Assembly (NCBI GenBank): GCA_043820105.1
Contig: JBDREC010000068.1
Coordinates: 1-47,132, forward strand
DNA from: JBDREC01 sp043820105 [NCBI: Pseudomonadota bacterium]
GTDB taxonomy: Bacteria; Bdellovibrionota_F; JAHFAK01
Direction of reading: 5' to 3'
DNA: 47,132 nucleotides
The notes below the pieces were generated by a model. That model was not told the origin of the DNA. It saw only the letters and a program-made list of their open reading frames with translations, and did not search any database. A program made the translations under genes and the position numbers. Positions 1 through 47,132 of this stretch are shown piece after piece. Every line of letters begins with the position of its first letter. Position 1 is the first letter of the stretch.

Positions 1-1
1 C

Positions 2-244
2 AATGATTTGGCATGTGGTGAATACAGAGCTCATCCCAACAAAGAAGCTTGTAGTAAAAAATCATCTTTAGATGAATTATTATGCTTAGGACAGGAAATT
101 AATTTTATTGAAGAAAATAAAGGAAGTAGTAATTTTTTTAGCAGTAAAGATTCAAAAAATAAACGAGCATTTGAAGAAAAATATAAAAGAGAGCTTGAGT
201 ATAAAATTAAAGGTTTGCAGGAGCTTTTTATGGAAAAACACTAG
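2..244 (+). CDS. 3' end of an unknown gene, cut by the window edge
   Basis: The frame is open from the first bases, so the left end is missing; a TTG at position 8 is only an apparent start. The visible 80 residues hold three cysteines in the first third, then a lysine- and glutamate-rich, probably helical tail ending in a TAG stop. I do not recognise a family. It reads toward mnmA, 221 bases away, and the gap holds a heptamer array, so the two are probably not tightly coupled. Confidence 0.45.
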   Translation, partial: NDLACGEYRAHPNKEACSKKSSLDELLCLGQEINFIEENKGSSNFFSSKDSKNKRAFEEKYKRELEYKIKGLQELFMEKH

Positions 245-373
245 TTTTCATTTTATTTTTTTCTTGCCATGAACTTATTATTATTGTACTTGCAGTGCTG
301 TAGCCGTAGACTTATGCCTGCTTGACAAATCGTCGCCAGCTTAAGCGTGCGCCTACCATTGGATAATTTAAAA

Positions 374-401
374 TTCAAAATTCAAAATTCAAAATTGAAA
401 T
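374..401. repeat. Tandem heptamer array, TTCAAAA type
   Basis: Three perfect TTCAAAA units are followed by a variant beginning TTG, in strict 7-base register, 65 bases before mnmA. The preceding stretch (about 290-360) is visibly richer in G and C than its surroundings, without an open frame or a clear hairpin. This array belongs to the set of period-7 arrays at gene borders in this window. Confidence 0.8.
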
Positions 402-465
402 GCAAAGAAAGGTTTTGAATTGCAAGTGTTAATATTATTAAGAATAATAAACTAAATTAAAAATT

Positions 466-1566
466 ATGAGTTTATCAAAAGGAAATACAAAATACGAAAT
501 ACGAGATACGAACCTCGTTGCTGTTGCTATGTCTGGTGGTGTCGATTCTTCTGCTGCTGCGGCCATTTTAAAGGAGCAGGGATATTCAGTTGTTGGAATT
601 AATTTAAGGCTTTGGGATCTTCCTGATCATCTTCAGGCTTCAAAGACTTGTTGCTCAACTGAAGATAGACGTGATGCTAAAACTGTTTGTGATATTCTTG
701 ATATTCCATTTAAACTTTTAGACTTGAGAAAAGAGTTTGAAAATCTTGTTATTGACAGCTTTGTTAGCGATTATAGACTTGGCAGAACTCCAAATCCATG
801 TATTTTATGTAATGAACATGTCAAATTTAAATTACTTTTTGACTATGCAAAAACCTTGGGCGCTAAATATTTAGCTACAGGTCATTATGTAAATAGAATT
901 GAAATTAACAAGCATTTTACCTTGTCTCGTGCAAAAGATTCAAAAAAAGACCAATCCTATTTTCTGTTTTCTATTTCACCTGAAAATCTTAAAAACATAA
1001 TATTTCCCAATGCTGATTTTACAAAAGATGAAATAAGAAATATTGCCCAAAAACATAAGCTTCCCATTTTCAAGAAAAATGATTCACAGGAAATTTGTTT
1101 TATTGAGGATAATAATCATCATCGATTTATTCGTGCTTATTTGAATATTGATAAAAAAGAAGAGGGCTATTTTGTAGATATTCATGGGAACAAACTTAAA
1201 AAACATGAAGGAATAGATAAATACACAATTGGTCAAAGACGAGGAATGGGCATTGCAAATTCAACACCTCTATATATATCAAACATTGATCAAAAGACAA
1301 ATCAAATTACAGTTTCTGATAAAAAATATTGTTATGCAAAAAATCTCAAAGCAAATAATGCCAATTGGTTTTTAAAAGTAGATCAAGAATTTAAAGCTCA
1401 GGCTAAAATTAGAAATAACCATGCTCAAGCCAACTGCACTGTGAAAATCTTATCAGAAACTTGCTTTGAATTAGAGTTTGAAGAAGAACAATTTGCGATT
1501 ACTCCAGGTCAGGCAGCAGTTGTTTATAAAGATGATATATTGCTTGGAGGAGGGTGGATTGAATAA
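466..1566 (+). CDS. mnmA: tRNA-specific 2-thiouridylase MnmA
   Basis: MnmA adenylates and then thiolates uridine 34 of Lys, Glu and Gln tRNAs in the cytosol, taking sulfur from a relay or a desulfurase. The PP-loop SGGVDSS lies at residues 23-29. The catalytic cysteine pair is Cys115, in PNPCILCN, and Cys211, in SQEICFIE. DQSYFL at 162-167 is also typical. The length, 366 residues, is normal for the family. There is no clear ribosome binding site before the ATG. Codons 6-17 come from a period-7 repeat (482-516), so the N-terminal tail of about 17 residues before VAVAMSGG is probably not ancestral and the start is uncertain. The 3' end overlaps mtaB by 8 bases, indicating translational coupling of two tRNA-modification genes. 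Confidence 0.96.
   Translation: MSLSKGNTKYEIRDTNLVAVAMSGGVDSSAAAAILKEQGYSVVGINLRLWDLPDHLQASKTCCSTEDRRDAKTVCDILDIPFKLLDLRKEFENLVIDSFVSDYRLGRTPNPCILCNEHVKFKLLFDYAKTLGAKYLATGHYVNRIEINKHFTLSRAKDSKKDQSYFLFSISPENLKNIIFPNADFTKDEIRNIAQKHKLPIFKKNDSQEICFIEDNNHHRFIRAYLNIDKKEEGYFVDIHGNKLKKHEGIDKYTIGQRRGMGIANSTPLYISNIDQKTNQITVSDKKYCYAKNLKANNANWFLKVDQEFKAQAKIRNNHAQANCTVKILSETCFELEFEEEQFAITPGQAAVVYKDDILLGGGWIE
482..516. repeat. Heptamer array inside the 5' end of mnmA
   Basis: Units GAAATAC, AAAATAC, GAAATAC and GAGATAC follow each other in exact 7-base register, with a decayed fifth unit starting GAACC. They lie 16 bases downstream of the ATG of mnmA and encode part of its N-terminal tail. Because 7 is not a multiple of 3, gain or loss of a unit would change the frame relative to that ATG. 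Confidence 0.75.
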
Positions 1567-2863
1567 GCAAACATTTGCCCTCTATACTCTAGGCTGCAGG
1601 ACGAATTCATATGATTCTGATCAAATAATTGGAAGCCTCATAAATGCAGGTTACAGCCAGGTTGACTTTGATAAAAAAGCTGATGTGTATGTTATCAATA
1701 CCTGCACAGTTACTTCAAAAACTGATGCTCAATCACGAAATATCATAAAAAGAGCTGTTAAAATGAATGATAAAGCTAAAGTTATTGTAACAGGTTGTTA
1801 TGTTGACAGAGATGCAAGTGAAATAGAGAATATAGAAGGTGTTACTTGTTTTATGGGTAATGATCATAAGAGTTTTATTGCCAGGATATTAGAAGATAAG
1901 AATTATAGTATAGAAAAAGAAATAAAGATAAATAGATTTTCATGGGCAGGTCCAGGGTCACGATTAACTCGTCCAAATTTAAAGATTCAAGATGGTTGTG
2001 ATAATGCTTGTTCATATTGTATTGTTCCAACAGTTAGAGGCAGTGAAGTTTCTTTGGAAAAAGATGAAGTTGTTAAAAGAATGATTGCCTATGCAGATAA
2101 TCAGGCAAAAGAATTAGTTTTAACAGGGATTCATATTGGCAGATATGGCAAGGATTTTTATGTCAATGAAAGTTTAGTGTCTCTTTTAAAATTAATGCTT
2201 TCAAGGATTGAGGAATTAGGATTAAGATTAAGATTGAGATTAAGTTCAATTGAGCCAGAAGAAATCAGTGATGAGTTGATTGAATTGGTGGCTGAAAGTC
2301 CTTATATATGCAAGCATTTTCATATTCCTTTGCAGTCAGGTTCAAATTCTATACTTAAAAAGATGAATAGAAACTATGAAGCTTCTATGTTTGCTGAATT
2401 AGTTCAGAAAATAAAAGCTAAAAATCCTGATATAGTTATTGGAACTGATATAATATGTGGGTATCCAGGGGAAAGTGATGAAGAATTCAAACAGACATAT
2501 GATTTTATTAAATCATTAGAGCTTTCATATGGCCATGTATTTCCTTATTCAGATAGACCTGGAACAAAGTCATTTGAGATAAAAGAAAAGGTTGATGACA
2601 GAATAAAGAAAGAAAGAGCAAAAGAATTAAGAGATCTTTTTAGTAGAAAGAAGCAAGAATTTTTAGATCTACAAATAAATAAGAAATTTGAAGTTTTGTT
2701 AGAAGAAAAGGAAAACTCTGCAACTGGCAATTTAACTGGCTTGTCGTCGAACTATATTCGGTTTTTAGTGGCTTCAGACAAAGAAAATAAAAACAATTTT
2801 GTTAATATAAAAGCTGTATCTATTATAAAAGAAGGGCTTATTAAAGGTGAAATAATTATTTAA
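1559..2863 (+). CDS. mtaB: tRNA (N6-threonylcarbamoyladenosine(37)-C2)-methylthiotransferase MtaB
   Basis: MtaB inserts a methylthio group at C2 of t6A37 in ANN-decoding tRNAs. The N-terminal UPF0004 domain carries its cluster cysteines at Cys13 (TLGCRTN), Cys49 (INTCTV) and Cys80 (VTGCY). The radical SAM CxxxCxxC is Cys147, Cys151 and Cys154. A TRAM-like domain closes the protein. I chose the TTG at 1559 because GGAGGAGGG lies just before it and LxxQTFALYTLGCRTN is the usual MtaB beginning; an upstream ATG would need a long unrelated extension inside mnmA. Length is 434 residues, normal for the family. Residues encoded by 2215-2244 form an alternating Leu-Arg run made by a hexamer repeat. 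Followed closely by rnc. Confidence 0.93.
   Translation: MNKQTFALYTLGCRTNSYDSDQIIGSLINAGYSQVDFDKKADVYVINTCTVTSKTDAQSRNIIKRAVKMNDKAKVIVTGCYVDRDASEIENIEGVTCFMGNDHKSFIARILEDKNYSIEKEIKINRFSWAGPGSRLTRPNLKIQDGCDNACSYCIVPTVRGSEVSLEKDEVVKRMIAYADNQAKELVLTGIHIGRYGKDFYVNESLVSLLKLMLSRIEELGLRLRLRLSSIEPEEISDELIELVAESPYICKHFHIPLQSGSNSILKKMNRNYEASMFAELVQKIKAKNPDIVIGTDIICGYPGESDEEFKQTYDFIKSLELSYGHVFPYSDRPGTKSFEIKEKVDDRIKKERAKELRDLFSRKKQEFLDLQINKKFEVLLEEKENSATGNLTGLSSNYIRFLVASDKENKNNFVNIKAVSIIKEGLIKGEIII
2215..2244. repeat. In-frame hexamer repeat within mtaB (ATTAAG type)
   Basis: Five consecutive hexamers of the ATTARG type (ATTAGG, ATTAAG, ATTGAG) encode an alternating Leu-Arg tract just before the conserved SSIEPEE. 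Since 6 is a multiple of 3 the frame is kept. The same GATTAA-like words form intergenic arrays at 40141-40164 and 42103-42126. Confidence 0.65.
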
Positions 2864-2877
2864 CATGGAGGTTATAA

Positions 2878-3618
2878 ATGGATTTTGACGATTTTAAAGG
2901 TCTTGAAAATGAATTAAAATATGATTTTGAGGATATGTCCTTATTAAAGAAGGCTTTAACTCATAAATCATATAAAAATGAAAAGAAAAACACTGAATTT
3001 CAAGACAATCAGCGCCTAGAGTTTTTAGGTGATTCAGTTTTATCTTTAGCAATTAGTGAGCATTTATTTAAAAATTACATGGACAAAAATGAAGGTTGGT
3101 TGTCAAAAGTGCGATCCTTGTTTGTTAAAGAAGACACTTTGTTTAAAATTTCTGAGAAAATACGAGTTGGTGATTATATTCTTTTAGGTAAAGGCGAAGA
3201 AGCCACAGGTGGCAGGAAAAAACCTTCAGTTTTAGCAGATGCCTTAGAAGCAATCATTGGTGCTATTTACCTGGATTCATCTCTAAAGAAAGCTATTTCT
3301 ATTGTTCATAAACTGTTTTCTGATGTTTTTGATGTTGTTGGAAAAGAAGGCTTCCATCCAGATATTATGACAGATTATAAAACTGTTTTACAAGAAGTTG
3401 TGCAAAAGTTTGTAAAAGAAGCTCCGAAATATCAGTTACTAGAAGAGATTGGACCTGATCATGCAAAAGTTTTTAAATCTGAAGTTTTAATTGAAGAAAA
3501 AAGATATGGGGTTGGAGAAGGTAAGAGCAAGAAAGAATCAGAGCAAAGTGCAGCTCAAGAAGCCTTGCAAAAGTATCAAGCTGTCCATAAAAATGAAGAT
3601 GATAAAGAATTTGAATAA
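2878..3618 (+). CDS. rnc: Ribonuclease III
   Basis: RNase III cleaves double-stranded RNA, chiefly rRNA precursors and structured mRNAs. The signature RLEFLGDSVL is at residues 46-55, with Glu48 and Asp52 of the catalytic set. Asp121 and Glu124 (LADALEAIIGA) complete the metal site. A double-stranded RNA-binding domain covers roughly residues 166-236, ending in the KKxSEQSAAQEAL helix. The length of 246 residues is normal. A strong GGAGG lies 7 bases before the ATG. It follows mtaB by 14 bases, so mnmA, mtaB and rnc look like one transcript devoted to RNA processing. Confidence 0.96.
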   Translation: MDFDDFKGLENELKYDFEDMSLLKKALTHKSYKNEKKNTEFQDNQRLEFLGDSVLSLAISEHLFKNYMDKNEGWLSKVRSLFVKEDTLFKISEKIRVGDYILLGKGEEATGGRKKPSVLADALEAIIGAIYLDSSLKKAISIVHKLFSDVFDVVGKEGFHPDIMTDYKTVLQEVVQKFVKEAPKYQLLEEIGPDHAKVFKSEVLIEEKRYGVGEGKSKKESEQSAAQEALQKYQAVHKNEDDKEFE

Positions 3619-3683
3619 AAAGTAATATTTTTTCTTGCATTTTTTTTTTAAGCAGACTAATTCAGATTCCACAAATTAAATTC

Positions 3684-3756
3684 GCGGGCGTAACTCAGTT
3701 GGTAGAGTGTCACGTTGCCATCGTGATTGTCGCCAGTTCGAATCTGGTCGCCCGCT
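3684..3756 (+). tRNA. tRNA-Gly, anticodon GCC
   Basis: The acceptor stem GCGGGCG pairs with CGCCCGC (3749-3755) and is followed by discriminator T, as expected for glycine. The D stem is ACTC/GAGT. The anticodon stem TCACG/CGTGA encloses the loop TTGCCAT, giving anticodon GCC at 3717-3719. The T arm has GCCAG/CTGGT with loop TTCGAAT. CCA is not encoded. A heptamer array begins 4 bases after the gene. Confidence 0.96.
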
Positions 3757-3759
3757 TTA

Positions 3760-3808
3760 GAGTATTGAGTATTGAGTATTGAGTCTTGAGTATTGAGTAT
3801 TGAGTAAT
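3760..3808. repeat. Tandem heptamer array, GAGTATT type
   Basis: Seven units in exact register: five GAGTATT, one GAGTCTT and one GAGTAAT, decaying into GGGTTTT. It starts 4 bases after the tRNA. The rest of the gap up to 4002 is AT-rich, with no open frame, hairpin or convincing promoter that I can see. Confidence 0.9.
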
Positions 3809-4002
3809 GGGTTTTGTGTGGTTGGGGGAAAAGTTGCTATTCTTTTCAAAAGAGCTTTTTTGACACCAATTAATTTCCTGAAATCTTTAGCTTATTCTAA
3901 AAAATCAAGTCATTTCAGTATCTTGCCTTAATATTAAGCCTTGGCATATTCTTTGCTATATTTTCACATTAAATTAAGTGTTATGATTTAAGCAATAGCT
4001 TT

Positions 4003-4135
4003 ACTTACGACTTACGACTTACGACTTACGACTTACGACTTACGACTTACGACTTACGACTTACGACTTACGACTTACGACTTACGACTTACGACTTACT
4101 GCTTACTGCTTACACCTTACCACTTACCACTTTCT
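4003..4135. repeat. Long tandem heptamer array, ACTTACG type
   Basis: Thirteen perfect ACTTACG units (4003-4093) are followed by six degenerate ones (ACTTACT, GCTTACT, GCTTACA and so on) that keep the 7-base register to 4135. It is the longest array in the window. It ends directly before the ribosome binding site of the next gene, so it occupies the 5' untranslated or promoter region of the gene at 4152. Confidence 0.95.
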
Positions 4136-4151
4136 CAAGGAGGGGATAGGT

Positions 4152-4832
4152 ATGAATAGCAAAGGAGAAGTTTCCTTTCATCGAAAAACTGTTGTTAAAA
4201 ATAAAGTTTTTCCTGATGCTATTAAAGATTATATTGCAACAAATGATTATCAAATATCATTTATGGACCTAAATAAAAATGATATTTTTGCCTGCTTTGG
4301 TTTTGGTCTTGGTGATATGATTAAATCTGTCTGTGAAAAAGTCAAAAAGGTTTATGCCTTTGATTTGGATCATAGTAATGTTGGAAAAATAAAAAAACAG
4401 CTCACAGAATTTTCTAATATTTATTTTAGACAAGAGAGTATGAGGGGAATTGATCTTAATTCGATTAATTTCTCAAAAGCTATAATAAGTGGAGCGTTAT
4501 CTGAGCTTTCTGATTATCAAAAAAGAATATTTATAAACAAATTATCAAGAGCAATGCCTATGGGGGGATTATTGCTTATTGAAGATAAGATGCTTGATTA
4601 TGATAAAACAAGTATTGAAGATGACTTTTTTCGAATTCTAGATGAAGCAAAAAGATATTATGGCTCCAATTGGAATAATGAAGCAGATGATTTTGTGATG
4701 ACTTTGAAGTTTAAATATATTTCAGAAAGAGATTATTTTCAAAGAATTTTAAATGAGGCCTCCTTTGATGTCTTAATTTCAGAGTCTGATTCTTCATTTT
4801 TTGGTAGAATTTTAGCAAAAAAATCTGTGTAA
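4152..4832 (+). CDS. SAM-dependent methyltransferase-like protein
   Basis: The 226-residue protein reads as a class I Rossmann methyltransferase. A first strand and glycine loop occur as FGFGLGD (about residues 50-56), and an acidic strand end as YAFDLD about 18 residues later. A fourth strand is KAIISGALSEL, followed by GGLLLIEDKM, and the C-terminal strands flank a DxxFFGRILAKK end. The substrate cannot be told. AAGGAGGGG lies 7 bases before the ATG, a strong site right after the 133-bp heptamer array. The gene stands alone. A 12-bp palindrome, GGCTTATAAGCC, follows the stop within 8 bases. Confidence 0.65.
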   Translation: MNSKGEVSFHRKTVVKNKVFPDAIKDYIATNDYQISFMDLNKNDIFACFGFGLGDMIKSVCEKVKKVYAFDLDHSNVGKIKKQLTEFSNIYFRQESMRGIDLNSINFSKAIISGALSELSDYQKRIFINKLSRAMPMGGLLLIEDKMLDYDKTSIEDDFFRILDEAKRYYGSNWNNEADDFVMTLKFKYISERDYFQRILNEASFDVLISESDSSFFGRILAKKSV

Positions 4833-4839
4833 AAATCAA

Positions 4840-4851
4840 GGCTTATAAGCC
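4840..4851. terminator. Palindrome after the methyltransferase-like gene, possible weak terminator
   Basis: GGCTTATAAGCC is a perfect 12-bp palindrome 8 bases after the stop codon, flanked by CAAGG and CCTTG, which could extend the stem imperfectly. No T-run follows, so intrinsic termination is doubtful. Confidence 0.3.
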
Positions 4852-4906
4852 CAACCCTTGGTTATGTTTACATCACATTATACATAAATAAAACCAACAT
4901 TTTTAT

Positions 4907-4935
4907 TTGACATATGAAGATCAATCATTTAATAC
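4907..4935 (+). promoter_or_regulatory. Candidate sigma-70-type promoter for the structured leader
   Basis: A perfect TTGACA (4907-4912) is separated by 17 bases from TAATAC (4930-4935). The -10 match is modest. It would start transcription near 4942, about 210 bases before the 45-residue basic protein gene and just before the foldable leader. Confidence 0.4.
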
Positions 4936-4966
4936 CAACCAGCGCTTTTGGATGAAGTAAATAAAT

Positions 4967-5127
4967 TATCAGTTATCTGGCCATTGTATGTTAAGAAAAT
5001 AGAGGTAATGGACACATGCTATGCCAACTGATAGTTGGATTTTATACATTGTTATAGCGGCAACCTAATTTAACATAGGTGGCCGCAAACTTTAGCAAGT
5101 GCAATAAAGCGCTAGCTAAAGCTTGCG
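4967..5127 (+). ncRNA. Candidate structured 5' leader (possible attenuator or autoregulatory RNA)
   Basis: Several complementary segments lie in order. Helix A is TATCAGTT (4967-4974) with AACTGATA (5026-5033); inside it GGC pairs with GCC and CCATT (4981-4985) with AATGG (5007-5011). Helix B, CCAAC-TGATA-GTTGG (5024-5038), shares bases with helix A, so the two exclude each other. Hairpin C pairs 5057-5067 with 5076-5086 (10 pairs, one mismatch, 8-base loop). Hairpin D pairs 5084-5096 with 5115-5127 (12 pairs, one mismatch, 18-base loop) and shares three bases with C. The next gene starts 28 bases later. The layout resembles a regulatory leader; no known riboswitch class is recognised. This covers most of the 323-base gap. 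Confidence 0.45.
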
Positions 5128-5155
5128 ACTAACAAGGAATTAACAGGAGAAGAAA

Positions 5156-5293
5156 ATGGCATCAAATACTAAAATAGTTAAAATAGTTAGAAAAAGAAAA
5201 AGAAAAAAAATGGGCGCACAAAGAAAAAAAGATAATGTTAAGTTTGGAACAACACCAAAGTTTCCTATTCATCCAGAACAGGTAACTGAATAA
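5156..5293 (+). CDS. Small very basic protein, 45 residues, possibly ribosome- or nucleic-acid-associated
   Basis: A short frame opens with ATG after AACAGGAGAAG, a good ribosome binding site, and encodes 45 residues. The N-terminal half is a lysine- and arginine-rich block (VRKRKRKKMGAQRKKD). The second half is less charged, with GTTPKFPIHPEQ. Size and composition recall small ribosomal or ribosome-associated proteins, but I do not recognise a named family. The structured leader upstream would fit autoregulation by an RNA-binding product; that is inference. The next gene starts 3 bases after its stop, so the two are probably co-translated. Confidence 0.7.
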   Translation: MASNTKIVKIVRKRKRKKMGAQRKKDNVKFGTTPKFPIHPEQVTE

Positions 5294-5296
5294 ACT

Positions 5297-6166
5297 TTGC
5301 CACTCGTTAGCGTAATTATCCCAACATATAATCGTTATCCTCTAGTTAATAATGCTATAGAATCTATTTTATCACAGAAATATGCGAAAAGGCTATCAGC
5401 TAGCAGCTTTCAGCCTTCAGCTAAGAAAGATATTTTCTACGAAATCATTGTAGTTGATGATGCTTCAAGTGATGAAACTTTTAATGAGTTATCAAATAAC
5501 AAGAAGATTAATTACATTAGATTAGATGCAAATAAGGGAGTTAGCAATGCTCGAAACATTGGAATAAAAGCAGCAAAAGGAGAATGGATAGCGCTTCTTG
5601 ATTCTGATGATACCTGGATGCCAGAAAAACTAAGCTACCAAATGGGTTATTTTCGTAAGCATAATAATATTAAGATATGCCAGACTGATGAAATTTGGAT
5701 CAGAAATGGCATGCGTGTAAACCCCAAAAATAAACATTCAAAGCCATCTGGATGGATCTTTGATAAAATACTTACTATGTGTCTTGTTTCACCTTCTGCT
5801 TCAATTATTTATAAAGAGGTTTTTGAAAAAATAGGATTTTTTGATGAAGATTTAGAGGTTTGCGAAGATTATGATTTTTGGATAAGAGCCTCTCTTTATT
5901 ATGAAATAAAATTTATTAATATGAAACTTATCACTAAAAATGGGGGTCACGAAGATCAACTATCAAGAAAACACTGGGGTATGGATAGATTTAGAATTCA
6001 ATCCCTAGAAAAAATACTTAGTACTTGTGAACTAAATGATGAACAAACTAAGCTTATAAAAAATGAGATTCTTAAAAAAGCTACTATTTTAAAAAATGGT
6101 GCTGAAAAAAGAGAAAATAAAGAGATCTTGGAAAAAATGAATAGTATAATTGTTAACTATAGTTGA
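5297..6166 (+). CDS. Family 2 glycosyltransferase with a repeat-derived insertion
   Basis: The 289-residue protein begins LVSVIIPTYNR, the typical GT-A start of family 2 enzymes, which transfer a sugar from a nucleotide donor. A first acidic pair is EIIVVDDAS (Asp54-Asp55) and the donor/metal motif is LLDSDD. NKGVSNARNIG is also typical, and EDYDFWIR gives a candidate catalytic-base region. The start is TTG, the only in-frame choice close to the conserved strand. Residues 30-44 (roughly AKRLSASSFQPSAKK) break the usual short link between the first helix and the second strand and are encoded by a heptamer array (5393-5420). It is likely part of envelope polysaccharide synthesis, though no other such genes lie nearby. 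Confidence 0.88.
   Translation: MPLVSVIIPTYNRYPLVNNAIESILSQKYAKRLSASSFQPSAKKDIFYEIIVVDDASSDETFNELSNNKKINYIRLDANKGVSNARNIGIKAAKGEWIALLDSDDTWMPEKLSYQMGYFRKHNNIKICQTDEIWIRNGMRVNPKNKHSKPSGWIFDKILTMCLVSPSASIIYKEVFEKIGFFDEDLEVCEDYDFWIRASLYYEIKFINMKLITKNGGHEDQLSRKHWGMDRFRIQSLEKILSTCELNDEQTKLIKNEILKKATILKNGAEKRENKEILEKMNSIIVNYS
5393..5420. repeat. Heptamer array inside the glycosyltransferase gene
   Basis: Four units in exact 7-base register (CTATCAG, CTAGCAG, CTTTCAG, CCTTCAG) are followed by a decayed unit CTAAGAA. They are read through as a Ser- and Ala-rich insertion. Units of the same design elsewhere in the window are intergenic. Confidence 0.8.
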
Positions 6167-6214
6167 CATGAGTTTATGATAAATATAAATAAGGAAACAA
6201 GTTGTTGTTAAAAT

Positions 6215-6249
6215 ACTTATAACTTACGACTTATGACTTATGACTTAAT
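6215..6249. repeat. Heptamer array, ACTTATG type
   Basis: Five units in register (ACTTATA, ACTTACG, two ACTTATG, ACTTAAT) lie just before the ribosome binding site of the YchJ-like gene. The word family matches the long array at 4003-4135. Confidence 0.85.
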
Positions 6250-6265
6250 AAAAACGGAGAAAACA

Positions 6266-6757
6266 ATGTCCAAATGTCCATGTCAAAGTGATCTTGATTA
6301 TAGTAAATGTTGTGAACCTTTAATTAAAGGCGAGCAAAAAGCTGAAACAGCTGAAGCCTTAATGAGATCAAGATATTCAGCTTATGTTAAAAACGAAATA
6401 AATTACATTGCTAGTACTCACCACAAAAGTGGCAGAGATGAGTTCGATCATGACACAGCTGACAAATGGAGTAAAGCAGCCAAGTGGGCTGGCCTTGAAA
6501 TCAGAAATAGGGAAAAAGGTACCAAGGATGATACTGAAGGTAAGGTTGAGTTTATAGCAAAATATTATTTAGAAGGCAAATTTCAGGCTCACCATGAAGA
6601 AGCAGAGTTTATAAAAGAAGAAGATGTCTGGTATTTCAAAGATGGTAATATGGTGGTAAATGAACCTGTAAAAAGAGAAGGCGAAAAAGTTGGAAGAAAT
6701 GATCCTTGTCCTTGTGGTTCTGGAAAAAAATTTAAAAAGTGCTGTATTAATAAATAA
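6266..6757 (+). CDS. YchJ-family protein with two SEC-C motifs (UPF0225)
   Basis: The 163-residue protein opens with [14 protein letters not shown] and closes with [16 protein letters not shown], the two zinc-binding SEC-C-like motifs that bracket an NTF2-like middle domain in the YchJ family. The middle part has the usual [22 protein letters not shown]. The molecular role of the family is not firmly known; SEC-C motifs bind zinc and in SecA contact SecB. I chose the ATG at 6266, which follows CGGAGAAA; an in-frame ATG at 6233 lies within the heptamer array. The gene stands alone. Confidence 0.92.
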
Positions 6758-6790
6758 ACCAATCAATAATACTAATTACATGTAATAGAA

Positions 6791-6818
6791 TTTTGGGTTT
6801 TGAATTTTGAATTTTAAA
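6791..6818. repeat. Heptamer array, TTTTGAA type
   Basis: Four units in register (TTTTGGG, two TTTTGAA, TTTTAAA) fill the gap between the convergent YchJ-like gene and queC. TTTTGAA is the reverse complement of the TTCAAAA word at 374-401. Confidence 0.85.
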
Positions 6819-6827
6819 TTGTATTTG

Positions 6828-7496
6828 TCATTTTTTTAAATATAAAATAGGGTCTTTTAAACCAGCTGCTTTAAAGCCCTTTAACCTCAAATAACAGGAT
6901 TCGCATTTTCCACAAGCTTTGTGATTTTCGCAATAACATGACCAGGTAAGGTCAAACGGAGTTTTTATTTCATATCCTTTTTTTATTATTTCAGATTTGT
7001 TCATATCAATAATTGGTGCACAAATTTCAATTTTTGTTTCAGGTCTTGTTCCTTTATCAATGGCTTCTTCCATACTTTTTAAAAAATCCATGCGGCAATC
7101 AGGATAACCTGATGAATCTTCCCATACTGCACCTATAAAAATCTTATTAGCACCATAAGATTCAGCTATTGAAGCAGCAACAGAAAGCATCATACCATTT
7201 CTAAATGGAACATAGGTTTGTGGGATTTCGTTGTCTTTGGGTGCTTGCTTGCTAATTTCAAGATTATGGTTGGTAAGACTTGATCCTGGTAGCTTTCCAT
7301 AAACAGGTATCTTTATCTCATGCCTTATTTCAATATTATAAAAATCAGCTAAATCATTAAATGCTTTTAATTCTTTTTTCTCGGTCTTTTGCCCATAATT
7401 AAAATGAACCCCGATAATTTCATGGTCTTTTGCTGCAATTGAAGTGCTAACAGCACTATCAAGCCCCCCAGAAATCAAACAAACTGCTTTAAACAT
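6828..7496 (-). CDS. queC: 7-cyano-7-deazaguanine (preQ0) synthase QueC
   Basis: QueC makes preQ0 from 7-carboxy-7-deazaguanine, ammonia and ATP, a step toward queuosine in tRNA. The PP-loop SGGLDS is at residues 9-14. The C-terminal zinc site is made of Cys187 or Cys189 with Cys195, Cys198 and Cys201 (CGKCESCYLR). NYGQKTEKKE and FRNGMMLS are typical. I chose the ATG at 7496, giving the usual MFKAVCLISGGLDS beginning and 222 residues; an ATG 30 bases upstream lies in an octamer repeat. No other queuosine genes are in the window. It is last in a minus-strand run starting with the GspE/PilB ATPase. Confidence 0.94.
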   Translation of the reverse strand: MFKAVCLISGGLDSAVSTSIAAKDHEIIGVHFNYGQKTEKKELKAFNDLADFYNIEIRHEIKIPVYGKLPGSSLTNHNLEISKQAPKDNEIPQTYVPFRNGMMLSVAASIAESYGANKIFIGAVWEDSSGYPDCRMDFLKSMEEAIDKGTRPETKIEICAPIIDMNKSEIIKKGYEIKTPFDLTWSCYCENHKACGKCESCYLRLKGFKAAGLKDPILYLKK

Positions 7497-7510
7497 ATTC
7501 TTCAAAACAT

Positions 7511-7566
7511 CCTTCCATATTCTCATATTCCCTTGTTCTCATGTTCCCTTGCGCTCTTGTTCCCCT
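7511..7566. repeat. Octamer array between queC and the radical SAM gene
   Basis: Seven 8-base units on the plus strand, mostly of the RTTCYCWT type (for example ATTCTCAT and GTTCCCTT), keep an exact 8-base register. The last units touch the stop codon of the radical SAM gene and the first lie just upstream of queC on the minus strand. Confidence 0.75.
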
Positions 7567-9967
7567 AAAACACTGTATCAACTTTAACAATATCCAACTC
7601 AGATATATATTTTTTCCCCAAAATTTCTGGAATTATGGCTGAAAATCTTTCATTGATTTTAATTTTCATCTCTTGTGTGAAGCTAAGTTTACCATCAATA
7701 GCTTTTACTTCACTAATTGCATCAATATTTTCCAGCTTATCAACAATTTCTTTAATATTCTTCGTTGCTTCATTGTCAAGAGTGATTTCGTATTTTGACT
7801 GTGAAATGGCTTCTTGTAATGATTTGACCTTTCCTTGCAACTTGCTAATTTCAAGAAGTTCTATGCCCTGCGGGAGTTTTTTATTTAATTCTTCTATTTT
7901 AGTATTTTCAAAAAAGTTATCACTTGCTATAGCTATGTCAAAATGTTCAGCTAAGCTTGTCATTCCAACAGGAAGAGCATAGGAAAATGATATTTTTATT
8001 TTCTGGGAAAATCCCTGGGAAAGTAAATAGGGTAGATCAATTCTTCTAAAAAACCTTGAAAAGGTTTTAATTAATTCTAAATGACTTAAAAATATTAATT
8101 CAGAATGTTTTGAAAACTTAATTCTGTATTTACAGCTTATGTTTTCATCAATCTTTTTAGTGCTTTTAATTATAGGGATATCAATATCATTTGCTAGAAT
8201 ATTTGATAAATTATCATCATCACAAGCTCCGCATATTTTGCAATTTTTTCTTGAAGCACAGCTTAAAGTAGATTGCCCTTTGGTGGCTTTATTGTATTCT
8301 TCAATCAGAAATGTTTCTTTAACGCCTGCATCAATTTTTGACCATGGAAGTTTATCTCCAATAGTTCTTTCACTTAAATAGTCTTCATAATTGATATTAT
8401 ATTTTTCAAAGCTATCTTGCCAAAGTCTAAAGTCAAAATGATCTTCCCAGAGTTCAAGACCTGAACCATTTTTAGCAACTTCTAATAAAACTTTTGAAAG
8501 TTTTTCATCTCCTCTTGCTAACACTCCTTCAATTATAGTCATTTGAGGGGAATGATAGTTAACTTTAATATTTTTGTTATCAATATTATACTTAATCATC
8601 ATTGCTTTCTTTTTTATTTCTCCTAAACTGTTTTGTCTGCACCATTGAAATGGTGTAAAAGGTTTAGGTACAAATGGTGATATTGTAACATTTAGCTTAA
8701 TATTATTTTTAATTTTTCTTGCTTCACAATAAATATTTTCAATGAGATTTATTATTTCTTGAATATCATTTTCCTGCTCAAATGGAAGACCAATCATAAA
8801 ATATAGCTTAAAAGTAGAAACAGAACTTTTGGAAATTGCTCTAACGACTTCTAGAATTTGATTATTTGTAATATTTTTATTAATGCGAGCTCTTAATTCA
8901 TCTGTGGCTGCTTCAATGGCAAAAGTAAAATTAGACTTATTAATGGATGAAATTTTATCAAATATTGCACTGTCTTTTAGATCAATTCGTAAAGAAGGAA
9001 GATTTATTGCTACTGCTTTTGGTTTTAAATAAACATGCAAGTGATCAATTACACTTGAAAGACATGGCCAATCACAGGCATTTAATGAAAGAAAAGATAG
9101 TTTTTCAAAACCTGTATCATCAATATCACTTTTTGCTTTTTCAATAACAGTTAAGGGATCTCTTTGTCTCAGCGGTCTGTAAAGATAGCCTGCCTGACAA
9201 AAACGACAGCCATGCACGCAGCCTCTTTGAATTTCAATTGCTAGACGATCATGGACAATGTTTCTAAAGGGTAAGATTGTATTAGTAAAATATTTTGAAG
9301 TATTAATATCTTTGAGGGTTCTTTTTTTGATTATATCCGAGGTTTTATCATGTATTATTGGAACATAGACACCCTGGATTTTCGATAAAGCAAGCAAGGT
9401 TTGATAACGATCTTCATTGCTCTTTTTTCTTTTTCGTAAGCTAGGAAGAATTTCAAGAATAACTTCTTCTGCTTCTCCAATAATAATTGCATCAAAGTAT
9501 GTTTTTATTGGGGCTGAATTTATAAGTCCAAAACCACCACCTAAAACAATAGCATCACTGTTTTTTCGGTTTTTAGCGTAAACTTCCATGCCTGACATGA
9601 GCAGCATTTTAATCACAGAGCAAAAAGCTAACTCATTGTTAACTGAAAAACCAATTGCATCAAAATCCTTTAAGGAAATCTTGTTTTCATGGCTAAAAAC
9701 ATGAACATTATTTTCTTTCATGAGATCTTGCATTTCAAAAGAAGGGAAAAATGCTCTCTCACAAAGTACAGAGGCTTGATTATTTAAAAGTTTATAAAGA
9801 ATCTGAATGCCCAGGTGACTCATTCCAATTTCATACAAGTCAGGAAATACGAGACAAAAGTGCAGATCTTTTTCACTTGGTTTTTGATTAACAGAATTTA
9901 CTTCACTTGAAATATATCTACTTGGATTGTCTATTAATTTTATGAGATCATAAATCTTTTTTGACAT
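7565..9967 (-). CDS. Cobalamin-binding-type radical SAM protein fused to a DUF2344 domain (TIGR03960 + TIGR03936)
   Basis: This 800-residue protein joins two parts that are separate genes in some bacteria. Residues 1-180 resemble the B12-binding-like region (LVFPDLYEIGMSHLG, VLGGGFGLINSAP). The radical SAM cluster is Cys250, Cys254 and Cys257 in RGCVHGCRFCQAG. A cysteine cluster, CASRKNCKICGAC, lies near residue 575. The last part, from about residue 605 (YRIKFSKHSELIFLSHLE), is the DUF2344 domain. The reaction of the family is unknown; it is often encoded beside RNase E/G and ribosomal protein genes, suggesting RNA modification, but those neighbours are absent here. It starts one base after the stop of the CRP-like gene, so the two are co-translated. 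Confidence 0.88.
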   Translation of the reverse strand: MSKKIYDLIKLIDNPSRYISSEVNSVNQKPSEKDLHFCLVFPDLYEIGMSHLGIQILYKLLNNQASVLCERAFFPSFEMQDLMKENNVHVFSHENKISLKDFDAIGFSVNNELAFCSVIKMLLMSGMEVYAKNRKNSDAIVLGGGFGLINSAPIKTYFDAIIIGEAEEVILEILPSLRKRKKSNEDRYQTLLALSKIQGVYVPIIHDKTSDIIKKRTLKDINTSKYFTNTILPFRNIVHDRLAIEIQRGCVHGCRFCQAGYLYRPLRQRDPLTVIEKAKSDIDDTGFEKLSFLSLNACDWPCLSSVIDHLHVYLKPKAVAINLPSLRIDLKDSAIFDKISSINKSNFTFAIEAATDELRARINKNITNNQILEVVRAISKSSVSTFKLYFMIGLPFEQENDIQEIINLIENIYCEARKIKNNIKLNVTISPFVPKPFTPFQWCRQNSLGEIKKKAMMIKYNIDNKNIKVNYHSPQMTIIEGVLARGDEKLSKVLLEVAKNGSGLELWEDHFDFRLWQDSFEKYNINYEDYLSERTIGDKLPWSKIDAGVKETFLIEEYNKATKGQSTLSCASRKNCKICGACDDDNLSNILANDIDIPIIKSTKKIDENISCKYRIKFSKHSELIFLSHLELIKTFSRFFRRIDLPYLLSQGFSQKIKISFSYALPVGMTSLAEHFDIAIASDNFFENTKIEELNKKLPQGIELLEISKLQGKVKSLQEAISQSKYEITLDNEATKNIKEIVDKLENIDAISEVKAIDGKLSFTQEMKIKINERFSAIIPEILGKKYISELDIVKVDTVF

Positions 9968-9968
9968 T

Positions 9969-10658
9969 TTAAAAAGAATACTTTTCGTCTACTTCAGCAA
10001 GGCCAATGTGTCTGATCAAAATAGCCTTGCCAAACATGTCTATTAATCCTCGTTTTTGCAAACCAGAAAGAGCTCTTGAAACAGTTTCTCGACTTGTTCC
10101 AATAATACCAGCAATATCTTGATGAGTAGGTCGTTTTTTTACGAGCAATCCCTCCTCATGGGCAATACCGTCATTTTTGGCAAGTTGAATTAAATACCTT
10201 GCGATTCTTCCATTAACATCAAGAAGTGCCAGGTTTCCAATTTGTTCATCAGCCAGACGAAGTCTTTTGGTCATAACTTTAAGCATTTTAAGAGTAAGTT
10301 TTGGTGATTCTATAATGTAACTTAAAAACTCTCTTTGTCTTAGGACTAGCAAATCTGCGTTCTCAGTTGCAATTACATTTGCTGAACGGGGCTCTGAATC
10401 TAGCAAGGACATCTCACCAAAAAAGTCACCTGCTTTTAAAATAGAAAGAATAATTTCTTTTCCTGATTCATTGTAAAGGGTAACTTTTACAGAACCTTTT
10501 TTAATAATAAATAATGAATCTCCTGCTTCATCATGACTACATACAACATCACCCTTTTTAAAAGATTTGTCTTTTAAAAGTCGGGTTAAGTCAGTGTAAA
10601 TATCTTCAGGTAAACCTGAAAAAATTGGAACATTTTTTAAAAGAGTAAATTCAGTCAT
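9969..10658 (-). CDS. CRP/FNR-family transcription regulator
   Basis: The 229-residue protein has an N-terminal cyclic-nucleotide-binding fold, with GDFFGEMSLLDSEPRSA as the phosphate-binding cassette; the Arg-Ser-Ala is what cAMP-binding CRP uses. A C-terminal winged helix carries RPTHQDIAGIIGTSRETVSRAL, with the recognition helix TSRETVSR typical of CRP. It lacks the N-terminal cysteine set of FNR, so oxygen sensing by an Fe-S cluster is unlikely. Targets are not visible. It sits 12 bases after the GspE/PilB-like gene and directly before the radical SAM gene, so it may respond in step with them. Confidence 0.9.
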   Translation of the reverse strand: MTEFTLLKNVPIFSGLPEDIYTDLTRLLKDKSFKKGDVVCSHDEAGDSLFIIKKGSVKVTLYNESGKEIILSILKAGDFFGEMSLLDSEPRSANVIATENADLLVLRQREFLSYIIESPKLTLKMLKVMTKRLRLADEQIGNLALLDVNGRIARYLIQLAKNDGIAHEEGLLVKKRPTHQDIAGIIGTSRETVSRALSGLQKRGLIDMFGKAILIRHIGLAEVDEKYSF

Positions 10659-10670
10659 AATAATTTCTTT

Positions 10671-12224
10671 CTAAGTAGTTTTAGTTAATTTTAAATCTGG
10701 CAATTGGGACAATATTTGCCTGTATGTTAAAATGGAAAAAATTTCTTCTGCTGTTGTTAGGCCATCTCTTATTTTTAAATAAGCATCTTCCAACATTGTT
10801 GCCATTCCAGCTTCTATTGCGAATTTTCTAATGTCCAAAATAGATTTTTCAGCATTTATCATTTCTTCAATTTTATCATCAATTAAAAAGAGTTCATAGA
10901 CGCCAAGTCTTCCTGTGTATCCAACACTTTTACATTTCATGCATCCTCTGCCTCTAACCCATTTTTCTGGTCTGTAAGGCTCTGGAATGAGATCTAACTC
11001 TTTTTTTGTTGGTTCATAAGTTGTAATGCAATGAGGACATATTTTTCGAACCAGTCTTTGTGCAAGCACTCCTAATAATGAGGAAGCCAAAGTATTTGCT
11101 GTAACTCCCAGGCCTATGAGCCTTGGTAAAGATCTAATAGTGTCCATTGTGTGAAGAGTGCTAAACACTAAATGACCTGTTTGAGAGGCTTGAATAGCGA
11201 TGTTTGCTGTTTCTTCATCCCTGATTTCACCAATTAGAATTACATCAGGATCTTGTCTTAAAAACTCTCTTCCTAGCATGGCAAAAGTGACCTGTTTTGA
11301 AACTTGCTTTTGATTAATTCCATCTAGACTATATTCAATTGGGTCTTCTGCTGATAATATTTTTTTATATGGGGATGTTATTTCATAAAGGGCTGAATAA
11401 AGTGTTGTTGTTTTACCACTACCTGTAGGTCCAGTAACAATAATAAAACCTTCCGGGTTGTGGATTAGAGTATGAAAGGCAGCAAGGTTATGTGGATAAA
11501 ATCCAAGTTTATCAAGACCAATAACAGCTGCTGATCTATCTAAGACCCTTAAAACCACATCTTCACCAAATGGTCCAGGGCATATTGAAACTCTAAAGGT
11601 AATGAGCTTTTCCATATTTGCTGATTTTATTTTAAAATCGATTCTACCAGATTGAGGAAGTCTTTTTTCTGCAATATCAGCATTAGCAATAATTTTTATT
11701 CTTGAAACAATCTGAGGAAAGTTATCCTTATTAATTGGAGTAGGCATTTCATATAATACACCGTCAATTCTATATCTGACTGCTATAGAGTCCCTATAAC
11801 TTTCAATGTGAATATCACTGGCTTTTCTAACAATAGCATTAGTGAGAACTGAATCAACTGTTTTAACAACATTTTGTTCAGTTACAGGGCCAATTTGTTG
11901 TTGTTGAGCCTCTTCTGGCTTTGCCTGGGCAGCTGCCTTTGGTCCAAAACCTTCTTTTATAGCCTGAGCAATTTCTGCTTTCGACATTTGTACAGGTTTC
12001 ACTTCTCTGTCAAATTTTCGGGAAATCGCTTCAACGAGTTCTGAATTATGGATATTAAACATTGCAAGACTAATTGGAGATTTGTCATTAATATTAACTG
12101 TTCCCACAACAACTACATTGTTTTTTAGGCAGAAATTTAAAGGTAAAATACTAACACTATCTGGATCTACTTTTAGCTGTTTTTTTACTTGGGTATCGGC
12201 ATCTTTAACATCATAAATTCCCAT
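10671..12224 (-). CDS. GspE/PilB-family secretion or type IV pilus ATPase
   Basis: A 517-residue hexameric ATPase of the kind that powers pilus or pseudopilus assembly. The N-terminal MshEN-like region covers about residues 1-75, followed by a Gln-Ala-rich linker (95-112). The Walker A GPTGSGKT is at 265-272, the Asp box AEDPIEY near 293, Walker B VILIGEIRDE near 328-337 and the His box STLHT near 355. A four-cysteine zinc site is Cys396, Cys399, Cys428 and Cys431, characteristic of GspE/PilB and absent from PilT. No other pilus or secretion gene lies beside it, which is unusual. GAGGA precedes the ATG. It heads the minus-strand run with the CRP-like, radical SAM and queC genes. Confidence 0.92.
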   Translation of the reverse strand: MGIYDVKDADTQVKKQLKVDPDSVSILPLNFCLKNNVVVVGTVNINDKSPISLAMFNIHNSELVEAISRKFDREVKPVQMSKAEIAQAIKEGFGPKAAAQAKPEEAQQQQIGPVTEQNVVKTVDSVLTNAIVRKASDIHIESYRDSIAVRYRIDGVLYEMPTPINKDNFPQIVSRIKIIANADIAEKRLPQSGRIDFKIKSANMEKLITFRVSICPGPFGEDVVLRVLDRSAAVIGLDKLGFYPHNLAAFHTLIHNPEGFIIVTGPTGSGKTTTLYSALYEITSPYKKILSAEDPIEYSLDGINQKQVSKQVTFAMLGREFLRQDPDVILIGEIRDEETANIAIQASQTGHLVFSTLHTMDTIRSLPRLIGLGVTANTLASSLLGVLAQRLVRKICPHCITTYEPTKKELDLIPEPYRPEKWVRGRGCMKCKSVGYTGRLGVYELFLIDDKIEEMINAEKSILDIRKFAIEAGMATMLEDAYLKIRDGLTTAEEIFSILTYRQILSQLPDLKLTKTT

Positions 12225-12348
12225 TATAAAATCCTCATTGATTTTTAAAATTACAAAAATGCTAACAAAATAGCTTGAAAAAGTAAAGCAAGTATTGCTT
12301 TTTAAAAACAGTTTGCATTATGGACCTGGATTAAGTAAGCTTTTTTTT

Positions 12349-12376
12349 AATTAGAATTCAGAACTCAGAATTGGGT
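12349..12376. repeat. Heptamer array before the PAP2-like gene
   Basis: Units AATTAGA, ATTCAGA, ACTCAGA and ATTGGGT follow each other in 7-base register and end 12 bases before the chosen ATG. The last unit may supply the weak GGGTAAG ribosome binding site. Confidence 0.65.
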
Positions 12377-12388
12377 AAGATAAATTTT

Positions 12389-13396
12389 ATGTTTAATTTT
12401 TGTAAAATAATATTTATATTTTATTTAATACTTAATCCATATTTATATGGCCTTTCAGCTGAAGAGATACTTAAAGAAACAAAAGGGGACTCAAAAGCAG
12501 AGCTAGAAACAGTTGATAAAAATGAGAATATGCTTTTAGATGATAGCTTAAAGCTTCCTGAAAAAGATAGACCTGTGTTAATACCTGAAGAAAGTTTTGA
12601 CATTGATGAATTGATTAAATCAGTTGATGAAGTAAATGAATATATTACCAAAGAAGATCCGTCTTCCTTGCCGGATGTGGAAATGGAAAAGGGACCAATA
12701 AAATACAACATTGATTATTCAGATTTTTTCAGGCATTATAACTGGGTAGATTATTCCTTAATTTCCATTTCAAGTGCAATTTTAATAAGTGATATTTTTT
12801 ATAATCCTGATCCATTAGTAACTATTGATCCATTAAATTTTGAGAGTGATTTAGCAGATTATCTTGGATCAAATGAAAAATTCGATTTTAACAATTATTC
12901 TTTTCTAGTATTACCAGCAGCTGCTTTTTATTTAGGAAGCACTTTTGCTCCCACACTTCATTCTAAGCATTTGCTATTAATTTTTACAGAAGGCTTTTTA
13001 CTGCAAAAAGCAATAACTAGATTAATCAAAGAAATGGCCCAAAGAAATAGTCCTAATTCAGCTTATGACAATTGCTTTATATCAGAACATACTGCTGATG
13101 CTTTTTATATTGCTTCATTTTTACATAATGATTTAGTCGATAGACTTCATTTAGAAGTATATCCTCTTTATAATATATTGCTTGGAACCTTTTTGCACTT
13201 AGGAGCTTCATTCGTTGGATATGCAAATATGCAATCAGGTTCTAATTATCTTTTAGACGTTTTAAGTGGAGCAGCGCTTGGAACAATTGTGTCAAATACA
13301 ATTTATAGAAGGCACTTTGACTCACGAGGTGAAAAAAAGATTCTTTTTTATCCAATTATTTCAAGGGACAAAATCCTTTTATCATTTAGGTTTTAA
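12389..13396 (+). CDS. PAP2-like membrane protein with degenerate active site
   Basis: The 335-residue protein has an N-terminal signal or anchor segment, an acidic linker of about 90 residues and several membrane helices. Three segments align with the phosphatase PAP2 motifs but are altered. The first keeps Lys214 and Pro222 but has Ser221 in place of Arg. The second reads ISEH (231-234) instead of PSGH. The third has Ala279-Asn280 for Ser-Arg and Asn286 for the nucleophilic His, while Asp290 and the DVLSGAALG helix remain. It is therefore probably catalytically dead. I chose the ATG over an upstream TTG because a hydrophobic signal follows it at once. nth starts directly after its stop. Confidence 0.7.
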   Translation: MFNFCKIIFIFYLILNPYLYGLSAEEILKETKGDSKAELETVDKNENMLLDDSLKLPEKDRPVLIPEESFDIDELIKSVDEVNEYITKEDPSSLPDVEMEKGPIKYNIDYSDFFRHYNWVDYSLISISSAILISDIFYNPDPLVTIDPLNFESDLADYLGSNEKFDFNNYSFLVLPAAAFYLGSTFAPTLHSKHLLLIFTEGFLLQKAITRLIKEMAQRNSPNSAYDNCFISEHTADAFYIASFLHNDLVDRLHLEVYPLYNILLGTFLHLGASFVGYANMQSGSNYLLDVLSGAALGTIVSNTIYRRHFDSRGEKKILFYPIISRDKILLSFRF

Positions 13397-14029
13397 ATGA
13401 AATCACATTTAAAGCTAAAAAAAGTTGTTGATACTTTAATTAAAGAATATGGTAAACCAAAGACTGCCTTAGAATACAAACACGTTCATGAGCTTGTGAT
13501 AGCAGTGATTCTTTCTGCTCAGTGTACAGACAAAAGAGTTAATGAAATAACAAAGGATTTATTTAAGAAATTTATTAAAATTGAGGATTTTGCTACTTGT
13601 GAAATAAAAGCTTTGGAAGGATATATAAAAAGCGGGGGTCTTTATAAAAATAAAGCAAAGAATATTAAGAAAATGGCCCAAATTGTGGTCAAAAAATATG
13701 AATCCAGAATTCCAAACAATAGAGAATATCTTGAAAGCCTTCCTGGTATTGGTAGAAAGACTGCAAGTGTTATATTATCAACTGCTTTTGGTTTGCCTGC
13801 AATGGCTGTAGATACACATGTTATAAGGCTTAGCAATAGAATAGGTTTAACAAAGTCTAAAGATCCACTTGTTATTGAAAAGGATTTAACAAGGCAAATT
13901 TCTGAAAAATTCTGGTCTTTAACTTCCCTGTTATTAATAAATCATGGAAGAGCAATTTGTAAGGCAAGGAAACCAAACTGTGAAGAATGCAAGCTTAATA
14001 AGATTTGTGAAAAGAATTTTAAAACTTGA
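13397..14029 (+). CDS. nth: Endonuclease III
   Basis: This base-excision enzyme removes oxidised pyrimidines and nicks the strand. The helix-hairpin-helix LPGIGRKTA is at residues 115-123, with catalytic Lys121 and Asp139 (VDTHVIRLSNR). The 4Fe-4S loop is Cys188-x6-Cys195-x2-Cys198-x5-Cys204, the exact family spacing. AQCTDKRVN near the start is also typical. The 210 residues match the usual size. Its ATG abuts the stop of the PAP2-like gene, so translation is probably coupled. xseA and an Ogg2-type glycosylase lie within 5 kb. Confidence 0.97.
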   Translation: MKSHLKLKKVVDTLIKEYGKPKTALEYKHVHELVIAVILSAQCTDKRVNEITKDLFKKFIKIEDFATCEIKALEGYIKSGGLYKNKAKNIKKMAQIVVKKYESRIPNNREYLESLPGIGRKTASVILSTAFGLPAMAVDTHVIRLSNRIGLTKSKDPLVIEKDLTRQISEKFWSLTSLLLINHGRAICKARKPNCEECKLNKICEKNFKT

Positions 14030-14095
14030 CCTTATTGATCTTAATTATTAAATTACTATTAACTGGGACGCAATTCATAATAATAGGAGTTTTGA

Positions 14096-14461
14096 TTGTC
14101 TAAATTTACTGAAAGAAGAAAATTCCCTAGAGTTCAGGCTTTTTTTAGAGTTAGTTTGTCTCTTAGCGATGATACAGAAAAAGCAATAGCATTTGCTCAA
14201 GATATAAGTAGAGGTGGAATTTATTTTCAAACCGAAAAGCTTCTTGGTCCAAATGACATTGTCGAAGTTAGCTTTAGTTTGCCTGGTGCTTCAACACAAT
14301 ACCAAGTTAAGGGACAAGTCGTTAGGCTTGTGACAATGGATGATCCAAATGATCATGATAAAAACAAATATGGCGCAGGTATTAGGTTTATTGAAATAAG
14401 TGACGATGTTCTAGAAGCTATAAAAACACTGGTTGAAAACAGTGCCACTATCTTAGATTAA
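14096..14461 (+). CDS. PilZ-domain protein
   Basis: A single PilZ domain of 121 residues. The cyclic-di-GMP-binding motifs are both present: RRKFPR at residues 7-12 (RxxxR) and DISRGG near 37-42 (D/NxSxxG). It is therefore a likely receptor for cyclic di-GMP, acting on motility, adhesion or polysaccharide output. The start is TTG, supported by AGGAG 7 bases upstream. It follows nth by 66 bases on the same strand. Confidence 0.92.
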   Translation: MSKFTERRKFPRVQAFFRVSLSLSDDTEKAIAFAQDISRGGIYFQTEKLLGPNDIVEVSFSLPGASTQYQVKGQVVRLVTMDDPNDHDKNKYGAGIRFIEISDDVLEAIKTLVENSATILD

Positions 14462-14490
14462 TTTACTAAATCTTATTTCAAAGCGTAAAC

Positions 14491-15681
14491 ATGCCAAATA
14501 AAATAAAATCAGTCTCAGAAATTACAAATCAAATAAAATTTCTCTTAGAAAATGAGTTTAGTAAGGTTTCGGTTTTAGGGCAGCTTAGTAATTTTATGAC
14601 CCATAGTTCAGGACATTCTTATTTTACCTTAAAAGATGAAGCATCCTCTTTATCTGCTGTTTTATTTAAAGGAAATTGGGGTAAATTAAAATTTAAACCC
14701 GAGAATGGCCTTAATGTCGTTTGCATGGGAAGAATCAGTCTCTATGCACCAAGAGGAAACTATCAAATTATAGTTGAAGAAATGAAACCAGCTGGACTGG
14801 GCGAGCTTTTTTTAGCTTATGAAAAGTTAAAAGCTAAATTAAATGCTGAAGGTTTGTTTGATCAGGAACATAAAAAGAAATTACCTTTTTTGCCTGAAAG
14901 AATTGGAATTATTACTTCCATAACAGGTGCTGCTATTAAGGATATGCTTAAAGTAATTACTACAAAATTTGATAAAAGTGAAATTTTAATAATTGATTCT
15001 AAAGTACAGGGAAATGAAGCTGGCAAACAATTGATCAAGGCAATTGAATTTGCCAATAAGCATCAGCTTGCTGAGGTGCTTATTATTGGAAGAGGGGGAG
15101 GAAGTATTGAAGATCTCTGGGCCTTTAATGATGAAGCTTTAGCTCGTGCGATATTTTCATCTCAAATCCCGGTTATTTCTGCTGTTGGCCATGAAGTTGA
15201 TTTTACTATTGCTGACTTTGTTGCAGATGTGCGCGCCGCCACACCTTCAGTAGCTGGAGATATTGTAGTGCCTGATATGAATGAAATAAAAAAGGTTTTA
15301 TTAAATTACTCTAAAGTTTTAAATCAAAACATTATTAATATCATATTCAAATTTAAAAGGGAATTGTTACATTTAAGCAAGAGATTAAAGTCTCCCAAGC
15401 AGTTAATTGAAGAAAAGAAGATTAGAATTGATGATTTAAATCTGAGATTACAAAATTCCATTAAACAGATTTTTTTAACTAGAAAGCTATTGATAGAGAA
15501 ACTAAGCTCAGAGCTTAATGCCTATAACCCATATTTAGTATTAGAGCGAGGTTATTGTATTGCCAGGACTATGGAAAATTTAGTGATTAAATCGATTGAC
15601 GATGTGGAAAATAAAGATTTAATTGAACTATTATTGTCAAAGGGAAGTTTAGCATGCCAAGTTCTGAAAAAAATAAAATAA
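14491..15681 (+). CDS. xseA: Exodeoxyribonuclease VII large subunit
   Basis: XseA is the catalytic subunit of a single-strand-specific exonuclease. The N-terminal OB fold includes VLGQLSNFMTHSSGHSYFTLKD. The catalytic core has the conserved IGIITSITGAAIKDML, IIGRGGGSIEDLWAFNDE, SAVGHEVDFTIADFVAD and RAATPSVA. A helical tail of about 120 residues completes the usual architecture. Length is 396 residues, slightly short but complete. The small subunit gene xseB is not downstream; instead the 3' end overlaps the M23 peptidase gene by 28 bases. Confidence 0.96.
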   Translation: MPNKIKSVSEITNQIKFLLENEFSKVSVLGQLSNFMTHSSGHSYFTLKDEASSLSAVLFKGNWGKLKFKPENGLNVVCMGRISLYAPRGNYQIIVEEMKPAGLGELFLAYEKLKAKLNAEGLFDQEHKKKLPFLPERIGIITSITGAAIKDMLKVITTKFDKSEILIIDSKVQGNEAGKQLIKAIEFANKHQLAEVLIIGRGGGSIEDLWAFNDEALARAIFSSQIPVISAVGHEVDFTIADFVADVRAATPSVAGDIVVPDMNEIKKVLLNYSKVLNQNIINIIFKFKRELLHLSKRLKSPKQLIEEKKIRIDDLNLRLQNSIKQIFLTRKLLIEKLSSELNAYNPYLVLERGYCIARTMENLVIKSIDDVENKDLIELLLSKGSLACQVLKKIK

Positions 15682-16523
15682 ATAAATTCTTAGCACGAAT
15701 TTTCTTTGTTTTAGTGTTAATAAATTCATGTTTATTTGCTCTTGAAGTGAAACCAGAAAAAATGGATGTAAAGCAAGGTGGTGTTTATAAATTTATTGTA
15801 AGTTTAGACGATAAAGATGAATTTAAATCTGCAAAGTATAATGGCAGAGAGCTTGCTTATTTTAATCAATCTAATAAGGAATTTATTGTTATTTTAGGCA
15901 TAAATTTAATTGATAAGCCTGGAAGTGCTACAGTCGAAATAGAAAGTATGAATTCAAGCAAAAGTCTTTTGCTAAATATTATTGAAGGCAAGTATCCTCG
16001 CCGTGATATGACTTTAGCGAAAAAACACTCGGTATTTACAGAAGAGCAAATAGAAATTATAAATACTGACTCTGCTATTATGCAATCAATTTTTAATAAG
16101 CATAATAGTAAAAGACATTTTGAAGGCAGCTTTTTAAAACCAGTCCCTGGAGTCATTAATTGCCCTTTTGGTGAAAATAGATATATAAATGGTGAAAAGA
16201 GATCGCCACATTCTGGAATTGATCTAAAAGGAAAAACAGGAACAAAGGTCAAAGCCACAAATAATGGGACTGTTGTTTTAGCAGGGACACATTTTTTATC
16301 TGGTAATTCAATTATTATTGATCATGGTATGTCAATATACTCCATGTATTTTCACTTAAGTAAAATAAAAGTATCTATTGGTGATTATGTTAAAAAAGGG
16401 CAAATAATTGGATTAGTTGGCTCTACAGGGCGATCAACTGGTTCTCATTTGCACTATGGTATACGTGCAAATTATGCAAAAATCGATCCAAAAATGCTTT
16501 GGGAAATGGAAATAAAAAAATGA
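15654..16523 (+). CDS. Secreted M23-family (LytM-type) peptidase
   Basis: The 289-residue protein has an N-terminal export signal (hydrophobic residues about 12-29) ending near CLFA. A beta-rich domain of about 80 residues follows. The C-terminal M23 domain keeps all zinc and catalytic residues: His186 and Asp190 (HSGID), His234 (MYFHLS), and His265 and His267 (SHLHYG). It should cleave peptide cross-links of peptidoglycan in the periplasm. The pre-M23 beta domain is typical of deltaproteobacterial M23 proteins. Its start lies inside xseA, and its stop overlaps the next start in an ATGA. Confidence 0.9.
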   Translation: MPSSEKNKINKFLARIFFVLVLINSCLFALEVKPEKMDVKQGGVYKFIVSLDDKDEFKSAKYNGRELAYFNQSNKEFIVILGINLIDKPGSATVEIESMNSSKSLLLNIIEGKYPRRDMTLAKKHSVFTEEQIEIINTDSAIMQSIFNKHNSKRHFEGSFLKPVPGVINCPFGENRYINGEKRSPHSGIDLKGKTGTKVKATNNGTVVLAGTHFLSGNSIIIDHGMSIYSMYFHLSKIKVSIGDYVKKGQIIGLVGSTGRSTGSHLHYGIRANYAKIDPKMLWEMEIKK

Positions 16524-17533
16524 TAAATAAAAAAAATATATTTAAATTATTGAAAGTCACGTTTTTACTAATTGGTTTGGCTTATTTAGTGCATTTGATT
16601 TTATCCTTAGGTGTAATGACTTTATTAAATCAAATTTTTTCAATGAAATTTGGTTTTGTCTTAATAATGATAGTTGCCTTTGTTGAATATTTCTTTCACA
16701 CAATTGCCTGGTATTATACTTTTGATGTTAAAAGTTCATGTTTGAATTTTCCAAGGATGCTTAAAATATGGCTTGGAGCAAATGGTGTGAAATACCTTAA
16801 TCCACTTGGTAACGTTGGCGGTGAATCTTACAGATTGTACATTCTTACACAGTATGTTAATAAAAAAGAAGCTGCAGCTTCAATGGTAAGTGATTCATTT
16901 TCGCATATTATAATGATGATTCTCCTCATGTTTATTGCCTTTGTAATTGGAATTTTTGTATGGCCAATTGATACCAAATTTATTGTCGCTGGGAGCTTAT
17001 TTTTTCTTGTTTTCTTTTTAGCATTTCTATTCATTTTTAATTTTCAGCAAAAAGGATCATTTTTCCACAAGATTTTTCTTTTTCTTGATAAGCTTGTTCC
17101 ATTTGATATCTCTTCTTTTGTTGAGAAATTTAAAAAACTTGATGAACTTATTTCAACTTATCACATCGATGGACAAAAGAAATTTGTTTATTGTTGTCTT
17201 CATCATTTTATAGGAAAAGCAGTAAGTTTTTTTGAGATATGGATTATTATGTATTGCCTTGGACATCAGATTACTCTGCTTGATTCATTTTTAGTCTATG
17301 CATTTATACAATTGATTACTGTTTTCTTCTTTTTTATGCCCTCTCAAATTGGTGTAGCTGAAGGTGGAATTTATTATTTGTTCCAATATATTGGTTTAAG
17401 TCCAGAAGTAGGTGTTGCAATGGCATTAGTCAGAAGAGTTCGTCTTGTAACTTGGGCAGTATTAGGCTATTTGATTATTATTTGGGGAGTAAAGCCAGGA
17501 GAGAAGTTCAAGACGGTCAGTCTTCAACCTTAA
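16520..17533 (+). CDS. Lysylphosphatidylglycerol synthase-like transmembrane protein (UPF0104 family)
   Basis: About 337 residues with seven to eight hydrophobic segments. Family features are NPLGNVGGESYRLYIL in the third part and PSQIGVAEGGIYYLF near the C-terminus. Members of this family include the membrane part of MprF (lipid flipping) and uncharacterised proteins; the substrate here is unknown, but a role in moving or modifying an envelope lipid is likely. The ATG at 16520 overlaps the M23 stop as ATGA; an ATG 21 bases upstream is also in frame. The end overlaps a convergent gene by 17 bases. Confidence 0.85.
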   Translation: MINKKNIFKLLKVTFLLIGLAYLVHLILSLGVMTLLNQIFSMKFGFVLIMIVAFVEYFFHTIAWYYTFDVKSSCLNFPRMLKIWLGANGVKYLNPLGNVGGESYRLYILTQYVNKKEAAASMVSDSFSHIIMMILLMFIAFVIGIFVWPIDTKFIVAGSLFFLVFFLAFLFIFNFQQKGSFFHKIFLFLDKLVPFDISSFVEKFKKLDELISTYHIDGQKKFVYCCLHHFIGKAVSFFEIWIIMYCLGHQITLLDSFLVYAFIQLITVFFFFMPSQIGVAEGGIYYLFQYIGLSPEVGVAMALVRRVRLVTWAVLGYLIIIWGVKPGEKFKTVSLQP

Positions 17534-17867
17534 TATTTTTCAAGATAGCCTCAATATCCTCATCATACATTGAAAAATCTTCATCAGCTTCAATTTTTTT
17601 ATTGTAAATTTCTTTTAGCCTTTTATTAAGATTTTCAGAATTCTTTGTAGCTTGTTTTAAAATATCTAGAAAATCTTTAGGATATTTTATCTTAAGCTTT
17701 TCAATGAAATCATCAAGATTAACTTCTAAGCTTTCGCCCTCTTGCTTTTTAACAACCTTCCATTCTTTTAAGTAGTGAAGTCTGCAAAAACCTTTGTGAA
17801 ATGCCTGGTTTCCGCAGTTTGGAATTTTGCAAAGCGAAATATTTCTTTTTTCATCCATTTTATACAC
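17517..17867 (-). CDS. Small protein with an N-terminal Cys/His zinc-binding motif
   Basis: The 116-residue protein starts with CKIPNCGNQAFHKGFCRLHY, a C-x4-C-x8-C-x2-H arrangement seen at the start of various small or HNH-associated proteins and expected to bind zinc. The rest is charged and helical, with two stretches of Lys-Glu heptad character. No catalytic motif is visible and the function is unknown. A second ATG nine bases in could be the start. It is convergent with the UPF0104 gene and divergent from the Ogg2 gene. Confidence 0.65.
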   Translation of the reverse strand: MYKMDEKRNISLCKIPNCGNQAFHKGFCRLHYLKEWKVVKKQEGESLEVNLDDFIEKLKIKYPKDFLDILKQATKNSENLNKRLKEIYNKKIEADEDFSMYDEDIEAILKNIKVED

Positions 17868-17992
17868 TGTAATTGTTGCATTTATATTGTTAAATAATAT
17901 ATTACAGATTAAGCTATTTAGGTCAACATTAATTTCGAAAATGTATACTCTTGGCTTGTTTTTTATTATAAAAATTATAAAATAATTAGCTT

Positions 17993-18652
17993 ATGTCTAA
18001 AGAAATTGAAAATAATAAAAAGACTTTATTAAAAGAATATGCAGAAATTAAGTCTTTAATAAAAAAGCGAATTAAAGAATTTAAATTAGCTTTTTTTAAA
18101 GGAGAAGATGAGAAATTATTTTCAGAACTTGTTTTTTGTATATTTACACCTCAGTCAAAGGCGAAAAATTGTTGGCAGACTGTTGAAAGGCTTGTAAAAA
18201 AAGATCTTCTATTCAAGGGAAATGCTAAAATATTAGCTTCTCATATGAATTATGTTAGGTTTAGAAATAATAAAGCTAATTATGTAGTTGCTGCCAGAGA
18301 ATTATTTAAGGTTAATAAAGAAAATAATTTAAGAAATACAATTTTATCATTTGATGATACTTTTAGCCTTAGAAACTGGCTTGTTGATAATGTCAAAGGT
18401 TATGGTTATAAAGAAGCCAGTCATTTTTTAAGAAATATTGGATATGGAGATAAACTTGCAATTTTAGATAGACATATATTAAAAAATCTTAAGCTTTTTG
18501 GTGTTATCAATGAAATTCCAAGAACTATAACAAAAAAAGTATATTATGAAATCGAAACAAAGATGCTCTCTTTTTCAAAAGAATTAAATATACCAGCAGA
18601 TCATCTTGATTTGCTATTTTGGTATAAAGAAGCAGGCGAGGTTTTTAAATGA
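17993..18652 (+). CDS. ogg: 8-oxoguanine DNA glycosylase/AP lyase, Ogg2 type
   Basis: The 219-residue protein matches the archaeal and thermophilic-bacterial Ogg2 group: ELVFCIFTPQSKAKNCW, NVKGYGYKEASHFLRNIG and LAILDRHILKNL. The catalytic lysine would be Lys140 and the aspartate Asp159, in the usual helix-hairpin-helix-plus-Asp spacing. It removes 8-oxoguanine and cleaves the abasic strand. This type is uncommon in bacteria compared with MutM. It overlaps the next gene by 4 bases (ATGA). Confidence 0.88.
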   Translation: MSKEIENNKKTLLKEYAEIKSLIKKRIKEFKLAFFKGEDEKLFSELVFCIFTPQSKAKNCWQTVERLVKKDLLFKGNAKILASHMNYVRFRNNKANYVVAARELFKVNKENNLRNTILSFDDTFSLRNWLVDNVKGYGYKEASHFLRNIGYGDKLAILDRHILKNLKLFGVINEIPRTITKKVYYEIETKMLSFSKELNIPADHLDLLFWYKEAGEVFK

Positions 18653-19029
18653 AATTGAATTATAAACGGTTTCTAAAAAAGTTTGGTAAAATATTATTAA
18701 TTTGGATCATCTTAGTAGAGCTTTTGATTATTGGCTCCTATTTTGAAATTGATAAATCAATTTTAGCTGGTTCACTTTTTATTATTGGTATTTTATCAAA
18801 TGCTTTTACTGGTTTGATAGCACTAATTGCAGTTGTTCCTATAGCAGGACCATTACTTGCAACTGCTTTATCAGCTCCAATTTTGTGGGTTGTAAATGGA
18901 ATCGGTTATTTGGTTTCACTTGTAGCTGTAAAAAAAGGTTATAAGAGAAGGGTTTTAAACTCACGGATATTATCAATTGTTTTTTTGCTTGGAACTGTTG
19001 TTGGTTTCATAATTGGACGCTTAGTATAA
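18649..19029 (+). CDS. Small integral membrane protein, unknown
   Basis: The 126 residues hold about four hydrophobic segments (roughly 14-30, 38-55, 57-87 and 106-124) with basic residues between them. No family recognised. It overlaps the Ogg2 stop as ATGA, so it is translationally coupled to a repair gene, though no functional tie is evident. The coding end is followed by a hexamer array. Confidence 0.6.
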   Translation: MKLNYKRFLKKFGKILLIWIILVELLIIGSYFEIDKSILAGSLFIIGILSNAFTGLIALIAVVPIAGPLLATALSAPILWVVNGIGYLVSLVAVKKGYKRRVLNSRILSIVFLLGTVVGFIIGRLV

Positions 19030-19064
19030 GGAGATTAAACAAGCATAAATTCCAATCTCAATTG

Positions 19065-19094
19065 TAATTCTAATCTTAATCCTAATCCTAATCT
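19065..19094. repeat. Hexamer array, TAATCY type
   Basis: Five hexamers in register (TAATTC, TAATCT, two TAATCC, TAATCT) lie in the short gap between two convergent genes and touch the stop codon of the RHS gene. Confidence 0.7.
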
Positions 19095-22000
19095 AAAATC
19101 CACAAGTAGAATCAAGTGAATTGTCATTAGGGGCAGATGTCTCGCTTCCTGAGACAGTTTCAGAACCAGAGCTTGTTTCTTCTCCACTTACTGTTTTCTC
19201 ACCAGACAAGGTTTTTTCACCACTCACTGTTGGATTTGATAAAAAGGTTGTAATCTGAGGTATGTTAAAAGTATCAGACACTTGATTAGGTAGTGTTGAT
19301 GTCGCTTTTTGAAATTTTTGAGTTTTAGCAAAATTTAAAACCGCATTTTCATTTGGAAAAATTAGAAAATCCAAATAAGAAGCATTTGGTGTAAGAAATA
19401 ATGGGTTATCTTTTTTGGGATATAAAATAGAAAGAATAGGTGTTTGTTCTTTCCAAAGCCATTTTCCAATAGATTGTGCATATGAAAATGGAGACCTAAA
19501 GCTAGCCCCTATTAACTTCCCAAAGGTTATATCATTTGTTAGGCTTGAAGAGCCAAAACGATTTATTATGGAATTTGTTGGATCTTTTAAGCTTGCATAA
19601 AGTTTTAAATCATTAAAATATGAAGATAAAGCAACTTGAGCTAATTCATTTAGATTGCCTCTTGCTGACTTTCCAAAACGACCTCCACCACCACGAGCAC
19701 TATCGCTTGATCTAATTGAATTTACATTTTTATAAATTGGATTTGAAGTTAAGCTTTCGCCAATTGAATAGTTATAGCCATAAGATAAGCTTGGTTTTGG
19801 AAAAACCGGTAAAGATGGGAAAATTGAAGAATATATACCTGTGTCAATGAAACCCATATTAAGTCTTGAACCAATTTTTGTTACTTCAGGATTAGATATT
19901 GAAAATAAACCTAGAGGTTCAGCATATCTTATTGGATTGTTTCTGCAAAATGAATATTCATTCATTCCACCGGCCAGGCCAATGGGATCAGGTGTTATGA
20001 ATCTTCCCATTATTGGATTATAAAATCTGTTTTTCATATAGTATAAACCAATATCTTTAAAATATAAATGTCCTTGATAGGATATTCCGAAATCTTGCAT
20101 TGTTTCAGAATTGATTTTACCAAATGGTCCATATTCTCTTTTACTCACTTCTTCTGTTTTTGAATTATATAATGCTATTAAGGAATTATTTTTATCAGTT
20201 AAAGGATAAAAAATGGTATTATCTTTCCAAATTGCTATTAGATCCATTTTTTGATCATAAAAATAATAATCAAGAATTTGATAACTTTTATTGAGCCGTG
20301 CAATGAGATTTATCCCGTTATAGATATAATAAGTTTTATCATTGCCCTGTGTTGCGGAATAGAGCCTGCCCCAAGGGTCATATTCAAATGAAATTACTTT
20401 TTTTGCATTTAAGATAACTTCTGAAAGATAATCATCATCATTATATTTATATTCTATTCTCTTATTTTTGCTTAAGCTTTTTATCAGCTTACCATTTTTA
20501 TCAAAGGCATATTTAACAGAACCAATTTGGTAGAGTTGAGAAAGCCTGTTGTATTTGTAAGGAATTTCAATATTCTTTCTCTTATAAGAAGTTCGATCAG
20601 AATTTTTATTATAATCATAACTAATAACTGAGTTTGATTTATCCTTAACCTTTGTAATTCTATAGCTTTTGTCATATTGATATTCATAAACATTATCATC
20701 AGTGATATAGGAAAGAACATTACCAAGTGAATCATAGATATATTCAACAGAGGCCAAGACTTTGCCATTTTTATTTTTTAAAACTTTTTTTCTTAATTCA
20801 TGGTTTTTTGTGTAAGAGTATTCAAGCTTAACTTTTTCAGGATATATAATCTCAGACATTCTATTTTTAGTATCATATAAAAAAGAAACATTTTTTAAAT
20901 TAGTTAAGCCCAATTGCATAAGAGCCTTATCTTGTCTGTATTTATATGTAGTCTCTAAATTATCAAATTTAAATGCAGTATTTTGTTTTTGGGAGTCATA
21001 AGTAAATAAAAGAGATTTATTCAATTTTTCATAAGATATTTTATCAAGGTCACCTTTTACGCCATAGTCGTATTTTATTGACTCAGAATTGTTTTTAGCA
21101 GTAATAATATTTCCAGAATTATCATAATTAAAAACTTTGTTATTTTTTGAAGATGTGGAAACTTGAGTTAAATTATTGAGGATGCTAAAGGAAAACTTTT
21201 TAATGACGTTATTATTGTTTGTAAAAGCTTCTCTGTTTCCAATTTTATCATATTTATATTTTGCAAGGCTTCCGTTTTCATCTTCAATAGAAGTAAGTCT
21301 ATTTAAAAGATCATATTGAAAAGTATAGCTTGAGTTAATTGGATTTTTGAATTTAATAATATTTCCAAGCGTGTCATAAGTGAAATTATATTGGCCCATA
21401 TCTGGATTAATATATTTTATGAGCCTATCCATTAAGTCATATTCAAAGTATTCGCGGTTTCCAAATACATCTGAAATCCATTTTACATTTCCATTATTGT
21501 CATAGGAAAACGTGATTTGTTGGTTAAGTTCATTCGTAACTTTTTTTATTCTTCCAGTTGAATCATATTCAAAGTTTAAATTATTTCCAAGGGAACTAGA
21601 TATCTTTTCAATGTGTCCTTTTGCATCATAGTGATATGCCTGTTTCTCAGAAGAAGGTAGTACTTGACCAACAATTCTTGAAAATTTGTCATAGATAAAT
21701 GTTGTAGTAGTGCCATCTGGATGTTTAATTGAAGTTAGATTTGAATTCAAATCATATGTATAACTTGTAACATTGTTATAGGGATCTTCTTTTGTTATAA
21801 GTCTGCCATTTAAGTCATATGTATATTTCCACTCTTGGGATGCTGGATTTCGAATTGAGGTTATTTGATTACTCTTATTATATTTAAAAAAGTAAAGGCC
21901 TTCACTTGGATCACTTATGCTTGCAACACGTGACAAAGGGTCATATTTATATTTTGTTTGCTGCTTTGCTGGGTTAGTATATGAAATTACATTTCCCAGG

Positions 22001-23880
22001 CTATCATATGCAAATGTGTGTATATTATTGTATGGATCAATAACTTCAATTATTCTGTCTGCTAAATCATATTTATATTTCATTGTACTGGTATTGTTTA
22101 CAGAATAAGTTGTTATATTGCCATTGGAGTCATAACTGATTGTAGCAATATTATCCAGTGCATCTTTTATGGCTATTATATTACCTGACTTATCATATTT
22201 AAATTGGAATACACCTTTTTGGGGATCTGTTAACTTTGTTGTTCGTGATAAAGCATCATGATTAAATTTTGTAACATTACCTGAAGCATCCATAATGGCT
22301 TCTAGGTTTCCGTATTTGTCATAGGTCAAGCGTTTTTCTTTTTGTTTTTGATCAATGATTGAAGATAAAAGGCCATTTAGATGATATCTATATGATACCT
22401 GGTTGCCTTTTGTATCTGTGTTTGAAATAAGTCTATATTTAGGATCATATTCATAAATAGATGAACCTGTCTTATCTTTTATTTCAGTCACGAAATTGAC
22501 TCGGTTGTAATCAATTAGTGCGATGTTCCCAAGAGCATCTTTAACCTTTGTTTTATTGCCGTATTTATCTAAAGTGTATTCAGTTTTTTGACCATCCTTT
22601 TGCTTCATTTTAATAATTTTATTACAAATCGGCGAAAAATAATATTCTGTTTTTTGTCCAAGGGGATCATTTATTATCGTTTTATTCTCATCGTTTTTAT
22701 ATTCATATCTATAAATATTTCCACTTGCATCTGTTATTTTTCTCCAATAGAAGTTGTCAGCAGAATCGCCATTATAAAAATATGAGCTTACCATTCCTTT
22801 TTCAGGTCCAGTTTGTTTTATAATTCTTTTTTTTGTGTAAATTTTATCATATTCAATGTTAACAATGCCTTTATTTGGATAAGTTATCTGAGTAATGTAA
22901 TGCATATTATTATAAGCATAGCGAGTGTAATTTCCGTTTAAATCTTTGGCAGAAAGCATATTGCTGTCACTGTCATATCTGAATTCAATATCATTGTTAT
23001 CAGGATCAGTAATTCTTTTTACTAATTTGTTAGAAGTATCATAAAATAAGCGTATTGATCGACCCTTAGAATCAATTATGTTTTGTAAATTATCTTTAAT
23101 ATAGGTAAGCTCAATATAATTTCCATTTGGGTCTGAAATCTTTATTAGATAGCCTTTATTATTGAAGTCATATTTCATGCCATTATAGATAGTTAAAGCA
23201 TAACCATCCTTGCTTTTAATTATATACTTAAATCCTGAACTTAAAGAATAGTAGGTGCCCTGAGAAATTTTTTCACTTACATTTCTATATCTTGTTTTAT
23301 AGCCCTTTAAAAAATTTTTATCGCTAAGCATTCTTTCCAGCATTTTTTCATAATAAGTTTCGCGCCTTAAAATATTATTTTTTTCATCGTCTTTTTTGGC
23401 TTGCTCAATTAATTTTTCAGCTAAAATATTGTTTTTATTTCCATTAGCAACTGATGCAGAAAATACAGAAACAAAACCAGTTGCATCTGTTACCTCAATA
23501 TAGCCATATTGGTTTTCAAATACTCTAATATTGTAATTATGAGTCCAACCATATCCAAGATTTGATTTTTTCTTGTCAAAACTATTATACATTCTAAAAA
23601 ATGTAAGTGGAAGCTGCCCAGCTATATAAATATCTTCATAGCCTAAATAAAAATTTCCATTTTTTAAATTAACCGGATCTGGCCACTTGTGTATCCAGAA
23701 ATCTGGATTTGATGTGAAATATTCAGCTAAGGACTCTTTCCCCAGGTAAGAACTATGAAGACTAAAAGGATTTGCACTTTCAGTTTCGCAGATATCAGTT
23801 TCAATATTTGCAAAAACATTTGCAAGAGCTGAGATGGTAATGATTATTAGTAAAAAGCATATACTTTTAATTTTTTTCAT
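19093..23880 (-). CDS. Giant secreted RHS/YD-repeat protein
   Basis: The 1595-residue protein begins with a signal peptide (MKKIKSICFLLIIITISALA). A DUF6531-like start follows (DPVNLKNGNFYLGYEDIYI, GYGWTHNYNI). More than 25 YD repeats of the YxYDxxGxL type run to about residue 1200, forming the cocoon-like shell of RHS and Tc-type proteins. The RHS core lies at about 1205-1315 (LYYMKNRFYNPIMGRFITPDP). After it come about 280 variable residues, where a toxin would normally sit. That tail has no recognised toxin motif and ends in five SG-E-T hexapeptides and a CGF terminus. No immunity gene follows, since the next gene downstream is on the opposite strand. No ribosome binding site is evident. 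Confidence 0.92.
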   Translation of the reverse strand: MKKIKSICFLLIIITISALANVFANIETDICETESANPFSLHSSYLGKESLAEYFTSNPDFWIHKWPDPVNLKNGNFYLGYEDIYIAGQLPLTFFRMYNSFDKKKSNLGYGWTHNYNIRVFENQYGYIEVTDATGFVSVFSASVANGNKNNILAEKLIEQAKKDDEKNNILRRETYYEKMLERMLSDKNFLKGYKTRYRNVSEKISQGTYYSLSSGFKYIIKSKDGYALTIYNGMKYDFNNKGYLIKISDPNGNYIELTYIKDNLQNIIDSKGRSIRLFYDTSNKLVKRITDPDNNDIEFRYDSDSNMLSAKDLNGNYTRYAYNNMHYITQITYPNKGIVNIEYDKIYTKKRIIKQTGPEKGMVSSYFYNGDSADNFYWRKITDASGNIYRYEYKNDENKTIINDPLGQKTEYYFSPICNKIIKMKQKDGQKTEYTLDKYGNKTKVKDALGNIALIDYNRVNFVTEIKDKTGSSIYEYDPKYRLISNTDTKGNQVSYRYHLNGLLSSIIDQKQKEKRLTYDKYGNLEAIMDASGNVTKFNHDALSRTTKLTDPQKGVFQFKYDKSGNIIAIKDALDNIATISYDSNGNITTYSVNNTSTMKYKYDLADRIIEVIDPYNNIHTFAYDSLGNVISYTNPAKQQTKYKYDPLSRVASISDPSEGLYFFKYNKSNQITSIRNPASQEWKYTYDLNGRLITKEDPYNNVTSYTYDLNSNLTSIKHPDGTTTTFIYDKFSRIVGQVLPSSEKQAYHYDAKGHIEKISSSLGNNLNFEYDSTGRIKKVTNELNQQITFSYDNNGNVKWISDVFGNREYFEYDLMDRLIKYINPDMGQYNFTYDTLGNIIKFKNPINSSYTFQYDLLNRLTSIEDENGSLAKYKYDKIGNREAFTNNNNVIKKFSFSILNNLTQVSTSSKNNKVFNYDNSGNIITAKNNSESIKYDYGVKGDLDKISYEKLNKSLLFTYDSQKQNTAFKFDNLETTYKYRQDKALMQLGLTNLKNVSFLYDTKNRMSEIIYPEKVKLEYSYTKNHELRKKVLKNKNGKVLASVEYIYDSLGNVLSYITDDNVYEYQYDKSYRITKVKDKSNSVISYDYNKNSDRTSYKRKNIEIPYKYNRLSQLYQIGSVKYAFDKNGKLIKSLSKNKRIEYKYNDDDYLSEVILNAKKVISFEYDPWGRLYSATQGNDKTYYIYNGINLIARLNKSYQILDYYFYDQKMDLIAIWKDNTIFYPLTDKNNSLIALYNSKTEEVSKREYGPFGKINSETMQDFGISYQGHLYFKDIGLYYMKNRFYNPIMGRFITPDPIGLAGGMNEYSFCRNNPIRYAEPLGLFSISNPEVTKIGSRLNMGFIDTGIYSSIFPSLPVFPKPSLSYGYNYSIGESLTSNPIYKNVNSIRSSDSARGGGGRFGKSARGNLNELAQVALSSYFNDLKLYASLKDPTNSIINRFGSSSLTNDITFGKLIGASFRSPFSYAQSIGKWLWKEQTPILSILYPKKDNPLFLTPNASYLDFLIFPNENAVLNFAKTQKFQKATSTLPNQVSDTFNIPQITTFLSNPTVSGEKTLSGEKTVSGEETSSGSETVSGSETSAPNDNSLDSTCGF
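19138..19227 (-). repeat. Five hexapeptide repeats at the C-terminus of the RHS protein
   Basis: Five 18-base units encode VSGEKT, LSGEKT, VSGEET, SSGSET and VSGSET, consensus xSG[ES][KE]T. This Ser-, Thr- and Glu-rich string is probably disordered and lies 14 residues before the end of the protein. Confidence 0.85.
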
Positions 23881-24017
23881 ATATTAACACAATATTTAAA
23901 TTTAACTAAATACTATTGTATTGATTATAAATCTTATTACAATATTTTTTTGTTTACATATGAATTTTACTATAGTGAATTATGGTCAATTATGTTTTTA
24001 ATTCAAAAGAGGTTTAT

Positions 24018-25604
24018 ATGCTAGATATTAAGAAAAAAGCAGAGCAATATTTTAAGGTTCAGATTGATCCGGATATTAGTTGTTTAACTGGAAATGACAA
24101 AAAAGTGATTAAACTACTTATTAAGGCTACTGATGAAATGACAAAAATCTATTTAAGGCAAATGCAAGAGAACAATCTGCAGTGGCTAAAAGAGCTTGAG
24201 GAAGGAAAAATTGGAAATAAAGACATATTACACTTTTTCAAAATAAATAATGGACCCTATGATGAGTTTCGTGAACATGAAAAATTTCTAGAGCAGGCTC
24301 CTGATTATTTTAAGGGTGCTAACTATTATCCACAAGATATGACCAAGGAAGAGTTTGAGGCTTGGCTGGAAGCTCACCCTGAAGATAAGGAAGCCTTTAC
24401 CTCGGAGTTCTCTGTAATTAGACGTGATGGTGATAAGCTTATCTCAGTTCCATATTCTGTATGTTTTAAAGAACAAATTGACAAGGCTTCTGCTTATTTG
24501 AAAGAGGCTGCTGAATATGCAGATAATGCATCTTTAAAAGATTTTTTAGTAAAAAGATCAGCTGATTTATTAAATGATAATTATTATGACTCAGATGTTG
24601 CCTGGATGAAACTTGAAAATAATCTTGTTGAGCCAACTTGCGGTCCTTATGAAGTTTATTCAGATTATTTGTTTTCATATAAAGCAGCTTTTGAATCCTT
24701 TATAACTATTAAAGATCAAGTAGCTTCAGATAAGCTAGATAGATTTAAAGAATATCTAGAAGAACTTGATAACAGTCTGCCTCTTGATCCAAAATATAAA
24801 ACAAGAAAAAGACCACAAGATGCACCTATGGTTGTGGTGAATCTTTTATATGCAGGTGGGGAGGCTAATAATTGTGGCAAAGCTATTGCTTTTAATCTTC
24901 CTAATGATGAAAAAGTAAGATCAGAGTTAGGTGGCAAAAAAACCATGATGAAAAATGTTATGGAAGCCAAAGCTAATGCCATTTTAAAACCAATAGGTCA
25001 GGCAATTTTATCTGAAAGTGAACAGGAATTTATTGATGGTGAAATGTTCTTTTACAGGGTCTTATTTCATGAAATCGGCCACTCAATGGGACCTGGAATT
25101 ATGCTAAATGAAAAAGGTGAAGAAATATCAGTATACAAGAGCCTAAAAGAACTGCACAATACAATGGAAGAAGCAAAAGCAGATCTCTTTGCATTCTTTG
25201 CAATGGATTGGTGCATAAATAAAGGTCTTTTTGATGAATCATGTAGGCAAAGCCTTTGGATTACTAATATCCCTGATTTAATCAGAACAGTTAGAAAAGG
25301 TGTTAATGAAGCTCATGGCGCTTCAAATCTGATGCAATTTAATTACTTCAAAGAAAATGGCGCCTTAATATATGATGAAGAAAAGAAAAAATACACTGTT
25401 GATCTTTCAAAGGCATTTGAAGTAAGCAAAAATGCTTTAGCAGAAATCTTAGACCTGCAAGCAAGCTGTGATTACGATAAAACAAAAGAGTTTATTGCTA
25501 AATACACAGAAAAAGACCCTCACTTATTTGAAATGATTGACTCCTTACAAGACATTCCTATGGATATTGAATATGAATTTGTTGGAGTTGGGAAGTTAGG
25601 CTAG
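24018..25604 (+). CDS. Dipeptidyl-peptidase III-like zinc peptidase (M49)
   Basis: The 528-residue protein has no signal peptide, so it acts in the cytosol on short peptides. The second M49 motif, EEAKAD, is at residues 384-389, and GGEANNCGKAIAFNLPN and SMGPG are also family-like. The first zinc motif reads HEIGH (351-355), a plain HEXXH, whereas most M49 enzymes have the six-residue HEXXGH. A bacterial M49 enzyme with a five-residue motif has been described (Caldithrix abyssi, from memory). I chose ATG 24018 because AAAGAGG precedes it by 5 bases; an ATG 36 bases upstream is less likely. It is divergent from the RHS gene. Confidence 0.85.
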   Translation: MLDIKKKAEQYFKVQIDPDISCLTGNDKKVIKLLIKATDEMTKIYLRQMQENNLQWLKELEEGKIGNKDILHFFKINNGPYDEFREHEKFLEQAPDYFKGANYYPQDMTKEEFEAWLEAHPEDKEAFTSEFSVIRRDGDKLISVPYSVCFKEQIDKASAYLKEAAEYADNASLKDFLVKRSADLLNDNYYDSDVAWMKLENNLVEPTCGPYEVYSDYLFSYKAAFESFITIKDQVASDKLDRFKEYLEELDNSLPLDPKYKTRKRPQDAPMVVVNLLYAGGEANNCGKAIAFNLPNDEKVRSELGGKKTMMKNVMEAKANAILKPIGQAILSESEQEFIDGEMFFYRVLFHEIGHSMGPGIMLNEKGEEISVYKSLKELHNTMEEAKADLFAFFAMDWCINKGLFDESCRQSLWITNIPDLIRTVRKGVNEAHGASNLMQFNYFKENGALIYDEEKKKYTVDLSKAFEVSKNALAEILDLQASCDYDKTKEFIAKYTEKDPHLFEMIDSLQDIPMDIEYEFVGVGKLG

Positions 25605-25647
25605 TTAGGATTCATCATTGTTGTGTGCACGAGCAAGTGTTAAATTT

Positions 25648-26418
25648 TTAGATTTTATTTCCAATCAAAGAAGCAAGCGATAATTTTAAATCAGATTCTA
25701 AAGAAGTCAAAAATCTCATTTTATCCTTCTGAAAAAACAAGATTACATTAGACCCAAGATTAAAATGCCCTAATTCTTGCCCGATATTTAGGGTTACACC
25801 AGGGTTTATTAGTTCTATGGTTCCAACTCCCAATGCACCCACTGCTGCAAGGGCTACTTTTCCAAATTCATTACTTTCAATAAGCACAAATTTCCTCTCA
25901 TTTTTCCAATAAAGTGAAGGAAAGTACTTTCTTGTTGGTTTATTAACAGGTAGTAGTTTGCCTTTTATATGAATAGACTTTGTTATTTTGCCACTGATTG
26001 GCATATGAATTCTATGATAATCAGATGGTCTTAAATGAATGCTGATGTGATTTCCGTCTTCAAATTCGTTTGCAATATCAGGGTCTTCGAAGAACTCTTC
26101 AAGGTTGCCTTCAAACCCCTTGGATCTGATTAAACTTCCACACGGACCATGACTAATTATCAAACCATCAACAGGTGAAACAACTATTTCAGCATTATCA
26201 AGGTGAGGATTATGTTTTAAAGGTCTAATAAAAAATTCCCGTAACGATTTATAATAAGCAAAATTTTCTTTATATTTCGACATATCGATTTTATAAAGTT
26301 TGGCATATATTTCATTAATTCTCTTTTGTATAAACATTGGGAATCTAATAGAAGCAAATTTGCCAACAATAAAGCTAAAAAGATTTGTTGGTAAAAATAA
26401 TAAAATTAGCTTTTTCAT
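25648..26418 (-). CDS. psd: Phosphatidylserine decarboxylase proenzyme
   Basis: Psd turns phosphatidylserine into phosphatidylethanolamine at the inner membrane, using a pyruvoyl group made by self-cleavage. The cleavage site here is LGSN (221-224) with Ser223 as the pyruvoyl source; LGST is the common form. The other triad residues are Asp84 (PVDG) and His138 (YHRIHMP). The N-terminal hydrophobic stretch is the usual membrane contact. I chose the ATG at 26418, which matches the normal N-terminus; a TTG start would add 12 residues. Length is 256 residues. The phosphatidylserine synthase gene is not in the window. Confidence 0.92.
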   Translation of the reverse strand: MKKLILLFLPTNLFSFIVGKFASIRFPMFIQKRINEIYAKLYKIDMSKYKENFAYYKSLREFFIRPLKHNPHLDNAEIVVSPVDGLIISHGPCGSLIRSKGFEGNLEEFFEDPDIANEFEDGNHISIHLRPSDYHRIHMPISGKITKSIHIKGKLLPVNKPTRKYFPSLYWKNERKFVLIESNEFGKVALAAVGALGVGTIELINPGVTLNIGQELGHFNLGSNVILFFQKDKMRFLTSLESDLKLSLASLIGNKI

Positions 26419-26570
26419 GAAAAGGGACTTTACATAAGGAAAGTTTTTAGTCAACTAAATCTATGTTCTTTGTGCACTTTTGACCAATTTTAGTTTATTA
26501 ACACAGGCAACTCTTCGTAAGATGCTGAAAACAAATGATAAAACAAGTTTGGCTTCATTGGCATAGCAAT

Positions 26571-26669
26571 TGCTATAAAAACATAGTAAGTTATTTCAAA
26601 GGTAACTGAACTCTTTGTATTTTTAGCCATAATCAAAGACGGCGGGGAAAATTTTCCCCGCCTTTTTTT
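26571..26669 (+). ncRNA. Candidate small RNA between psd and the FG-GAP gene
   Basis: On the plus strand an extended -10 (TGC-TATAAA, 26571-26579) with a weak TTGGCT 19 bases upstream precedes a strong intrinsic terminator ending at 26669. Transcription from near 26586 would give an RNA of about 84 bases. No open frame lies between them. Both neighbouring genes are on the minus strand, so no plus-strand gene explains the terminator. A 14-bp palindrome (ATAGCAATTGCTAT, 26563-26576) overlaps the -10 and could be an operator. Confidence 0.4.
26641..26669 (+). terminator. Strong Rho-independent terminator, plus strand
   Basis: GGCGGGGAAAA pairs perfectly with TTTTCCCCGCC (26641-26662) and is followed by seven T (26663-26669). 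On the minus strand the hairpin is followed by GTCTTTG, which is a poor U-tract, so the orientation is plus. Confidence 0.85.
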
Positions 26670-26686
26670 ATGCCCAAAATAATTAC

Positions 26687-29572
26687 TTAATAAGATTCTT
26701 CAAATTCATTCATGCGGCCAAAGTAATCTAGACTTAAAACGCTTGAAGCGTCCATTGAAAAGTTTCTTACATAACCATTAGGTGGATTCCATAGCATAAT
26801 GTCTTCATAGGTATCATTATTAAAATCACCATGACTGAAGATCATGCTATCATCATCTAAAAACTTAAAAGTAAGGCTTGTTCTGACTCTTGTTATACCA
26901 TCCATTTCCCACAACTTTAATAAGTTTGTATATCTGCTTCTATAAAGCAGGTCATTGGTGCCATTGCCTTCTGTGTCTAAAATATCCACAAGTTCCCATT
27001 CGTAAGCATCTTCAGTTCCAAGATGTAGTTTTCCGGTAATAGAACAGCCACTCATCATCCAAATATGCACTTCTCCATAGCTTATTGTAAATTTATTTCC
27101 GAGTTGCCTTGTAATTAAATCTGTTTTTCCATCACCTGTAAAATCAGCGAGACCTGATAATTCATGATATGCACTGATTGCTGGATTAACATCTTTTTGA
27201 TAAACATATGAATCTGACATATTTAGCCAACCATAAAATTTATTGCTTGCTTCTTCAATAAATAAAACATCGCATCTTCCATCACCATTAAAGTCACCAA
27301 TACCCTGTAGAGTATAATCTACAGTGCTGTACATCTCAACCCATTCTTCATCTGTTGTGCTTGTGCCATCAATAATTGTCACAAGAATATCTGCAACCGT
27401 TGGATCAACAGTGTCTACTGCATTCCAGTAAATATCATCATATCCATTATTATCATAATCAGCTATCCCAATAAATTCAGTAGTTGCTTCATATCCATAG
27501 TCAAGTTCTACAACTGTATTGCTTATGCCATCCATCAGCCAAATTTCCATTGGTAAACACTCTGGGCATGATGAGTCATAATCTGGATCAGAAGAATCAA
27601 GTGGCGTAATTTTTCTCCATAGAATATCGGTTTTTCCATCATTATTAAAATCACCAAAGCCTTCAAGGTTATAGTCAAGATCTTGTACAGGGTCATTTAG
27701 CCATGAACTTGAACTTTTATTTCCAGCTTCCATTAAAACAATTCTAACTTCGCCGGTGTCAGTATCAAATAATATTAAGTCAGTATCTCCATCTCCATCA
27801 AAGTCATGATTTTGTTTGAGACCATTAAAATAAACAGTTTCTTCATCACCATCACCAAATATTAGATAGATTTTGCTTTTGCTTGAGCTGCTTGATGCAG
27901 TATTTGGAGCTATAATTGCAAAATCGTTATAACCATCGAAATCAATGTCATTTAATGAAACAACATTAGTACCAGTATAGTCATTTGCATTTTTGCCTAC
28001 AAATTTAGCTGCATCAAAAGTAATGTTATAATAAGTAAGGTCATAAAAACCTGATAAATCTTCACTACCATAAATTAAATAAGCAGCCCCAGCATCTAAG
28101 GCACCATCATCATCTTTTCTAGCGCCAATTAATACATCATCATAACCATCACCATTGACATCTCCGGCTCCTGCTACTGAATATCCAGCTTGATCATTAT
28201 TACTTTCACCATTAAATTTAATGGCGTCATTTGGTAATGTGCTTACGTCATTAAGTTCATAGCCGCTAGAATATCTTGTTGCTGAACCTTTAATAATAAA
28301 AACTGTTCCAGGTGTACCCGATGAAAGACCTGAACTATCTGATTCATCTGAATATACACCAATAATAATTTCATCATATGTGTCATTGTCAATGTCTCCA
28401 GCTGTATCAAAAGCATAACCAGCATTATCATCTTTATCATCAGCATAAAAAATAGCTCCAGCGAAATCAGCACTTGAGCTAATGATATCTGTAAGGCTTA
28501 TTGGGCTTGTCATAGTGCATATTGCTGAGTTATTTCCATAAACCAAATAAACAGCTCCGCTTGCAGCTGTAGCTGTGCTTGCCTGGTAATAGGTTGCTCC
28601 TATCAAAAAGTCAGCGAATCCATCACCATCAACATCTCCAGCGTTTCTAACTCTATAAAGATGGTCTCCTGCGTTTTCTGCTGTAAATTGAACCCCAGCT
28701 GTGCTAGCTGTTGGAGTGATAGTTGATAAAGCATTATTTGTGGAAGTATAATATGTATCAAGGTTTGCATTCCCATATAATAAATAAACTGAACCAGCAC
28801 TTGATCCAGCAGTCGAATCTTGTTCAACGCCAATTAATAAATCATCGATTCCATCTGCGTTTACATCTCCTGCGTTAGCTACTGTTCCTGCATTAAAGGA
28901 ATTTCCATCACCATAGTATTTTACACCATGTAAACTGGTTGATCCTGAATAATCAAGGTCTGTGGCTAGGTCATATGTTCCTGCTAATTCAGTTGAACTA
29001 CCCCATATAATATAAATTGCACCAGTATCATTAGTTCCACCGTGATCATTATTAATTGCACCCATAATAATATCATCATATCCATCATTATTAATATCAA
29101 TTGAAGTTACATAGGCTCCAAGTTTATCTGTTCGACTTGAAGATGTTGAAGATTCAGAATCAAAAATTGCATCTGAATCTCTTAAGTTAGTAATTGTAAC
29201 TGGTCCATAATTTAAATAAACTCTTCCATCAAAAATTGTTGAGCTCCCACCTGCATTATAACATTTATCACCATTTAAATAGTCTTGGGCTCCATCACCA
29301 TTGAAATCACCTGTTGCTAGGGGTCTGCCATCTACAGTACATCCAGAACTATAATCATATTTAATTAAAGTTCCTTCAATTGTTGTTCCAACATTTGAAA
29401 GATCCTGGTTATCAACAATTGTATCCATCTTTATTTTTGACAGATCATTTGCAGATTCATTAATAAAATTGTCACTTGCCTCGTTTCCACTTTCACAAGC
29501 AGTCATAAAAGCTAAGAGAACAAGTAAAAGAAAAATATTCTGAAAATAATTTAAATTGAAAAATTTGTGCAT
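26687..29572 (-). CDS. FG-GAP/VCBS-repeat lipoprotein
   Basis: The 961-residue protein has a lipoprotein signal with Cys26 after LLAFMTA, so it is membrane-anchored, probably at the cell surface. The first two thirds carry about seven FG-GAP (integrin alpha-type) repeats, seen as NAGDVNADGIDDLLIG and similar calcium loops (DxDxDGxxD). The last third has VCBS-like repeats (GDFNGDGRCDVLF, WMMDG-type strands). These form beta-propellers used in adhesion or carbohydrate binding. The ligand is unknown. AAGGGG precedes the ATG by 6 bases. It appears to be a single-gene transcript. Confidence 0.92.
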   Translation of the reverse strand: MHKFFNLNYFQNIFLLLVLLAFMTACESGNEASDNFINESANDLSKIKMDTIVDNQDLSNVGTTIEGTLIKYDYSSGCTVDGRPLATGDFNGDGAQDYLNGDKCYNAGGSSTIFDGRVYLNYGPVTITNLRDSDAIFDSESSTSSSRTDKLGAYVTSIDINNDGYDDIIMGAINNDHGGTNDTGAIYIIWGSSTELAGTYDLATDLDYSGSTSLHGVKYYGDGNSFNAGTVANAGDVNADGIDDLLIGVEQDSTAGSSAGSVYLLYGNANLDTYYTSTNNALSTITPTASTAGVQFTAENAGDHLYRVRNAGDVDGDGFADFLIGATYYQASTATAASGAVYLVYGNNSAICTMTSPISLTDIISSSADFAGAIFYADDKDDNAGYAFDTAGDIDNDTYDEIIIGVYSDESDSSGLSSGTPGTVFIIKGSATRYSSGYELNDVSTLPNDAIKFNGESNNDQAGYSVAGAGDVNGDGYDDVLIGARKDDDGALDAGAAYLIYGSEDLSGFYDLTYYNITFDAAKFVGKNANDYTGTNVVSLNDIDFDGYNDFAIIAPNTASSSSSKSKIYLIFGDGDEETVYFNGLKQNHDFDGDGDTDLILFDTDTGEVRIVLMEAGNKSSSSWLNDPVQDLDYNLEGFGDFNNDGKTDILWRKITPLDSSDPDYDSSCPECLPMEIWLMDGISNTVVELDYGYEATTEFIGIADYDNNGYDDIYWNAVDTVDPTVADILVTIIDGTSTTDEEWVEMYSTVDYTLQGIGDFNGDGRCDVLFIEEASNKFYGWLNMSDSYVYQKDVNPAISAYHELSGLADFTGDGKTDLITRQLGNKFTISYGEVHIWMMSGCSITGKLHLGTEDAYEWELVDILDTEGNGTNDLLYRSRYTNLLKLWEMDGITRVRTSLTFKFLDDDSMIFSHGDFNNDTYEDIMLWNPPNGYVRNFSMDASSVLSLDYFGRMNEFEESY

Positions 29573-29930
29573 AAATACCCCTTTTGCTGCATTGTTAAAT
29601 TAGTTTTGTCTTAAATATGCTGTAAAAGGATATTGTAAAAATAAATGTTTTATTTAATGCCTAATATGAAAAATAAGGCACTTGTAAAAAAACAGCCATC
29701 ATCGATATTATTTAATAATCCCATTCCTAAAATTTGTGACTCTACGCATATGACGCACAAAGACGTTAGTCAAGCTTGAATTGATATGCAGAGTAAATAA
29801 AAGTCTATTTGCGCCTCCTTTTAGAAATCGTCTTAATCCTAATTGTAATCATAGTCATTATTATCGAAAGAATTTGACATTATGCGCTAGTTTCTGTAGG
29901 GTTTTTCTACTTATTCGTTATAGGGCATTT
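29573..29930. other. Gap of 358 bases before the HEIGH metallopeptidase gene
   Basis: The region is AT-rich and should carry promoters for the two divergent genes, but I see no convincing -35/-10 pair. Weak TAATC-type hexamers occur near 29832-29862. An open frame runs in phase with the next gene from 29781, but its first 50 residues are Arg- and Cys-rich and look non-coding. Confidence 0.5.
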
Positions 29931-30980
29931 ATGAATCATTCTAAAAATAACGTTCTAATTTTATCTTTTTTAACAATGTTTCTATGTTTTGTATTTTCTT
30001 TTAGGAGTATTCACCCCTGCATAAATCTATTTGATCCTAGTAATCCTAATGTTAAAGAAAAACATTTATTTGAAAAAGATGATTTCCTTGTAATTGATAC
30101 ATTTTCCAGGCCCCATGATCAAAGAGTTTCGAATATAGTTGATAGGAGCTATGAATATGGCTTAAAGATTTCAGAATTGTTCGGGGGTTTTTATTCAAAG
30201 CTAACTTTGATGTTTCTTGACCCATTTGTCTGGGATTTAAAATTTGCTTTAAAAATTCCCTTTGGCTTGCTTCATTATCAGCCAAATAATAAAACAATAA
30301 GTGTTCCTTTTGGTTTTTATAAGGATTTTTATTATGATGTTATATTAAAAATAGTTAAGGATAGATTGAGTGCTGAAAAGCTTTTCAAGCTTGGTTTAGC
30401 TTTTAATCTTGCAAAAAAAGAATCATTATCAGAATTCATTAATTCTATACCAGAGCACCTTGCTGAGGCTCATTATATTTCAAGAAATATAATTGCACAT
30501 GAAATAGGGCATCACTTTATTAATATGAGTGGACTAAAAGATAAAATATCTGAAACAGTAAACGAAATATTAGCTTCTTTGATTAAAGAAAGCGTTAGAG
30601 GCGATTATGAAAAAGAAAAGTATACAGGAATTGATGTTCTAATGCGTTTTGCAAAAGAAGAATATGAGGAAGAATATGAATTTGATAGACAAGCAGTCAT
30701 TCAGGATCCATATCGCCTTTCTTTAATAGATGGTGAAATGAATCGTTGGTTGCGTGAATATGCTTGGTATACAAGCGTTCATGAAAATGAAATAGCAAAA
30801 GTTTATTCTCAGAAACCTGGATTTACAAAAAAACTCATTCAAAGGCTTGTAAATGAAAGAGAAGCTATTTCAAACAAAAGATTTGTGGAAATATTTGTTG
30901 AAGTTTCAGGTGAAAACTTTGAGAATATTGTCAATCAAGATGTAAATATTACATTATGCTCATTACATAATGAAAATTGA
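29931..30980 (+). CDS. Membrane-anchored putative zinc metallopeptidase, family unassigned
   Basis: The 349-residue protein starts with a hydrophobic segment (residues 8-24) that exports or anchors it. Its zinc motif is IIAHEIGHHF, with His190, Glu191 and His194. A downstream acidic stretch (EEYEEEYEFDRQAV) could supply a third ligand, as in gluzincins, but this is not certain. Outside the motif I do not recognise a family. I chose the ATG at 29931 because the signal follows it. The gene lies alone between two gaps. Confidence 0.6.
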   Translation: MNHSKNNVLILSFLTMFLCFVFSFRSIHPCINLFDPSNPNVKEKHLFEKDDFLVIDTFSRPHDQRVSNIVDRSYEYGLKISELFGGFYSKLTLMFLDPFVWDLKFALKIPFGLLHYQPNNKTISVPFGFYKDFYYDVILKIVKDRLSAEKLFKLGLAFNLAKKESLSEFINSIPEHLAEAHYISRNIIAHEIGHHFINMSGLKDKISETVNEILASLIKESVRGDYEKEKYTGIDVLMRFAKEEYEEEYEFDRQAVIQDPYRLSLIDGEMNRWLREYAWYTSVHENEIAKVYSQKPGFTKKLIQRLVNEREAISNKRFVEIFVEVSGENFENIVNQDVNITLCSLHNEN

Positions 30981-31206
30981 ATGAATAATAATTTTTATAA
31001 ATTAACAATGGACACTGTCTTTTTCAAAAAAGTCTAATTTTCACACCACTATCTGAAAAATAATTAAATGTTATAAGATGTAAAAGACTGAAAAATCAGT
31101 ATGTTACTTGTTTGTATCATTGCATAATAAACTGGCATGATAATTGTAATATCCATGGCAAAGATTAATTGAGACTTAATTTATTGATTTCGCTTTGAGG
31201 CATATT

Positions 31207-31377
31207 ATGATTTTTAAAAGATATTTACTGCTATTTTTTTCTTTTCTTTTTTCTATGTCCATTCTCTACGCAAATGACAACTTAATAAAAGATTTTCAGT
31301 GGCATGATATTACAAATGAATCGCCCCAATGTATTCTTTGTGTCTCTGTGGCTAAAAGTGCTTGTTCAAGAAATTAA
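31207..31377 (+). CDS. Short secreted peptide or gene remnant
   Basis: The ATG follows GAGGCATATT and opens a clear signal peptide (basic start, then LLLFFSFLFSMSILYA), leaving about 35 mature residues with three cysteines (CILC and SAC). The end overlaps the convergent DUF819 gene by 12 bases. The last third may be foreign to the start, so it could be the 5' remnant of a longer secreted protein. Confidence 0.4.
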   Translation: MIFKRYLLLFFSFLFSMSILYANDNLIKDFQWHDITNESPQCILCVSVAKSACSRN

Positions 31378-32556
31378 ACGGCATAGCAAAGCAGCAAGAT
31401 AAGCCGCTGGCGTGCCAATAGCATAGCCTACCATTGCCATTAGTATTGAGACTGGAACAAGTGCTGGTTTGTGATAAGCAGCTACAATTGGAGCTGAAGC
31501 GGCTCCACCGATATTTGCAGCTGAGGCAATAGCTGCGGTATGAATATCAACCTTAAAAAATTTAGCAGCAAGAATTAAACAAACCCCATGTATAAATATC
31601 CATAAATAAGCAGCAGATAAAAACCATACAACTGATGTGCTTATATTTGATAAATCAGCTTTTGCACCCATTCGCGCAACAAAAAGATAAATTAAGGCCA
31701 TTGCAAGCGCATGCGAACCCGGGATTTTCGAAGCCTTTGTAAAAGATAAACAGATACCAATTATAGTTACAATTAATATTTTATAAGTGCTTTTTGTAAG
31801 CCATGGGTCTGCTGAGCCTAGGGGTAATGTCGGCATCATTCCTGATATCCAAATGGCAAAAGTAGTAATAGAAAAACCAAAGAATATTAGATAAAGAATA
31901 TGTCTCATTTCCATCTTACCTTTATCTATTAATAGCTCTTTTGCTGCTTTTTCCATTTTCGCAATTCTATCATCAGAGACATTGACAAATTTATTAAACC
32001 ATTTTGCTAGGTTTTTCGAACCGAGCATTATTGGAAGCCAAACAAGATAAACAGCATTATCTGCTATTACAGCGTAACCATAGTTTATAGAATGTTCATC
32101 AAGTTCAACCATTTGAGCAACAGCCAGCATGTTTCCTGTTCCACCAATCCAGGAACCAGCTAAAGCTCCAAAGCCCTGCCAGGCACCAGCATCAAGACCG
32201 GATTTAAAAATAAAATAAGCTATTGGTGCTCCAATTACAACACCGGCAGTCCCAACAAGCATAACAAATATACCTTTTCCCATTACTCTAACTGTTGCAA
32301 ACAAATCAACTTCCAAAAGCAAGATCACAAGAAAAACTGGCAAAACATTTGCTCCCATAAAGTCATAAACAGGAGATTTTGTGGGAATGATGCCAGTGTT
32401 TGATAAAATAACTGGAGTTAAATAAATAAAAATTAATGGAGGAAAAAAATTGAAGATTTTCCAATTAGTTTTCTTTTCAAGATAAAAGAAAAAAGATGTT
32501 ACAGCTGCTAATGTAGCTAGGACACCAGCGCTTGATGATATTAAGGTTTCATTCAT
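31366..32556 (-). CDS. DUF819-family integral membrane protein
   Basis: The 396-residue protein has about ten to eleven hydrophobic segments. Family landmarks are ALAGSWIGGTGNMLAVAQM, VIADNAVYLVWLP and the Gly-Ala-rich SAANIGGAASAPIVAAYH near the end. The two glycine-rich repeats suggest an internally duplicated transporter, but the substrate of the family is not known to me. AGGG precedes the ATG. Confidence 0.88.
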   Translation of the reverse strand: MNETLISSSAGVLATLAAVTSFFFYLEKKTNWKIFNFFPPLIFIYLTPVILSNTGIIPTKSPVYDFMGANVLPVFLVILLLEVDLFATVRVMGKGIFVMLVGTAGVVIGAPIAYFIFKSGLDAGAWQGFGALAGSWIGGTGNMLAVAQMVELDEHSINYGYAVIADNAVYLVWLPIMLGSKNLAKWFNKFVNVSDDRIAKMEKAAKELLIDKGKMEMRHILYLIFFGFSITTFAIWISGMMPTLPLGSADPWLTKSTYKILIVTIIGICLSFTKASKIPGSHALAMALIYLFVARMGAKADLSNISTSVVWFLSAAYLWIFIHGVCLILAAKFFKVDIHTAAIASAANIGGAASAPIVAAYHKPALVPVSILMAMVGYAIGTPAAYLAALLCRLIS

Positions 32557-32697
32557 ATTATCTACCCTTTAATTGAGTTAGTAAATTAGGTTTGTTATCC
32601 CTTACCATCTCATGCTTAAGTACTATAAGGAAATGAAGATAAAAAGCAAGAGTAATTTAGTTTTTAGATTATATTTTAATGCATATATAGGGAAGAG

Positions 32698-32726
32698 TTG
32701 ACAATATGAGAAGAATAGACTAATAG
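32698..32726 (+). promoter_or_regulatory. typA: Candidate promoter upstream of typA
   Basis: A perfect TTGACA (32698-32703) is 17 bases from TAATAG (32721-32726), the same layout as the candidate at 4907-4935. It would leave an untranslated leader of about 120 bases. The -10 match is modest. Confidence 0.35.
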
Positions 32727-32852
32727 CCCATTTGAATTTATTTTTCATTAAAATATAAGGACAAGATACTATACTTCTTTAATCTTACCTGAAGTTTTAA
32801 AATCTAACTTTATGTTTTAGATAATTTTTAGTTTAAATTGGAGAATAGTAAA

Positions 32853-34628
32853 ATGGAAAGAAAAGACCTTCGCAATATTGCAATCATTGCACATGTTGAT
32901 CACGGAAAAACAACACTTGTAGATGCTATGTTAAAACAGGCAGGAAGCTTCAGAAAAGACGCTGAATTTAAAGAACGTATTATGGACAATATAGATCTTG
33001 AGCAGGAAAAAGGTATTACGATAATGGCAAAAAATACGGCTGTTAATTATGGTAATATAAAAATAAATATTGTTGATACTCCTGGGCATGCTGACTTTGG
33101 TGGGGAAGTAGAAAGAACCATGAAAATGGTTGATGCTGTTTTATTGTTAGTTGATGCTTCAGAAGGACCTTTGCCTCAGACGCGCTTTGTTTTAAAAAAA
33201 TCATTACAATTGAACCTTCCAACTCTTCTTGTTATAAATAAAATTGATAGACCTGATGCAAGAATTGATGAGGTCATTGATGAAGTATATGATCTCTTTA
33301 TTGATCTTGGGGCAAGTGAAGATCAGCTTGATTTTCCAATTGTTTATACAAATGCAAAAGCAGGGACAGCTACTCTTGATTTGAAAGAACCCAAAACTAA
33401 CCTAACAGATCTTTTTGATCTGATATTAAATCATGTTCCAATGCCAATTGGTGATGAAAATGATTCTCTTCAGCTTCTTGTTACAAACATCGATTATAAT
33501 GATTATGTCGGAAGACTTGCTATTGGAAAAATCTTTTCAGGTAAAATTAAAGTAGCTGATCATGTAGCTAGAATAGATGCAAATAATAATTTAATAAAAA
33601 CAAAGATTACAAATATGTACACCTTTCATGAACTTGAAAGAAAACCAATTCAAGCAGCAAGTGTTGGTGACATTGTTTCTCTTTCAGGGATTGAAGGTAT
33701 AAATATTGGTGATACAATCACTGATCTTGAAAATCCAAAACCGCTTCCAAGAATCACAATTGACCAGCCAACCATATCAATGGTTTTTTATGTTAATTCA
33801 TCACCATTTGCAGGAACAGAGGGCAGATGGATTACATCAAGAAAAATTAGAGAACGTCTAGAAAAGGAATTGCTTTATAATGTTTCAATAAAAGTAGATT
33901 TTTCTTTGGCTGACCAGTTTAAGGTAAGTGGAAGAGGGGAATTGCAACTCGCAATTTTAATTGAAACTATGAGGCGAGAAGGTTATGAGCTTTCTGTTTC
34001 TATGCCAAGAACTATTACAAAAACTATTGATGGTAAAGTGCATGAGCCAATGGAACATTTGGTGATTGATGTGGCTGATGATTATGTTGGAGTTGTTTCA
34101 GTGCAAATTGGAGCAAGAAAAGGAAAAATGTGTAATATGACAAACCATGGTCTTGGAAGAGTTCGCCTTGAATTTAAAATTCCCTCCAGAGGGCTTATTG
34201 GTTACAGATCATCATTTTTATCTTCTACAAGAGGAACAGGTCTTTTAAATCACTATTTTGATGGCTATGAACCCTGGCATGGTGATATGACAAAGAGAAA
34301 AACAGGAGCCTTGATCTCAGATAGAAAAGGCAAAACAACAACTTTTGCAATTTTTCATCTGCAACCAAGAGGAAACTTATTTGTCAAAGAGGGCACTGAA
34401 GTATATAAAGGAATGATCATAGGAGAAAATTCCAAAGATAAAGATTTGCATGTAAATATTACAAAGGAAAAGAAACTGACAAACATAAGAGCCTCAGGCT
34501 CTGATGATGCCTTGGTTTTAGTTCCTGTTAAAGAAAAAAGCCTTGAAGAAGCTCTCGAATTTATTAAAGAAGATGAGCTATGTGAAATTACCCCCAAATC
34601 GGTTCGGATTAGGAAGATGACGATTTAG
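32853..34628 (+). CDS. typA: Ribosome-associated GTPase TypA/BipA
   Basis: BipA binds the ribosome like EF-G and helps 50S assembly, especially in cold or stress. The P-loop AHVDHGKT is at residues 13-20, followed by GITIMAKN (switch I), [14 protein letters not shown] (switch II) and NKIDRPDA. The C-terminal half has the BipA-specific [20 protein letters not shown]. The 591 residues are close to the usual 600-610. I chose the ATG at 32853, 8 bases after GGAG, not the TTG 15 bases upstream. The TlpA-like gene follows by 30 bases. Confidence 0.96.
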
Positions 34629-34658
34629 TTTTTATCAAGTTTTTAGTTTGGAGATATG

Positions 34659-35363
34659 ATGAAAATGAAATATTATATATTAATAATTTTAGCTAGCCTT
34701 TTGCTTTGTACAGAAACTTTTACTAAAGTAACACATATTGTTAATCTTGAAAAAAAAGTTGCTAGCACAAATGATATTATATCAATAAAGGATGATTATT
34801 TAAAACTTGCTGAGCATTATTTATTTGAGGGACAAATTGATAAAGGGCTTGAAATGCTCAAAAAACTTTTATCAAAATATCCAAAAATCAAAGGTCACAG
34901 TGAGATAAGAAAACTTTTCAATAGATTTGATTTGCAAAAGCCAAATAAAAAAGCGCCAATGTTTTCCCAAAAAACAATTGATAAAAGTAAAACTGTTAAA
35001 TTGTCTGATTTTAAGGGCAAGCTTGTGCTAATTGATTTTTGGGCAACTTGGTGCCTTACTTGCATGTCTGAAATTGAAAAAAAAAAGGTTCTTTTTAAAA
35101 AATATGAAAAAAATAAAGACTTTGTTTATATTGGTGTTTGTTTAAATAAAGAAAAAAACATTGAATACGCCATGAAGCTGATTAAGGATAAACAGATACC
35201 TTGGCTAAATATACATTACCAAAGAGGAGATAGCTCAAAAATTGCTGTTGATTATGGAATAACACAACTTCCATGGAAATATTTGATTGATAAAAATGGC
35301 ATAATTATAAAGTCCAAAATTAAACTAAAAGACCTTGATCAGTTAATTGGAAAAAATATTTAA
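34659..35363 (+). CDS. Exported TlpA-like thioredoxin-fold protein
   Basis: After a signal peptide (residues 1-18) comes a helical, TPR-like segment (about 46-92), then a TlpA/AhpC-TSA-type thioredoxin fold. The redox pair is Cys132 and Cys135 in FWATWCLTCMSE, and the cis-proline is Pro205 (TQLPW). It would reduce or exchange disulfides outside the cytoplasm. GGAG lies 5 bases before the chosen ATG; another ATG one codon earlier is possible. It sits 30 bases after typA and is convergent with the M16 gene, with two bases between the stops. Confidence 0.85.
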   Translation: MKMKYYILIILASLLLCTETFTKVTHIVNLEKKVASTNDIISIKDDYLKLAEHYLFEGQIDKGLEMLKKLLSKYPKIKGHSEIRKLFNRFDLQKPNKKAPMFSQKTIDKSKTVKLSDFKGKLVLIDFWATWCLTCMSEIEKKKVLFKKYEKNKDFVYIGVCLNKEKNIEYAMKLIKDKQIPWLNIHYQRGDSSKIAVDYGITQLPWKYLIDKNGIIIKSKIKLKDLDQLIGKNI

Positions 35364-35365
35364 TT

Positions 35366-38300
35366 TTATTTTCCCATCAGATAAATAATTTCATCAAAAA
35401 GCTTTGCATTTTCATTAATTTTAGCTTCACCGCCAATAGTCAAAATAAGATTTTCATTATTAATATTTTTAAAAAGACCCTTAAAGGATTTTAAATCATT
35501 AAGCTTTGTTGAGATTATTTCATCTCTATATTTTTGGTTTTCATTAAAGCTTTCACCTTTTAAATACATTGCAGTTGCTTTTCTTCCTTTTTGGGAAGGA
35601 GAGAGTGGTTGGTCTTCACTGCTTATTGTTGAAATAATGTAATTTTGAAGTTCAGTCTCAGAAAGGTCCAAAAAATTCATATAATCATCAATGCCTTTAT
35701 AAGTCTCATATGTTTTTAGTATATGTGGATCTCTATATGAAAAAAGAAAAATAACACCATTTCTGTCGTAATCAAGAACGCTTCCATAGGCCCCACCTAA
35801 AACACGAATTTTTTCATAAAGATAATCATTTTTAAGAATATTAATCAATACATCTAAATGGCCATTTGGCATAAAACCATGTTTTTTAATGTTTCCAGCT
35901 TGCATGACGTATTGAACATTACTTGGGATAATCAGGCCATAGTTTTTGGATTGACCTGTTAATGCAAGCTTTTCTTTTTTAGCTTTAATCAAAGGAAGGT
36001 CCTTTAAGACTGCTTTTATGTTTTTCTCAAAAAGAGTATAGCTTTTGTTGTCACTTGTTACACTGATTAAAAGATTGTTTTTATGGAAAATTAATTTTGA
36101 AACTTTGTTAAGCTTATTAATTACTTCATCTGCATTTTTATCATAATTTTCCAGTAAATTTTTTGCAAAAACGTAAAAACCATACAAATCATATTTATCA
36201 ACATATTTCATACCAGGACAAATGTTTCCTACAAGTTTGTTGATCCCAAAGTTTATTGCACCACGTGATATTCCGGATTCCAAACCTGAGATCTTTTCTT
36301 TTAATAATGCCTTGATTCTGGCTTTATCTTCAATTTTAGCCATTAAGGCATATTCTTTTAATAAAGCAAAAGCTTTATCTATATTTTCAATTAAGAAACT
36401 TGTTCCAAATCTAATTTTAGGTGTGAATTCTTCAATGGATTCATTTTGAGTAAATACTTTTAAATAAGAATATATGCCACCTGTGTATGTATCAGCTTTA
36501 TTATTGAAATCAATATAAGAAGAATTAATTGTGTCAATTTGGCCAAGTATACTTAAGTAAAAAATCCCATAGTGAATTAGATCCTTAGGCAAGGTGCTTG
36601 CATCTATCAAAAAATCAACATATCCAATGTTATTTGTGAAGATAGGATGAAAAAGAACTTTTGTTCCTGGAAGGTCTTTAATTTCCTGTGGAATAATTTC
36701 CGTTTCTTTATCAATGTCACTTATGCTTATTCTTGGAATTGAAGCAAGAGCTTCTGGGGAGTCTTTTGTTTCTTGATATTTTTTCAAATCACTGGTCTGC
36801 TTTTTGATTTTAGATATTTCTTCTTTATTTAAGTTTTTAAGTATTTTTTCCAGTTTGTTTTTTTCCTTTAATTCCAATTCCTCATTTAGGCCTTGTTTTG
36901 GAATTAGGCTTAATAAAACTTTCTTCTTATTTTTAATAAAATATTTTTTAATAAGTTTTTCAAAATATGCTTTTTTTGAAAGTTGTTTTATCTTGTTAAA
37001 AACCTTTTCAATTCTTAAAGTCATAAATGGGTCTTTTCCAAAAAGCCAGGTAGAAAGACAAGAATCCATATATGAAAGACCTATCTGAGTATTATCTGAT
37101 ATTTCACTTTTTTTACTAAACTGGAATGCATTGATAGCAGCATCTAGAAGTTTTTCGTCAATGCCGTTTTTATAAAGATCAGTTAAAGTGCTATTAACAA
37201 GTTTTAAAAAGAGTTCTTTATCTTCAGGATTTGCATTTTTAGACACTATAAAAAATGAAGGATTTTTAAATTCATAAAAAGCAGTTGCAAACATATCTTT
37301 TCCAATTTTAGCATCTGTAAAAGCCTTTCGAAGGGGAGAAGATTCTGAATTACAAAGGAGGTATGATAAAATTACTAAGCCATAATAATCTTCTGCGTCT
37401 AAATTATCATCAATTAAATATCCCAAAGATAAGAATGTATTATCTTTTGTGGGCATGCTTTTGTTGATTGGATAATATTCAGTGATATTTTTAAAAGAAT
37501 TATAATCAAGGTTCATTTTGATTTTCGAGTTAACTTTCTTTTTATCAAACTTGCTTAAATATAGATCATTAATAATTGATAAGTGATTCGCGATATCACC
37601 ATTTCCATACAAGAAAATATAACTATTTGAAGGATGATAGTATTTTTCGTGAAAGTTTTTGAATTCTTTGTATGAAAGATTTGGGATGTCTTTTGGAAGA
37701 CCACCTGATTCATTTGCATAAATTGTTCCAGAATATAGGTGTTTAAAATTATCTGTAAACAATTGTCTCTTTGGATCTGACATTGCTCCTTTCATTTCAT
37801 TATATACAATGCCATTATATGAAAGTTTATTGTTTTGATCATCTAGCAAATATCGCCAACCTTCTTGAAGAAAAATATTTTCATTCTCAAGAGCAAGTGG
37901 ATGAAAAACCGTATCAAGATAAACAGTCATCATATTTTTAAATTCTGTATCATTCATACTGGCGACAGGATAAGAAGTGTGGTCAGAATAGGTCATAGCA
38001 TTAATAAAGGTTGATAATGAGCCTTTTCTAAGTTCACCTGCAATCGATTTCACTGGGTACTTCTTAGATCCTCGCAGTACAGAATGCTCTAAAATGTGAG
38101 CAACACCTTTATTATTCTCAGGTAAAGTTTTAAAAGTAATAGAAAAGAACTTGTTTTTATCATCATTTGAAATATAAACAAGTCTTGCCTTGGTTTGCTT
38201 ATGTTCAAAAAGCCGCACAGTTGAATTTATATCTTTAATTTCCTCAATTATTTTAAGCTTAAAGCCATGAATAATGGCTCCTTTATCATTTATATTGATA

Positions 38301-38371
38301 TCATTTGCGAATAAGCTAAATGCAATTAAAGAAAAGCAGCTTAAAAAAATAAAACTTTTTAAATATTTCAT
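35366..38371 (-). CDS. PreP-like M16C zinc peptidase, exported
   Basis: The 1001-residue protein carries a signal peptide (about residues 1-22) and the inverted zinc motif HILEH (92-96) with distal ligand Glu192 (YNEMKG). AHILEHSVLRGS and NAMTYSDHTSYP are typical of presequence-protease-type M16C enzymes, which close two halves around unfolded peptides. The second half lacks a zinc motif, as expected. It likely degrades peptides in the periplasm. GGAG precedes the ATG. Confidence 0.92.
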   Translation of the reverse strand: MKYLKSFIFLSCFSLIAFSLFANDININDKGAIIHGFKLKIIEEIKDINSTVRLFEHKQTKARLVYISNDDKNKFFSITFKTLPENNKGVAHILEHSVLRGSKKYPVKSIAGELRKGSLSTFINAMTYSDHTSYPVASMNDTEFKNMMTVYLDTVFHPLALENENIFLQEGWRYLLDDQNNKLSYNGIVYNEMKGAMSDPKRQLFTDNFKHLYSGTIYANESGGLPKDIPNLSYKEFKNFHEKYYHPSNSYIFLYGNGDIANHLSIINDLYLSKFDKKKVNSKIKMNLDYNSFKNITEYYPINKSMPTKDNTFLSLGYLIDDNLDAEDYYGLVILSYLLCNSESSPLRKAFTDAKIGKDMFATAFYEFKNPSFFIVSKNANPEDKELFLKLVNSTLTDLYKNGIDEKLLDAAINAFQFSKKSEISDNTQIGLSYMDSCLSTWLFGKDPFMTLRIEKVFNKIKQLSKKAYFEKLIKKYFIKNKKKVLLSLIPKQGLNEELELKEKNKLEKILKNLNKEEISKIKKQTSDLKKYQETKDSPEALASIPRISISDIDKETEIIPQEIKDLPGTKVLFHPIFTNNIGYVDFLIDASTLPKDLIHYGIFYLSILGQIDTINSSYIDFNNKADTYTGGIYSYLKVFTQNESIEEFTPKIRFGTSFLIENIDKAFALLKEYALMAKIEDKARIKALLKEKISGLESGISRGAINFGINKLVGNICPGMKYVDKYDLYGFYVFAKNLLENYDKNADEVINKLNKVSKLIFHKNNLLISVTSDNKSYTLFEKNIKAVLKDLPLIKAKKEKLALTGQSKNYGLIIPSNVQYVMQAGNIKKHGFMPNGHLDVLINILKNDYLYEKIRVLGGAYGSVLDYDRNGVIFLFSYRDPHILKTYETYKGIDDYMNFLDLSETELQNYIISTISSEDQPLSPSQKGRKATAMYLKGESFNENQKYRDEIISTKLNDLKSFKGLFKNINNENLILTIGGEAKINENAKLFDEIIYLMGK

Positions 38372-38461
38372 TTGATCTCCTGTTAATGATAATAGGTAGA
38401 TTTATTTACATTGAAATGTATATGGCTTGGGAAAAATAATGGCAAATGAAAATTGAATTAA

Positions 38462-38538
38462 GAGTTATGAGTGATGAGTTATGGGTAAAGAGTTAAGAGT
38501 TAAGAGTTAAGAGTTAAGGGTTATGAGTTATGGGTTAA
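38462..38538. repeat. Heptamer array, GAGTTAA/GAGTTAT type, 11 units
   Basis: Eleven units in exact 7-base register: four central GAGTTAA, flanked by GAGTTAT, GAGTGAT, GGGTAAA, GGGTTAT and GGGTTAA. The array lies in the promoter-side gap of the M16 gene. The rest of the 315-base gap holds the twin hairpin element at 38583-38657; nothing else is seen. Confidence 0.92.
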
Positions 38539-38582
38539 TAATATTATCTTAATTCGTGTTTCCATTTTAAAATTAACTTTTC

Positions 38583-38657
38583 GTCATGCTGAACTTGTTT
38601 CAGCATCCCCTGGAGGCATCTATATAATTTGGATCCTGAAATAAATTCAGGATGACA
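38583..38657. repeat. Twin REP-like hairpin element
   Basis: Two perfect hairpins face each other. The first pairs ATGCTGAA with TTCAGCAT around a 5-base loop. The second pairs ATCCTGAA with TTCAGGAT around ATAAA. GTC at the left edge and GAC(A) at the right let the whole element pair as one larger inverted repeat. The words match the GTCATnCTGAAC-type dispersed repeats found in many bacteria, thought to be spread by REP-associated transposases. No transposase is in the window. Confidence 0.75.
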
Positions 38658-38686
38658 TGGCAGAAGGTGCAATTTCGTAATGAGAA

Positions 38687-39184
38687 CTAATTAGAGCTCA
38701 ATTCTTGCACTAAAGAAGCAAAAAAGGCTTTTATTTCTTCTTTTGTTATTCCAATACTTCCTGGTCTTGCTTCTAATATCTTTTTCCGATCTTCATAAAT
38801 GATTTGAAGAGGTGCTTTATTGTCATCAACTTCTGAAAAACTACCTTCACTTGCGTCTCTTGAGCCAATAAATAAGGACCAATCACTGTAATGTGAGCAT
38901 AATAAGGATACAGTTGATGCAAAAGCATTAATATATTTTTCTTGAATATCATGATCTTTCATTCTGTAAACCCAGGAGATGTTACCTAAATATGTGGGAC
39001 TTACGACATATGAGCAATCTGGATGCAAGGTTTTTATTAAACACATAGTTTCATCCAATCTATCCATGGCTGCTCGTTCTGCATCTTCTGCCATGTCCAT
39101 TATAGCATCATCAACCTGAGCAAATGTTAATGTAAATGATAATAAAAAGAAAAGTAGTGTGATAATTAAATTTTTACCGTTCAT
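38687..39184 (-). CDS. Secreted protein of unknown function
   Basis: The 165-residue protein begins with a clear signal peptide (MNGKNLIITLLFFLLSFTLTFA) that would end at FAQ. The mature part is acidic at first (DDAIMDMAEDAERAAMDRLDE) and has three cysteines. No family recognised. I chose the ATG at 39184 because GAGGG lies about 8 bases upstream and a signal follows; longer in-frame starts would run into the next gene. Confidence 0.65.
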   Translation of the reverse strand: MNGKNLIITLLFFLLSFTLTFAQVDDAIMDMAEDAERAAMDRLDETMCLIKTLHPDCSYVVSPTYLGNISWVYRMKDHDIQEKYINAFASTVSLLCSHYSDWSLFIGSRDASEGSFSEVDDNKAPLQIIYEDRKKILEARPGSIGITKEEIKAFFASLVQELSSN

Positions 39185-39234
39185 AGGTTTGTCCCTCATA
39201 CATGTGTTAATTAAACTTGAGGATATATAATGCG

Positions 39235-39663
39235 TTAGACGCGAGATGTCAACAATAAAATGGTGCCATAATATATTTTCCCGGGCCATTTTCCGGGTTT
39301 TTCTTGTTTTATCATCCCACCATAGACTTTACTGGTATCGCTTAATTTTAAAATAAATTTTAGGTTTTCTAGATGCTTGAAAAAGATCTTTTCAGCTTTT
39401 TCATTTATAGAAAAATCATATCCAACATAAAAATAGATTTCATTATTCTCCACAAACCCCCGAACAATTTCATCGAAAACCTTGTCATTTTGATCTCTTA
39501 TAAAACCTTTTTCAATAAACCATTCAGCATGGGATAGAGTGCTTTTCTCAGGAGCAATAAAAAGCTGATTATCAACAATTGCAAACATTCGTCTTTTACA
39601 ATGAAAATCTTTCACTTCCTTTTGATTTCCATCTATCCCATATTTCTCATCAACTTTCTTCAT
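39235..39663 (-). CDS. Unknown soluble protein, 142 residues
   Basis: The predicted protein is a mixture of strands and helices with the segment FAIVDNQLFIAPEKSTLSHA near the start and KVYGGMI near the end. No membrane or signal segment. I do not recognise the family. Codon use resembles that of its neighbours. The start lies directly at the edge of a hexamer array, which supplies the only purine-rich stretch (GAGATTAAG) upstream. It reads toward the secreted-protein gene, 50 bases away, and the two may be co-transcribed. Confidence 0.6.
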   Translation of the reverse strand: MKKVDEKYGIDGNQKEVKDFHCKRRMFAIVDNQLFIAPEKSTLSHAEWFIEKGFIRDQNDKVFDEIVRGFVENNEIYFYVGYDFSINEKAEKIFFKHLENLKFILKLSDTSKVYGGMIKQEKPGKWPGKIYYGTILLLTSRV

Positions 39664-39666
39664 CTT

Positions 39667-39703
39667 AATCTCAATCTTAACCTTAAGTCATAATCTTAAT
39701 CTC
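39667..39703. repeat. Imperfect hexamer array, AATCTY type
   Basis: Units AATCTC, AATCTT, AACCTT and AATCTT alternate in near 6-base register, with one 7-base slip. It borders the start of the gene ending at 39235. Confidence 0.6.
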
Positions 39704-39843
39704 CTGAATTTAATCGAAAAATGCAAGAGAAAGGTTTTTATTAAACTTTTTATTTTTTTAAGTGTAATTCGTGAACTTAAGCAAATTCAAGAAAGCCAAA
39801 ATGAACCCATCCATCTCTAATCTATTAAAAATGGAAAATTTAA

Positions 39844-40086
39844 ATTAAGTCCCATGGCATAGAAACTTCAGGAGATACGCTAGTCTTTATGTCATTAGAA
39901 TATGTGCACAGAATGGTGGAAAAAATAGAAGACTCTGAAACAAAAATATGGAGAGGAACAGATGATTTTAATAATAATGCAAAAAATAGTTTATTAGCTG
40001 CATTAGTCTTTAAATCACCCTTCTCAAATTCATTTTTCAGAAAAATTGAAACAATGACATATTCAGGAGCTGTAGTTGTTCATTGA
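39844..40086 (+). pseudogene. Possible gene remnant, 80 codons without a clear start
   Basis: The frame is open from a stop at 39841 to TGA at 40086 and reads plausibly as protein (for example HRMVEKIEDSETKIWRG and FKSPFSNSFFRKIE), but has no ribosome binding site; the first ATG is at 39889. No family recognised. It could be a 5'-truncated gene or a chance frame. The rest of the gap from 39664 to 40168 shows only short repeats. Confidence 0.3.
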
Positions 40087-40140
40087 ATTAGTTTATGAAT
40101 GTGACTCTTGATTTGATAATAAAATTACAGTAAAATTTAG

Positions 40141-40164
40141 ATTAAGATTAAAATTGAGATTAGG
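40141..40164. repeat. Hexamer array, ATTARG type
   Basis: ATTAAG, ATTAAA, ATTGAG and ATTAGG follow each other in 6-base register. They are the same words that are embedded in mtaB at 2215-2244. They lie just past the end of the four-helix-bundle pseudogene. Confidence 0.7.
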
Positions 40165-40168
40165 ATAA

Positions 40169-40507
40169 TTATCTCATTTTGCTGAGCATTTTAACGATTT
40201 GAAGGAGTTGATCTTTAAACTAGAAATATTCTTGATCTGATAAAAGATTAAATGATTCTAAAAGATCGAAGATGGCTGAAGATTCTGAAGCAGAGCCTTT
40301 AGCTATCTCAAAAAATCGCTTTCTTTCCACTGTCGATTTTCTATAAACACCTTCAGCTAGATTTAAGACGATGCTAGAAATTGCTCTTTTCAATTGATCA
40401 TTCAAGTAAGCATATCCCCTTGGCAGCTTTTTTGCAAAAGCCCGATTCGCTTCTTTTGAAACACTTAAACTCATTTGGTAACACTTAAGATTTTCATGAA
40501 TTAACAT
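40169..40507 (-). pseudogene. Four-helix-bundle protein (S23/IVS family) interrupted by an amber codon
   Basis: The frame starts at an ATG 9 bases after GGAGG. It encodes a typical TIGR02436 protein: LPRGYAYLNDQLKRAISSIVLNLAEG, RKSTVERKRFFEIAKGS. After 95 residues a TAG (40220-40222) stops it at SDQEYF. In the same frame the sequence goes on as FKDQLLQIVKMLSKMR to a TAA at 40169, which is the usual C-terminal helix and restores a normal length of about 113. A single C-to-T change from CAG would explain it. Family members occur in 23S rRNA intervening sequences and resemble the Avd protein of diversity-generating retroelements; no reverse transcriptase is present here. Confidence 0.8.
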
Positions 40508-40513
40508 AGTCAC

Positions 40514-40573
40514 TGACCTCCATAATTTAATTTGTCTTGCACAGTTAAAAGACAAATTAAATTATGGAGGTCA
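40514..40573. repeat. Perfect 23-bp inverted repeat between two divergent four-helix-bundle genes
   Basis: The segment 40514-40536 is the exact reverse complement of 40551-40573, around a 14-base spacer. Each arm contains the GGAGG ribosome binding site of the gene that runs outward from it. The arms mark the start of an inverted duplication. Confidence 0.92.
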
Positions 40574-40575
40574 AA

Positions 40576-40845
40576 ATGTATTACATGAATCATGAAAAGT
40601 TTAAGTGTTACAATGAGCTAGTTGAACTTTCAAAAGAAGTGAATGGGCCTGCAAAAAAGATGCCAAGGGGATATGCATATCACGGGGATCAATTGAAAAG
40701 AGCCCGTATTTCTTCAATCTTAAATCTAGCTGAAGTCTGTGCTTGTCTTGATTGTCTTAATTCTGTTGATCTTATCACTAATTCTAATTTCTTAAATCTT
40801 AAGTCCAGATTCAATTCCATCTATTCAATGATCTTCAAACTATAA
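40576..40845 (+). pseudogene. Truncated inverted copy of the four-helix-bundle gene
   Basis: The reading starts at an ATG 5 bases after GGAGGTCAA. Residues 5-53 parallel the minus-strand gene (HEKFKCYNELVELSKEV, KKMPRGYAYHGDQLKRA, ISSILNLAE), with shared DNA runs such as GCCAAGGGGATATGC. After LNLAE, at about 40734, similarity stops abruptly and the frame continues into AT-rich, TAATC-like sequence to a chance stop. Two of the four helices are missing, so the product is unlikely to fold as the family does. Confidence 0.75.
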
Positions 40846-40865
40846 TAATAAAAATAAAAAATTAA

Positions 40866-41135
40866 ATATCAGGATCACAAAGTACATTTGCTAATGATAC
40901 TAATGGATACAAAATTATTGGTTATGTTCCTGATCAAGATGTATATTCAGGAGCTGAAGTTGATTGTGACCCAGGTGAAGGTTTTGGAACTACTACAGGT
41001 TGTGGCATTTTTATTATTCAAGATTTAGATGACGATGGAACATTTGGTGTATACGCTCAACTATTTTCTCGCGATAAAGATAACACGGCTGATGCATATA
41101 AAGAAGGAACAATAACAACTGAACAAGAAGATTAA
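40866..41135 (+). pseudogene. 5'-truncated gene tail, resembling the C-terminal part of a pilin or pseudopilin
   Basis: A frame of about 89 codons opens after a stop at 40863-40865 and has no ATG, GTG or TTG near its start. It encodes a protein-like sequence with NGYKIIGYVPDQDVYSGAEV, then a cysteine pair around PGEGFGTTTG, a DLDDDGTFGVYAQLF strand and a terminal GTITTEQED. The size, the cysteine pair and the Asp-rich turn suggest a secreted or pilin-like domain, but this is a weak assignment. The following gap to 41294 shows only scattered TAATC words. Confidence 0.5.
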
Positions 41136-41294
41136 TTAAATTTATTTTGTGCAACTTAAAATAAAGATCTTAATCGCAATTATATTACAAAATTCAAAAT
41201 ATAAAAAGTAACAAGTCCGTCTGATTGTTATTCAGTAGAAGATACTTGCATGGATCTCAATCCGTCATTATAATCTTAATTCTTAATCTTTTAA

Positions 41295-42009
41295 CTATTT
41301 TTTTAATCCATTTACAGTAATCATTGTTCTCCACTTAAGTTGCTTTGAATAAACAGCATTATACCACATCCAATAAAAGCGATCTGCATTGAAATATGTG
41401 ATGCCATCTTGATTGCCATCAATTCTGTCATAGGGATCAGCAAAGATTAAAATATCATCATCTATTTCTTTAGTTCCAACATCATCATACCCCAAAACGG
41501 TGACATAATGCCCCCCCCCAATCTGACCAGAGAACAATCGTTGGATTATTGTTATTTATATTTTCATATAGCTTTGTAAGTTGAGAGTAATCTTCCTTTG
41601 TTTCATAGCTAAGGTTTGCAACAAATCCATTATATTTAAGCCACTTGATAATATTTGCTTCTCTAGTTCCTGGAAGCTCACCTTTTGGAATGTTTTCAAA
41701 GCCATTGGTTTTAATTTCCTTGGCAAATTTCATTTCTGTTTTTTTGGTTTGAGGGTATTTGTCCTTATTATAAAATGAAGCAACAGATAATAAAGCTGCA
41801 GGGCCACAAGTATAGTCAGTTGTTTGTTGGAATGAAATAAATTTTTCATAATCTTTAATCATTGTTGCAGTTTTATTTAAATTCTTTTGCTTAAATTTTG
41901 CTTTTCCTAAATAGGGATTTTTGCTAGCGCAGGAAGAAAAGATAAAGATTGAGATTATGATAATGATTATTCCTAAAATACTAAATAACTTTTTAGAGAT
42001 TATTTTCAT
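41295..42009 (-). pseudogene. C39-like cysteine peptidase lipoprotein split at a G9 tract
   Basis: Two frames join into one protein. The first begins at the ATG at 42009 with a lipoprotein signal (Cys27 after IFIFSS) and holds the catalytic Cys68 in TDYTCGPAALLSVASFY. It reaches VLWSDWGG at a run of nine G (41511-41519) and then leaves frame. With eight G the reading would continue as WGGHYVTVLGYDD, giving the catalytic His, followed by FADPYD and a normal end at 41295. So one base in a homopolymer decides between full and truncated product. It may be phase variable, a mutant, or a sequencing error. Confidence 0.8.
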
Positions 42010-42102
42010 AATTGTAATTTCATATTGCTGAATAATAATTTCTTCTATAATTGCAGATTTCAATTAAATCAATAGATTTTTTATCACAATGATTATGTAT
42101 CA

Positions 42103-42126
42103 GATTATGATTTTGATTAGGATTAA
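42103..42126. repeat. Hexamer array, GATTAN type
   Basis: GATTAT, GATTTT, GATTAG and GATTAA follow each other in 6-base register in the gap before malQ. Confidence 0.65.
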
Positions 42127-42221
42127 GATATTTATGGATCTATTTAAATTGACAATTCGCTAAAATTTGGAAGAAAGCTTATTATAAACCATTTTTAAAG
42201 TAATTATAATTATGAGGATAT

Positions 42222-43817
42222 ATGCAGCACATAACTGAAAAGCAAAGACTTCGCTCAGCTGGAATTATCTTGCATCCAACATCCCTGCCAAGCGAGTTTG
42301 GAATAGGGGACTTGGGTCCATCACTTTACAAGTTCCTTGATTTCACGGCAAAAGCTGATCTTACATTGTGGCAAGTTCTTCCCTTGAGCCCTGCTGATAC
42401 CGTTGGTTGTCCTTATGTTAGCTGGTCGTCGATTTCTGGAAATACTTTATTAATTGATCCTATTAATCTAAAGGATTTAGGTCTTATTGAGCAGTCTGAC
42501 CTTGAGCATGAAGAATTTGATCATGCTAAAGTTGATTTTGAAATAGTGCAAGCTTACAAAATTCCTTTGTTAAAAAAAGCTGCAAGCTCCTTGATGGAAA
42601 AAGCAAATAAAGATCTCTTTGATGAATTTCAGACTTTTAAAAAAGAAAATGAAGAGCTTTTTAATCATTGTCTTTATTCAGTAATAAAAGATCAGAATGA
42701 ACAAAAACCATGGTGGCAATGGTCTCAAGAACTTAAAAGGCCAATTAAAATAGTAATCAATGAATTGAAAAATAAATATGCTCAAGAAATAGATATATAT
42801 TTAGCAATGCAATTTCTGTTTTTTAGGCAGTGGAACTTTGTGAAAAAAGCCTGTGAAGATAAGTCTATTTCTATAATTGGCGATATCCCAATTTATGTGT
42901 CACGTGACAGTGCTGATGCCTGGCTTAATCAAAATATCTTTAAGATTGATGAAGAAGGCAATCCATCACATGTTTCAGGGGTTCCACCTGATGCTTATGC
43001 AAAAAAAGGACAGCTTTGGAACACTCCGGTTTATGATTGGGAAAAGCTTAAAAAAACTAACTATGACTGGTGGATCAGAAGAATCACAGGTCTTTTAAAA
43101 ATTTGTCATATTGTTAGAATCGACCATTTCAGAGCCTTTTCAGCCTATTGGGAAATTCCAGCAGTACAAGAAGACGCTAGGCTTGGAAAATGGGTAGAAG
43201 GTCCTGGCAAGCATTTTTTTGAAGCTATGAAAAAGCATTTTGGCTTTTTACCATTTATTGTTGAAGACCTTGGTGAAATTGATCTTAAAACAGATGAGCT
43301 TAGAACCTCATGCAATCTTCCAGGCTCAAAAGTTTTACAATTTGCTTTTGGAGGCGGTTCCTGGAATCCACACCTTCCTCACAATTATGATAAAAGGTCT
43401 GTAGCTTATACAAGTACCCATGATAGTGAAACCATGAAACAGTATTGGTCAAATGCTCCTGAACATGCAAAAGAAGAAGCCTCAACATATTTGCACTCAA
43501 ATGATGGGAACTTTGTTTGGAGAGCAATTGATGCAGTATTTGCTTCAGTGTCAGATTTTGCAATAATTCCTTTGCAGGATTTTTTAGTGCTTGGTGCTGA
43601 GGCAAGAATGAACATTCCAGGAACAGTTTCAAAAGATAATTGGTCTTGGAGGATGCGAAAAGAAGATATGAGTGATGATCTTGCTATTAGCATAAAAAGA
43701 AAAATTAATCTTTATGGAAGAAATCCAAAGATTAAAAAAGACGATCCCTTTTGTCCTGATGTGACCTCTGAAGACTGGAACAAAAAACATGAAAAACTCT
43801 TAAAGGAAATTGGCTGA
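42222..43817 (+). CDS. malQ: 4-alpha-glucanotransferase (amylomaltase, GH77)
   Basis: MalQ moves alpha-1,4-glucan segments between maltodextrins, for glycogen or maltose metabolism in the cytosol. The catalytic nucleophile is Asp301 (VRIDHFRAF), the acid/base Glu348 (IVEDLG) and the third carboxylate Asp401 (TSTHDSET). SGVPPDAYAKKGQLWNTPVYDW is the usual substrate loop. The 531 residues are normal for the family. A GAGG lies 7 bases before the ATG. No other glycogen gene is nearby. The GNAT gene starts directly at its stop. Confidence 0.97.
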   Translation: MQHITEKQRLRSAGIILHPTSLPSEFGIGDLGPSLYKFLDFTAKADLTLWQVLPLSPADTVGCPYVSWSSISGNTLLIDPINLKDLGLIEQSDLEHEEFDHAKVDFEIVQAYKIPLLKKAASSLMEKANKDLFDEFQTFKKENEELFNHCLYSVIKDQNEQKPWWQWSQELKRPIKIVINELKNKYAQEIDIYLAMQFLFFRQWNFVKKACEDKSISIIGDIPIYVSRDSADAWLNQNIFKIDEEGNPSHVSGVPPDAYAKKGQLWNTPVYDWEKLKKTNYDWWIRRITGLLKICHIVRIDHFRAFSAYWEIPAVQEDARLGKWVEGPGKHFFEAMKKHFGFLPFIVEDLGEIDLKTDELRTSCNLPGSKVLQFAFGGGSWNPHLPHNYDKRSVAYTSTHDSETMKQYWSNAPEHAKEEASTYLHSNDGNFVWRAIDAVFASVSDFAIIPLQDFLVLGAEARMNIPGTVSKDNWSWRMRKEDMSDDLAISIKRKINLYGRNPKIKKDDPFCPDVTSEDWNKKHEKLLKEIG

Positions 43818-44234
43818 ATGAAGATAGAAATAAAATTTGTCAATTCCTGGCCCACAAAAGAAATCATTGATCTTTATAAAGCAGGGGCTTGGTGGTATGA
43901 AGAAAATAATGCAAAAAGGCTTCCTCGAATGATTGAAAACTCGTTTGCCTTTGCTGTTGCAGTGGACAAAGAAACAAAAAAAGCAATAGGAATGGGGCGA
44001 GTGATTTCAGATGGAGTTTCTGATGCCTATATTCAAGATGTTGTTGTGATGAAAGAATATCGCTCACAAGGAATTGGAAAAGAAATACTAACTAACTTAA
44101 TCAATTTCTGCAAAGCACATAAAATGGAATGGATTGGGCTAATCGCTGATGGTGACTCATACAAGTTATATGAAAAATTAGGCTTCCAAGAAATGAAAAA
44201 CCACAAGGCAATGCTTCTTTCTTCTAGTAATTAA
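43818..44234 (+). CDS. GNAT-family N-acetyltransferase
   Basis: The 138-residue protein carries a GNAT fold; the acetyl-CoA-binding motif is VVMKEYRSQGIGKEIL (about residues 76-91), followed by the motif B strand and KLYEKLGFQEM. The substrate cannot be told. Its ATG directly follows the malQ stop (TGA-ATG), so it is translationally coupled. It overlaps the convergent membrane-protein gene by 11 bases. Confidence 0.9.
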   Translation: MKIEIKFVNSWPTKEIIDLYKAGAWWYEENNAKRLPRMIENSFAFAVAVDKETKKAIGMGRVISDGVSDAYIQDVVVMKEYRSQGIGKEILTNLINFCKAHKMEWIGLIADGDSYKLYEKLGFQEMKNHKAMLLSSSN

Positions 44235-44703
44235 TTGCTTTCAGCATCATAGGTATAATAATCGCCAGAAAAGCTAAAGTCATAATAGGGCGCAAAATGT
44301 TTGTGATTTTATAGTTTTTATCTTTTATGGCAGTATAAGCGTGATTAGTTGATGAAAGAACTAAAAAAGATGATAACACAGTGATTATCGTAAGGTCAGC
44401 GAATAAACCCCAATTTAAAACAAATGAAATTATTGCAGCAATAGTTATTGCCAGGCTGTATAAAGCTGATTGAACTTGATAAGCTCTACTTGGAGTATAT
44501 CCAATTTTAGCTGATGCAAATTCTCCTAAAATTAAACCCTCAAAAGCTATTGTTCCAGAAAAGCCTATGATTATTAAAATGGCCATATAATGAAAAGCTT
44601 CAACAGGGTGGGCAGCTAGATAATTTGAAATAAATATAGCCAAGAAGATAATAAAAAACCTAAAATATTCTATGTATTTTGTGCATCTCGCTTTCCAGCT
44701 CAT
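44224..44703 (-). CDS. Integral membrane protein, unknown
   Basis: The 159 residues contain about five hydrophobic segments. FEGLILGEFASAKIGYTPSR lies between the second and third. No family is recognised with certainty. GGAG precedes the ATG by 7 bases. It follows cvfB on the same strand after a 93-base gap. Confidence 0.6.
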   Translation of the reverse strand: MSWKARCTKYIEYFRFFIIFLAIFISNYLAAHPVEAFHYMAILIIIGFSGTIAFEGLILGEFASAKIGYTPSRAYQVQSALYSLAITIAAIISFVLNWGLFADLTIITVLSSFLVLSSTNHAYTAIKDKNYKITNILRPIMTLAFLAIIIPMMLKAINY

Positions 44704-44796
44704 TTTAATTCTCCAATTAATAAATTATTTAATGGCAAATATTAATAAATTAATTGTGAAATATCAAATGAACAATTGCAAGTTTCAAAACTCAAT

Positions 44797-45645
44797 CTAT
44801 TTCCTTTTGAATAACTTTAACTCAATACCTTCTTTAGTTATTTGTATTTTTCTATCTTTATAAAGCATGCCTATTGCTTTTTTAAAAGTTTGCTTGCTCA
44901 TGCCCAGCGTTTCTTTAATGGCCCCTGGCGAACTTTTATCATTTAGGCTTGATTTACCATCATTTTTTTTAAGAAAAATTATGATTTTATCTTTTGCTTC
45001 AAAAGGATTTTTATGTCCTTGAGCTTGTAAGGCAGCATCAACAAGGCCATCTTCTCTGAGCTTTTTTACAACTCCAGAGTAAGTGTCACCAATTTTAATT
45101 TGTTGAAAGATTTCATTTTTATAAATTAATCCAACAAACTTTTTGTTGATTACAACTTTATAACCTAAATTAGTGGCAAGAACTGGAACTATATTAATTT
45201 CATCACCCTGGGCAATATCAAAAAAAGATGCCTCAATATGTTTGCCTAGTTTAGTTGTTCCAAAGATTCTATTTGTTGATTCTTCTAAGCATACCCTTAC
45301 AAGGTGATATTCATTTTTTTCCACCTTAACTCTTTGCTCATTTCCTGGAACTAAAAGATCTTTTTCAAGACCCCAGTCAAAAAAAGCACCGAAATCCTGG
45401 ACATCAACTGCTTTTAATAAAGCATACTCACCAACGCAAGCATGTGGTATGTCAGGTGTAGCTATTAGGGTGCCTTTTGTAGTATGATAAACAAAAGCCT
45501 TCATTTTCATGCCAAGTTTAGTCATTAGTGGTGTCATTTGAGATGGCATTAAAACTTCATCATCTGAAGAAATGCTTTGCAGATAGAAACCTGCTTCTGT
45601 TTCTCTGTTAACTATAAAGTCGCTGACTTGTCCAACTGCAATCAT
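44797..45645 (-). CDS. cvfB: CvfB-like S1-domain RNA-binding protein
   Basis: The 282-residue protein has the CvfB/YitL layout: two to three S1-type beta barrels (residues 1-210, with VDVQDFGAFFDWGLEKDLLVP as the clearest) and a C-terminal winged helix (SPGAIKETLGMSKQTFKKAIGMLYKDRKI). In Firmicutes CvfB binds RNA and affects virulence-factor expression. GGAG lies 5 bases before the ATG. It follows greB on the same strand after 52 bases, so the two may share a transcript. Confidence 0.92.
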   Translation of the reverse strand: MIAVGQVSDFIVNRETEAGFYLQSISSDDEVLMPSQMTPLMTKLGMKMKAFVYHTTKGTLIATPDIPHACVGEYALLKAVDVQDFGAFFDWGLEKDLLVPGNEQRVKVEKNEYHLVRVCLEESTNRIFGTTKLGKHIEASFFDIAQGDEINIVPVLATNLGYKVVINKKFVGLIYKNEIFQQIKIGDTYSGVVKKLREDGLVDAALQAQGHKNPFEAKDKIIIFLKKNDGKSSLNDKSSPGAIKETLGMSKQTFKKAIGMLYKDRKIQITKEGIELKLFKRK

Positions 45646-45697
45646 GAAATCTCCTTTGAATAGAAAATAATGAAATCAATATTTCGAGTGATATTAT

Positions 45698-46174
45698 TTA
45701 ACAATAAACTACTTTAACAATGGATAATTCAATTAAACCATTAGGGGCTTTAACCTCAACATCATCTCCGACCTTGCGACCAAGCAAGGCTTTGCCAATG
45801 GGTGAAGTCCAACTAATCCTGCCAAGGCCTGCTTCAGTTTCATCAATTCCAACAATTTGATAAGTCTTAAAATCGCCATCTTCATTTTCAACTGTAACTG
45901 TTGCACCAAAGACAATGACATCAGACTTTTGTTTTTTAGGATCAATAATTTGAATAAGATCCATTCTTTTAATAAGAAAACGAATGCGTTTATCTATTTC
46001 TCGAAGCCGTTTTTTCCCATAAATATAATCACCATTTTCAGAACGATCACCATTTCCAGCAGCCCAGGCCACAACTTCCACAACCTTAGGACGTTCATCA
46101 TTAAGCAAAAAGCTCAACTCATCCCGCAGCTTTTTTTCACCTGCTGGTGTTATATAATTGGGTCTGCTGTTCAT
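45698..46174 (-). CDS. greB: Transcription elongation factor GreB
   Basis: GreB rescues backtracked RNA polymerase by stimulating cleavage of the transcript. The coiled-coil tip GDRSENGDYIYGKKRLREID gives the two acidic residues (Asp43, Glu46) needed for this. DYIYGKKRLREIDKRIRFL identifies GreB rather than GreA. The C-terminal domain ends with SPIGKALLGRKVGDDVEVKAP. At 158 residues it is complete. The ribosome binding site is weak. Confidence 0.96.
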   Translation of the reverse strand: MNSRPNYITPAGEKKLRDELSFLLNDERPKVVEVVAWAAGNGDRSENGDYIYGKKRLREIDKRIRFLIKRMDLIQIIDPKKQKSDVIVFGATVTVENEDGDFKTYQIVGIDETEAGLGRISWTSPIGKALLGRKVGDDVEVKAPNGLIELSIVKVVYC

Positions 46175-46225
46175 AGGTTTAATGTATTTGTTTATTAATA
46201 TGAACCCCTGATAGTGGAAAATTAG

Positions 46226-46516
46226 TTATTGGTCAAGAGGAGAAGTTGTCTGTTCAAAAATATACGCAATTTCCATCAGTATGTTTAATGCATATGGATG
46301 AATTTGTGCTAGTTCGCTTTCACCAAATTCAAATTGTTTGTGGATGTAATAATCTTCATCTTTGTTTTTCTCATCTAATGTCATGAAAATCTTATCGCTA
46401 AACAAGTTATCCAGCAAATCAAGTGCCAGTTTGCCATTTAGCCATTTTTCATCCCAAATTACTTGACAATGAATACTATGGAATTGTATATTTACATCAT
46501 ATTTAAGTAAAAGGAT
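46226..46516 (-). pseudogene. 5'-truncated unknown gene
   Basis: A frame of 96 codons opens after stops at about 46517-46522 and ends at a TAA. It reads well as protein (VIWDEKWLNGKLALDLLDNL, YYIHKQFEFGESELAQIHPY, ALNILMEIAYI), yet the first start-like codon in frame is a TTG one third of the way in, with no ribosome binding site. I infer the loss of the 5' end. The break coincides with the start region of the plus-strand ORF at 46522. No family recognised. Confidence 0.45.
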
Positions 46517-46521
46517 TTATC

Positions 46522-46869
46522 ATGAAAAGCAAATCATTATATTGGGTTCGTCCGTGACTACAATCATTGGGAAGCAAAGACACAAGTTTATTAGGATGTG
46601 TAAGTGGCTCAGGAAACTCTAGTGGAACTAGTTGGAATGCTTGTTGTTATTCAGGCACTAGTGCTAATGTAGAAGGTGTTGAATTATGCTACAGTGGCAA
46701 CTCTAACAATCAGACTAGCTACGCTTTTTATTGTGCTACAGGTACAGGTAATGATGGAGAATTGGGATGTAGTAGTGGTAGCGATTATTATTATACCAAC
46801 CCAGGAGCAAATTGTTCCAGCGGTGCTTCAAATTCTCCAACTGTTTGCGGGACTGGTGGCGTGAGGTAG
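46522..46869 (+). CDS. Cys-rich C-x-[S/T]-G repeat ORF with an in-frame UGA at codon 12
   Basis: AAGGA lies 6 bases before an ATG that opens MKSKSLYWVRP, then TGA at 46555, then continues in the same frame to a stop at 46867-46869. After the TGA come about 103 residues rich in Gly, Ser, Asn and Cys. Seven C-x-[S/T]-G motifs (CVSG, CYSG, CYSG, CATG, CSSG, CSSG, CGTG) recur every 11-16 residues, and one site has a double Cys. There is no other good start; a TTG at 46567 lacks a ribosome binding site. It may be a pseudogene with one nonsense change, a recoded UGA, or a chance arrangement. No family recognised. Confidence 0.45.
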
Positions 46870-47024
46870 CGAAAAGTTTGCCTAACCTATGTATTATTCC
46901 CTCGTTTTTTTATTAATTATTAAACCTACCCTATTGCGTAATGATTTTAATTAGATTCTGCCTAAAAAGTGGGCAAAATAAATTGTAAAATACCTTATGT
47001 ACCTTATGTACGGAGGTGCAAACC

Positions 47025-47045
47025 TTTCCAGATTCCAGAATCCAA
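47025..47045. repeat. Heptamer array near the right edge
   Basis: TTTCCAG, ATTCCAG and AATCCAA are in 7-base register. Just upstream, ACCTTATGT is tandemly duplicated (46992-47009). The last 263 bases of the window otherwise show no gene. Confidence 0.55.
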
Positions 47046-47132
47046 GTTTAGATTTTGGAAAGCTTTTCGGTATTTATTCTATATTTTCATCCCAACCACT
47101 TAATTTCATTCAACCCTACTTTTTTGGCATAA

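Follow-up and report, generated by a model that had tools for sequence, protein, structure and literature searches.

The window, by which we mean the whole stretch of 47,132 nucleotides that was analyzed, carries tandem arrays of seven-base units beside, between or inside several genes, among them mnmA, a tRNA-Gly gene, a ychJ-like gene, queC and a gene for a PreP-like peptidase (Table 1). The gene behind the longest array, at 4003, is methyltransferase-like by a weak Pfam match; the initial 97 bases of this array are perfect and the remainder is degenerate. The best match of the MnmA model begins at residue 18 of the frame that holds the 482 array. The start of the YchJ-like gene at 6266 is our choice, and this frame could also start at 6233, within the 6215 array.

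Table 1. Period-7 arrays of the window; each array is assigned to the strand on which G exceeds C.
Array	Position	Strand	Location
AATTCAA/TTTTGAA, 5.1 units	365..400	-	65 bases before mnmA
GAAATAC, 4.4 units	482..512	+	within 5' end of mnmA frame
GAGTATT, 6.7 units	3760..3806	+	3 bases after tRNA-Gly
ACTTACG, 18.6 units	4003..4132	-	19 bases before methyltransferase-like gene
GCTATCA, degenerate, 4.6 units, borderline score 11	5392..5423	-	inside glycosyltransferase gene
ACTTATG/ACTTACG, 4.7 units	6215..6247	-	18 bases before YchJ-like gene if start is 6266
TTTTGAA, 4.7 units	6788..6820	+	between convergent ychJ-like and queC genes
GAGTTAA/GAGTTAT, 11.6 units	38458..38538	+	86 bases before start of PreP-like peptidase gene (- strand)

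Arrays were detected by local scoring (match +1, mismatch -2) with a cut-off score of at least 13, which made period 7 the leading class in the window (seven arrays, against three at period 6 and none at periods 4, 5 and 8 to 12). In 60 order-3 Markov simulations at most one period-7 array reached this score, and the seven observed exceed chance. TRF recovered the same arrays together with two weaker period-7 rows (957, in mnmA, and 47026). Exact lag-7 runs of at least 18 matches occur four times, while at the other lags from 4 to 15 the only such run, at lag 14, is the 4003 array. The sequence-only reading had listed nine arrays in strict seven-base register. Seven of these (374, 482, 3760, 4003, 6215, 6791 and 38462) score 14 to 105 and the one at 5393 is borderline (score 11), while the ATTCAGA "array" at 12356..12374 comprises about two units and is absent from both the TRF and the local-scoring lists. 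The period is real, though "strict" is too strong a word, as several arrays are imperfect. Its further arrays of period 6 exist (n = 3), while at period 8 none reaches score 11 and TRF lists weak ones. A lag-7 signal stronger than its neighbours was borne out in part: within the window, intergenic autocorrelation at lag 7 (0.321) is above that at lags 5 (0.297) and 8 (0.292) but not lag 6 (0.324), and coding DNA shows no excess at lag 7 (0.278).

Six of the eight arrays in Table 1 are intergenic, although such sequence makes up 12.6% of the window (P-value = 9e-5), and two lie in coding frames; the proposed enrichment between genes is thus real. A distance of at most 70 bases to a gene border, also proposed, is seen for five of the six intergenic arrays, but random non-coding placement would give 3.8 of six (P-value = 0.29). 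ACTTAYG and TTCAAAA each occur twice in the window, the latter once inverted (the word of the 365 array recurs inverted, as TTTTGAA, at 6788). Words of the window arrays are related to each other no better than after letter permutation (P-value = 0.065), and arrays with the same word share no flanks by eye.

Tandem heptamers of cyanobacteria go by the name STRR. Heptamer repeats are in print for Cyanobacteria (with Calothrix, Nostoc and Microcystis named), Beggiatoaceae and Xanthomonas, and polymerase slippage has been proposed as their cause. PMC4679880 and PMC4692102 cite work by Mrazek (2007) on heptanucleotide long simple sequence repeats, for which slippage matched to the length of DNA contacting the polymerase was suggested; the preferred seven-base step of long-unit bacterial repeats appears to have rested on this guess since 2007. 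The window shares with those repeats tandem seven-base units longer than chance, seven as the leading period and a concentration of arrays between genes, and with the cyanobacterial heptamers several words per replicon. TAACTGA repeats of Beggiatoaceae, some Cyanobacteria and Bacteroidetes lie mostly before start codons, in one orientation and in sets split by related heptamers, and related Cyanothece strains differ mostly in seven-base steps (PMC4679880). That system has one dominant word, whereas the window has several, none of them TAACTGA (TRF gives no such unit). The GGGAATC and GGGGATT repeats of Xanthomonas and Nostoc are mostly intergenic and nearer the upstream gene (PMC4692102). Their words are of G-quadruplex type, while the period-7 consensus units of the window contain no GGG or CCC; GGG appears in single units of the 6791 and 38458 arrays.

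An MnmA-based search for relatives of the window in genome contigs gave one distant locus only, in Flaviflexus. In 72 loci of an environmental viral DNA collection, which had been selected for their heptamer words or because they were akin to one such contig, period-7 arrays numbered 234, while no other period had more than 11. Three named cyanobacterial plasmids (1.09 Mb), which were not selected by word, contained 33 period-7 arrays and at most seven of any other period, and the window word AATTCAA is present in both orientations in a Trichormus variabilis plasmid; the cyanobacterial parallel drawn from the sequence is therefore well founded. The terminase-bearing viral contigs form an aligned series in which word change can be traced at one junction: after the terminase stop the word changes among TGAATGC, TGAATGA, TGAAGGA and CAGGGGC. 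Likewise, AGGGGTC in one viral contig (L017) stands against AGGGACG at the same site in another (L024). A fixed seven-base step with a free word, as had been proposed, is supported by these relatives. Lengths of arrays differ between L017 and L024 by 84 and 14 bases at two sites and by 152 and 83 at two others, and sites in a further three loci (L058, L065 and L074) differ by 14, 21 and 35 bases. Over all comparisons, in which related and duplicate loci were counted more than once, 68 of 82 array sites were unequal in length, with a multiple of seven as the difference in 21, while 44 of 796 control sites differed, two by a multiple of seven. The other 47 differences at array sites were not multiples of seven, and other indels are thus mixed in.

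We consider it fairly probable that the arrays are simple sequence repeats with a heptanucleotide unit, in a lineage where seven-base steps are actively gained and lost in tandem, and slippage in such steps is the likeliest process. A point mutation would alter one unit, and later seven-base duplications and deletions would spread the variant along the array, which would account for a fixed register with a drifting word. Drift was seen in relatives among the other contigs, and by analogy the words of the window may have arisen in the same manner. Arrays lie mainly outside genes, which may be because a step of seven shifts the reading frame. Weighing against this account, GYATTCA x3, a single word that is not one of the window's, was absent from 396 genomes of the phylum to which Flaviflexus belongs, and such steps seem not to be shared by bacterial polymerases in general.

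Of the 234 arrays in the comparison loci, 186 fall outside genes, in 16.9% of the DNA, and 48 inside called genes, and the median distance to a border is 9.5 bases, against 43 for random placement, the gene borders of the viral contigs being our own calls. In 23 cases, from 14 contigs, the array starts within a stop codon, at its first or second base (TGA 11, TAG 6, TAA 6). Arrays in the viral contigs thus sit near gene borders, often with the stop codon in the first unit.

Within 30 bases of these borders the G-rich strand read outward from the gene in 107 arrays against 34 (contigs 34:8, P-value = 7e-5), a result that followed a rewrite of the gene caller, chosen after a first and weak test on poor gene calls had been seen (coding strand: starts 23 C:17 G, stops 33 G:24 C). 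A slightly different assignment of borders gave contigs 33:8, words other than the seeds alone gave 72:22 (contigs 27:5), genes of at least 450 bases kept the polarity, and all four distance limits examined (15, 30, 60 and 1000 bases) leaned outward. At borders without arrays the coding strand was not skewed in this way (181 G against 179 C at stops, 233 G against 194 C at starts). The same rule fits five of the six intergenic arrays of the window. Arrays of other periods gave 9:4, too few for comparison. If a seed includes TGA or TAG, the strand reading away from the stop would have G and little C, which fits the polarity at stops and leaves that at starts (33:9) unexplained; slippage as such does not predict the latter.

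A literature search returned no general report of outward polarity or stop-codon starts, which is not proof of absence. Together with word drift at one orthologous junction, these features set the viral contigs apart from the Mrazek repeats as described in the papers cited, and border-hugging, stop-codon starts and outward polarity are apparently new, heptamer arrays as such being already known. Should stop-codon starts and outward polarity hold in annotated genomes, they would constrain a plain slippage model. A mechanism locked to seven bases might then act at gene borders in some bacteria and phages, starting at a stop codon, letting the word drift and keeping the C-poor, G-rich strand outward, which would give convergent pairs between genes. 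We regard this extension as doubtful. It is made less probable by published strand counts, which are without polarity: between aligned genes the G-rich strand is opposite in 35% and the same in 30-35% for Xanthomonas, though the sites lie nearer the upstream gene, and opposite in 34% and the same in 18% for Nostoc (PMC4692102). If it were true, the single-word repeats of Beggiatoaceae and Xanthomonas would be related to this process. The period, the location and the polarity of the arrays would then suggest either a single common enzyme or a step tied to where translation or transcription ends.

The outward polarity and its lack at array-free borders also speak for selected function, in which arrays would act at borders as signals in RNA or DNA (by forming stem-loops that terminate or shield transcripts, by leaving upstream regions free of start codons, or as backup stops), with selection keeping period, place and orientation. 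Of 52 pairs of neighbouring arrays at most 100 bases apart, 30 are related by inversion and six are direct, and the G-rich arm comes first in 27 of the 30 inverted pairs, across 15 loci. Published parallels are the convergent pairs that GGGAATC often forms in Xanthomonas (PMC4692102) and the orientation of TAACTGA toward the start codon in 147 of 170 sets (PMC4679880). However, hairpin arms co-varying pair by pair were not seen: compared with partners taken from other pairs of that contig, an arm fitted its own partner better in 19 cases and worse in 18. Avoidance of start codons is insufficient, because words whose two strands contain start codons equally often (28:9; contigs 15:6, P-value = 0.08) and stops between convergent genes (14:3; contigs 8:2, P-value = 0.11) still lean outward. 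In the cyanobacterial plasmids, the 31 intergenic arrays with a skew have no overall polarity (15:16; 6:3 within 30 bases), and the Xanthomonas and Nostoc strand counts weigh against selection as well. On this evidence selected function is an unlikely account of the arrays.

Dispersal, in which a single repeat element or a small number of them would spread between sites by copying and drift afterwards, would fit the two words that each occur twice in the window, the arms that are alike within a contig beyond their own pair, and the like heptamer words in contigs whose GC content spans 23-70%. Composite arrays that share a like spacer, at three junctions in one viral contig (L011) and three in another (L070), indicate that copying between sites takes place too. 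Against it, same-word arrays of the window lack shared flanks, word relatedness there is not significant, and at the terminase stop an array is retained while its word changes. We therefore judge dispersal to be quite improbable as the general explanation, and the earlier statement that the family is "not spread of one element" agrees with drift at a kept junction but is too absolute in view of the repeated words and the composite arrays. Chance low-complexity sequence in AT-rich DNA, for which a GC content of 31.5% and some words of almost pure A and T could be cited, is scarcely credible, being refuted by the Markov simulations, and no arrays at periods 4, 5, 8, 10 or 11 reach score 11 in the window.

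Returning to the words themselves, of 68 distinct non-seed words, 32 contain TGA or TCA, where 16.4 would be expected (z = 5); a word grammar was nevertheless dropped, because words within one contig are not independent. Control words were made of the same letters, reordered. Stretches numbered 21 for GYATTCA and six for the window's ACTTAYG, and 13 and one for the controls TAGYATC x3 and TACATGY x3, and the 13 of the former control indicate that word preference is not absolute. Accompanying arrays of other words, at least two bases different from the seed, were hardly more frequent for ACTTAYG (4 in 63 kb) than for the controls (TAGYATC, 3 in 117 kb; TACATGY, 0 in 14 kb), while GYATTCA had 41 in 201 kb and GAGTTAW 29 in 294 kb.

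When periods 4 to 12 were all scored alike in the window (47,132 bases, 31.5% GC; local tandem scoring, match +1, mismatch -2), seven arrays of period 7, three of period 6 and none of any other period were found at score 13 (8, 4 and 0 to 3, respectively, at score 11), and order-3 Markov sequences, generated separately for coding and non-coding parts of the window, contained at most 1 period-7 array in 60 runs. The sequence-only reading had claimed at least nine strict period-7 arrays at gene borders; as a class they exceed the simulation, but the array at 12356 (arrays are named by start position) is ruled out, as it has only about two units, and that at 5393 is borderline. The autocorrelation proposed there gave 0.321 at lag 7 and 0.324 at lag 6 in intergenic DNA and so failed to tell the two apart. 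The claimed placement held for position outside genes (6 of 8 arrays, vs 12.6% of the DNA, P-value = 9e-5) but not for proximity, since 5 of 6 within 70 bases of a border, vs 3.8 expected, is not beyond chance. All gene borders were called with a simple custom program, which was rewritten when the initial polarity test had proved weak. Two window arrays (482 and 5392) lie within coding frames, and solved-structure alignments of the glycosyltransferase containing the latter placed no insertion sharply. The gene content is that of a bacterial chromosome (mnmA, mtaB, rnc, tRNA-Gly, queC, a GspE-like ATPase and other ordinary genes), and an MnmA-based search for relatives gave a single match, a distant Flaviflexus locus.

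Viral contigs were searched for three copies of ACTTAYG, GYATTCA or GAGTTAW, which gave 6, 21 and 31 stretches, respectively; two control words with the letters of ACTTAYG gave 13 (TAGYATC) and 1 (TACATGY). Period-7 arrays whose words differ from the seed by at least 2 bases numbered 41 in 201 kb of GYATTCA contigs, 29 in 294 kb of GAGTTAW contigs and 4 in 63 kb of ACTTAYG contigs, and 3 in 117 kb (TAGYATC) and 0 in 14 kb (TACATGY) of control contigs. Three copies of GYATTCA were found in none of 396 genomes of the Flaviflexus phylum. The 72 comparison loci (710,513 bases), which leave out control loci L031-L044, distant homologues L094-L124 and four near-identical copies, contained 234 period-7 arrays, with no other period exceeding 11; the count is biased upward because the loci were picked by heptamer or by kinship to a heptamer contig. 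In three cyanobacterial plasmids (1.09 Mb) picked without a word, there were 33 period-7 arrays at score 12 and 0 to 7 of other periods. The comparison collection is viral, and of the two contigs tested for genes, L051 encodes Phage_tail_S, DUF3164 and a sub-threshold GemA match and L017 a terminase domain.

The claim of a fixed 7-base step with a changing word is supported by related contigs. Contigs L017 and L024 (86-94% identity over aligned pieces) have arrays at matching places, where AGGGGTC in L017 corresponds in one case to AGGGACG in L024; at four sites array length differs, by 84 and 14 bases at two and by 152 and 83 at two. Among L058, L065 and L074 the differences are 14, 21 and 35. 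Over all comparisons, in which related and duplicate loci are counted more than once, length differs at 68 of 82 array sites, by multiples of 7 in 21 and by other amounts in 47, and at 44 of 796 control sites, 2 by multiples of 7. Directly after the terminase stop codon, period-7 arrays (score at least 9) occur in L076 and L078 (the contigs of L017 and L024), L077, L080, L081, L082 and L086, with words including TGAATGC, TGAATGA, TGAAGGA and CAGGGGC. By eye, L079 shows a degenerate trace; no array reached score 9 at this junction in L083, L084, L085 and L087-L092, and L093 stops short of it. Score 13 was reached by a period-7 array in one of the 31 more distant homologues. Arrays made of two different heptamer words with a similar spacer occur three times in L011 and three times in L070, so whole array units seem to have been copied between junctions; for a few such composites, copying is evident.

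For the 210 arrays outside genes in the 72 loci, the nearest gene border is no more than 10 bases away in 52%, vs 21% under random placement (median distance 9.5 vs 43). In 23 cases, on 14 contigs and involving all three stop codons, the array starts at base 1 or 2 of a stop codon. With the window counted in and a limit of 30 bases from a border, G exceeds C on the strand that points away from the adjoining gene in 107 arrays and falls below C in 34 (by contig 34:8, P-value = 7e-5, or 33:8 with slightly different border assignment). The bias is present at stops (74:25), at starts (33:9) and at stops between convergent genes (14:3), among non-seed words (72:22) and without a distance limit (143:67); array-free borders show no such G/C bias. 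Arrays of other periods (9:4) are too few for comparison. Five of the six intergenic window arrays are G-rich outward, 6791 being the exception (2 of 3 within 30 bases of a border). The cyanobacterial plasmids show no polarity overall (15:16; 6:3 within 30 bases). Among 52 array pairs within 100 bases, 30 are inverted-related and 6 direct, and the G-rich arm leads in 27 of the 30; arms match their own partner no better than other partners of the same contig (19:18).

Tandem duplication and deletion of 7 bases, together with point mutation, would give a fixed step with drifting words. Starts on stop codons might reflect expansion that continues up to the final base tolerated by the gene, placing TGA or TAG inside the first unit, and because of this the outward strand at stops would contain G and little C. 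Polarity at starts is without this reason. Avoidance of start codons may contribute there; it is rejected as a sufficient cause, as the bias was still 28:9 at equal start-codon content (contigs 15:6, P-value = 0.08).

Heptamer repeats are already described as the leading class, and slippage in steps that match the polymerase contact is offered as a guess (Mrazek 2007, as cited in passages of PMC4679880 and PMC4692102). Passages of PMC4679880 describe several repeating heptamers within one Microcystis genome and heptamer repeats in one orientation before starts in a Beggiatoaceae genome, and those of PMC4692102 describe convergent pairs in Xanthomonas, so the window arrays are of a known kind. 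For Xanthomonas GGGAATC (same strand 30-35% vs opposite 35%) and Nostoc GGGGATT (18% vs 34%), outward bias is not shown in the passages of PMC4692102. The literature passages returned by our search contained no report of general outward polarity or of array starts on stop codons.

In the period-6 arrays and near-arrays of the window, coding and non-coding alike, a single word (ATTAAG / CTTAAT) recurs in variant form, whereas the period-7 words are several. The ORF of the inverted copy facing the 23S_rRNA_IVP-family gene has no Pfam match.

Coordinates of arrays and other features in the window and in viral contigs
Sequence	Position	Feature	Remark
Window	482	Period-7 array	In MnmA N-terminal residues ahead of the family model; best match starts at residue 18
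Window	2215-2241	Period-6 array or near-array	In mtaB
Window	4003-4132	Period-7 array	97 perfect bases
Window	5392	Period-7 array	In glycosyltransferase; where aligned, the protein exceeds the TuaG, WcaA and MftF models by 12-14 residues
Window	7516-7564	Period-8 / period-16 repeat (CATATTCT, CTCATGTTCCCTTGCG)	Across queC start and gap to next gene
Window	19060-19093	Period-6 array or near-array	
Window	39657-39686	Period-6 array or near-array	
Window	40131-40166	Period-6 array or near-array	
Window	40220-40845	23S_rRNA_IVP-family gene (-) and a partial, inverted copy of that gene's DNA	Gene and copy face each other
Window	40514-40538 / 40549-40573	Perfect 25-base inverted repeat	The gene and its partial copy are arranged around it
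Window	42103-42129	Period-6 array or near-array	
Window	46567-46869	Small ORF, TTG start	High in Gly, Ser, Asn, Cys; no Pfam match
L011	6828, 7204, 8299	Composite heptamer arrays	Three per contig
L070	902, 2628, 3922	Composite heptamer arrays	Three per contig
L051	1-12692	18 period-7 arrays (score at least 11) in 12.7 kb, along with phage genes	Arrays present in most gene gaps
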